Shown here: piece by piece, positions 1 to 64,000 of the stretch
Layout of the letters: the number at the start of each line of letters is the position of its first letter
How positions within the stretch are numbered: position 1 is the first letter of the stretch
Assembly: GCA_903813345.2 (NCBI GenBank)
Contig: CAIIXF020000003.1
Span: 28,163,248 to 28,227,247, forward strand
DNA: 64,000 nucleotides
From: Owenia fusiformis
Taxonomy: Eukaryota; Annelida; Polychaeta; Sabellida; Oweniidae
Direction of reading: 5' to 3'
Made by a program: the position numbers and the translations under genes
Notes under the pieces: model-generated
Seen by the model: only the letters and a program-made list of their open reading frames with translations
Database searches by the model: none
What the model was told of the DNA's origin: nothing

Positions 1-1638
1 TTGGTACACTCAAGCAATGTTATTAATACATTGGTTTTAAAGGCCCTTCAGTAATACATCAATGTGAAAAGCCTTTCAATAGTATATCCCTGTTAATAGG
101 CTCTTCCATAATACATCAATGTTAAAAGGCCTTTCAGTTAAAGAACACATCTCAAAAAACTTACATTTCAATTTTTATGTCTGTGTAAAAAAGATGTAAA
201 TTATATTTTCTGAGATTTTGTAAGGTGACAGCTTTTAGATTGTAAACTGCTGAAATAGGGTGTCATGTTGTTTGTCACTCGTTAGAACTCCCATAATGCA
301 CAAGCATCTGCAGACGGATATAAACATTTGAAATTCTGCTTGAAATTCAAATACCTACAGTGTATTTACTTATGACATACTGAATATCAATCTTAAAAAA
401 TGAAGAAAAAAACATTTTGGATCGCATACCCATTGAGGATTCCAGGCAGAATTCTAGTTTCATTTTTAAAATCAATGTATTCACTTGGCAAATGCATAAT
501 GTATTGCAATATAATTGCCAATGTTTGTGTCAAACTAGAAGATGTATGTATATAATAGTTATCAATTGTACAAGCCAAAAATGTTTAAATCTGCATTTAT
601 TTTTCTTTTGAGGAGAGATGGAACATATAACTGTCAAGTTCATACAATCCAAGATTAAGAAAAATAGAATTTAAAATATGTAAGAGAGCATAATGAAGTT
701 CTCATAATTATTTTCAATGAAATATTTCAATTTACTTATTCCTTTCTATGCAGACAAGTCTGTTATTTAAATATTCAGAATATTTCACTCAACATATACA
801 TGTAAAATCCTTATACATGTAAAATATTTTAAATGAGTTAAATACAATTCCTAGTATAATCCATTGCTCATACCAATCAAAACGAAATAATAAAAAAAAA
901 TTCATAAATCGGATCGACAGTGTCTGAGATATCGCACAAGGAACACAATGAATGAGAAGTCAATGAAACTTATTGAATAAATTAATAATCATTGTATTTA
1001 TAATGTAATTTGCCTCAACAGCGAAATAATGGTTCAACAATAAAATGGATTGAGAAGTAGAATGCTATGAGATGAGTCTATTTTAAATGTACAAGTGTCA
1101 ATATGTAAATGATTTTTAAATAAAATAAATAAAAAAGAACAAAAATATTTCCCATAAATCATGTTGTGTTACTTTTTTCACCAATTATTAGGTAGGCTTC
1201 AAGTTCAATATCTAATGGGAAACTTAAGAAATATAGTTTAATCCCCTTTACTTGACCCCAGTTTTTCGAAATTTGTGACTATGAAAGCAAGCCTGAAATA
1301 TTATTTAGACCAGGTGGCTTGTTTCTATTTCCTTGTTTGAGATGGTAGGATTTGTCGGAAACAAATTAAATCCAGTTGAAATAATGTACATTGTATCATA
1401 ATTTTTCATGAAACAACTGACACATGTTTTTTGTGCAGGATCATAGTTTGTGATATTGGGGATTGTTTTCAAATGGTGAGCCTATGGAATCACCCACTCA
1501 TCCGAATCATGGTCCATCCATCTTTCAACAATTACCAGACAAATGAAGACCGCCATTCATCTGGACTAATGCTCATATTCATTTTATGGGAAAACAATTC
1601 ATTCAAAGATGAATAATATTTTGTCTCAATAAATTATT
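1..1638. other. Intergenic, no gene recognised
   Basis: No coding exon could be supported on either strand; the short open frames here look like chance. The stretch holds a degenerate tandem repeat near its start and, at about 1190-1260, a decayed relative of the GGGGAGGCATC element described at 13072. It lies downstream of the 3' end of ACSF3. Confidence 0.5.
26..145. repeat. Degenerate tandem repeat, unit about 35 bp
   Basis: Three to four diverged copies of a unit containing GGCCTTTCAGTAATACATC and AATGTTAAAA follow one another. The array may continue to the left of the window. No gene is attached to it here. Confidence 0.6.
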
Positions 1639-1644
1639 TTTATT
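1639..1644 (-). terminator. Candidate poly(A) signal of ACSF3
   Basis: AATAAA reads on the minus strand about 350 bases past the ACSF3 stop codon, a normal 3' UTR length. An overlapping AATAAA on the plus strand nearby means the assignment is only likely. Confidence 0.35.
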
Positions 1645-1990
1645 TGACATTCGCTTCATATATTTATGAGTATATCTGCCAGCAGTTTTTATAGAAATTA
1701 AACAGTTACAATATTGTCATCTAGGTCAACTTTTCCTGTCCGACTATTTTTATATAGACATACCACTTCAGGTTAATTTGAATTATCAGGGATACTTCTT
1801 GTCGTGAATATCTAAAACTGACTAGTTCTTGGGTATCTGAGTAAATGTTCATTGTGCCATGTTAATGATTTGCTTGTAACTCTCTATGCTACCTCACTCT
1901 CTCTTCTATTACCATAGTTAATGTATTATATTATACATTCACATCTTTTATATGAGTCTTTGAGCAACTTTGTTAAATGATAATACTGAA

Positions 1991-4900
1991 TTAAATACCT
2001 TTTAAATACTCTGGAAAAACATTTTTGACAATTAATTTCTTATTGACTTTCCCCATAGCATTCTTTGGTATATCGTCCATGACTTTCACAATGGATGGAA
2101 TTTGATATGATGGTAAAATGTCCGCAGCCCACTTTTTTAGAGTTTGTTGATTTATGTGTGTGCTGCCATCTTTCTGTATAATTATAGCTGCGACACGTTG
2201 GCCCCATGTCATATCTGGAAGCCCAACCACGACACAGTCTTTAATGTCTGGGTGTGTCAATAGATGGCGCTCAATGTCAAGTGCACTTATTTTGTATCCG
2301 CCACTTTTGATGATGTCAACTGAAGTCCTACCAAGAATACTATAAGCGCCAGCTTTATACATTGCTGTGTCACCTGAAACAATTTATAGGTGAACTTCAT
2401 GGGGACATTTTTACAAGAGAATAGTCAATATTCTAAATCAATGCAAAAAATTACTATAAGTAAATTTAGTAAGAAATTGCAGAAAAGGTTATGAGAAGAC
2501 AATCATAATCGGGTTGTCATTAACAGAAATTTCATAAAGTTGAGAATTTCTAAATCAATTGTAACCATGGATATAGTGACATCATAATATAAGAAAACAA
2601 TGGATATTATGAATTCTTAACTTTACAATACACAATTAATGACCCCGGCTAAATAACTTAGAACTTTTCCCATATAGACCAGGACGTTCTCTGATACTCT
2701 AGGTCTGCCTACCAGTTTTGAACCAGCCATCTTTTGAGAAGGTAGACTTTGTCGCTGTGGGATTGTTAAGATATTCCATAAAGACATTTGGTCCTTTAAC
2801 ATACAGTTCACCTGACTCATTCTCCATTCCTTTAAATACAGTAGAAACAACTAAGAATACAAATGTATATATTTTATATATATATATTTTTTAATAAATA
2901 CTCATTTATTTCTTTAAATCATTAAATAAATTTACATTGTTAATCACGGCGTAATCGCCCATAAAGGGCATTTCTACTACTATATTTTATATAGAATGAG
3001 GTCTGTTTCATGGAGTTGTCATTTATTTATCATTACATCCTTCTTTTAGAATTTTCCCCTTCTCAATACTACTTGGTATGTACTGTAACGCCTTTAGAAT
3101 ATGACAAAAAATTAAACTTGTGTCACCCCAAAATTTGGTTAAACATACAATTAACATAGAATGATGCCCCATTAAATACGATTACAGGCTCAACTTATTA
3201 CAGTTCATTAGGGAACAACATATTATTTGAACACGGCACAGTTCCACCATTTTGGCAAATGTGATTGGGTAAATTGTTAAGAAAGATTGGTAATGTATTT
3301 GTTACACTAAATGCTTTTTTGAAGTTCATGAACAAGAGTCTCCGTTTGACAACTAAGCGACAAAATAAAAAAGAATGAATAATACCTGGTTTAACACTGG
3401 TTGCTATGTGGTTCCCTTGACAACTAAGTGTATAAAATAACAAAGAATAAAAAGTACCTGGTTTAACACTGGTTGCTATGTGGTTCCCTTGACAACTAAG
3501 TGTATAAAATAACAAAGAATAAAAAGTACCTGGTTTAACACTGGTTGCTATGTGGTTACCCTGAGCGATGACATCATAACCGTTTGGATTGTAAACATTG
3601 TCTTTGGCAATACAGACCTCTACAGCTGGGAATGGCTTCCCTACAGACCCTGCAACAAAAAGTAACAACCCAATGAGATGTCAAGAGACATTTTTCAAAT
3701 TCAAACACATAAATGATCAATGTTATGAATATAGGGACAAAAATTCATGGAATTTGTTGAGGGTTAATGTAGTAGACTACTTACCTGGTATCCGTCTGCT
3801 ATTTAAAGGGTTTGTAAGTGCCATTCCAATTTCTGACATACCATAACGTTCAAGTAACATGTGACCTGTGATGTCCTTCCACCTCTCCATGATTGGTTGA
3901 GGAAGAGCGGCAGATCCACTCACCATGAGTCTAAATGTTAACAATTGTACATGTTGAAATTTGGGTTGGAGACATGTATGCAAAGTAGAGTAAATTACTT
4001 AAGTAATTCAATATGAGGCTATACTATATACATTTAAAGCCCCAATATGCTTATATTACTTCAGAAGAAAAAATGATAAAATAATCATTGAAACATGTTA
4101 CTCACACACTCAATCAAATATGATACAAAGATTGATTTGCATTAATTTTGAACCTAGAAAAAAATAATGCACATAGAAAAAAGCATTTGAAGTTCAGAGA
4201 TCTATATTGGTAGTGCACGCTCATGTTCGACAAAATGCATGTTTTAAATAACTCTTCACTTAAAAGATGGCGACACTTCTATAGAAATGAATGGATCTGT
4301 GAAACAAAAAACTTTGCCATCTTTCATTGACATTGGCAAAATCTTGATATATAAAATAGATCGAAGATGTTTTTTGATAATTTATAATCAGCATTGTTGT
4401 GGCCCGTTTGAGCTGTTTTTGATGTCCATTAAAAGATAAATAATTATTAATCTATTGGAAATACTTTGCAGTCAAAAATTAAATCTTTATTATGACAAAG
4501 AATGTTGTAATGCCTTTAAATATAAACACAAGAAAATAAAAATTGAAGAATATTGTAAATACACATAGTATGCCTTTAAATATAAACACAAGAAAATAAA
4601 AATTGTATTTGAAACAAACCGAAAATATAAAAACATTCTTTGGAACAAAGTTCCATTTGGACCAACAATTTTGATACAGACTTCACCATAAAGTTTCATT
4701 AAGTGTCCGATGATTCAGAGTAAGAGACTGATCCAATCCCTTTTATACCTGTAGGAAAATAATTATCAACAAATAAGTATCATTACCTTATTCTATTGAG
4801 ACAGGCAGATTTGACATATTCTTTGTTCAGATTGCTTGATTTGGCAAGTTTTTCATACTCATCAATCAGCAACTTGTAAATTGTTGGTACAGCCATGAAA

Positions 4901-7435
4901 AGGTTAATCCTAACTTGGTTCCCAGCAGTTATAGGGTTAACCAATTTTTCCCAGACCTTTAAGATATAGAAATATGCAAACAATCATTTATGTGTGTGTA
5001 TTTGCATCATTTTGAGTTCATGCAAAGTATTATACAATAGACATATGATCGAGGATCTACACACGACATGTAGTTCCAACTGTCTGGTACAGCCTACTCT
5101 ATTTATTGGGTAGTTAGACTAAACAAATATTTCATTAGGTGTTAAAAAATTAATCTAGTGATCATTTAAAGGTGAGAACTAGAGTAATCCAAAATTATAT
5201 ACAGGTAAGTGAATCTAACAGATTGTCTCCATTTAACTTTTATATCAAATACCAAAACTGGAATGAAAACACTCACTAGTTTAGCATTGAAGTCTGGTAG
5301 CATAACACAGGTGGCGCCACAAGACAGGGGTGTCATAAGAGCATTCACAACGCCATGTATATGATGTAGAGGTAGCACATGGAGAATGACATCAGCGCTT
5401 GTCCATCCCCATGCTTCTATCATTCCTTCAATGTTTGTGTTAAGATTGCCATAGCTTAGCACCACACCCTAGGCAATATATAGTACTATTTGAGATGGCT
5501 AAAAACTAATTGTTAAAATCAGAATTTGGTTCTTTTTCATTTTTAAAACACAGGATCCAATCCTATCCTAAGAGGGCTGATGTGAAAAATCTTGAAACCA
5601 CATATGGAAAATGACAGGTATTTCCCTTCAATATTCCAACTCTAGACAATGGTGATATTATGGCACCCAAGCTCAACATTAAGAATGATAGTAAAGTAAA
5701 AAAAGGAACAATGTTAAGAGTGTAATTCTGATGGAAAGTGGTTAATCAAAGGAGACCACCACAATAACATTGGCACAATGAATTCTGAGCATCATGTAAA
5801 ATATCATCTTCTAGCCCTTTACAATCATCAATGTACAGAAAGAGAATACTGCATAATAAGCTCATTTACAGGCAATACCTACCTTAGGTCGCCCTGTTGT
5901 CCCACTGGTATAAATAATCATTGCACGTCTGTTCCTATAACCCCCTGGTGTATGTTCAGCTATGATGTGGAATTTATTCCGCAAATCTCGATAAAGATAT
6001 AATCCATTTTCTGTTTCCTTTTCACTCAAGTAATCACTCTCCTTCAATGTCAATTTCTTTACATTTAACTTTGTGGTGATTGGATAAAGCTTTTCTGCGA
6101 GGGATTCAGTTGCTATAACAACAGCGCTTTCTGAATTTTCAATGAAATATTCCATTTCGGAGGATGGGTGGTTCTTATATAATGGAACGGCCACCCCACC
6201 TGCCATCCAAGTGGCCCACTGACACACCAAATAAGACACATCATTAGGACACAAAAATGAAACAGTTTTCTCCTCAAGGTCTTTCTCACCAACTATGTCA
6301 AGTATTTTTTGAGATAACTGGACAGATCGGCCCAGCAAGTCCTTATACAGATGGTTGCCATGGCAATCAATGAGAGCTGTTCTCTCCTGGTATTTGTCAG
6401 CTTTCAGAAAAACTGGATACGCTACAAAATAGAAAATGTTCCTTGATCAGACAATTGAACTACAAAACACTGTAGTTAGATTTATTTTTCAAGTAAAAAT
6501 CTTGATCAATGAACTTTTTGCAAATATTGTCCAGCTCTAAACTGAGGAGATTTTAATATGATTTGTGTTCAAATTTAATATAGATTATATTTTACACAAA
6601 CTGAAACAACAAGCTCTATATAATGTGACAAAATTAAACAAGGCATAACATGACAAAATCTCACCACCTGGTTGCTCACAATATCATGAGTTCAACCTTT
6701 GAATTTCTGAGGAGTAGTTGATTTTTAAAAAAATTGGTCAATTTGAAGCAAGTAGAAAAATGACCTTTTTTGACCCTGAGAAGGTCATTGAAGGTCAAAT
6801 CTAAAGTCATCTTTGAACTTCTGAGAACGTGTAGATGATTTTGAAAGAAACATTTGTCAATTTGAAGCAAGATGAAAAAGACCTTTTGACCTTGAAAATG
6901 TCATTGAAGGTCAAATCTTTTTTGACCTTGAGAATGTCATTGAAAGTCAAATCTATAGTTAGATTTGAACAGTTGAGAACTTGAAGATGATTTTCAAAAA
7001 AATATTGGTCAATTTGAAGCAAGTTAAAAACAGAATTTTTTACCTAGAGAAGGTCATTGAAGGTCAAATTTCAAATCTTAAGTCAGATTTTAACTTTATA
7101 GTCAGACTTGAACTTCTGAAAACATTACAGATGATTTTGAAAAATTGAAGTCAGTCTAAACAGTATTTGTTATTGGAAGTTGTAAGAATTTGTTACAGAC
7201 ATTACAGATGCTAACCACCAACCACCAACTGCTGTCAAAAAAACAGAGATCATAAAAATATGTCACCACTTTTTGGTGGTGACATAAAAATACCTGGGCC
7301 CTTTAATTTGCTGAAAAAACGAAATCCCAGTGGTCTGATGCCTGCTTCCTTTAGGTTCCCATGGGTACTATTGCAACTAGATGGAGTCACTAGCTTCCTT
7401 TGTATGAATCTCACACTTAGCGCAAAGAACTTCAT
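1991..7435 (-). CDS. ACSF3: Acyl-CoA synthetase family member 3 (malonyl-CoA synthetase), complete CDS, 8 exons
   Basis: Coding exons on the minus strand: 7294-7435, 5883-6421, 5277-5468, 4787-4956, 3785-3930, 3530-3649, 2713-2829, 1991-2373. Phases agree at every junction and give 602 residues; the human protein is 576. Residues 1-45 are Arg/Lys-rich with almost no acidic residue ([14 protein letters not shown]), fitting a mitochondrial presequence. ANL adenylating-enzyme motifs appear in order: [11 protein letters not shown] across exons 2-3, [55 protein letters not shown], and the C-terminal [14 protein letters not shown] with the catalytic-lysine region MGKVNKK. The family activates malonate, and methylmalonate, to the CoA thioester in mitochondria; that is family knowledge. 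The 3' end of exon 6 is tandemly triplicated together with its donor. The acceptor of exon 7 (TATTTAAAG) is weak but gives the expected junction [10 protein letters not shown]. Confidence 0.95.
3386..3529 (-). repeat. 72-bp splice-donor minisatellite after ACSF3 exon 6
   Basis: Two extra copies of a 72-bp unit follow exon 6. Each carries about 35 exon bases (encoding [10 protein letters not shown]), the donor CAG/GTA and intron sequence. The unit is 24 codons with no stop in the exon's frame, so use of a distal donor would insert in-frame repeats without changing phase. Starts of the ACCTGG motif at 3384, 3456 and 3528 set the period. Confidence 0.9.
4511..4604. repeat. Two-copy 60-bp repeat in an ACSF3 intron
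   Basis: TGCCTTTAAATATAAACACA and the A-rich sequence after it occur at 4511 and again 60 bases later. It lies in intron 4 of ACSF3 and does not touch a splice site. Confidence 0.7.
6690..7130. repeat. Degenerate tandem repeat in ACSF3 intron 1, unit about 145 bp
   Basis: Three or so diverged units share GGTCATTGAAGGTCAAATCT, TTTGAACTTCTGAGAAC, and GGTCAATTTGAAGCAAG, with a nested duplication of the GACCTTGAGAATGTCATTGA segment near 6890-6955. No exon or splice site is included. Confidence 0.75.
7190..7285. mobile_element. MITE-like fragment ending in a 26-bp perfect palindrome
   Basis: ATGTCACCAC and GTGGTGACAT form a perfect hairpin at 7260-7285. The preceding CCACCAACTGCTGTCAAAAA segment recurs before the same palindrome at 26583-26607. 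Longer relatives with terminal ATGTCAC and GACAT and an internal CACCATCTYCAAAA-TTGGAGAC segment lie at about 14858-14972 and 44254-44366. Confidence 0.7.
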
Positions 7436-7844
7436 CTGATTATTCCTGAAACATATACATTTGTTATAATATCGACCTTCAGGGCCAGGCACTATATCAA
7501 TTGGTGGCATTGGTAAATTCATGAATCGAATGTACAATTGAAGAAAAGTTTAGCACACATATGCAAATATCACTCCTCAATGGAATGGAAAGAGTGTTTA
7601 TTGTGTTAACTGTTGTATAATCTATCTACATGTACATCTTGTAATTATCACAGAATGAGTGAGAGAGTCTTTATCATAAGACTGAGATTTCTAAAATAAA
7701 AAGTGTCAAAATTTGAGTCTCAATATTTGCACTATAAAGTCTCACATTATCAGTATTTCGCATAATAAATGTACCATACTATATGTTTGACAGGTTTATC
7801 AGCATTCTACATTAAATCAAACACTAATTATATAGATAACTTAC

Positions 7845-7890
7845 ATTTAGTTGAGTCAACTTTTCACCTGTTTTAACCGGAAGTGGGATT
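7845..7890 (-). other. Candidate 5' UTR exon of ACSF3
   Basis: A good donor (AAAT/GTAAGT) on the minus strand ends a possible exon at 7845. The acceptor TTTCAG just above 7445, ten bases before the ACSF3 start codon, would receive it. The 5' end is placed only by the adjacent ETS-type sites. No transcript evidence is available. Confidence 0.45.
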
Positions 7891-7914
7891 CAGTCTGACC
7901 TTCATCTTCCGGTT
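7875..7914. promoter_or_regulatory. Pair of ETS/GABP-type sites between ACSF3 and TRIQK
   Basis: AACCGGAAGTG at 7875-7885 and the inverted CTTCCGGTT at 7906-7914 match the ETS/GABPA core. They lie between two divergent genes and beside the candidate first exon of ACSF3. GABP/NRF-2 sites are typical of promoters of nuclear genes for mitochondrial proteins, which suits ACSF3. A function is inferred from motif and position only. Confidence 0.45.
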
Positions 7915-8375
7915 CAAGGTCAGCATTTAGAGACGTTGCAGAAAACTTGAAATTCATCAATAAAACTGCTGATTCTGAGCTAAATGCTTTGTGTAAAGTA
8001 TAACTTTGTTTATCATCAATTACATACACTGTCAGTTTATTAGTTGCAATAAATCAGGACTATGAAATCTTTCAAAGTAGTCTATCTGTCAAAAAATAAA
8101 CAAACATTGGGCCATCGCCATGTCATAATCTGAAAGGAGACAAAATCACCATAAATAAGTGACACCTGGATTTTATATCACCATTTCCAGACCACGGTGA
8201 TTTGAGACTTCATACCTTCCAATAATGTCTAGATACACATCCCATAAGTTTTGCATATTTTTTCTTTTCACATGGGAAATCCTCACTTCAGCAAATCCAG
8301 GTGTCAAGTTGACAGGCCTAATTTATACATTTGAGATTTGTCCCTGCCATTCCGATAGTCTTGATTTATGTCACT

Positions 8376-8480
8376 AAAAAATTCAAAATTCTGTGATATC
8401 ATATTTGAAATCTACATGTAAAATTACATCTAGAAATGTGGTTTTAAAAAAGTGTTTATCAACTTTGAAAAAAAATTGGT
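8376..8480. repeat. Dispersed repeat, copy 1 of 3
   Basis: The run GATATCATATTTGAAATC followed by ACATGTAAAATTACATCTAG recurs, diverged, at 17566-17760 and 28156-28300. The other two copies are longer and continue through CCCATAGAGCCCA. No coding content. Confidence 0.6.
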
Positions 8481-8705
8481 ATCTTACATGTATGTGTTCA
8501 TCCTGTGTATTTATTCTTTCCTTCATGTCTTTACAGGTCACTGATGACGTAACTTCTAAATCTTGGGAATAGTTGGTGAAAAGTGATTGTTAAAACTGTG
8601 AAACACGATGAGTTTCTGTAATGAATAAACAGATGACCCAAGTGACATACAGCTAAAGATATACCATCTTAACAGGAGACCCCATAGAAAGGAGATTAAA
8701 TCAAG

Positions 8706-9655
8706 ATGGGCCGCAAAGATGCCAGCGCTACACAATCCATGCCTGTGGATCAGTACAGAAAACAAATAGGTAAAATATAGTGCAATTAATACCTGCGAGA
8801 TCAAAGTAGCCGAACCTTCTCATGGCAAAGGTATAAATTACTCTGCCTAGGCTTAGACTGTCAGAGATATAGGGAGTAGATAACTTTGTCAGAGAGATTT
8901 AACCAGAATCAAAGTGGCAAAGTACATATGAAAGTGTAGCCTTGCAAATAATTGACCTATCATTCAAATTGACTCATATTGACTAGTATTCAAATTTAGA
9001 ACTAGGTCAATGTCACCAGAAAGCATAGTTTGAATTGATTTTATTTATCATCCCCCAATGCCTGTGAAAGCAGAAAGCATCCTCAATTTACTAGATATCA
9101 GACATTTCCTTTCATTCCAGGGAAACAACAAGCAAAAAAAGATCGCAAAGAGCTTAAGTCATCTAAACAGAAGTCAGATGCCCAGAAATCTGCAATGGGA
9201 GTTAAGGTAACACATATTCAAATATTTTTCAAACATGTTATATTGTAAGTTGTATTTAATCTGAGTGGTATTTGCCGAATTGTAAAATTTTATCATTTTC
9301 CTAATTTTCATTTTCCTAATGACAAGAAACTACCCATTGGATAACATAAATATCCAACATTTAATTTTCAGAACCTGACAAAAATTAGGCAGAAGGCAAA
9401 TAGAATGATTAGGCAAAATTACCACTTACCATTATTGTGTTACTTACATGAAACATATTTTTAAGTGAATAGGCATGACCAGTGTGACCTTTCTACAGTG
9501 TATATGTACTGTATATAATACAGTGTAATATTTTCTAATTTCAGGATGTGATACTTATACTCGTGGCTTTCCTGTCCCTGGTTGTCGCCATTTATTTCTT
9601 CCTCTACATGTACCTTTCCCCCCAAGGCAATTCTCCTCACCCCAAAGGCAGCTGA
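8706..9655 (+). CDS. TRIQK: Triple QxxK/R motif-containing protein, complete CDS, 3 exons
   Basis: Exons 8706-8769, 9121-9206 and 9545-9655 join in frame to 86 residues, the same length as I recall for human TRIQK. The N-terminus MGRKDA and the block VDQYRKQIGKQ, with its successive QxxK/R motifs, are the family signature. A lysine-rich middle (residues 23-50) is followed by one hydrophobic segment, about residues 51-73 (ILILVAFLSLVVAIYFFLYM), and a short polar tail. TRIQK is described as an endoplasmic reticulum membrane protein; its function is poorly known. The exon with the start codon opens at 8676 after an AACAG acceptor, and an in-frame TAA lies just upstream of the ATG, so the start is secure. 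Transcription diverges from ACSF3. Confidence 0.92.
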
Positions 9656-10285
9656 CTTCCAAAGTCTAGACATACAACATTAAATCAAGAATATGCAACT
9701 CAAAAGTGCCACTTCAGCGTTTGACTTGTTTGTACTTATACCAAATGGAAATCTACTCAGGATATTAGATTCTTGCTAATTGTGTATTCAAGGAAAAAAG
9801 AAAAAGGAAACAGGCAGAAACAACATATGTAGCTAGTCACGAACTTGTGAACCAGTAACTAGCTAGGAACTTGCAAGTCCAGGACTAGTTACTCAAGAGG
9901 TTGTTAGGTTATGGACTCAGAATGACTTGGAATGGGAACCAACATAGATATAACCACAAATACTGTAATTGATTTAATTTGACGCCTACCATTTGGCGAT
10001 TCATCAATTTAAATTTGAATTCGTGTCAACTTACTCAAGTTGTATAGTATTTACTATTCGATATATATTTACTGAAAACCTCAAAGTAAATACCTGTCCA
10101 ATGTATGGAAAATGGCAAATTTGCCAAATTAAACCAATTAACAGTAAAATGCTTATTGTTGGTGAAGGTTTATTGACTTAAGAAGGGATGTCATGTGTGA
10201 TATTAGTCTAGTTTTATGACATCCCCATGTCACTTTTGAATAACTGAGCCTGTAGTGATTGCTATATGATAGTAACAAGGGGGCA

Positions 10286-10291
10286 AATAAA
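10286..10291 (+). terminator. Candidate poly(A) signal of TRIQK
   Basis: AATAAA lies about 630 bases past the TRIQK stop. Other AATAAA copies exist farther on (for example near 12440), so this is only the nearest plausible one. Confidence 0.3.
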
Positions 10292-10875
10292 TGATGAATG
10301 TTTATTTATACAATTTATTTTTGGATAGCAATAATAGATATGATTGTTAATATTGATTCTCCGATTTCCAAATTTAAAATACTAAAAATCATGGTTGACA
10401 TGGTAACAGTTTTCTCATAAAAAGGGACCAATTACACTAATGTTGCTATGCAAATAGAATATATACTTATAGAGGATTATTCTAGACATTGGAGACTCGG
10501 ATGAATATAAAGTAGGTCTACTCACAGACATATAAAACCGTATTTATATGTCTCTGGTCTACTGATCTCAAAAGCTTTGGGTGATAGAACATTCATAAAA
10601 TAAATGGCAGTGTAGTCAAAACATATGAACTATGCTAGCCAACTTTATAAGCTTTTATTGGCCTAAAGCCCATGGTACATCTGCACTCTCAGAGATGAGA
10701 CTAGTTAAAAACTGTTAGTGTATAATTTTGTATAGATGTCACCCCAGAATAACATGTAGAAAATGGGAATATGGGAAAATGAAGTTCAGTCCCAGTAGTT
10801 CAGTTCAGTGGTAAGTGATGACATATTATTATATGATGCCTTGTTAAAGTTATTGTTACACTAAGTTACCGTTAC

Positions 10876-11790
10876 GGGTTAACCCAACTAATTGTTATAA
10901 CATGCGTATTCCCATACAAACGATCTGTCTTCAAGAGAAAACTAAGATTTGTGGACATGTTTTGCTATCATTGCATCATACCCCAGTATGTCCTCTGTCA
11001 GTCAAAAAAGTTTGAATCAAAACTACCCACGAAAATCAAAAGATCTCACCTGTTGAAGACGCCATCTATAGAAAATGTCAAAAAATGTCATTCTGATTTT
11101 GACAGATGGAGGCAGGTCAAAAAGGTCAAATTTTTTAAAGAAAATGCACCTTAATCACATCAAATCATGTCTCAGAGTTGGTCCACACATACACTTTTTC
11201 ATTCATGTACTTACCAAAATCCAACCACTGGTGATGCTAATGTAATTACAATAATTGGACTATATTTTTGTTTTTATAATGCCATCTATTCATCTTCCCA
11301 CTCGGCGGAAGGATCTAATGGTTGTGTGTCTCCTAATAGGGTTAACCCAACTAATTGTTATAACATGCGTATTCCCATACAAACGATCTGTCTTCAAGAG
11401 AAAACTAAGATTTGTGGACATGTTTTGCTATCATTGCATCATACCCCAGTATGTCCTCTGTCAGTCAAAAAAGTTTGAATCAAAACTCCCCACGAAAATC
11501 AAAAGATCTCACCTGTTGAAGACGCCATCTATAGAAAATGTCAAAAAATGTCATTCTGATTTTGACAGATGGAGGCAGGTCAAAAAGGTCAAATTTTTTA
11601 AAGAAAATGCACCTTAATCACATCAAATCATGTCTCAGAGTTGGTCCACACATACACTTTTTCATTCATGTACTTACCAAAATCCAACCACTGGTGATGC
11701 TAATGTAATTACAATAATTGGACTATATTTTTGTTTTTATAATGCCATCTATTCGTCTTCCCGCCGATCTAATGGTTGTGTGTCTCCTAC
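10876..11790. repeat. 463-bp tandem duplication
   Basis: 10876-11338 and 11339-about 11790 are nearly identical. Differences are few, for example AAACTACCC versus AAACTCCCC, and a short deletion near the end of the second copy after ATTCGTCTTCCC. Open frames inside are duplicated in step and resemble no known protein. It is intergenic, downstream of TRIQK. Confidence 0.93.
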
Positions 11791-13071
11791 ACTAAGAAAT
11801 TGCCAGATTTTTGACATCACAAACAATTATTGCCAAAGTAAATATGGCTAAATCAGGGATTTTAATAGGATGTGGCTTTCTTTTAACAAAAAGAAAATCA
11901 TAAATGACCCTCTTCTTTTTTAGAGGATGGGGTGTACCATTACAGAAAGTCTATTAAGATAGTGATGGTAGTGTGGGAATGCAGATAATTATAATCAGTT
12001 TATCTTTACTGTAATCCTAGCTGTAATGTATAATTACAACATCCCGTACATACCATGTTATCTATTGTATATGAGACATTTGAAACTGTGATAGCAAGAG
12101 AAACCTAAAATTTTGAAACTTAATGAAATAGTACAGGTATTGATTACAGGATGTATTAATATGGCATATTTTCTGGGACTCACCATGTTACCAAGCCAAC
12201 CTATCTGCAAAAGGACACACTTTGAATCCAGAGATTCTGCATGTGTGCTTCAATAACATGAAAAAGTTTGAAAACAAAATATCTCCTATGAGAAAGCAGG
12301 ACATTGCAGACACAAGGTGGCTTGGTTACACATTGAAACCCAGTTATATTATGTTTTGCCTGTCATGTTGAGCAGACAAAAAGTGCAAAGGGCAGCATTT
12401 AAAATGAAATTAACAAGACTTTGGTCTTGGATTTTACAAATAAATATTTTAAATATAAGAAAAATGTTATTGTTTTTGGTCATCTAGTAGTGACATGAAA
12501 GTTATATATGTGGGGTCCCAAAAGTAACAGGACTGTTTCTGGCATTTTGCACCGATTATATTCCAATTTTTGCATCATTTACATTCATGTTTGAAAATAT
12601 TTTTTGAAGCGCTGTAGTTTATGGGGCCACATAGGGAATGGGAAAACATGAATGAACATACCACGCATTTCAGTTTTAAACTAAATGTATTTATTTCCAA
12701 AGAATATAAAATCATAATACATGATATAGTTTTATAGAACAGTACAAAATCTACATTTTATAATATGTTGTAAGCTTTAGTAAATGTTTCAATGAAAATC
12801 AAAATTTATATATCATTTTAAACAAAATCTGAATTGTTTTAAAAACATATAATATTTACAATAACTTGTGATGACTGATGACTGCAGTAATTTGTTTTAA
12901 CATTAGACTGGAAACAATGATTTTTTGTTCTTCACAAACACCTCTTAAATGCATTATCACCTTTTCAAATGTCTGTCTCAATATTATGATGTCACAAATC
13001 ACAATAGAGGAACAGTTAGTGTATAAAATCTATGAATCCTGAGAATATTTTTCTCCGTTTTTGCATTGTTA
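11791..13071. other. Intergenic, no gene recognised
   Basis: AT-rich sequence with no supported exon. GGGGTCCCAAAAGTAACAGG near 12511 resembles a mariner-type terminal repeat, but I did not find a matching opposite end. Confidence 0.45.
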
Positions 13072-13484
13072 GGGGAGGCATCAAAAGTTCAATGTCTGAT
13101 AGGAAACTAAATAAATCTAGTTTTGAGTTGGACCCCCCCCCCCCTCCCCCTCAAAACTAAATACAATGAAAGTTGATTGCGGACTTCACATGTTTTAGCG
13201 ACTCAATTTGGACTTTCATGGGGGCAGTACTATAACTTATTCATGATTCTTAAACATGTGCCAACAACAATAGGCATGATATTCCATGTTGCATGCATCT
13301 TGGTGAAGAAGGCATCTAGTAAAGTCTTCATTTTTAAACCATTCCAAGGCATTTCGACTCGAAATTGCAAAAAATTTAAATGTTGAAATTTGTCGGATAG
13401 CAAACTGAAATGGCTTTGACCCCCTCCCCCCCAAACTAGATTTATTTAGTTTTCTATCAGACATTGATCTTTTGATGCCTCCCC
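13072..13484. mobile_element. PIF/Harbinger-like MITE with long terminal inverted repeats
   Basis: The ends GGGGAGGCATCAAAAG and its complement continue as inverted repeats of roughly 55 bases (left to 13125, right from 13431) with few mismatches. Both ends are flanked by TTA, the 3-bp target duplication typical of PIF/Harbinger. C-rich tracts sit inside each arm. There is no transposase, so it is non-autonomous. A related truncated copy is at 36326-36510. Confidence 0.85.
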
Positions 13485-13639
13485 TTAGTCATGTAATATT
13501 GAATCAACCAAAAAGAGCCAAGATGCATAGTTAAATCTTAAAAGTGAATGTTATCTCTCGTGTATATCCAAAAGCATAAGTATTCCGATGCATTCAAAAA
13601 TGTAACAGTTGGAGCTTGCAAGTTGCAACACAGCCAATT

Positions 13640-13800
13640 TAATTCGGTGCCGTTTCGCCATCAAAAAAAGTTGGCACTGTTCCGTCACCGTTCCTGCACC
13701 AAAACCTTTCGACACCAAAATTTGGTACCGGACTAGTCAGTCCATTTGGTGCCGAAATGGCACCGAAATTTGGCACCAAAACGGCGTCGAAAATCAGATT
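13640..13800. repeat. Low-complexity GGTGCC/TTTGGCACC-rich repeat
   Basis: Short interleaved direct and inverted copies of TTTGGTGCCG, GGCACCGAAA and ACCAAAA fill the segment. It creates overlapping open frames on both strands that I regard as artefacts of composition. Confidence 0.55.
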
Positions 13801-14420
13801 GCATTTTGGGGTTGTATGTACTCCATGCATATTCTAAAACAGTACCAATTACATGTACATTTTATTTACAATGCGAGTGACTAAAACAATATGGACAATA
13901 ACTCTCTTTGGTTTATTACTCTGTGCACTAATAACAGTAAACTAAATATGCACAAAGCTATCTGGTTATGAGACTCACTGGTTGTCTGGTTGTTACTTAT
14001 AAATGCATTGAAATGTACATGGTTTATTTTGATACACAAAATGCACATTTGGCATTTTCTAATAATTTCACTGTCCATTTTAAATGTGATGTTTAAAAAA
14101 TGAAAACAAAAAGGTGAGACCTGTGATGTAGTAAATCTGTGAATGATATCCCATAGAACTCCATTTCTGAGGTATAATATTTAGTTTGACAATGAAAATC
14201 CATTTATCCTGAGTGAATTAATTTGACATTCAGTGCTTACTGGTAAAATTAGAGATTGATAAAACTTATTCATACCTAGATGTATATACATGGATATGTA
14301 GATGTCTTTACATTTTATCCAATATCTTGTGTTTGGGATGGTAGAGGACACAATGTTATTTTGTCAATCCCTTTATCTCTGAATTTACCTTTATGATCTC
14401 TCACACTGTGCTTGTAGTGC

Positions 14421-14607
14421 AGGCCCATAGCCAGAATTTGCCAAGGGGGTCATTCCAGGGGAGGGGGTCACTTTTGACAATTTTGGTCCAAAAATGGCCA
14501 AAATCACTTAAAAAGTGCTCAGAATGGTAAAAAACTGCATGATTTTGAAAGAATTTTTGGCCAGGGGGGGGGGCTTGAACCAATCTAACCCACCTGGCTA
14601 CGGGCCT
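14421..14607. mobile_element. MITE/SINE-like element with AGGCCCRTAGCCAG ends
   Basis: Left end AGGCCCATAGCCAG and right end CTGGCTACGGGCCT form 14-bp inverted repeats with one mismatch. The interior has G-rich runs and TGCATGATTTTGAAAGAATT. Related copies, partly truncated, lie at about 47097-47260 and 63238-63420, and a right end only at about 21120-21142. Confidence 0.75.
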
Positions 14608-14724
14608 GTACAGTGTATTGTATCGCAGCTGCAATCTGATTTCAATTTAATGGAAGAATGTGGGATGAACAATGTATGACACAAAAATATGAAGTCCATT
14701 CTCTAAATTGTAAATAATATTAAA

Positions 14725-17700
14725 CTATATAGTAAAGTCCGCAAATCCACATGCCACATTAACTTCCTCTTGATCGAGTAACCAAACCTTGGCCTGATAA
14801 CGTCCCTACAAGAATAAATATGACAATAAGTTAAACACAAGGCTTTACATGCAAAATGTCACCCCCTGGTATCATTTTCAGATGCCAAACAATGACCACC
14901 AAACACCAACCACAGAACACAAATCGCCAAACACCATCTCCAAAATTTGGAGACTTGTGGTAATGACATACAAATTGAAAAATATACCAATACATGTATT
15001 GTGCCCCTATATGATCCAATCAGTCACATGTACACTTAATTTCACTTGTATTTTAAGTAAGGGTCAAATGTTATACTTATTACCCGAGCATTTATTAAAC
15101 ATTAAAAAATTCAGGAATATTGTATTTAAGAATATAGCACATGGTATGGACTTACCTTAGGTAAATAATTAGGTATTTTCATTTGTTTCACATAATGTTT
15201 TTCATTTGATTTAATAGGACAAAATACTATTCGTTCTTCTTCATCTTCATCTATTGTGCAAAGTTCCCATTTATTATTGTAAAGATTCTTGTTGTTGTAT
15301 TTTACATCTATCAGTACCTCTCCATCATCTATCACATGATCTGAAAGTAACATGAATTTAGGATTAAGACAATAGTACATATAGGTGAATATCTCATGTC
15401 ATGTGATCTTGATTCGACAAATCATAAATAAGCAAACTCTATAGTGGTGTAATAATACAGGATATTTGAGAATCACACACATTTGTTTGACAGGTGCAAA
15501 GAAGCTATAACACTCATCCCATGTTTCATTGACACATATAATCAACACCAACAATTGTTTAATTATAAGACTCATCCCATGTTTCATTGACACATATAAT
15601 CAACACCAACAATTGTTTAACTAAAACGCTCATCCCATGTGTCATTGACACATATAATCAACACCAACATTTGTTTAACTAAAACGCTCACCCCATGTGT
15701 CATTGACACATATAATCAACACCAACAATTGTTTAACTAAAACGCTCACCCCATGTGTCATTGACACATATTATCAACACCAACAATTGTTTAACTAAAA
15801 CGCTCACCCCATGTGTCATTGACACATATAATCAACACCAACAATTGTTTAACTAAAACGCTCACCCCATGTGTCATTGACACATATAATCAACACCAAC
15901 AATTGTTTAACTAAAACGCTCACCCCATGTGTCATTGACACATATAATCAACACCAACAATTGTTTAACTAAAACGCTCACCCCATGTGTCATTGACACA
16001 TATAATCAACACCAACAATTGTTTAACTAAAACGCTCACCCCATGTGTCATTGACACATATAATCAACACCAACAATTGTTTAACTATAACACTCACCCC
16101 ATGTTTCATTGACACATATAATCAACTCCATCAATTGTTTAACTATAACACTCACCCCATGTTTCATTGACACATATAATCAACTCCAACAATTGTTTAA
16201 CTAAAACGCTCACCCCATGTGTCATTGACACATATAATCAACACCAACAATTGTTTAACTAAAACGCTCACCCCATGTGTCATTGACACATATAATCAAC
16301 ACCAACAATTGTTTAACTAAAACACTCACCCCATGTGTCATTGACACATATAATCAACACCAACAATTGTTTAACTAAAACGCTCACCCCATGTGTCATT
16401 GACACATATAATCAACACCAACAATTGTTTAACTAAAACGCTCACCCCATGTGTCATTGACACAAACAACACCAATACATGCAATAATTGTTTAATTATA
16501 AGACTCACCCAATGTGTGATTGACATAGATAATCAACCCTAAGGATTGTTCAACTATAACACTCACCCCATGTGTGATTGACATATGTGACAGAGGCCAC
16601 TCCTCCTTTCACTTTATCTTGTATTAATATTACTCTCCCGATGGTAACTCTGTCATCTCCCTCTGAAAACACATTATAAATTCATATAAAATATAATATT
16701 TGAAGTACAGCTAGGAGAGGGGATCCTTGGATAATGGCAGTTTTAGGATTGTCTGACGGTGAGGGAAAGGGAACCATCAAAATTAAGGGTTTCTATGAAC
16801 GTCTGATTATCGGTTGGAGTTTTGTTTTATTGTACCATTTCTTTTTTCCAATGATTCGTTTTTCTCTAGCCGTTGTGCTAACATATTTATATATTACATC
16901 CTGTTGGACATTAAATGCAGCAAGATATTTGTCCAAATAAGGAGTTTGACCATCTGAAACACCGTGAACTATCGTAAATTTTTTAGCCAGGGTTCAATGA
17001 ATTTAAAAACTACCATGTTAATATTTCATGAATTGAAATGGTAACGGATTGTCTTGTTGTTGAGATATTGAACGTTTTCATTTAAAATAGAAGTCGTCCC
17101 GTTTTTGTCTGGTAAGTTATGACCATTTGGAATTCGAAGATGATCACATGTACTGGAGCTAGTTTTTCCTCCATTCCCCGGGCTCCATTCTCCGTTGTGA
17201 GCGATATCATTGACAATATCATAAGTGTAATGCATGTTTGGATATGAAAGTTGATCCACTTAATAACGAGATTTACCATATCACAGTTGATACAATTCTT
17301 TATGCTAGCCTACAATATACCCAAATTATAAAACCGAATTATAACAATTTTAGTTATTTTGAATGCATATCTGAGACGGCATTATTACATAATTTGGAGA
17401 GGTTAATGTCTGTTTTCAGTTTCTTTGACCAATTCGCGTGTTTCCTTTCAAATTTATTTTGCACTTGGCGACGACCATATCATATTTATAGATGGACAAA
17501 TAATCACTAATATCCCAGATGCGAGTAGAAATAATCTTGATTTCCGTCATTAAAAATTCCCGATTCAGTCAAACTGATATCATATTTGGAATCTACATGT
17601 AAAATTACATTTAGAAATGTGGTTTTGAAAAGAGATTATGAACTTTGAAAATTTAATTTTCTTTGAAAATGTGACTTCTAGGTCGGGGAGATTCCCCATA

Positions 17701-20700
17701 GAGCCCATGTTGTAAAACCACAAAAAGTGAAATATCTTTTCTTGTGTTGGGCAGATAATATTTTCTTTTACTGGACATATTTTAATTTGTATAACTATCA
17801 GATACATAAAGGTAATATGAAAAGTGAACCATTAAAACTGATGCATATTCAAGTTTAAGCGAATTTTGTAATACCCTGCCATGTTAATTCCCCCGAACCA
17901 GCCACCTGGTGGCGAAACTGGTAACTACCTACTCGCATCTGAGTAACTGTGCACGAAGTACAATTTACAATGCCGTTTGTCTCTAAGTATCAGTGCATTA
18001 CTGGAGACACGTGCATCATGTTGGCAGCCACATGATCTTTGAGTGACAAAAATATGGTACAGTAGAACAACTTTGATAAATGTGTGACAAGTGTTAGTCT
18101 AGGGCTTAGTCAAGGCTAGGACATGTAACATTTAACTGTCTTTTGATTAATGTGAGTTTTGGGTTTTAGTATACTAAATGATATACAGTAGAAGACGTTT
18201 GATATTTTGCTTCTCTATCTTTTTATAAACTTCTCAATCGAGTTACACATTATGCAAGTTTAAAGACCCCATGTAAAGTAAATATTATTTGAGCATTGAA
18301 ACATTATTTGTTTTGAATCAATGATTTAGAATTTTTTTTCGTAAAGGTCAGAATTTGAAAAAGGTTTGGTCTTTGTTTTTAAACATTTGAAAAAAATTTG
18401 CGTAAATCTTGTGTATATTGAACATTTTTTTCCCCAGAAAAAGGTGCGTAAAAATAATCCTTTATTAATTGTGAAATACATTATTTTGTCAATACCACAG
18501 CAAAGATTGAGTAAATGCCGTTTCAATCATTCAATTTATTTTTTCGTATATATTGCATTTTAATGCGATATCATGATGTCAAAAGCGTTGCACAATTTAT
18601 TTAAAGGCCCCATGTAAAGTTTAAACCACTCTGGCTTATATTATAGTCCTAACTAATGTTATCAGAATGTGCTATGTGAAAACTTTCAATACATGTGTGT
18701 CAATAGTTGATTTTGAAGAACTTTTATTAAGAAATTGTTAATTTATTTCAAACACAATTTTAGTTGTAACGCACGAATCCTTGATAAGCAATGATTTTAA
18801 TACTAACGCATAACATACATCCTACCCTACTAGTATTTTGTATTGAAAAATTAAGAAAATTGGTTGAAAATGAAGAAATTAACTCATTGGTTCAGAGAAA
18901 AAGCATTTAAAGTTCGAATTCTCATTAAATCCAAGGGTAAATATATGTTTAGAACATGATAAAACATAAATACAACCAAGATAGGACCACAATATTGCCC
19001 GATCTATGAAATGGATTAGAGAAAATAATGTGTTTTACTGTGTTAAGTGTCGTAGCCTACTTGGGAAAGTTGTATGATGAATAACCTTTTTTCAAAAGTC
19101 ATATTTTTCAAATGTGGCACATACACTCATGAATACAAGATGGAGTATTCAGTCTCAAATTATGTTACTTATCGTTTATCAGAGGAATTTGAAAGATACA
19201 TCGTATGTCCTTAACCTCTTAATCATTTCAGTCCAGCCAATCAGACTAAGGAATTGAGGCACTCCCACCTTTTAACCAAATATGGTATTGGAACACGCCA
19301 TCCTTGTAGAATAATATCAAGAAGAGATTAACTTAATATATTTATAGAAATGTTCAATTTTTAACATTGTTATTTGGCACACTCTTGTGTTTTATCAATA
19401 ATTAAGGTGATTCTAATTATCTATATGGGATAGTTGAAGGTTTCTCAAGTCCTACTATGTCACAATTATAATGAATATCTGACCATGTACTAAATAGAAT
19501 TGGATTTCAAGAGCCGGGTGATAAAAATGTCATTGCGCCTAAAGATAAAAAAGTGTACTTATGTAGCCTCCTTATGAACCTTATACATGTCAAGCTGCTT
19601 GTCTTAATTTGTCTTATGGGATTATGTCCAAATTGGGACATGTGTTTGGCAAGTACGACGGGTGATCCAAAAGTCTTGGACGCCCTGCTCTAATTTTGTT
19701 GGTTTTTGATAAATTACTTTAAACTTTCCAATAATAAAGACCAACGACCTAACTATTTTGTTTATTAATTTCATGGAGAAATGATATATTTTATGTAGTT
19801 TTCTAGATAGTTTTTAATATAGGGACCCTGCCACCCGGAACGGTATTCGCACATGGCAACTTTCAGCCTTAAATGTTGCCGCCATTTCACCTGTTTCGCA
19901 AGTCTTGACCACTATCTTTCTTTGAATTTTGAATGTCTTTATTAAGTTTTGATTGTCAATATCGCTGGTTTTCCCGACATTTTTAACAGTTGTGGGTTGA
20001 CAGGTATGTATTCTGTAGATGCACTTTAGTTAAACTTTAATTGCACTTTCTAAACCCTAAACCAAACTGCCAAATGGGAAATATGAGACAATACGCTGTG
20101 CTTTGCAATATAAATCATCAACAATCTGTATTGTTTCAAAAGGTTACACACTATGAGTCCTAGGAGAAGGGTGAAATCACTTAAACACACCAAACCAGAG
20201 ATAGGAACATTCGGATACGATTTCACCAAATATGCAACCCATTGTTTCTTTGGAATGAGTGCGAACGTCCTGATGCACTAATGAAGCACTTGAATAAAGA
20301 ATACGATGCTTGGATACAAGCGTTGATAAATAGTATTAGGGAGTTTAAGCTTCCATATAAAATCGAAACGCCTATCCAATTGTCCATACAAACGTATTTT
20401 TAAATATTATCCGTTCACGTTTAGGTTGACTAAAAACATTGCAAGCTTAAACTCCCTATTAAATGAATTATTAACGTTTTTGGTCAATAGAGCAAGCCAA
20501 CATAAACACACATATACGATGCTAAAGAATGAAACATCACAGGGACGGCATGTCATACAAGGCGATAACAGATAACACATGGCAGTAAATTGCTTTGTCG
20601 GGTCAATACAAGTAAATAAATCAAATGTAATAAATCAGAAATACTTCAAAAAGAGATTCCAAAACAAAACTCATATTATATCATTCTAAATCCGTTGATA

Positions 20701-23700
20701 CCAACAAGTGAAGACTGTTAGAAAATATCGCATTTACATGTCATGAATCTAAGCAATCTGATCATTGCTACTATGCAATAGCATCATGGAACCATATCAA
20801 AATACCAGTACACAAAAACCTGTTAAAAAATCGTTCAGAACGTGCCAAATAAGCCAAAAATTCAAAATTTTAAAAAATAAAACACATACACTGTATTTTG
20901 ATCCTAGAACTGCTCAGAGCGCGTAACATCAGCCCAAAAATTCTAAATTTTCCGGGGGAGCACTTCCCCAGACCCCCTAGTTTTACTAGGCCTGGCCTAC
21001 GGCCTCGCATACTAGTACTACTAATCCTGGCTACGACTCTAACAAGCTATTATTTTACAAGCTATAATTTGGCTCGAGTTTTAAGCATGATGAAAAATTC
21101 ATGCCCCCCCCCCTCTTACCAAAAGTTGGCTACGGGCATGCAGTAACGATTTTAAAATTATTTTTAAAGATTTTATGGAAAAGCTGAAAGATTTAAAACA
21201 ATTAATACATTTATGATGTCATTATCCTCCGCAAGAACACTCGACAGATATACCAAAATATATTATACTCTATTATGAGTGTATACTGGGTGAGAGCCAA
21301 GTTCCTTATGACTTGTTTACGGGAGTACACTTTTTGATCATGTACTTTTCAGACTGAAATTATCTAGTTATTATTTGATAGATTGACTCTTTGAATTCTG
21401 TCTGCATTAATAGTATGTCGTAATTCTACACTTTTATTTTTATTTTCAGATCATGTTAGATGGAGTACATTCATTAATGGAAATGCGTTATAAACTTTTA
21501 TTACTTTCATACCTGAGACTGTGACTTTTACTTAATGTGACAAAGAAATCCTGGGGTCAACCTGGTCACTTAAATAGTATATATGTACCCTGCGTGCAGA
21601 GTCTAGTTAAACTACAAGACGAAGCTCTCTTTTAAGAAGTGAAGTCAAACGAATGCAAAGGGTAGTATATGGTACATTTCAAGTACTTACATTTTATTCG
21701 CCCATTTAAAACTCTTTAAAAAGATTGCCCCCTGTTCAATGAAAGCATTATTTAACTAACAAACAATCAATAATATACATATATGATATTCTTATTCCTG
21801 ACATTTCAAACCCTTGGACAATAAGTGTCAATTTTATGACCCACTCGTTTATTTACTATAGAGAGCATATAGAATATTCCACATAACCCAAGAGTTTATT
21901 GGACATATCATTTACTCTTTTATATCTTATTCCTATCTTTGGCACTTTAAATATCATATCTTCTGTAACTAATTTGAATGTGGTTTAAAAATTAGGCTCT
22001 GTCATATTTTTGTAATTAATAAATCAAAAATAGAGCAAGGACGGTTGTTTACTTATCTCTAAGCGAACAGCTGATTTTGAAGGTTTCTAGCACCCTTACC
22101 ACTTTACTTGTTTAGAAGCCACAAACAAAGTACAGACGTACTGAACTTTAATGCTATAAACAGATAATAAATATGTAAACGCAAGTGCCAAGAGTAGTTA
22201 TTAGATTGTGATTATGGTACAAAATAGGGGGGGGGGTAATAGACATTGTCTCTTTGGGCCTAAGATTATGATTTGAGATATTGGGGGTTTTCTTTGGCTT
22301 ATGACTGGTTACGGTCTTAATGGTTTTTGTGTGTTTTGTAATCATTTTTTGGTATTTCCCCTTTTTAGCACAGTGTTCTTGTATATATGTAACATACAAT
22401 ATTCATGACTACCCTGGAATATTAATTAGTATCAAAGATTCAAGTTCATCTTAAAACATCAAAATATGTATACATTTTGAATATGATCAAAAGTCAAAAG
22501 GTACAAATAAAACAATAGATGATATACATCAAGCAACATATATCAGACATCATTGGAACTTTAATTTCAGTTAAAGGCTGAGGTCTAGGAACATGCCATG
22601 AAATGAATGTTTTAAGTTGTTTTTTTTCAAATTTGATATCATGTTAATCATTTGATAATGGTACATAGACGAGATATACAACATGTACAACATGACACTA
22701 ATAGATTGTTCCCTAACTAAAATATGGCTTTATTCTAATGTAATACTATTCCAAGTCTCAGGTTATATGTACCATAGTGTACCCAGTTCAATATCTTATC
22801 GGAGCACAAAGGGCAACATTCACAATGCTACCATTAAGAGTGATATGTATAATATGCTTGTGGGGATATTTTAGCGATGCCAAATTTTGATATTCAACAT
22901 AATTGTTTAGTAAATATTCTGAAATTCTGAAATATTGTGACATACGTATTCCTGAAATATTATAACAAATTACTAACTATGTAATAAATCATATACTAAA
23001 AGATCTAACACGTAGCATAATATTGTAACATATCGCTAAAATATTGTTACATATTACTGCAATATATTGTGACATATAATATATTGTGACATATTACTAA
23101 AATATTGTAACATATTAGTAAACCATTGTAACATATTGGTTCAAATGCCCTCGTGTGGAGTACTATAGTTGAATATACAGGTAAAGTGAGGGCAGCGTTC
23201 AAGTAATTTATGGCTGCTTGAGAATATCCTCAAAATTATGACAACAAATATAATGATATTTGTAAACAGGTTGACCTCAGATTATTACTAATGAATTATG
23301 AAAAATGTTTGATTCATCAAAGCCCCATATGATCAACAATAAATTATAAATAGTCTGTTTTTTAATAAAAAAAATATACTTACCACATTTATCATAGATT
23401 TCTCCTATAGATACGTGATTATTTTTTTCGATCCAGCGATCCCACAAAAGTTGAGATGATTTCACAATGTCTGTTTCATCTTCTTCATCATCATATTCTT
23501 CACTATCATCAAAGTCTTCATCACTTTCATTTTTTCCATATTCAACATGCAGTCTTTTCATATTGTCCTTCACAGAATGTGTTTTGCGCAATGTGCTACG
23601 ACGGTTTGCAGCTAATATGTCTTCGGGTGAACCATGTTGAAAATACATCACATAAATTCCAGCTAAGAGGAATGATATTATCGCAGTTCCGGCCAAAACC

Positions 23701-23714
23701 TTTTTCCAAGCCAT
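14725..23714 (-). CDS. Type II membrane protein with C-terminal ML (lipid-recognition) domain, complete CDS, 4 exons
   Basis: Exons 23384-23714, 16567-16662, 15156-15340 and 14725-14805 join with matching phases (1, 1, 0) into 230 residues. An in-frame stop lies just before the ATG. Residues 6-25 are one hydrophobic segment directly after MAWKK, so a signal anchor with a lumenal or outside C-terminus is likely. Residues 62-82 are strongly acidic. Residues from about 105 on match the ML fold seen in NPC2, MD-2, GM2A and Der p 2: Cys110 opens the domain, the DGEVLIDVKYN strand precedes Cys170 and Cys183, and the end KGRYQAKVWLLDQE...VACGFADFTI is the family's characteristic last strands with Cys223. 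By analogy Cys110-Cys223 and Cys170-Cys183 may be disulfides. A sequon NHT lies near residue 138. ML proteins bind lipids; the ligand here is unknown. Intron 1 is 6.7 kb; intron 2 contains a donor minisatellite. Confidence 0.85.
14858..14972. mobile_element. MITE-like element in the last intron of the ML-domain gene
   Basis: Ends ATGTCACC and GACAT enclose repeated ACACCA motifs and the small hairpin CTCCAAAATTTGGAG. It belongs to the family of 7190-7285 and 44254-44366 and lies about 50 bases from the last exon. Confidence 0.6.
15511..16566 (-). repeat. 58-bp splice-donor minisatellite after ML-gene exon 2, about 18 copies
   Basis: On the minus strand each unit contains a near-copy of the last 25 or so bases of exon 2 (ending CACATGGG), the donor G/GTGAGC or GTGAGT, and intron bases. 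Central copies are almost identical and outer ones diverge, in both directions. The period of 58 is not a multiple of three and the units contain stops, so distal donors would change the reading frame. Confidence 0.92.
16735..17260 (-). pseudogene. Possible decayed coding relic in ML-gene intron 1
   Basis: Minus-strand frames read like protein in consecutive blocks: a 77-residue frame ending at 17026 (containing GEWSPGNGGKTSSS and RIPNGHNLPDKNG), then in another frame about 50 codons from roughly 16990 to 16790 (containing YLDKYLAAFNVQQD and REKRIIGKKKW). Stops and frame changes separate them. I do not recognise the family. It could be a processed pseudogene or a transposon fragment; chance cannot be excluded. 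Confidence 0.3.
17566..17760. repeat. Dispersed repeat, copy 2 of 3
   Basis: Contains ATATCATATTTGGAATCTAC, GTAAAATTACATTTAG and CCCCATAGAGCCCA, shared with 28156-28300 and in part with 8376-8480. Spacing between the blocks is conserved, so this is one element rather than chance matches. Confidence 0.65.
20334..20461. mobile_element. 128-bp MITE with 19-bp terminal inverted repeats
   Basis: The left arm ends with AGGGAGTTTAAGCTT at 20352 and its complement starts at 20443; the arms are 19 bases with one mismatch. The interior has no open frame. Confidence 0.75.
23015..23135. repeat. Short tandem repeat of ATATTGTAACATATTA units
   Basis: Five or six diverged units of about 20 bases with ATATTGTRACATATTA follow each other. 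It lies 250 bases downstream of exon 1 of the ML-domain gene on the minus strand. Confidence 0.6.
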
Positions 23715-26539
23715 ATCGGATCTTGGACAATTTTAAATCGCTCTAGGTAAGAGTTTCTGAAAAAGGTACCTCAATAATAATTTATTGAGGCCAGGAGGCT
23801 GTTATAGTTACTTTTATGTCCTAGTCGTTGTTCTTAATCTTGAGAATAAACAATGATTTTCCAGTAGTACCGGTTCTTGAACACTTTTTCTGTTTTTCTG
23901 CGATATTGTATTTCAAAATGTCACGACCCTTGTACAGTATTGTGTGAGCATCCTAGTTTACCAAAAAATCAGCTGATTTTGTTGTCAGTATTCTTGCCAA
24001 GATGTAGCAATTAATCTAGGGATATTGAAAGATTGCCAAAACTTTTACATCCTTGTTCTCACTAATAAATGTCAGGTAATTGTAGATCTTGAGTTTTGCT
24101 GAACTAGTGCCTTGTTTTCCAAATCTGTTTGAACCAGTTCTGTGATAGCCTTCTTTTATATGCTGAGAATGGCACACATCACAGTCCCGAATACACTTAA
24201 AACTGTACACGATGGCAGAAGAATTATCACATGCAACCTGTATTATCCGTTTATCTATTTTACTTCTTAACCCACTGATTAAATATTAATGCTCGATGTT
24301 TCCCAAATGGATTTCCTCATCAAAATTCGCAAAATATGTTCGCATTTTCTTGCATTTCTGTTCTACATGTGGTGTTTATTACATAAATGTTACTCGATTG
24401 TTTGTTGATTAATCATAAGTATACACATTTTAAAATTTGAAAACATACCCTGATATTATTTGACTGGGAATTTTGATTACCAGTCCTTAAGAATTAAACA
24501 AAAATCAGCTGATTGCAGATTTTATAAAATTGACCCATAAATAACTTTCATTGAATATTTATTAATAATTTGACAGCTACTTAAAATGTCCCTTCAGAAA
24601 AAGTATCTAACCTGTGGTAACTAGCAATATAGGGATTTCAAAATATAAACGAGTGAGTGTTTAAAAAGAGTTGAATTAGCCTGTCATAAAGTGCAAAGAG
24701 CAAGAACTGAAGAATGTGAAAAACACAACTTTACCCAATCTTTTTCGATTTTTTCTAAAAAATACGAAAACTATGAAATCATATGGCGGGGTGTCGTATC
24801 TTAAGCTGGTCAAAGTCTTTGACTGTCACACTAGTCATTGCCTATGATTCTTCAATACTAACAATAGTGTCATGATCAGAGGCATAAAAATTACATGTGA
24901 ATTAATAGTGGGAGCAAATAAAGAATTAAGTAGATCATCCGGATGGTTGACACCCATGCACTCACGTCCTTTTTTCATCATAATTAAGTGACATTAAGAG
25001 AAAAAAAAATGTTTTAATGCAAGGGATGCGATACTCTTAGATGTCTTATTACATGTACTTCACTAGAATAACATATTTTTGATAACTTACTTGACATAAA
25101 ATACATGCAAAAGCGATTTAACTAAGGGGTTTACCTTGACCCTACATCCCACGTGTTAAAATGTTAGTTCCGCGTTAGAATCATTTTATGACCGCGACTT
25201 ACGCTATTCCTGTGTAATTATTAATAAGAATTAATTAAGAAATAATGGCATGGTGACAAATATTGGCCAAAATCCTTTTTTAAAGGTTATTTTATTTCCA
25301 TATTTGAATCATATAACATACGATAATACATGACTATGGAGAAACAAGCCTACGTTTGCACATTATTGGCTTAACACTCATGTTAAATCCTTAGAAGCGT
25401 TTGTTGTATGAATTTAAATTAGGCTAATTTCTCTTTGAATAATGTTATGTTACAATTATGTAACATGACAAGTTTTCTAATTAGTTGCAATGGTAACACA
25501 TATTTGCAATAATAAGTATTGAAACTTAGAATATCCTATATGTGTTGTCAGAAAGTACATGTAATACTACATGTACTAGGACAGTGCGCGGTTAAAAATA
25601 TAATCAAATGTCAAGTTATCAAAAACTATTAAAACGCCAGGTACTAAAAGTTGTTGGAGATATAGAAATGTGTTGTCTGATGAAATATCATAATTTGATA
25701 ATTCAATGCAACAAAATAACTAATGTCATATTTAAAAATTATTTATCGCATTTGTCGTCAAAGTAACCACCAAAGTAGTACTCTACAGGACCTTGACAAA
25801 TACCAAGACCCCTCTCCCTGTTCGTTTAAACATATGTAACATTGACGTTTCATTATTTCCCTTTAAATTCCAATGTATTTCTTGAAACCTGAGTTTTACT
25901 ACTCCCTCTGATCGAAATTAGTTACACGAAAAATGCAATATGCCACATTTGACCTGGGCTCGAAGACATTGGTTATCTTCATGACATGTCGTACCGATGC
26001 TATTCTTTTATTTGTAGAGTTATTCCAGGACATCATCTACATCTAATGGATGGTATCGCCAGCTTTAAGAATAACTGTGCATCTCTGGCCTGATTAAATA
26101 ATAGTGTATTACAGCCTATTATTATTTGCCGTATATTAGTACGAGTTATATTGATTTTCCGTATAAGACTCATAAATAATTTCCTATCATATTGGCAATA
26201 TAATTATTCCCCGGTTAGAACCTATTAAAACATCTTATCGTCCAAATAATACACATATAGGTATGTCTTATTCCCGCTCTTATTTTGCTCATTTAGCCTT
26301 GTGTATTAATGAAGTGTCACTTAAAATCCACAGCCCCGAAGATGACATAATAGGGTATGGTGAGGTTTCATTATATAGCTGTAGTTAATTTCCAAATTAA
26401 AATACTCATAATGCCCCATGTCTTTAAATAAGAGAAAATCAAGTCATTAAATAATAACGGATTATTACAGATCCTTTTCTTGGGGTTTTAACTCAATAAA
26501 ACGTTCATGCACAGCACTGCTAAGCTGGGGAACCATAGA

Positions 26540-26607
26540 CGCCGAACGCTAACTGCTGTCCACAAAAAAGTTTGAGAACAAGATGTCACCACTTTTGGTG
26601 GTGACAT
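26540..26607. mobile_element. MITE-like fragment ending in ATGTCACCAC palindrome
   Basis: The palindrome of ATGTCACCAC and GTGGTGACAT at 26583-26607, preceded by CTAACTGCTGTC, repeats the arrangement at 7190-7285, so both are copies truncated at a similar place. Confidence 0.65.
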
Positions 26608-27569
26608 ACGTAATACATTAAAAGAACTAATAACTAAAATGGAAGATCACATTTCTCAATACCTATTGAGCAACACAAATAAGTGCACAATTGACAAATG
26701 TTTTTTTTGAAATATTTTATTACATAAATAGTGAATGTGAGATAGCTTAAATTATCTCAGTTAACCCTCTTTATACTATTAGATTCCACATTTAACATGT
26801 GCAGTGTAGTTGCAATCCCAGTATGATTAACATACAAATATAATCCCTTTTAACATTCACAACATAAAAAACATAATTTATTATGTTTCCTCCTTTTGTA
26901 TGGAATTATAATTTTTTAGCACACATTAAAATATCATATGCAATTTTTTTATTGGGATTGGTTCTTCATAACATCGATTCTTTTAGCACATTTTAATATA
27001 AATATAATACATATGTACATTAAAAGAACTCTCAAACAAATGTCTCAAAACCTTTTGAGATATCTTATTACAAAAAAAGAACTAGAGTCAATAGTGATAT
27101 ACTGTAGGTTAAATTATTTTCAATAGCTCCCTCTATATTACATTCTACATTTAATATATATTTGTTATCCCAACATGTTAAACATGTAAATATAATCCCA
27201 TTTTACTTTCATAATACATAAATAGCACTATGCAAAATTAGTACACAGCAAAATATACAAAATTAATTCAGAATAAATTCATGGAAATATAAATTAGCAA
27301 TTTAGCACACATTAAGATATCATGTGGCAATTCTTTACTGGGCTGTTTCACGGCTGTTTCTCTATAACATCGATTCTTTTAGTACATTTCAATATAACTA
27401 GTAAAAAATATAACACATAAAAATTTTCGAATAAGTTGCCTTAAGTTTTGAGCATTTGGTTCTACATGGTGCTTAGCACTGATTCTTTTCATTCAAACTG
27501 CTAATTGATCAAAGCTCTAAATCAATATATTGCACAACACAATAACAGAGTACAGAGTGCAGAGAACAG

Positions 27570-27917
27570 AGTGTCCCAAAAAATGGACCAAGAAAAACAT
27601 GGAATAACTTAGGAAATAAAGATATATTCTTGTCATCTGACAGACAATTCAATTATCATTAACATATTGAAGTGTCTATAGGTCATGTACGTAACTCTAC
27701 TGAGTTTTAGAGACAACCAGCACCCATTTTTTTCCAATTTCTAGCAGCACATTCAGCTCTGCATCGATTATGATGTAGGTAATTTAGGACATGTCATCTA
27801 ATGAATTTTTATATGCCTTTTGAAAAATGAATTCTCTTATGTGAAAAGTTCGTTTTTTTGATGAAGGGAAAAAGAGTTATTCCTGTTTCATTTGGGTACA
27901 ATTTTTGAGACACCCAG
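27570..27917. mobile_element. Mariner-like MITE remnant
   Basis: Left end AGTGTCCCAAAAAATGGACC faces right end TTTTTGAGACACCCAG. GGTGTCCCAAAA termini are common in Tc1/mariner relatives. No transposase frame is present. Confidence 0.5.
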
Positions 27918-28155
27918 TATTTCCATGAATCATATCTAAATATAACTAGTGAATAAAACACTACACTACTGAAAATGGTTTTCATCCCCTTGAGCATTCT
28001 ACATATAATGAATTCACTAAAATATATTGTTCAAAATCATATTTTTGAGCATTTGCATTTGAGTAACATGGCAATGACAGAATATTACACAAGATATCAT
28101 ATTACCAAACTGCCAAAGCATCAATGGACTAGATACCAGTAGAAAAAAATCTTGA

Positions 28156-28300
28156 GTTTTGTCAAGTGGTATCATATTTGAAATCGTTATACAGAATTAC
28201 ATTTAGAGTTGTGATTTCCAGGTTGGGTAGATATCCCATAGAGCCCAAGTTACAAAATTATGAAACTTCCGAAATATCTTTTCATGTATTGAGTAAATAA
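28156..28300. repeat. Dispersed repeat, copy 3 of 3
   Basis: TATCATATTTGAAATC, AGAATTACATTTAG and CCCATAGAGCCCA occur in the same order as at 17566. It lies just past the FCSK stop codon and may be transcribed in its 3' UTR. Confidence 0.6.
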
Positions 28301-28434
28301 TAATAATCTTTTTTACCGAACACATTTTTCACTAAATCTATTTAATCATTACATCACTGTAATTAAATAATGTCATCTTATCTAGTAATAGACTCTAATT
28401 AAGTGATGATGTCATAAATCTGTGATGTCACTCA

Positions 28435-31400
28435 TTAGGCACTGGTGTCATCAGGCTGAGTTGTCAATGTCATTCCCTCTGTATCTACACAGCCCTTATG
28501 TACAGTGGCATTTTCAGTGCCCTGGAAGTGAATGTAAAGGTCATTGTTACATATGTATCTACACAGCCCTTGTGCACAGTGGCATTCTCAGTGCCCTGGA
28601 AGTGAATGTAAAGGTCATTATTACATATGAATATAAACAGCCCTTATGTACAGTGGCATTTTCAGTGCCCTGGAAGTGAATGTAAAGGTCATTATTACAT
28701 ATGAATATAAACAGCCCTTATGTACAGTGGCATTTTCAGTGCCCTGGAAGTGAATGTAAAGGTCATTATTACATATGAATATAAACAGCCCTTATGTACA
28801 GTGGCATTCTCAGTGCCCTGGAAGTGAATGTAAAGGTCATTATTACATATGAATATAAACAGCCCTTATGTACAGTGGCATTTTCAGTGCCCTGGAAGTG
28901 AATGTAAAGGTCATTATTACATATGAATATAAACAGCCCTTATGTACAGTGGCATTTTCAGTGCCCTGGAAGTGAATGTAAAGGTCATTATTACATATGA
29001 ATATAAACAGCCCTTATGTACAGTGGCATTCTCAGTGCCCTGGAAGTGAATGTAAAGGTCATTATTACATATGAATATAAACAGCCCTTATGTACAGTGG
29101 CATGTTCAGTGCCCTGGAAGTGAATGTAAAGGTCATTATTACATATGAATATAAACAGCCCTTATGTACAGTGGCATTTTCAGTGCCCTGGAAGTGAATG
29201 TAAAGGTCATTATTACATATGTATATACACAGCCCTTATGTACAGTGGCATTCTCAGAGCCTTTGAAGTGAATGTAAGGGTCACTATTACATATGAATAT
29301 ACACAGCCCTTATGTACAGTGGCATTCTCAGTGCCTTGGAAGTGAATGTAAAGGTCATTATGACATATGAATATACACAGCCCTTATGTACAGTGGCATT
29401 CTCAGAGCCTTTGAAGTGAATGTAAAGGTCATTATTACATATGAATATATACAGCCCTTATGTACAGTGGCATTTTCAGTGCCCTGGAAGTGAATGTAAA
29501 GGTCATTATTACATATGAATATACACAGCCCTTATGTACAGTGGCATTCTCAGTGCCCTGGAAGTGAATGTAAAGGTCATTGTTACATATGAATATACAC
29601 AGTCCTTATGTACAGTGGCATTCTCAGTGCCTTGGAAGTGAATGTAAAGGTCATTATGACATATGAATATACACAGCCCTTATGTACAGTGGCATTTTCA
29701 GTGCCCTGGAAGTGAATGTAAAGGTCATTATTACATATGAATATACACAGCCGTTATGTACAGTGGCATTTTCAGTGCCCTGGAAGTGAATGTAAAGGTC
29801 ATTATTACATATGAATATACACAGCCCTTATATACAGTGGCATTCTCAGTGCCCTGGAAGTGAATGTAAAGGTCATTATTACATATGAATATATACAGCC
29901 CTTATGTACAGTGGCATTCATTCTCAGTGCCCTGGAAGTGAATGTAAAGGTCATTATTACATATGAATATGCACAGCCCTTATGTACAGTGGCATTCTCA
30001 GTGCCTTGGAAGTGAATGTAAAGGTCATTATTGCATATGAATATACACAGCCCTTATGTACAGTGGCATTTTCAGTGCCCTGGAAGTGAATATAAAGGTC
30101 ATTATTACATATGTATGTACAACCCTTATGTACAGTGGCATTCATTCTCAGTGCCCTGGAAGTGAATGTAAAGGTCATTATTACATATGAAGATACACAG
30201 CCCTTATGTACAGTGGCATTTATTCTCAGTGCCCTGGAAGTGAATGTAACGGTCATTATTACATATGAATATACACAGCCCTTATGCACAGTGGGATTTT
30301 CAGTGCCCTGGAAGTGAATGTAAAGGTCATTATTACATATGAATATACACAGCCCTTATGCACAGTGGGATTTTCAGTGCCCTGGAGGTGAATGTAAAGG
30401 TCATTATTATATATCTATACCCCAAAAACATAACTCAATAAATACATATTGGTGGAGGGAGTATGGTAGTAACAAAGAGTTCATTTGAAACTAGACGTAC
30501 CTCAATTTGACTTAAGATTTCTTTGACCAAGCCTATTCCACCAGGGTTCTTCATGAGGACATACATGAAGCCCCCACCCCCAGCCCCTGCCAGCGTCATC
30601 CCATAAGTGTGCTCTCTCAGTGATGCCATCATACGTGCAACGACGGAGGGCTCACACCCTGGCGCCATCTTTTTCTTCTGTTCCCAGTATTTGTTCATAC
30701 ATTCACCAACCTTTTCAAGATCACCTGTAAGGATTAATTTCATAGCAGTATTTCTATGAAGGTAAAATATTGATGGATTTGCCAATACTAGTAGTACTTA
30801 TTAATGTTTTTAGGGAATTTTTATGGAGTGGAATTTGTGGAAAAACAGCAAGCTCCAGTATCAATAAGGCATGATATGGAATCACTGTAGTAGAATCTGA
30901 GATTATCAACTCTCGTCTTACCGGGCAATGATCAATTTTGATTATGATGCAACATTCAAGATTACCTTGTTCAAAAGCTTTGGCGCAGTCATGAGCATTT
31001 TCCACCAGTGCATCCTGGGTGGCTAGAATATCAGGATTCCTGCCATACCAGTTCCGTATCACATTCTAAGGATAAAAGAAGATTAAAATAAAACATTACA
31101 TTAAGAGTGTTTAAAATAATTAGATGATGATAGGACATACACGAAAAAAACATACCTGCAGTAAATTCCTTACCAGTCTTGTTTTCCCTGTATACACAAG
31201 AGCCAGTTGCATGATGGGACTCACGTACCTGCAGTAAATTCCTTACCAGTCTGGTTTTCTCTGTATATACAAGAACCAGTTCCATGCTGGGACACATGTA
31301 CCTGCAGTAAATTCTTTACCAGTCTAGTTTTCCCTGTATATTCAAGAGCCAGTTGCATGATGGGACACACTTACCTGCAGTAAATTCCTAGCCAGTCTGG

Positions 31401-34400
31401 TTTTCCCTGTATATACAAGGATCAGTCTATCACTGAATGCTTGAACAGTCTCAACAGTGACATCTAGTGGTACTATGTCAACATACAGTGGCAGCTCACC
31501 CTTAGACACCCCTATCTTCACTCCTCCTGGAAAAATAAAGAATGTATTATGTTAAATAGTTAGTACTCTCTTGTATCAATGATGTCACACCATTATACCA
31601 TTTCACTCAAGAACATTCAGGTGCACACTTTATCAGTTTATTAGACGTGGCAAGGTATGGCAAAAGAGTAATGTTTTTGAGAATATCACAGTAGTGTTCC
31701 TTTCATTTAGTCTGTACTCATTGATCAATGCTATAGCAATCTGATTCCAAAACAATATTAGAACTACACAATTGACTTTATGCTATTTGGTAAAATTCCA
31801 TTTGAGCACGATGGTTGTGTAATTCTGCATATAATTACACATACCTACATGGGACCTTTAACTCTGAAGCTGTTCTACAAATGCTCTAAAATAATATATT
31901 TTCAAACTTTACATGGGGCCTTTAACTCTGAAGCCCACCTACTTATGCTCTAAAATAACATATTTTCAGACTTAACATGAGGTCTTTAACTCTGAAGCTC
32001 ACCTATAATACTCTAATTTAAAATAACATATTTTCAAACTTCACATGGGACCTTTAACTCTGAAGCTCACCTACTAATGCTCCCACCTGATCCTGCCATC
32101 CTCCACCTGTTGTCAGCATTTGTTCCAAATGAAGCACCTGAAATAATAATGTAACTCCATATTTCAAACTTTGGAAGAGTAGAGGAGTGTGTGACCTTAG
32201 CAATGTTCTGATGGTCCAATGCATTTCATTTTTACCCTTAAAGTTACGGTCGTGGTATTAGAAATGGTCTAAAGAATGTCCAACATAATTCATTTCTGCC
32301 TAAAAATCGTTATTAAGCCACAAATAAATAGGAAGCAGCATACTGTTGTGAAAATATATTTCTTTTTATTATATTATTATTTTATTCAAATATTCTACAT
32401 TTATTCTTGCATCATGCAGTTGATTTAGTAGTTGACTTTCCAATTTATCCATGAAAACGTATTTAGTTCTGAGAATAGCAACAATTGTATATCTTTGGTT
32501 ATGTAAAAACTAGTGTCTAATCGACTGGGAATATGAGGCCCAAATTATCCGCACTTGATCTTCCATTGCAAAAGCCTTCCTATTTCAAAATACTTACTGC
32601 ATGTATTAATGATTTATTATCATAGGCCTGCCCTGAGATGTTCCACAATACCCCCATGACTGCACCCGCAAGGATACTGCTACCCCCTAGGCCTGACCCA
32701 TGGGGCAGCTGAGACCATGAGTGCAGCTCTATCCCTCCGTTGTATCGCTGCAGTAGTTGCTCCCTCAGTGAAACATCACTTGGGAAGTCTACCAGCTCAG
32801 CACAAAGGATGCAGGCCTTTAACAGGGCACCTGATGGATAGAAGTCAGATCATCCATTATTTTATTATTTAGTATATTTACCCATTATCTTCATTCAGTA
32901 CATTAGCCACTGTTGCAATCATCGAAGGTAACTGTAAAATTGAAAGTCATTAAATGAATTTCTGAATTGTATGGCTAACAGAAGGTTTTTGTCTTTATTT
33001 TGTATTTATTTATTTGATTTTCTTTTTTCAATTTGCATATTTGAAACCACCTCTTCCCTTATTTTTAACGAGATGTCATCAATACATGAGACCCAAGAAT
33101 GATGTTATAACATATTTAAAATCACATTTCTTGTGTAACATCCCTCATTTTCAGCGATATCAATGTCATGATAGATCTATAATGTACAAAAGTTGATTAA
33201 TATATACATACACTACACTTAACATACCAGTAAACAACTCAGAAAATGTGGTGACATTTTAAAAATTTAGATCTTATTCCTAGGCCTAAAATCCATACCA
33301 TACCTGGTGCATATGGCTGGCAGTAGTCCTCTAAATGAGACAGCTCTGTAAGAACAAGTTCCCGACCCTCAAGGTGGAGCACAATCTCTGGCCTTTCTAT
33401 CCTCCTAGCCTTAGCACCAATTGGTTTCTGAAATAATAGATGATGTCACTATTTTATTTAAGATAAAGGCTCCTGACATTATCCATATGAAGAATACCAA
33501 GCTAATGAAGGAATCAAAATGAAATTGGTATTTATTGAATGACCCTCGTGCAATACTATATACCTGGAATAACTGGTATGTAGTGGTTACTATGGTTACC
33601 AGATGATGACAAAGATATAGAAGAGCATCTATTATTTCACAAACTTGGTTAATTTGCCTTGTACAAGAGTGTACATACCTTTCCATCATACAGTTCAAGA
33701 GGGTACATACCTTTTAATCATACAGTTCAAGAGTGTACATACCTTTCAATCATACAGTTCAAGAGTGTACATACCTTTCCATCATACAGTACTGAGACGT
33801 TAGTCACAGCACCCCCATGTTCATATGTGATAGGTGGAGTATCAGACCATCCACCTGATAGGTCAATCCTAGCAGGGCATTCTGCCATCACCCATCTCCC
33901 AATAGGTGGCAGCTCTGATTTTGTAGTTGAGATAAACTGCAACAGATATTAAATGAAAGGTTCGTGTATCCCATTATCCTATGCAAAGTTGAGTTTTACG
34001 GAGATAAGTTGGTAAGATATATCCCGTATCCTGATTTTGAGGTTTCCATATCCAGAACCTCCATATCTCCCGCCATATCTCCCGCTTCAGTGCATATCTT
34101 CCCGCTTCGGTGCATATCTTCCCGCTTCCGGTAATTTCACTGAAAACTCTACTTGGTATAGGATAAAGCAGTTATGTACGGTCGGTTTGGATATTGAGTT
34201 CATCCCTCGTGAGATATGCATATCTCCCTCTGGATAAACCCCATATCCAAAACCTCCCAGTACATAATCCTTATTTATCCCCTCATAAGGCAAAATCTTA
34301 TGATTTACAATTCACCTTCCACACCTCTTAAACTCTAAAAATAATTAGTTTTGAGCAATATCAATTTGAAGTAAATGTCTGTCTGTAAAAAATAGCATCA

Positions 34401-37400
34401 TTTACTAAATGAGAGCTAAAAGCAATTTTAATTGTCCATTCTATCAGATGATTACCTGTCTTGCACTCATTACAGCATGTCTGATAAGTATCTGAGCAGC
34501 ACCTTCATAGTGTCTGGCAGCTCTCACCAATAGGTCAGGTCTCTCTAGCCATTTAGCTCTCTCCTCTGACATTGCACTCACCCCTTCTCTTATGCTACCA
34601 TTCTGAAAGGTGGAACATCAAAGTTTGGTGTTAAGTTCATAAAAATTGATCAACTAGGACAGTCAAGTGGAAGACCTTGGTATGTGGAACATTTTGTTAA
34701 GTGGAAAACCTTTGTAAGTGGAAGACTTTCAGAGTCACAATAACCTAATGTTAAATGAGCCTCTGTTCTTTGAACACTACCCAAGTTGAACACTTTTTAG
34801 AGGAACAAATCTATTTTCCATTCAAATCGAGGTCACTTTTAACTGTGTATATGTACATGTTCAGTTGGGTATACTATTTATATGTTTTCACTTCTTGGTT
34901 TATAAATACATATACCAGTGCTCCTAAACCGTAGACCATTCCAAAATATGTTAATTTTTTTAAATAGGGTCAAAGGAGACATCAGTGTTGGCTAAAATAT
35001 ATAACACTTGAAAGAATTAATATTTCTCTTGGTCAGATCTTTGAAATAATCGGGTTTATACTTAACCATACCATATACCTGTTATGTAATGCTTCTTATT
35101 ACATGTGCACTCTACAATATTGTGTTGTTATGTAATGAAAATATACATAGAGAAATAAGTGTCTGGAAAAACATGCTATATTCCTTTAATCATGCAACAA
35201 GAGCTCAATGAGTACAGACGACTATCATATATTTTTGTACATGTCAGACATGACTGTCAGCCATCACAGCTCAAAATGGCCACCATACTACACAGATTGC
35301 CAAATATGTCATAATTGCATGTACATGTATTCACAAGATATTACAAAAAAATGTATGACACATACGAAAAATGACCACCACCATTTAGGTAAATTGTAAA
35401 AAGACTTTGTGTCATGCTTAAAAACATGTTAGATTGTGTGAGTTCTAACCAATGAAAAAAAATCAAGTACGATGTATGTTCACTACTTGCATGCTTTTTC
35501 GAAATAATTTGACCTTATTTTAAGCCCTAATCCCTGTTATATCTTCAATGCATAATATCTTCAAATAAAAAAGTGATATTCAGAAAAAAATACTTAAAAT
35601 AGTTTGTGAATGGTTACCTGCTTCACTGCATCCTGGTGTACAAAATGACAATACAATTCAGAATTCAAAGCTAAGCATACATGCATATGTTTAAAGCAAA
35701 TATCGTACACTATTTTTTGCAATATCATACCTAATGGCAAATGTAGTAATTCCATTAAAAATGATCAATTCTAAAATGCTAAATAAATTAATATATCAGC
35801 TAACAACAACCAAAGATTTGGTACCAAAATTCACCTAATATGATATGAATAATGAATGAACCCATAAAGTAAGTGAAGTGAAGCAACAACATAAAAATAT
35901 AATTCTCAGACTGTAAAGCATGACAAAGTCACGATAATTACTATTCATATTGGGATTCCCAATTGAAATTTTGCCCAGGCTGGCACCCATGACTCCAACC
36001 CCATCTTCAATTGCCTGGCATAGAACATTATGGAAATAATATATCTATATGTTCATCTCCAGACTAAATACTTGGTCTGGAGATGAACATTACCTAGTGC
36101 ACAAGTATTAAGGTAATATTATTACCAAATTGGTCAAAGCCAGTCAACCAAGGATCAAGTTTGAGTCATGGCTGCCAACTGCCCTTATTGGCCACTATTG
36201 TTTTGTTTATGTTTTAAGCGCCTGCCTCAAATCTGAATTTGCAACATTGCTTATTCCTTGCCAACCTTAAACTTTATGTCAATTTATAACACAGTATACA
36301 ACTATTAGTAAATAGTTCATCTCAGGGGAGGCATCAAAAGTTCTATGTCGGATCGAAAACTAAATAAATCTAGTAAGGGGGAGGGGTTCAAAGTTTAACA
36401 TTTCAATTTTTTGCAATTTTGCCTCGGAATTCCATTGAATGATTTAAAAATAAAGATTTTATCTGATGCTTTCTTCGTCAAGATCATTCCAATGGATTCT
36501 ATTCTATTGACAGTTGTTAAAAGCTCTCATTTTCCAAACAGAGGGGTTTCCCAAGTATGAATATTACAAATTTAGATCATAAAAACATGCTTCTTATGAA
36601 CATAATCTAAGAGCATACCTCTAACAAATGAAAGGCTCGGCCCCATGATTTATTAGCTGCGGGACCGCTCCGTAATCCTCCATTGTTACGTGCCATGCAA
36701 CCGAGAACATCTGCTATGTTTGCCAGTGTCCTTGCAGCAACGCCAGCAGATGATGTTTCCATGGCAACTACATATTAAAAGAAGATTTCTGGGTAAAGTA
36801 ACCAACATGTGATATGTAATGGATGCCATATTTTGCATATGCATCTGATATTTCTATATTTGTATAGTACAATACATGTATTCACAATGAACATAAAGTA
36901 CTTTAATGTAGAAAAATTTTCTCTGATTGTTTGAAAAAAGGTGGAGACCATTTTTAAAAGATATTGTGTAATTTGATCTTTTGAGTCATAATTATCAAAT
37001 AACTCAACATTCATTACCAGCATTACTAACCTTGGTCAAGTGTCTCCAAGACCTCAAAGTGAAGGCCCTCTGCTACTGCACTTGCGTATACATTGCACAA
37101 TCCCTTGTCTGAAAACATAAAATCAATATTAATAGAAATTGGTTCCAAAGGATGGCATCATGAATCCTTTATTATCTTCATGTAAAACATTAATAGTTAT
37201 TTTTGAACATTAATGAACTTAGTATCAGGAGAAAGTTAATGTTAATTAATTATCCCAACGAACAAAGTTCGGTAGGGATATAGTGAAGCCCTCCGTCCGT
37301 CAGTCCGTCAGTCAGTCCGTCAGTCAGTCCGTCAGTCAGTCCGTCAGTCCGTCCGTCCGTCCGTCCGTCCGTCCGTCCGTCCGTAAGATAACTCAAATAC

Positions 37401-40400
37401 GAGTTGACGGATTTTCTTCATATTTAGTGGAAAGATGTATATTGGTGAATAGTTGTACGCAAAAAAAGATGGCCGCCGCTTTAAAAATGACGGGACTTTT
37501 TCGCAAAAACCATAAATTTTTCATTCTAAACCAAAGTAATTAATATTATTGTTTGAAATTTTGGTAGTATATTCGCAACATCTATCTTTTTCACATATAT
37601 TCCGTGTTTTTCATCCTGACCCCCAGGGGCTGTGTATGGGGGGTCAGGAAAACAGTAATTTTCGCTGATTTTTAGATCTTTCTGAAGTATAGCTTTATTA
37701 TACTCAAATGAAAGGCAATTAAGAGAAGATTGCAAATATTGTATCTTTTTTCTGATTCGAGCCTCGTAAAATTCAAAATGGCCGTCTAATGTACGATTTC
37801 GCAATAATTTTTCGATCCCTTCAAAGTATGGCTATATTATACTCAAATTGAAGGAATTTTGGAGTAGATCACAATTATGGTATTATTCTTCAGATTTGTA
37901 CCTCAGAAAATTCAAAATGGCTGCTTTGCAGGAATTCGCAATTCTAAAATTTAAATTTTTCAATTTTAACCAAAGTAATGAGTATAATTGATTGGAATTC
38001 GGTAATTGATATTTTGTTCGTTGGGATTTGCTACTCCGCGGAGTTGCCATTGTCTAGTTGCTTTTACTAAACATAAGCAATAATTAACTTATTTTTGATT
38101 TCTCACTTACTTATATCTGCACCATTTTTGCCTTCTAATGTATTGACAATATCTATTTTCGCTATTTCAAAAAATAACTTCCTGAAAAAATAGACAAAAT
38201 GCATTTATGTGTTTATCTATAAATAGATAAATACTGATAAAAAGCAAATCTCATTACAGAGCAAAATTATATTCTACATGAGCAAATAAAGAAGATAATT
38301 CACTTGAAAAATATAAACCCCATTTAGATCCCCTGACTTATAACATGTAAGCCCCATATAAGTGTGTTTATCCATACCTTCTATGTTGGAACTCTGCCTG
38401 GAGGTCTATGAAATTCAGTATCTCCTCAAATGATAATCTCCAACTTGAGCGCCATCTATGTGTTGTAAGAACATAATAATAACATTGTACTTAAGTAACA
38501 ATATTCTTCAATCTTGTCTTATTAAAAATGGGACATGATAGACATGAGAGTCTATTTGGGCACAAACTTTCGACATGTATGGTATGGTACAGTATGATAA
38601 AGTGTTGTGATACAGTATGGAACAGTTTAACACAGTATGGATTAATATGGTATAGTTTAGAATGGCATAGAATGGTATGGTATAATGTGGTGAAGTATGA
38701 TATGTTATGGCTCATTTCAGTAAGGTTTAGTATGGTATGGTATGGTACAGCAGAGTATGCAGTATGTTTTGGTTTATTATAGCATAAATCATGTAAAAAC
38801 TCCTACATACTTTAACTCAGTTAATACATTCAAACATATAAATACACACCTGTCTAGAACATTGGAGTCTATATTAATATTCTCATCTCCAGCCAGCCAC
38901 AAGATCTCCCTTATACCCACATACTCTGAGACATGGAACAGTGGAAACAGCTTAGCATTCATAGAACACTTCTTATCATCTGGCTGAAATCAAATTTGAG
39001 TACTTAAAGACATTGAGATATAAAGAAATGCAGAGATAATGAAATGTGGACTCTCAATCACTCAGAAAATGCCTGATTTTCAATATAATGCCTTATATAT
39101 AAATTGTCAGATTCTAAGGCATGTAAACCCTATATAGATCCCCTGTCTAACAACATTTAAGCCCCATATAGATCCCTTGACTTGCAACACGTGAGCCCCA
39201 TATAGATCCCCTGACTTACAACTTGTAAGCCTCGTATAGGTCCCCTGACTAACAACATTAAAGTCCCATACAGATCCCTTGACTTGCAACATGTAGGCCC
39301 CGTATGTATCTCCTGACTTGCAACTGTAAGCCACATATACGTATATATCGTAGATCCTCTAACAACATTTAAGCTCCAAATAAAACTCGTAGATCCTCTA
39401 ACAACATTTAAGCTCCAAATAAAACTTGAACTTAAAATACCATATTGAGAACCTGATTTACAAAATGATCACCCCATATAAAACCCCTGACTTACAACAG
39501 TTGAATCCCATAGATCTTCCTGAGAGATACCTGTCCTATTCATGAAGACAACCCATGGAGTATTGCAATAGGAACTGCTGCCTTTATATGTGGGACCCTG
39601 GAATACAAGAGAGGTTGTACAAAGTTGTTGATTTTCTTTCTCAGAGATATTTCTTTTTCTTTTTGACGTTTCGTAGGATGTCCACCCTACTTCTTCAGAA
39701 ATAAAATTAATTAATTTTATTTCTGAAGAAGTAGGATGGACATCCTACGAAATAAATAAATTAATTAATTAATTTTATTTCTGAAGAAGTAGGATGGACA
39801 TCCTACGAAACGTCAAAAAGAAAAATAAATATCTCTGAGAAAGAAAATCAACAACTTTGTACATTACTACCAGAGAGATGAACATTCATAGAAAGAGAGG
39901 TTGTGTTTTAGCAGTAAAGTCATATTATGGGGGGTATTAATACAACACAACCATGTACAAGTTCTCTTTAACCCCTATCACCTCAATATACCAACGAAAA
40001 TACAATAACACTACATTTGAGAGAAGGTTTATAAGTACATGGTCTTGAATAACATCTCCCTATCTGCTTTCTGCCCTCAAGATGTGCAATGTTAATTATG
40101 CTCTAAATTACTAATAAATTACTAAAAATGCAGTGTCGCTGTATGTGAGCAATTAAAATCCTAAATTCTCAAAAAGAATTTCATTTATCGAATTCACGAA
40201 TTAAAGACAGAGGGAAACTACTGGGAGTGCAAATCACTAGCTTTACATGTAATTTTGACATATGGGACAGTGGGACCTGCACCAGGGTACAAAAATTAAA
40301 ATCTTAATTTCAATCAAAACAAATCTATGGGGTGAAACATTATCTAAGTGTGTGTCAATTCATATAAAACAAAAGAAGCTATAAGGATTTTCCTTTGGCC

Positions 40401-43400
40401 CAATGGAGTGATGTTATTTCAAATGGGATTTAACCATACCTCAGTCTGTGTAAAAATATCCTACAAAACAGCGATTTCAATACATTTGGTGTTCTGGGTG
40501 AGTGATTTTTTGAACTGACAGTGTTCATAGTTAAGTCCTTGGTAATCATAGGTTTTTAGTTAACATCTCTTTTATAGTTCACTTAGCATTTACAAGGTTA
40601 TTTGTGGTGTTAATAGGGGGGTTAAGATACAGGTTTTTTTATTTTGTACGTGAACATGTCGAATTATGGTCCTCTGTGGATTATATTATTAGTTCTCCCA
40701 TTTATACTGTTTACTAGGTCAATCGAGTATAAAGGTATACAGAAAATATTAGTCTGTTATTTAGTCTGTTACCCATTAGCTTAATGTAAATGAACCTCTG
40801 TAAGTGGAACACCTTCCAAGTGGAATGCCAATTTGAGGCAGTAAAGCTTTCCACTTCAACATGTTCTACTATACTTTGTTGCTATGGATATAAAGACTGC
40901 ATGTACTTGTCAATGTCAACATAAAGAGACTTACCAATAAATGATCATATTTGCCAAAGACAGTCATGATATGTTGATGTTTTGACTCTCCTTGCAGGGT
41001 TGGAATTTTTATGTGGAATCCTTGGAGAACAATATCATTAGGTAGGGTTATTGCACATGGAGGTTGCTGTAAAAGAAAAAAACAACATCAATATTATGTC
41101 AGGTGCAATTAAGTACACGGAGGATGTTGTTGTTATAGTTACGATTATGACTAAAATTTCTGACATAAATACAGCCAACTGATACTAAAAATTACATTTG
41201 TTGATATCAAGTTATAAGTGTATCTGCCCACCTGTGGTTCTAGATCTTCTGATATCAGTCCTGAGACTATGGATTGGCTGCCTATGTGGAGGTTAGTCTG
41301 ACCTACTAAATTACAGTGAGACATTACACTTCTCCCCTCTATGGAAATATTTTGTCCAAGTACAGAATTAAGAATTGTTGAGTTTTCTGGAATGCTAGAT
41401 TTGTCCTGCAAAAGTGTCAGAAAATATTACCTCAAAAATAGGAATTTTAAAGGATATCCATATTATATAATTCAAATGACAGTATTTTATCACAAAAATA
41501 AAACATGGGGAGAAATATGTCTTTGTAAGAATAATATATATTGTTCATATTTTGTATAATCAACCACAAAAAAGAATACAAAATTAAATAGCATTTCATT
41601 ATCAGGCAGTACAAACAAAAAATGAAAACACAATTTCAACTTGTCATTTGCAGTGGAAAATATACAAATTCCAGAACATTGTGGTGTTGACTTACCTGAA
41701 TGTTTGAATGGACCACAGTGCTCCATAAGTAATTGGACCCCTCATATTGCAGTGGGCAATGTAATAATTGCTTATGATGGTCTTGGGCAGTTACATCAAA
41801 CTGTGATGTCAAATAGTCATAAGATGCACTTTCAAGTACAACTGAAAATGTTAAGGAAAGTAAGTTAGAATTTGTTTATTTTAGTTTTACATGCACTTTT
41901 ACAATAAAGAAAAAAATAAACTTGCATGCACACGGCCTTTAAAGTCTTATCTAAATTAAACATCATACCTAAAATAACCATAATAACCTAAAACTTAATA
42001 TAACTAAAGATTTAAGCCCAGGGGTAGATGAATTGTGGATGGTTTTAAGCGGTCTTTTATAAACTTTGAATGAGGGGTGGAGCCAGAATTCAAAGGCTGG
42101 CATATGAGACATGAGTGCACTAAATCACCCACAATTCATTGCATCATTCACTTGAATTCTTTTCAGACATGCAAAATATTTGTGCAATATCACTGTAAAG
42201 AGTGAAATTTAACATGAACTTTTTTGCGAGGTTCTTGCAAGGTCAGTATTTTGACCAGTAAGTACCTAAGTATATTGCATTATGATACTATTGATAGTTT
42301 TTCACGAAAGGCCAACTTGGAATTATTTTATAAGTGTTATCAATTTAACTAATCTAAAAGAACCCATTCCATACATGCACTATATAATGTGTTCTGATTG
42401 GCTAGAATGTGATTTATAGTTTGGGGTTCATGCATTTCACAACTTTAATTCTGATTCTTGTACTAGATGTGTGGTTTGCATTTTATCCTGTTTATATTTT
42501 CATAATTTTTATACCACTACTTTTAACCCTGCTCAACTCGCCATATAGGTGTTGCTTTAAAATGAATGCCACAAACATGATCTAAGAAACAGGTCCCCAC
42601 ATACCTGTCTTGACTGCAGTTCCATGCAGATGTTTCCAAAGGATAGAGCGAGCATTTTTCATTCCCTTGGACTCTGCTTGACTGGATTTTGAAGCATATG
42701 CTACACTTCGGGAACCAGAAGTAAAGTCCTCTTCTTTGACATTACTTGCCATACACAACAGAAAGTCGAAAAACAGAGATAACTGAAATTCCAAGGTTGA
42801 TCAATATTATAACATATAGAGGTATATACAAATTAATCCAAGCACCAAATTAAATATAAATGCATGATTGACTGACCTCTGAATAGGCAAAACTCTCAAA
42901 TGCATGTTTTATGACCTGAAAAGGTTGAGACACACTCTTAATGCCCCATAAGTGAAATTGTTTTACTGACCTGTGAAATTGTTTTACTGACCTGAATAGG
43001 TTGGGCACCACTGTCAAGGTCCATATAAGTGCATGTTTTACTGACCTGAATAGGTTGGGCACCACTGTCAAGGCCCATATAAGTGCATGTTTTACTGACC
43101 TGAATAGGTTGAGCTCCACTGTCAAGGTCCATATAAGTGCATGTTTTACTGACCTGAATAGGTTGAGCACCACTGTCAAGGCCCATATAAGTGCATGTTT
43201 TATTGACCTGAATAGGTTGGGCACCACTGTCAAGGCCCATAGAAGTGCAAGTTTTACTGACCTGAATAGGTTGGGCACCACTGTCAAGGTCCATATAAGT
43301 GCATGTTTTACTGACCTGAATAGGTTGGGCACCACTGTCAAGGTCCATATAAGTGCATGTTTTACTGACCTGAATAGGTTGGGCACCACTGTCAAGGCCC

Positions 43401-46400
43401 ATAGAAGTGCAAGTTTTACTGACCTGAATAGGTTGAGCACCACTGTCAAGGCCCATATAAGTGAATGTTTTACTGACCTGAATAGGTTGAGCACCACTGT
43501 CAAGGCCCATATAAGTGCATGTTTTACTGACCTGAATAGGTTGAGCACCACTGTCAAGGCCCATATAAGTGCATGTTTTACTGACCTGAATAGGTTGAGC
43601 TTCACTGTCAAGGCCAATATAAGTGCATGTTTTACTGACCTGAATAGGTTGAGCACCACTGTCAAGGCCCATATAAGTACATGTTTTACTGACCTGAATA
43701 GGTTGAGCACCACTGTCAAGGCCCATATAAGTGCAAGCGTCAAGTGGAGGCATCACATGAAACCCTATGAACTTCTCAATCACCCTTGTATTAAAATAAA
43801 CCAGGCTTGCAATCTAAAATAATAACAATAACAAAGTAGCATTGAAATGAATTAACAGTCAGCAAATCAATATGATCATTTAAATGTGGCATAACCCAAG
43901 TGTTTCAATGGCTAAATGATTTGTATGATGTAAGGACAAAAGTGAATTGTCCCCTATAAGCTATAACATGTCAATAATAACATTTTAGACAAGAACTTAA
44001 AATGACTTTTTTCAACAAAAACATGGCTTTTCACAAAGAAATTCTGTATTTATTCTGATTTGATATGAATAAAACAGAATTTTGGGATGTGTGCTTTATA
44101 TACAGATATACTCGCACATGTACTTACTATAGGGACAGATCCACTTTCCAAAGCACATTGTTCTATGGCATCCTCTTCTCCTCTGTACACAATGTCAGTC
44201 AGATTGCCCTACATATAAAGGGAGACAATTTAAAACAAGGCATTAATATGCAAATGTCACAACCTGCCATTTGTTACAGATGAATGCCAAACACCAATGC
44301 TGAACACCATCTTCAAAAAAGTTGGAGACTATAACAATATTGTATTACTTGTGGTGTTGACATAATGGTATGTAGAAATCATTACATATGACATTTAGGA
44401 TATTTCCTTTATCCCAAGGTCACTAAGATATATCACCCAAGAGTCACCAGGGCATATTAGCCTATACATGTTTCAGTGCATATTGCAAATGGCCTGGGGA
44501 TAGTTCATGGATGACCTTTGATGATGATCGTTGATGATATATTTAATCAAATTCAATATACCACATGTTGTGAGCTAAAATTATTATTAGGCTATAAAAT
44601 ATCATTTAGTATAATAATCATATAATGTTTAAAATAATATAATGAAGACCACAGCAGGGGCACAGCACATTTATTACTTGTTATACTTACAGAGCCATCT
44701 ATCTTGTAAACACCATGAGATTTTGCATACTGGGGGCTTGTGGGTATCGCTATGGCAACCACATCTAAGGTTTCTGACCAAGGGATGTTAGCTACATCTG
44801 GGATGGTTAGAATAGCATCTGTACCACTGACCCATAGACCAGGAGGGCTATCATGGGCAACCTAAGGAATGAATAAAAACTCTTGCTTATTCAAGTCCCA
44901 AACCTTGTTGTGATTAAAATATTGAATTATTTAAAACTTAATGTACAGCATTCTTAGAATAAGGGCTACCTACTATCTTACCTTGTTCGTGATTGACTCG
45001 TATAATGCATCAAAGTTATAGACAATGCCATCTGGTGTTGGTGATTGGAACTGAGCAGGGAATGTGGTAAATGCGCGACCACATGCATCAAATGGAAAAT
45101 TTCTCCCCTGAATTGAAAAGTATAGAACAATATCATACTACAGTGAAACCTCTCCAAATGGAATGCCACTGAGACTGAGACAGTTTAGAAATTACTATTT
45201 ATGCATTTCAATATGAGGTCTTACCATGTGTAATATAAGAATATAAACATCTTCAAGGACTTCAGAATTGACAACCTGAAAAGTAAAATGTAAAATGTGT
45301 AGTTTTGAAGATGACCTTGCAACCAAATGTATCCTAAAAATCCATTTGCACCCAGATGAATGATTAAAATTTATGATAGTATTATATTGGCTTAATCTCA
45401 ATTTTCACCTGCATTATTAATTTTGCCTTGTCAAGATTAGGTATTAAGATCCTTGCTACGCCCCTGTAACTAACGAGTACACTACCGTGAATCCACGTTT
45501 TGCGCTGAGATGTTCAGTGACCACTAAAAGTGCATTCAATGTAGCACCTCCACTGCCAACTTGAGCCTTGGGATCTTCAACAGCAAGAATCAAAGCATCT
45601 TTATCCAGAATTCCCTTCTGCTGTCTCATTAATAGCTCTGGAATGTATAAATCAAATGGGTAAAAACCAACCTACAGTTTGTTTTGTTTCATGTTGTTTT
45701 AACTAGGTGTCGCAGGGGTTTCACTAGAATTTCTCACAACAGGTTAAATAAATGAAAACAACAGGCAAAATTAATGGAAATCATAAATTTAACTTGAAAA
45801 AGTTGAAAAGTCCCTCAAAACAACAGGAGATTTTGTGAAATCAACTGGTGAAAATCATCTGCTGCCTGCTGCTAATGAAACCCCTGCTGTCAATAGTTCA
45901 TTTTGTGTTAAAGTAATCAACAATGAAATTATTTGAGAGCTTCAATAGGTCACATGAGTTTCTTAATCTGGAATAAGTAGAAACATGTACTGTTAAACCA
46001 GTATAGGCCCTAAGTCATATGTAATGGATCAAGATGGAAATAGAACACCTCCATGTGTTTTGCATTGACATTTTTTCTTTTCATTCAACTGACTGCAGAT
46101 TTTTGCTACTCTGGAGATTTGCTCCCGATTCAGCTAAAATCAATTTTCAAATTGTAAAATAATACCTTACTAGTAACAAGCTTTTGGTGATTATTGTATG
46201 TGAAATAAATTGATGAATAAATGTCTATTTATTGACATTCCAGGTCACAGCTTAACCTGCTTATTTTGTGCATCCGGTGCTTGTATTTTAGAAAACCAAT
46301 TGTTCAAGAGAAAATGTATTGTACATGTATATAAGCTGGTTACCTTTTTTATAGACATGAGCGCTATCTTTGTTCTGACAGGTCAGTACAATAGCTGTCC

Positions 46401-46410
46401 ATCTCACCAT
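28435..46410 (-). CDS. FCSK: L-fucose kinase, complete CDS, 26 exons
   Basis: Exons: 46344-46410, 45486-45637, 45225-45275, 44982-45107, 44691-44861, 44128-44208, 43694-43813, 42605-42782, 41696-41841, 41232-41405, 40935-41066, 39496-39597, 38850-38983, 38378-38455, 38111-38181, 37031-37108, 36619-36767, 34456-34602, 33775-33936, 33304-33427, 32598-32830, 32071-32137, 31375-31526, 30966-31065, 30501-30724, 28435-28521. All phases agree; 1101 residues (human 1084). The enzyme phosphorylates free L-fucose to fucose-1-phosphate in the cytosolic salvage route to GDP-fucose. The N-terminal two thirds is the fucokinase/pyrophosphorylase-like region ([37 protein letters not shown]). The C-terminal GHMP kinase part has [18 protein letters not shown], the ATP loop [38 protein letters not shown] and [11 protein letters not shown]. 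An in-frame TGA precedes the ATG. Six of its splice junctions carry tandem repeats. Confidence 0.96.
28522..30412 (-). repeat. 74-bp splice-acceptor minisatellite before the last FCSK exon, about 25 copies
   Basis: On the minus strand each unit holds a pyrimidine-poor acceptor (CACTTCCAG), a near-copy of the first 36 bases of the last exon (encoding [12 protein letters not shown]), then intron sequence. Only the copy at 28435-28521 continues into the true C-terminus and stop. The period of 74 bases is visible from CAGCCCTTATG at 28638 and 28712. Units near the last exon are almost identical; those near exon 25 are more diverged, with small insertions such as CATTCATTCTC. Confidence 0.95.
31155..31374 (-). 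repeat. 73-bp splice-donor minisatellite after FCSK exon 23, 3 copies
   Basis: CCTGCAG motifs at 31155, 31228, 31301 and 31374 (the last is the exon's own) are exactly 73 apart. Each copy carries about 50 exon bases encoding part of [13 protein letters not shown] and a donor (CTGCAG/GTA or GTACG). Exon-like parts keep 80-90 per cent identity. Confidence 0.93.
31845..32070 (-). repeat. About 64-bp splice-donor minisatellite after FCSK exon 22, 3 copies
   Basis: On the minus strand, AGCATWAGTAG followed by GTGAGCTTCAGAGTTAAAGG recurs, with TTTAACTC anchors at 31857, 31921, 31985 and 32053. About 13 exon bases and the donor are included. The third copy from the exon has GTAGAACAGC and has lost the donor. 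Confidence 0.9.
33671..33774 (-). repeat. 32-bp splice-donor minisatellite after FCSK exon 19, 3 copies
   Basis: GTACATACC (donor complement) occurs at 33671, 33703, 33735 and at the exon itself, 33767, exactly 32 apart. Each copy includes about 15-20 bases resembling the exon end (CTGTATGATGGAAAG) and the donor GTATGTAC. Confidence 0.92.
34045..34135. repeat. Short tandem repeat in FCSK intron 18
   Basis: CATATCTCCCGC and CATATCTTCCCGCTTCGGTG recur four times at about 13-24 base spacing. It does not include a splice site. Confidence 0.65.
35618..35632 (-). other. Candidate 15-nt FCSK microexon (DAVKQ)
   Basis: In the 2-kb intron between exons 17 and 18, a 15-base segment flanked by ACACCAG and GTAACC on the minus strand reads DAVKQ in phase 0. 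Both neighbouring exons also meet in phase 0, so inclusion keeps the frame. Human FCSK does not need it for the alignment here, so it would be an optional exon or chance. Confidence 0.3.
36049..36090. repeat. Perfect hairpin with 16-bp arms
   Basis: ATGTTCATCTCCAGAC at 36049-36064 is perfectly complementary to 36075-36090 across a 10-base loop. It lies in FCSK intron 17. Confidence 0.9.
36326..36510. mobile_element. Truncated copy of the GGGGAGGCATC Harbinger-like MITE
   Basis: GGGGAGGCATCAAAAG and the following bases match the end of the 13072-13484 element, and the interior matches it in reverse orientation. The opposite terminal repeat is missing. Confidence 0.65.
37252..38059. mobile_element. 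Non-autonomous element with ATCCCAACGAAC ends and CCGT tract, copy 1
   Basis: ATCCCAACGAAC at 37252 and GTTCGTTGGGAT at 38016-38027 are perfect inverted ends, followed on the right by a tail TTGCTACTCCGCGGAGTTGC. A (GTCCGTCA/CCGT)n tract lies near the left end, and ATGGCCGCC and CCCCAGGGGC blocks inside. It sits in FCSK intron 15. The second copy is at 56779. Confidence 0.85.
38312..38362. repeat. Dislocated unit of the FCSK intron 12 array
   Basis: AGATCCCCTGACTTATAACA and GTAAGCCCCATATAAG match the unit of the 39115-39495 array, but this copy lies two exons away, just inside the donor of exon 14. Confidence 0.6.
38575..38760. repeat. TATGG-rich simple repeat
   Basis: Imperfect ATGGTATGGTA and ACAGTATGGA motifs dominate this FCSK intron 14/13 region. 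No exon inside. Confidence 0.6.
39115..39495 (-). repeat. About 34-bp splice-donor minisatellite after FCSK exon 12, about 8-9 copies
   Basis: On the minus strand the unit GTTGTAAGTCAGGGGATCTA plus TATGGGGCTTACAT starts with the last bases of exon 12 (GTT) and its donor GTAAGT. Several copies keep GTAAGTC; others read GCAAGTC or TTAGTC, losing the GT. Only a few exon bases are included, so this is the weakest of the junction arrays. Two longer copies of AACATTTAAGCTCC type lie in its middle. Confidence 0.75.
39607..39904. mobile_element. Penelope-like inverted element with 12-bp target duplication
   Basis: AAGAGAGGTTGT flanks both sides (39607-39618 and 39893-39904). Inside, arms of about 88 bases (about 39617-39704 and 39777-39864) are inverted near-perfect copies, with a shorter third copy between them. 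Each contains CTGAAGAAGTAGGATG, a complementary CATCCTAC and GAAACGTC. The CTGAAGA...GAAACGTC pattern is one I associate with termini of Penelope-like elements. It lies in FCSK intron 11, about 10 bases from the exon 12 acceptor. Confidence 0.75.
42960..43693 (-). repeat. 54-bp splice-donor minisatellite after FCSK exon 7, 13 copies
   Basis: Each unit contains the last 40 or so bases of exon 7 (encoding [12 protein letters not shown]), the donor CAG/GTCAGT and a few intron bases. All 13 copies keep the donor. The period is 18 codons with no stop in the exon frame, so the exon's frame stays open through the whole array. Two other frames are also open, as expected for a stop-free unit of this length. 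Differences between copies are single bases (for example GGGC or GGAC in the MGLD/MDLD codon). Confidence 0.96.
44254..44366. mobile_element. MITE-like element in FCSK intron 5
   Basis: ATGTCACAACC and GTGGTGTTGACAT are imperfect inverted ends; the interior has GCCAAACACCAATGC and CACCATCTTCAAAAAAGTTG, matching 14858-14972. Confidence 0.65.
45712..45887. mobile_element. 176-bp MITE in FCSK intron 1
   Basis: GCAGGGGTTTCACTAG and CTAATGAAACCCCTGC are 16-bp inverted ends with one mismatch. No coding content. Confidence 0.75.
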
Positions 46411-47650
46411 GTTTCCTGTGGGCACCACCAGATGTCAGCAAAAGCACAGGGTAGACCAGCTGAGGTAAAATTCTGAAATATTCAGGTAAATCGAATCCTA
46501 TACATGACAATTTACTAAGTTACAACATCAACAAACACTACACTATACTGCCAAAAGCACTACATACATGTACAGTGTATGTTATATTTTTCTAATTGAA
46601 AAGTTAAAAACAGCAAGGCTTCAAGCAAAATAATAATCAATTGGAGTTTCAAATACAATTTGCATGTTCTGCTCATTCATATCCATGCAATATTCAAATT
46701 TGAAAAGTTGAGTTTCTTTTGTTATTGTTTACAAAGTCTTTTAAATGCCGGAGTGTTCCTAGTACGCTGTGGTCTGGGGTAAATTACCCCCAATGCCTGT
46801 TTCCCCAAACCCTTAATGGTTGGCTAATAAAAAATGTAACAAATGTGAGGCTCTTGTAATCTTGAAAAGAGTGTGCTAAATTCAATGGCCCATGCGGGAG
46901 TCAAGCCTAGGACCTTCCTGTTAGAGTATGTTGCTCTACCACTGAGCCATCCAGAGCCGTTACACTGCATTCCCCTGAAGGCTGACACCACACTGAATAT
47001 AAACAGTGGTGCATCTCACTTAAGATCTGACACCAATGTAACAACTGGAGGGAGCCTCCAGGGAGCTGTTGTGAGCCATAAGACTATTTAGTCACCCACA
47101 GCCCGTAGACAGGATTTACCAGGGGGGGGGGGGTGGCTTTTGCCAGTGGGGAGTTTTTTACACTTTTGGCTAAAAATTCATGCGAAAAGTCCTCAGAAAT
47201 CAGAATGGTGAATAACTGCATGATTTTGAAAGAATTTCTGGCTAGAGTTATAACAGTCAGCACCATCTATCTAAATATAATAGTCTAGTTACTTACCTCA
47301 AAATAAGTTCACATAAGTCCCCCCCCTTGGCCTGGATCCCCCCCTGGCCTGCACAGTAGCAACTTTCTAGAGTGTATTTTACATATATAGTATTGCATGC
47401 AATGGTCCTTTGATTGCTTACTTTAATTTTCTAGGTTTGATTGACTCACAAAAATCGCTTCGAAATGATGTTGATTTTTACCTTCCAAGTCTGTCTCTGT
47501 ATTCCCTCAGTTAGTTAGCAGTCTAGCATATAAAACATATAGTAGAGAACTTCCTGTAGTTCATCAAAATAAGATTCTTCTACTATAAACAAGTACAACG
47601 TGCCTTCTAAAAGAAGTTTTCGGAACTCAACTCTTTCAATCTTGTTTACC
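46411..47650. other. Upstream of FCSK start codon: 5' UTR intron and repeats
   Basis: The exon holding the FCSK ATG appears to begin at an acceptor (CCCACAG) eight bases upstream of the ATG on the minus strand, so a 5' UTR exon should exist farther right. The region contains the tRNA-derived SINE and a copy of the AGGCCC element (47097-47260). Confidence 0.45.
46780..46960 (-). repeat. tRNA-derived SINE
   Basis: On the minus strand TGGCTCAGTGGTAGAGC is a good Pol III box A, and GGTCCTAGGCTTGACTCCC after it a decayed box B (consensus GGTTCGANTCC), at the spacing of a tRNA-like head. A non-tRNA body follows towards 46780. The head is too degraded for a working tRNA gene and has no acceptor stem that I can pair. 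Confidence 0.6.
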
Positions 47651-47710
47651 TTTCCAGGTCGGGCCGGATTACGCTACGTACGCGCAGATGGTTTTCAATG
47701 AGACAACACG
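47650..47710 (-). promoter_or_regulatory. Candidate FCSK first exon/promoter
   Basis: A CpG-rich stretch (CTGCGCGTACGTAGCG) in AT-rich surroundings is followed on the minus strand by a donor, GGAAAG/GTAAAC, at 47650. It is the best candidate for the untranslated first exon, but nothing else supports it. Confidence 0.25.
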
Positions 47711-48228
47711 GATTAATAAATAGCCTAAGTCAATAATATCCGTAAAGTAAAATACTGATTTTTTCAGAACCATGAAAATCTAACTAAATACACGGGAATA
47801 GAGAAGAATAATTAATACTCTTACATTTTATGTTTACCACAAGAACATTCTACATAGGCCTAGGCCGTACAGGGAGACGGGGGGGGGGGGGGGGGTGCTG
47901 CGAAAGGTGCGATCGCACCGTCCCTCTATAACCAATAAAAATGGAACCATAATATAGAAGAAGAAAATAGCTTTAAAATGCTTAGGAAGTTGCATCAATG
48001 CTTGTAAAATTCAAAATTAATCTTATTTCTTTATGCCACAAACGCAACCCCCCCTGACTGAAATCTGTGGCTGTGCCCCTGTTCTATTATAAGTTTACAA
48101 GTGCCCACTTTACAGACATAAGCTTATATGTACCCCAATAAACTGAATGTGGTGGTAGACTGTATCCTTTAGTCTGATTTTTTTAAATTTGGACGGAATG
48201 AAAATATTCAGGCTATAACCAACATATA
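47711..48228. other. Intergenic, repeats only
   Basis: Contains a run of 17-18 G at about 47880, the palindromic GGTGCGATCGCACC, and CCCCCCTGACTG downstream, probably remnants of one G-rich inverted element. No gene. Confidence 0.45.
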
Positions 48229-49563
48229 ATAATGGAACATATTATATTCCATCATGTTATGGCCCACTTTGACCTCTATGAAATTCTAGTAAAATTCCAA
48301 CATGGATTCAGGTCAAAGCACTCATGTGAAACACAACTTGTCAATACAATAGAGAATATAGCTCGGGCCCTCGACAACAATAAACAAACAGACATGTTGG
48401 TATTAGACTTTTCCAAAGCGTTTGACACGGTGGCTCACGAACGCCTCTTGCTTAAACTCGACTATTATGGAATTCGCAATAATAACTTGAACTGGTTCAG
48501 ATCCTGGCTTGTGGGAAGATCACAACAGGTAGTGCTCGATGGTGAATCAAATTCAAAAACTCCAGTAAAATCAGGAGTTCCTCAAGGAACAGTTCTTGGA
48601 CCACTCTGTTTCCTTGTTTATATCAATGATATGGGCAATAACCTATCATCCTCAGCCAGTCTTAAGCTTTTTGCCGACGACAGCCTTTTATTCATGACAG
48701 TCGAAAGCAAGCAAGATGCATTAACACTACAGGAGAATCTTGATAAACTGGTCTCCTGGGCATCAACATTGCAAATGAAATTCCATCCATCAAAATGCTA
48801 TGTGCTAAATATTCACAAAGGTAAATCCCCTATCATGCACAATTACACCAATAACAAATCACAAATAACTTACGCTGGACTACACATATTCAAACTATTG
48901 TATCCAAAGCCAATAAGGTGCTTGGATTTCTCAGGCGCAACCTCCATCAATGCCCTGAAAAAGTGAAGGCTCAGGCGTATAAGTCACTAGTCCGGCCTAA
49001 TTTAGAGTATGCCAGCTCGGCATGGGATCCATACCGACAAAAAGATATTGATATGTTGGAACAGGTACAGAGAAGAGCAGCCAGGTTTGTAACCAAATGT
49101 CACTCAAGGGAACCAGGCTGCGTCACCAAAGCTCTTCAAGACCTACAGTGGGAGCCACTGAAGGAGCGTCGAGAGGCTGCTAGAGTTTTCCTTTTCTACA
49201 AAGGAAAGCAGAACCTAGCACTAAGCATCTTAGACTGTGACAGTCTAAGTAGTTTTAAATCATCATACTATGCCTATGTCAATAACTGCAATTAAATAGG
49301 TGTGTTTTTAATATAGATCTATGTTTTAATGTAAAGGGTCCCCAGTGCACAGCAACAAGCCTGCACTACTGGTAGAGAGGGGTGATGTCAACGCGGTAGC
49401 CTGACAGTCTCCCCAGGTAAAATGAGTTGTAGACCATAGATCTATTTTTAAATGTTAAGGTTTTAAATTATATTCTATTCAAATTCTATCACTGTTAAAT
49501 TATATATCTGCTTTATATGGGCTTATTAGCCTTTTGCAGATTATTGACATAGACATAGACATA
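48229..49563 (+). mobile_element. 5'-truncated CR1/L2-type non-LTR retrotransposon
   Basis: The sequence opens inside a reverse transcriptase domain and ends in a 3' tail of GACATA repeats at about 49545-49563. Missing the N-terminal ORF, the endonuclease and the first RT motifs, it is a typical dead-on-arrival LINE copy. The C-terminal thumb and connection region that follows the RT motifs (SAWDPY, VQRRAARFV) supports the Jockey/CR1/L2 side of the LINE tree; the exact clade is undecided. Confidence 0.85.
48232..49295 (+). pseudogene. Reverse transcriptase fragment, frameshifted
   Basis: Frame 1 (48232-48966) carries QHGFRSKHSCETQL, the catalytic-aspartate motif LDFSKAFDTVAHERL, SGVPQGTVLGPLCF and the core FADDS. 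Its last 25-30 codons are out of frame: the matching continuation, from about 48875 on, is in the next frame and runs to the stop at 49295. So there is one frameshift near 48870, besides the 5' truncation. It encodes no working enzyme. Confidence 0.88.
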
Positions 49564-50628
49564 AATTTGGGATTAAAAATATTTGTTTACAGTGCAATTC
49601 AAAATGGCAGATGGAGTAAATAAATGTACAATGTATATCGGTTACTTCCCCAAGCTTTATTTCCAGTTAACAATATGCTACACTGACACAGACTACATGG
49701 TTTTCGATTTCTTTTTGATTTGGGGCTTGAAATTTGCCTTTTTATGCCTCATTTTTTACCAAAAGGGTTAAGTATCATTAGGAAAATCATTTCAAATACT
49801 GTAGTTGGCCTTAATTTTTGACCCCTTGTCAATATCAGATCTAAGCTTACCCCTTTAAGTATTTTTACATTGCTTTCTTGAGTCTCTCACACGATAACTG
49901 TGTACGGTAAATAATTCTTCGAATCTGAAAAGCTGTTGATCACCACAAAATTGTTCCATAGCACCAACTTCGGAGAATGCCCAACTAACTACAGTCAGTG
50001 CTGTTAATCGAATCATACTTTTTTTTACATTTTCGTTTTTTTTTCATGTTATCAATTTATTTCTAATATAAACATTTACATTCCATTACAATTACTAATT
50101 GCCAAGGTTTTGCAACATTAGCGGCAATTTAATATATATTATATATGCATGTAGATATTAGATAATGAAATAGGATAAATTTGTTCATACTCCTACTATT
50201 GACAATGAAATATGAATCGGATAATCCACTTCGGTTTTAGTCAGCAACGTTATTTATTAATCTATGTAGCCTACTATTGATTGAACCCACATCACATGAT
50301 CGTTCAAAATGGAGTTTGTAATAAAAACAGATAAAACTCAGAGCTGGATGTTATTCATCGTGTGATGTGACGGCCGAACCAAGGTGGAAATAAGGCTTAT
50401 TCGATGACTGGCTGAGTAAATTCATGTAGCTGACCTAGGCTCTTCTTGATAATCGAATTCGAATACATTTTACAGTATGACAGTATGGTCAGGGGGCGTT
50501 TCTAATCATGATTTGATCTGAATACATTGCAATTTGACGTGGATATGATGATGATTTGACTCGAATTCAGGTAATACATTTGGCCAAGGTAGGCTAATGT
50601 ATCTTTTTACCAGGGTAGAGATCCATCT
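49564..50628. other. Intergenic, no gene recognised
   Basis: AT-rich sequence without supported exons between the LINE copy and the mariner-like MITE upstream of the ankyrin gene. Confidence 0.5.
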
Positions 50629-51243
50629 ACCGGGTGTCCCAAAAGGTGTACCATAGATTATCCCTAATCAAGATATTTTTTGAAATTTGGTTGGAAATAT
50701 TCAGATTAATAGTTGTTGTTTACATGTAAAATGTAATTCAAAATGGTTGTGTAGTAAATTAATTAGCATATTTGCAAGTTCCATTAGCTTTATCTCCATT
50801 TGACGATATGCTGTGTTACTTTTTGTGGCATTTACTTGTACCTAACATAACCTAATTGAATTTTTATAATGTCTATTTTATTGAAGTAATGCTTCCTCTA
50901 ATTGATAAAGTCTCGGCAAAAATTCACTGCAATTACCACACAACAGAACATAAAAAATCTGAACTTTTCACAGGATAAAGAATTTTTCAATTAGCAATTA
51001 GAAATTTCTTAGTGAGAAATTTGACATTACTAAGGTAATCATGATCGATACAAAGGTAAATGCGCTGTTGGGAATTTGAAAATGGATGATGGTCGTACTA
51101 AAACAAGTTTTTCTCTAAAAGTCTGTTGAGTTATCAAGTGACATTTTTATATGTATGATAGTTATATTGTCTGTCAGATGAATATTCCTTCATCACTTTC
51201 ATAGAATGTTTGTCTCGGTAAATTTTTTGGGGACACCCTGTAT
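50629..51243. mobile_element. Mariner-like MITE, about 615 bp
   Basis: Left end TACCGGGTGTCCCAAAAGGT faces right end GGGGACACCCTGTA, giving imperfect inverted repeats of about 20 bases. The interior segment with TTTACATGTAAAATG and TTCAAAATGG and AATTTGCATA-like motifs recurs in reverse at about 55960-56070 and 58220-58310, so relatives lie inside KLHDC4 intron 1. Confidence 0.65.
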
Positions 51244-51265
51244 AAACAAATGTGTAATATGTTGG

Positions 51266-51309
51266 ACCATGGGCTTTCAACTACTAACTACTAATTGAAA
51301 GCCCATGGT
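51266..51309. repeat. Perfect hairpin with 15-bp arms upstream of the ankyrin gene
   Basis: ACCATGGGCTTTCAA at 51266-51280 is perfectly complementary to 51295-51309 over a 14-base loop made of CTACTAACTACTAA. It lies about 175 bases before the acceptor of the coding exon. Confidence 0.88.
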
Positions 51310-51524
51310 TGCACCTACGATCCGATGCCATTTATAGCGCTCCGATCATTAGCTTATGATGATGTAGTTGTCATTTTTACCCTTGTATCTTCTGGTTGTG
51401 GTGTTTTATAAGGTTGGAGCTGGGAAACACAAGGGAGTTACGATGTATGGCGTGTATTTCATTATTTCTTTCCTTGTTTTTCAGGGACGATTGGAAACGT
51501 GAATGATATTATCGAGACAACGTA

Positions 51525-53927
51525 ATGGATCCTACATACTCAGCGTTTTCGTTTACTAAAGAAGAGGGGGATGGCTTAGAGACATATACCCAACGGGTAG
51601 AAATCAGTCAAAACACGGCAAGCCAAGCTGAAATCGAACGCCAAATACAAAATGCGGTTAAGGAAAGACATTTGGATAAATTAAACGAAATGCTGCAGCG
51701 ACATCCCCACTATCAAACTTACTATCACATGCAGAAAAATGTACTTGGACCAAAAGTTGATTTAAAACTAGACCAATCATGGGGTATGACAGTTTTGCAT
51801 TGGGCCGCTATTTCTGGAGATACTGCAAAGCTCGAGAATGCAATATCAAATGAGCCACACCTTTCTCTCAATACATTAGACTCTTTTAGTGACACTCCGC
51901 TGCAGCTGGCCTCGAGAAATGGTCATTCTGAATGTATGAAATTACTTTTAGATAAAGGTAGTGATGTCAACATAGCAGGAAACTGGTGCAGGAATCCAAT
52001 ACACGAAGTTGCTGAAAATGGACACTATGCAGCTGCCGTCGTGTTAATCAAATACGGGTCTCCCTTAGACAGCACAACATCAATTGGTAATACTCCCCTG
52101 CTTCTTGCATGTATGAATGGTAATTTTGACATTGCAAAATTACTTGTATCCAGGAATGTGAAAATAAACTCAAGAAATGCTGATGGTCAAACTGCACTTC
52201 ACAAGGCTTGTCAGAATGATAATATAGAGTGTGCAAATCTGTTGGTTGATAATAATGCAGATGTGGAAGCGAAGGACAACGAGCAGCAAACGCCTCTTTT
52301 AATAGCAGCTAAATGTGGTAGCTTGAATTGTCTGAAATTACTTGTTAATATAAACTGTGATATAAATGCATGTGATTTGAACAAAGCCACGGGACTTCAT
52401 TTGACGGCAAGGGGTGGTTTCATAGACTGCACCAAAATCCTAATTGGCGCGAATGCGAATATTAGATCACGAGATGTGTTACGCAATACCCCTTTAATTG
52501 AGGCTAGTTTTAATGGAAATTATGCGGTTGTGAACTATTTGGTAGAGTTGGAAAGTCTAAATATAGAAGACGTAAATTACGCCAATTTTTCTGGACGTAC
52601 GGCGTTACACCAAGCTGTTTTAAATGGCCACGTTGACGTCACTTGCGTGTTACTGAAACATGGTGCCAGTCCATTAACTATGGACAAATCCACGAACACC
52701 CCAACTCAGCTATATCGTTCAATGACAGGGACAAGACTTCCTTTCAACGCACGTGTAACTGGACGTCCACTTTTATTTAACAGCAAAAAAGGACGTGCTC
52801 CGATTCACGATGCTTCAGAAAACGGCCACGCTGAATGCGTTAAGTCATTATTATGCTATAACGCCGATGGTAATTCACGTGATTTTGACGGTCGAACGCC
52901 ATTAATATTAGCGACAACAAAGGGTCACACAGACGTGGCAAAAGTGCTCATTGATCATAATGTAAATATTGATAGCATTGATCGGGTTTTTAGAACAGCT
53001 TTACACCAAGCAGCGTTCCATGAAGCGTTCGATTGCGTACGTATTTTATTAGACGCTGGCGCCGACGTAAATAATCGCGATTCACAGGGTGATACGGCCG
53101 TTATTATCGCAAGCCGGTGTGGATTTCATCCCATTGTACACCAACTATTGCAAAGTGATTGTGATACGACAATACGCAATAACGGTGGCCGAAATGCGTT
53201 GCACGAAGCATGCGTCGAAGGTCACAAAGACTGCGTAACGTTACTACTTCGGTCAAATACAGATGTGGACAAAGGTGATTTCTATCGGGACACGGCTCTG
53301 GTTTTAGCAGCACGTAAAGGCCATACGAAAATTGTAAATAGTTTGCTAGAACACGGAGGTGACGTAAATAGAGTCTGTTCATACGGAAGGACTGCACTTC
53401 ACGGAGCAGTCGCTAACAGTGACTTCGAATGTTGTAAACTGTTACTAGAAGCAGGCGCGAATCCAAATACTAAAGACGCCGATGGGCGTACACCGCTTCT
53501 CTCCGCATTTGATTTTGTCAAGTTAACTCCAAGACGAATCGAGATCATTAAGCTTTTAGTTGTCTTTAACTCCGATGTTGATACAAATGGACCACTCAAT
53601 GGTAAAATGTGTTGTCCATTAGAAGTGGCGTTGGAACGCCAGAGTTTACCAGCCGTTCAAATCTTGACGTTCGCTGGATGTGACCTAAGCATCGTTACGT
53701 TTCTAGACACTGAATTTGAAAACACTTCAATTTTTGGGCCAAGTAAACGCGAACATGTTTTTTCTTGGATCAAAAAGTACAAATCTAGTCCAATGACGTT
53801 GCGATGTATCTGCCGCATGGAAATACGCCGTCACCTAAGCCATTACGTAAAACGTGACGTTGGACGAATCGTTCTTCCCAAAACGTTGAAAGAATTCCTT
53901 TGTATGGATGACCTTCAGAGTATCTAG
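51525..53927 (+). CDS. Ankyrin-repeat and SOCS-box protein, single-exon CDS, 800 residues
   Basis: About 19 ankyrin-type units run from residue 84 to about 715, with many canonical starts (DGQTALHKAC, DGRTPLILAT, YGRTALHGAV). The C-terminus is a SOCS box: the elongin BC-box pattern TLRCICRMEI, then RRHL, then a Cul5-box-like IVLPKTLKEFL (LPKT rather than LPxP). ASB-type proteins are substrate adaptors of Cullin-5/elongin ubiquitin ligases; the target here is unknown. Residues 1-80 have no recognised domain and look helical. The coding exon begins after a TTTTTCAG acceptor at 51484, so a 5' UTR intron exists, and a TGA in frame just upstream fixes the start. At 800 residues it is longer than most ASB proteins; I do not assign a number within the family. 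Confidence 0.92.
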   Translation: MDPTYSAFSFTKEEGDGLETYTQRVEISQNTASQAEIERQIQNAVKERHLDKLNEMLQRHPHYQTYYHMQKNVLGPKVDLKLDQSWGMTVLHWAAISGDTAKLENAISNEPHLSLNTLDSFSDTPLQLASRNGHSECMKLLLDKGSDVNIAGNWCRNPIHEVAENGHYAAAVVLIKYGSPLDSTTSIGNTPLLLACMNGNFDIAKLLVSRNVKINSRNADGQTALHKACQNDNIECANLLVDNNADVEAKDNEQQTPLLIAAKCGSLNCLKLLVNINCDINACDLNKATGLHLTARGGFIDCTKILIGANANIRSRDVLRNTPLIEASFNGNYAVVNYLVELESLNIEDVNYANFSGRTALHQAVLNGHVDVTCVLLKHGASPLTMDKSTNTPTQLYRSMTGTRLPFNARVTGRPLLFNSKKGRAPIHDASENGHAECVKSLLCYNADGNSRDFDGRTPLILATTKGHTDVAKVLIDHNVNIDSIDRVFRTALHQAAFHEAFDCVRILLDAGADVNNRDSQGDTAVIIASRCGFHPIVHQLLQSDCDTTIRNNGGRNALHEACVEGHKDCVTLLLRSNTDVDKGDFYRDTALVLAARKGHTKIVNSLLEHGGDVNRVCSYGRTALHGAVANSDFECCKLLLEAGANPNTKDADGRTPLLSAFDFVKLTPRRIEIIKLLVVFNSDVDTNGPLNGKMCCPLEVALERQSLPAVQILTFAGCDLSIVTFLDTEFENTSIFGPSKREHVFSWIKKYKSSPMTLRCICRMEIRRHLSHYVKRDVGRIVLPKTLKEFLCMDDLQSI

Positions 53928-55119
53928 ATGTTTTTAGTTAAATATTCTGAGATATTCATACTCTTGTCTTTTATCAAGTGATACCAAGATATTCCAAGAT
54001 TTTCCCATGTATCATAAGAGCTGAGATCATCATAATATGTTAGTCTCATGATCAGCAGAAGAGTATGGTGATTCATATTCAAATCAATATAAAATGATTT
54101 AGCAAACACTGGCCTGAATACGTTCTGTGTAAGTCTGTAAGTGACATTTTAAAACAATTAAAAAATCAAAGAAATATCGGCCATTGCCATTTTGTCGAAA
54201 ATACTCGACACAAGTAACTCGGTTAGTTCAGCGTTTAATTCGGCCTGTCGACTGTCGAGCAATCGCGGCAGACCTACTCAAAGTGTATTTCCACAGACAC
54301 GGGAACAAACAAAAATTCATCCCCCTCCCACTCACTATATATTATGTACATTAGGCCTACACAGTGAATGGGGGGATTAAATCTTATTCCTTGTCCTGTG
54401 GGTATTAAATACCCAGTCAATATTTTTTTTTATTAAATCTCAATTTCTTCTTTAAATTCTTCGTGTTTGTTGAAATATATTTGCTCTCATGTAATTGTCT
54501 ATTGTTGTTAGTATGTGAAAGGTTTGCCACCAGAAGTGACATATTGTTACAGTCTCCAAGTTTTCAGTGTTATTTCTTGTAACAGGATCAAATATATTTG
54601 ATGATCTATCTTAAAAAATTATAAACCATTGTTAAAATATGTAATATATATTTTATATGTACTTGGAATACCATTAAGACATCTGTTTTACAAATAAAGA
54701 CACAAATATAACATTGGTGTGGCCTTTTAGTGGTTAAGCAAACTTATGTTATCGGATATGCAACTCAGTGTAATTTCAATGTTTCAATGAAACCCACATA
54801 GATTATGGTAGTCAACGGCAGATAGTAGGTTAACCCTAACAGCCCTGAGGAGGGGGAGGAGGGTCAAAATGACCCCCACAGTCCTGCCCAGTTTTTCTCT
54901 GAAACATTTCGGCATCAGGTAGTATCTTCAAATTCTTAGTAGCTGGAGATACAGATATAACACTCATAATTCTTAAGTCAGCAGAATTAAAAAGGGTAAT
55001 TAAGAGGATGGGCTTGGAACAAGATAAACAAATAGCGACTCCTTCTATTTTAGTCATGTATATATAGAATTTTTAATTCAATTCAAAAAGCCCGCGCTTT
55101 GCCCCGACTTCTAAATAGG
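53928..55119. other. 3' UTR of the ankyrin gene and intergenic spacer
   Basis: The likely 3' UTR runs to the AATAAA near 54693. The rest holds short unsupported frames and a G/C-rich run near 54845. No further gene. Confidence 0.45.
54693..54698 (+). terminator. Candidate poly(A) signal of the ankyrin/SOCS gene
   Basis: AATAAA about 770 bases past the stop codon, followed by a TG-rich stretch (TTGGTGTGGCC) fitting a downstream element. Confidence 0.45.
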
Positions 55120-55160
55120 GACACGTGACTGATCATGTGACATATCATAACTTCCGGGCA
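55120..55160 (+). promoter_or_regulatory. KLHDC4 promoter motifs: E-box and ETS site
   Basis: CACGTGAC at 55122-55129 is a palindromic E-box (USF/MiT type), followed by a second ATCATGTGAC and by CTTCCGG (ETS core) at 55151-55157, 75-110 bases before the KLHDC4 ATG. The position is right for a core promoter; function is inferred. Confidence 0.4.
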
Positions 55161-55230
55161 GAACACATGAAAAATAATAAAATCATTTTTCTCCATTCAT
55201 TTAGGTATTTACTAATTCAATTACATTGTG

Positions 55231-63904
<8,674 letters not shown>

Positions 63905-64000
63905 TAAAACTCATATCTCATATATACAAAAATGGAAAAATGTTAAATGTCACTATAATTTAACTTCCCTCCCTCCATGTTACATAATTTTAACACATTG

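Follow-up and report, generated by a model that had tools for sequence, protein, structure and literature searches.

Genes and repeat arrays of the locus

The window, the whole stretch of 64,000 nucleotides analysed here, carries three genes with tandem repeats at their exon edges (Table 1). One is FCSK-like; the second is presumably ACSF3, the name being taken from a match to human ACSF3; the third encodes an ML domain, and its frame would be kept if the acceptor of exon 2 lies at 16662 rather than 16660.

Table 1. Genes and exon-edge arrays of the window, numbered from its first letter
Feature	Position	Strand	Description	Junction or frame	Basis or domains
FCSK (fucokinase / fucose-1-P guanylyltransferase-like)	28433..46410	-	26 exons	intact 1,101-aa frame	PF07959, PF00288, PF08544
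ACSF3 (malonyl-CoA synthetase-like)	1990..7436	-	8 exons	intact frame	
ML-domain gene	14650..23714	-	4 exons, 3' end approximate		ML domain PF02221
Array 1	3346..3562	-	ACSF3 exon 6 donor, 72 bp x 3.0	intron 3529 / exon 3530; 33 bp exon within array	TRF + exon models
Array 2	15505..16583	-	ML-domain gene exon 2 donor, 58 bp x 18.5	16566/16567	TRF + exon models
Array 3	28486..30414	-	FCSK exon 26 acceptor, 74 bp x 25.9	28521/28522	TRF + exon models
Array 4	31153..31419	-	FCSK exon 23 donor, 73 bp x 3.7	31374/31375	TRF + exon models
Array 5	31846..32082	-	FCSK exon 22 donor, 64 bp x 3.6	32070/32071	TRF + exon models
Array 6	33664..33790	-	FCSK exon 19 donor, 32 bp x 4.0	33774/33775	TRF + exon models
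Array 7	39120..39495	-	FCSK exon 12 donor, degenerate 34 bp units	39495/39496	TRF rows 39120-39339, 39348-39426
Array 8	42905..43735	-	FCSK exon 7 donor, 54 bp x 14	43693/43694	TRF + exon models

A preliminary description of this DNA had reported eight junction arrays in three genes. All are real: TRF detects tandem repetition at all eight sites, and in seven of them the exon models put the splice junction inside the first unit. The 26-exon numbering of FCSK, the 32-74 bp units and the ratio of seven donors to one acceptor were also correct, and the units are mutually unrelated, as had been claimed. The eighth array, at FCSK exon 12, is old and degenerate. The nearest TRF row begins ∼70 bp inside the intron, and six units match the exon-end copy at 15-19 of 24 bases, with GT intact in three; this array is excluded from the junction-spanning counts of the statistics. 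The exon 2 array of the ML-domain gene keeps GT in 15 of its 18 extra copies. In the acceptor array of FCSK exon 26, no copy lies further 3' in the gene than the exon-proximal one.

A query of 4.2 kb from FCSK that includes three of the arrays, run with simple repeats skipped, gave neither a second copy of the arrays nor a haplotig of this stretch among the 40 of 1,771 candidates that were scored. The remaining matches of this query represent a dispersed element of ∼305 bp.

Recurrence in other genes

The arrays had been taken to reflect something wider than three genes, and this is borne out by 25 conserved genes chosen irrespective of their repeat content, in which 10 further junction-spanning arrays were found. 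Junction-spanning arrays are a general phenomenon in this annelid genome, and their occurrence is patchy by gene, with none in MCM2-7 (0/11) or in the ATP5/VMA/VCP/EEF2 set (0/7). The preference for donors holds inside the window and is absent in the other genes, where five donors and five acceptors are affected. An acceptor array in AFG3L2, scored as non-spanning by the script (its intron is unmodelled), is counted as spanning from the sequence; the EFL1 junction depends on a weak alignment; and two arrays at model edges, 83 bp x 9 in CCT8 and 30 bp x 2 in CCT3, stand outside the test counts.

Relation to mirages and to intron gain

The window arrays are mirage-type minisatellites, as the preliminary description had suspected by comparison with an amphioxus Adh locus. 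In amphioxus, mirages are described in Adh3, BflGb6, BflGb9, PGBD5 and TnC, with regular splicing undisturbed as judged by RT-PCR and with length polymorphism and somatic instability (PMC3087553, PMC3902484). Common to those accounts and the annelid arrays are tandem units across the boundary, whether at a donor or an acceptor, and splice signals that persist in many of the units; the real exons stay usable in amphioxus and, to judge from the intact frames, would do so in the annelid. Each unit holds an exon end, splice site and intron, cleanly in seven of the eight window arrays, and either intron boundary can be duplicated, at donors and acceptors both within the window and outside it. What differs, as far as those accounts go, is the annelid host, the presence of up to 26 units and of several arrays per gene, and the comparison with a null in 28 genes.

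Related processes are described elsewhere. In human segmental-duplication genes, internal tandem repeats of ∼30 bp alter exon-intron boundaries and can create introns (PMC2812944). These too are minisatellites at exon-intron boundaries, but their hosts are young primate paralogues supported by transcripts, whereas the annelid arrays lie in conserved genes and are known from genomic DNA. Intron gain via tandem duplication is described in a potato RdRp gene (PMC4974935) and in Cryptococcus (PMC2395259), where boundary-crossing duplication or expansion of an intron-containing repeat can supply new splice sites. Duplication across a boundary is shared with the annelid arrays; in contrast, the modelled annelid exons are explained by old junctions.

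Reading frames and decoy splice sites

With the exon-proximal junction copies, frames read from the models give intact FCSK and ACSF3 proteins, and the remaining copies are therefore intronic decoys. GT or AG is well kept, in 95 of 104 extra units of 12 of the 18 arrays. These counts leave out EFL1, for which the phase had been set wrongly, and the arrays of FCSK exon 12, CCT3, CCT8 (both) and CCT2 (the 28 bp one), several of which are degenerate. Such retention might be expected if selection favoured decoy splice sites, through regulated alternative donors or acceptors, variation in protein length, or recruitment of U1 to protect introns. The arrays at FCSK exon 7, open for 753 bp in the exon's frame, and in ACSF3 are consistent with this: because they are open in frame, each unit included by distal splicing would lengthen the protein by 18 or 24 residues. 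In simulated splicing, distal copies at FCSK exon 26 alter the C-terminus alone in the four cases tried. Against selection for decoys, however, simulated use of other copies at exons 19, 22 or 23 truncates FCSK in 8/8 cases, in-frame stops lie in the exonic part of 12 of the same 104 units, and acceptor arrays would not recruit U1. We regard it as highly improbable.

Overlap with splice junctions

As a null, one unit per array was dropped randomly into collapsed introns, and 28 genes were compared. Introns with a donor score <1.5 were left out, as were loci L001-L014 (long open frames), and loci L024 and L036 are without models. One doubtful intron each was removed from CCT8, CCT4, CCT1 and ACSF3, two spurious ACSF3 pieces near exon 6 were replaced by one hand-set donor, and manual placement from the sequence was also used for seven FCSK introns, the three ML introns and ACSF3 intron 1. 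Two approaches were given up: an ab initio exon finder, which was too weak, and a circular-shift test (7 arrays spanning vs 3.5 expected, a number reached in 101 of 2,000 shifts), rejected because 1 kb arrays dropped randomly cover whole exons.

It had been supposed that intronic minisatellites rarely include a splice site. This is not supported: with a median intron length of 339 bp, a random unit of 30-100 bp spans a junction in ∼4-48% of cases, varying with unit and gene. Sixteen of all 54 arrays span a junction, with 9.7 expected. For genic arrays of the window the figure is 7/14 vs 2.3 (P 0.0024), in a window chosen for these arrays and hence not independent. Independent genes display no significant excess when all arrays are taken (9/40 vs 7.4, P 0.31). 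Arrays of fewer than three copies are at chance (4/28 vs 4.9); expanded arrays, with 25-110 bp units and at least three copies, are over-represented in independent genes, at 5/10 vs 1.8 (P 0.017, the cut being chosen afterwards), and reach 12/17 vs 3.1 with the window included. The junction excess is limited to expanded arrays. Six genes whose models were built last, once the cut was fixed, show no excess (2/10 vs 2.6; expanded 1/3 vs 0.7).

A genome-wide motif search points the same way as the expanded-array excess, but is noisy. Raw matches to the donor motif number 1,131 (534 for its backwards control), and those to the control motifs GTGATRGA and TGGAAGRT 87 (backwards 193) and 1,628 (backwards 352), so that one control outnumbers the donor motif. 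As raw counts are distorted by large or dispersed arrays, comparison was restricted to distinct arrays in C1:1-11.98 Mb, where there are 6 candidate arrays with the donor motif vs 0 and 0 for two composition-matched motifs.

One reading of these figures is chance and tolerance, with no bias at any stage; the window would then simply be the most conspicuous case among many, and junction-spanning would be common owing to short introns. The totals for the independent and last-modelled genes fit it, as does the intron length, and the window is an outlier, with arrays in 8/35 introns vs 7/150 in the first independent gene set (P 0.002). The expanded arrays of independent genes and the C1 comparison argue against it, and we consider it unlikely.

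The preliminary description had proposed that duplication starts at exon-intron boundaries, for example via RNA-DNA hybrids; breakage there would be another such process. The window excess and the C1 motif arrays would accord with such directed birth. The low-copy arrays, nearest to birth, are nevertheless at chance, and therefore nothing shows that duplication starts at junctions; independent genes lack an overall excess; and the exonic fraction of the unit is scattered from 0.19 to 0.89 across 14 arrays, which argues against a cut at a set distance from the splice site. Directed birth is quite improbable. Spliced-RNA-templated repair, also proposed, would not be expected to produce units that hold exon and intron together.

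Proposed expansion of junction-carrying arrays

The explanation we favour, with a probability of about 0.56, is that short duplications arise at random, are tolerated via the exon-proximal splice site, and are likelier to grow or to survive if a junction lies within them. Tandem duplications of ∼20-150 bp would arise irrespective of splice junctions, a step supported because low-copy arrays match junctions at chance, and some would cover a junction because introns are short. Such a duplication would be tolerated since the exon-proximal junction copy gives the same protein and other copies are intronic. The spliceosome presumably picks that copy, with which the reading frames agree. Duplicated donors might favour the intron-proximal site, which counts against exon-proximal use. 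Arrays with a junction would then grow, or keep a homogeneous and recognisable structure, more frequently than those confined to introns, a step with some statistical support from a copy-number cut set after a first look. Its likeliest cause may be exchange with the exon-proximal unit, kept intact by purifying selection; alternatively, instability coupled to transcription or to U1/R-loops might act.

Counted against this explanation are the more numerous control motif, the gene sets empty of spanning arrays, the absence of excess among all independent arrays and in the last-modelled genes, and copy numbers that do not differ significantly between spanning and intronic arrays in independent genes (P 0.39). 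A stronger form, that a splice junction lets a chance duplication grow into a minisatellite and that most expanded single-locus genic minisatellites are multiplied junctions, is tenable but doubtful.

If the stronger form is true, FCSK, CCT2 and other such genes would hold several long stocks of decoy splice sites, from which new exon ends and introns could keep arising. Mirages have so far been a lancelet oddity in the literature consulted; their presence in several annelid genes suggests that they are a general outcome of short introns and tandem duplication. Because low-copy arrays are at chance and expanded ones enriched, the influence of splice sites on the growth of repeats can be tested directly. 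Conserved genes with as many as 26 near-identical acceptors or 20 donors offer a natural test of spliceosome choice among equal sites, and the same multiplied junctions bear on how introns may originate.

Possible exchange within arrays

The proximal unit differs from the array consensus at 16/325 exonic and 15/257 intronic bases in 10 arrays, dissimilar units being omitted. These rates are compatible with exchange across the array. A greater exonic divergence of the exon-proximal unit, seen in an untrimmed look at several arrays, was gone after trimming of the array edges (P 0.71). Where the two differ in amino acids, the ML array apart, comparison by eye with the human proteins shows that the proximal unit and not the consensus retains the human residue in FCSK exons 19 and 23 and in the 53 bp CCT2 array; in AFG3L2 the proximal unit retains it at one of two differing sites.

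Gene models and junction copies

TRF gave 33 rows in the window. Exons were modelled by tblastn with human protein queries and GT/AG refinement, with gaps filled by hand. FCSK, on the minus strand, has 26 exons and 25 introns in these models, ACSF3 has eight exons and the ML-domain gene four; Pfam confirmed the fucose pyrophosphorylase and GHMP kinase domains of FCSK and the ML domain of the ML-domain gene. TRF and the exon models together place eight arrays at junctions of these genes, and seven overlap the exon by 12-45 bp and continue into the intron. The preliminary description placed a splice junction in the repeat unit of all eight; this holds for seven, and in the FCSK E12 array the exon end survives as degenerate copies only.

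When exons are joined at the exon-proximal copies, i.e. those adjoining the real exon, FCSK forms a single open frame of 1,101 residues and the ACSF3 frame is intact. Use of other copies at FCSK E19, E22 and E23 led to truncation in 8/8 simulated cases. At E7, each of 13 further donors tried is in frame and adds a multiple of 18 residues. Four upstream acceptors were tried at E26, and these change the C-terminus alone. Decoy units were counted in 12 of the 18 arrays (a set of 13 without EFL1, which was mis-set in phase): GT or AG is kept in 95 of 104 extra units, and 12 of the 104 have a stop in the exonic part. Because of the intact frames, the truncations and these stops, the exon-proximal copy looks to be under constraint and the remaining copies not. 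We infer that it is the copy actually spliced.

Arrays elsewhere in the genome

The assembly searched (498.26 Mb, 525 contigs) has three matches to PF16915, a family with the annotation annelid erythrocruorin linker, all inside 15 kb of one large contig (C6); 14 prokaryote control genomes have none. There is good support for an annelid host. A further 27 stretches around conserved genes were picked by Pfam family irrespective of repeats, and 25 gave gene models (∼184 introns). Ten additional junction-spanning arrays were found in these 25 genes; among those sampled, MCM2-7 and the ATP5/VMA/VCP/EEF2 set have none. FCSK and CCT2 carry the most per gene.

Junction arrays (window and sampled genes) and other repeats
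Locus	Position	Junction	Unit and copies	Remark
ACSF3	E6	donor		
ML-domain gene	E2	donor		
FCSK	E7, E12, E19, E22, E23	donor		
FCSK	E26	acceptor		
CCT1		donor	154 bp x2	
CCT2		donor	28 bp x16.6	
CCT2		donor	53 bp x20.2	
CCT2		acceptor	96 bp x4.2	
CCT3		donor	48 bp x5.3	degenerate
CCT4		acceptor	86 bp x1.9	
CCT8		donor	22 bp x2.8	weak
CCT8		acceptor	83 bp x9.1	
AFG3L2		acceptor	67 bp x11.8	
EFL1		acceptor	79 bp x1.9	weakest gene model
L021 (stretch around CCT2)	3359-4430 + 5367-5670, gene-oriented	donor	53 bp	one unit, two arrays ∼940 bp apart, single intron
Window, FCSK intron 14	38313-38360		∼1.5 units	like E12 34 bp array, ∼760 bp downstream, different intron (by eye)
Window, FCSK intron 18	33974-34280		∼305 bp	dispersed, internal inverted repeat; at least 39 further copies, ∼240-380 bp, 79-97% identity among matches listed
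Window	10876-11762		463 bp	duplicated in tandem (TRF, 99% matches), not within modelled genes
Window	48250-49250			reverse-transcriptase-like coding remnant, LINE-type element (by eye)
Window	62154-62451		43 bp x7	ends ∼38 bp before kelch-like exon acceptor (62490), not spanning; gene named by eye

Chance and array expansion

The null collapsed the arrays, dropped one unit of each array's length into the introns of the gene and counted junction-crossing placements. The median intron is 339 bp (138 introns); as introns are short, the expected number of spanning arrays is not small, and spanning arrays might be common with no bias at any stage. In independent genes (conserved genes outside the window) 9/40 arrays of all kinds span a junction vs 7.4 expected (P 0.31). 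Arrays of fewer than three copies span in 4/28 cases vs 4.9 expected in all genes, which speaks against the earlier proposal that duplication starts at exon-intron boundaries. Array birth looks random with respect to junctions.

Expanded arrays (25-110 bp units, at least three copies) span in 7/7 cases in the window, in 5/10 in independent genes (1.8 expected, P 0.017) and in 12/17 overall (3.1 expected). This cut was set after a first look, and independent genes then stood at 4/7 vs 1.1 expected. Six later-modelled genes have 1/3 expanded arrays spanning (0.7 expected) and 2/10 of any kind (2.6 expected); they thus neither confirm nor exclude an excess of expanded arrays, and, being without excess themselves, add weight to chance. 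A junction bias in array expansion or persistence is likely, though not proven.

The exonic share of the unit is scattered from 0.19 to 0.89 (14 arrays), therefore there is no fixed cut site. The exon-proximal unit differs from the array consensus at 16/325 exonic and 15/257 intronic positions (10 arrays); the functional junction thus seems to take part in homogenisation of the array. In the AFG3L2 array both end units keep coding sequence and 6/11 other units have a stop, as if growth were internal.

Such arrays are known in amphioxus as 'mirages', in Adh3 (the preliminary description names an Adh locus), globins, PGBD5 and troponin C among genes reported (PMC3087553, PMC3902484). The window arrays are of this known kind, but their host, an annelid, represents a new phylum, since the literature search found no mirages by that name outside cephalochordates. 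Beside the phylum, the quantitative point on array expansion is new. Tandem repeats at boundaries are known from human duplicated genes (PMC2812944), introns can arise from boundary duplications or repeat expansion (PMC4974935, PMC2395259), and earthworm metallothionein has intronic minisatellites, not described as junction-spanning in the text available (PMC12783039).

Genome-wide motif counts

Three copies of the donor motif AGGTRAGT at 30-60 bp spacing were searched for, with GTGATRGA, TGGAAGRT and backwards motifs as controls. Genome-wide raw matches (backwards in brackets) were 1,131 (534) for AGGTRAGT, 87 (193) for GTGATRGA and 1,628 (352) for TGGAAGRT; these raw counts track large or dispersed families. 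The stretch C1:1-11.98 Mb of a large contig, completely listed for the three motifs, holds six distinct donor-motif arrays vs 0 and 0 for controls (P ∼0.001), and these six are candidate junction arrays. Controls gave 1 and 5 arrays over the whole of C1, a donor-motif rate ratio of ∼12. The three motifs occur about equally often (AGGTRAGT 16, controls 16 and 20) in a 259 kb sample of unmasked sequence, where the backwards donor motif occurs 27 times. Another large contig of the assembly, C2, carries in several places a dispersed repeat with ∼19 bp units starting TGGAAGATGAGTC.
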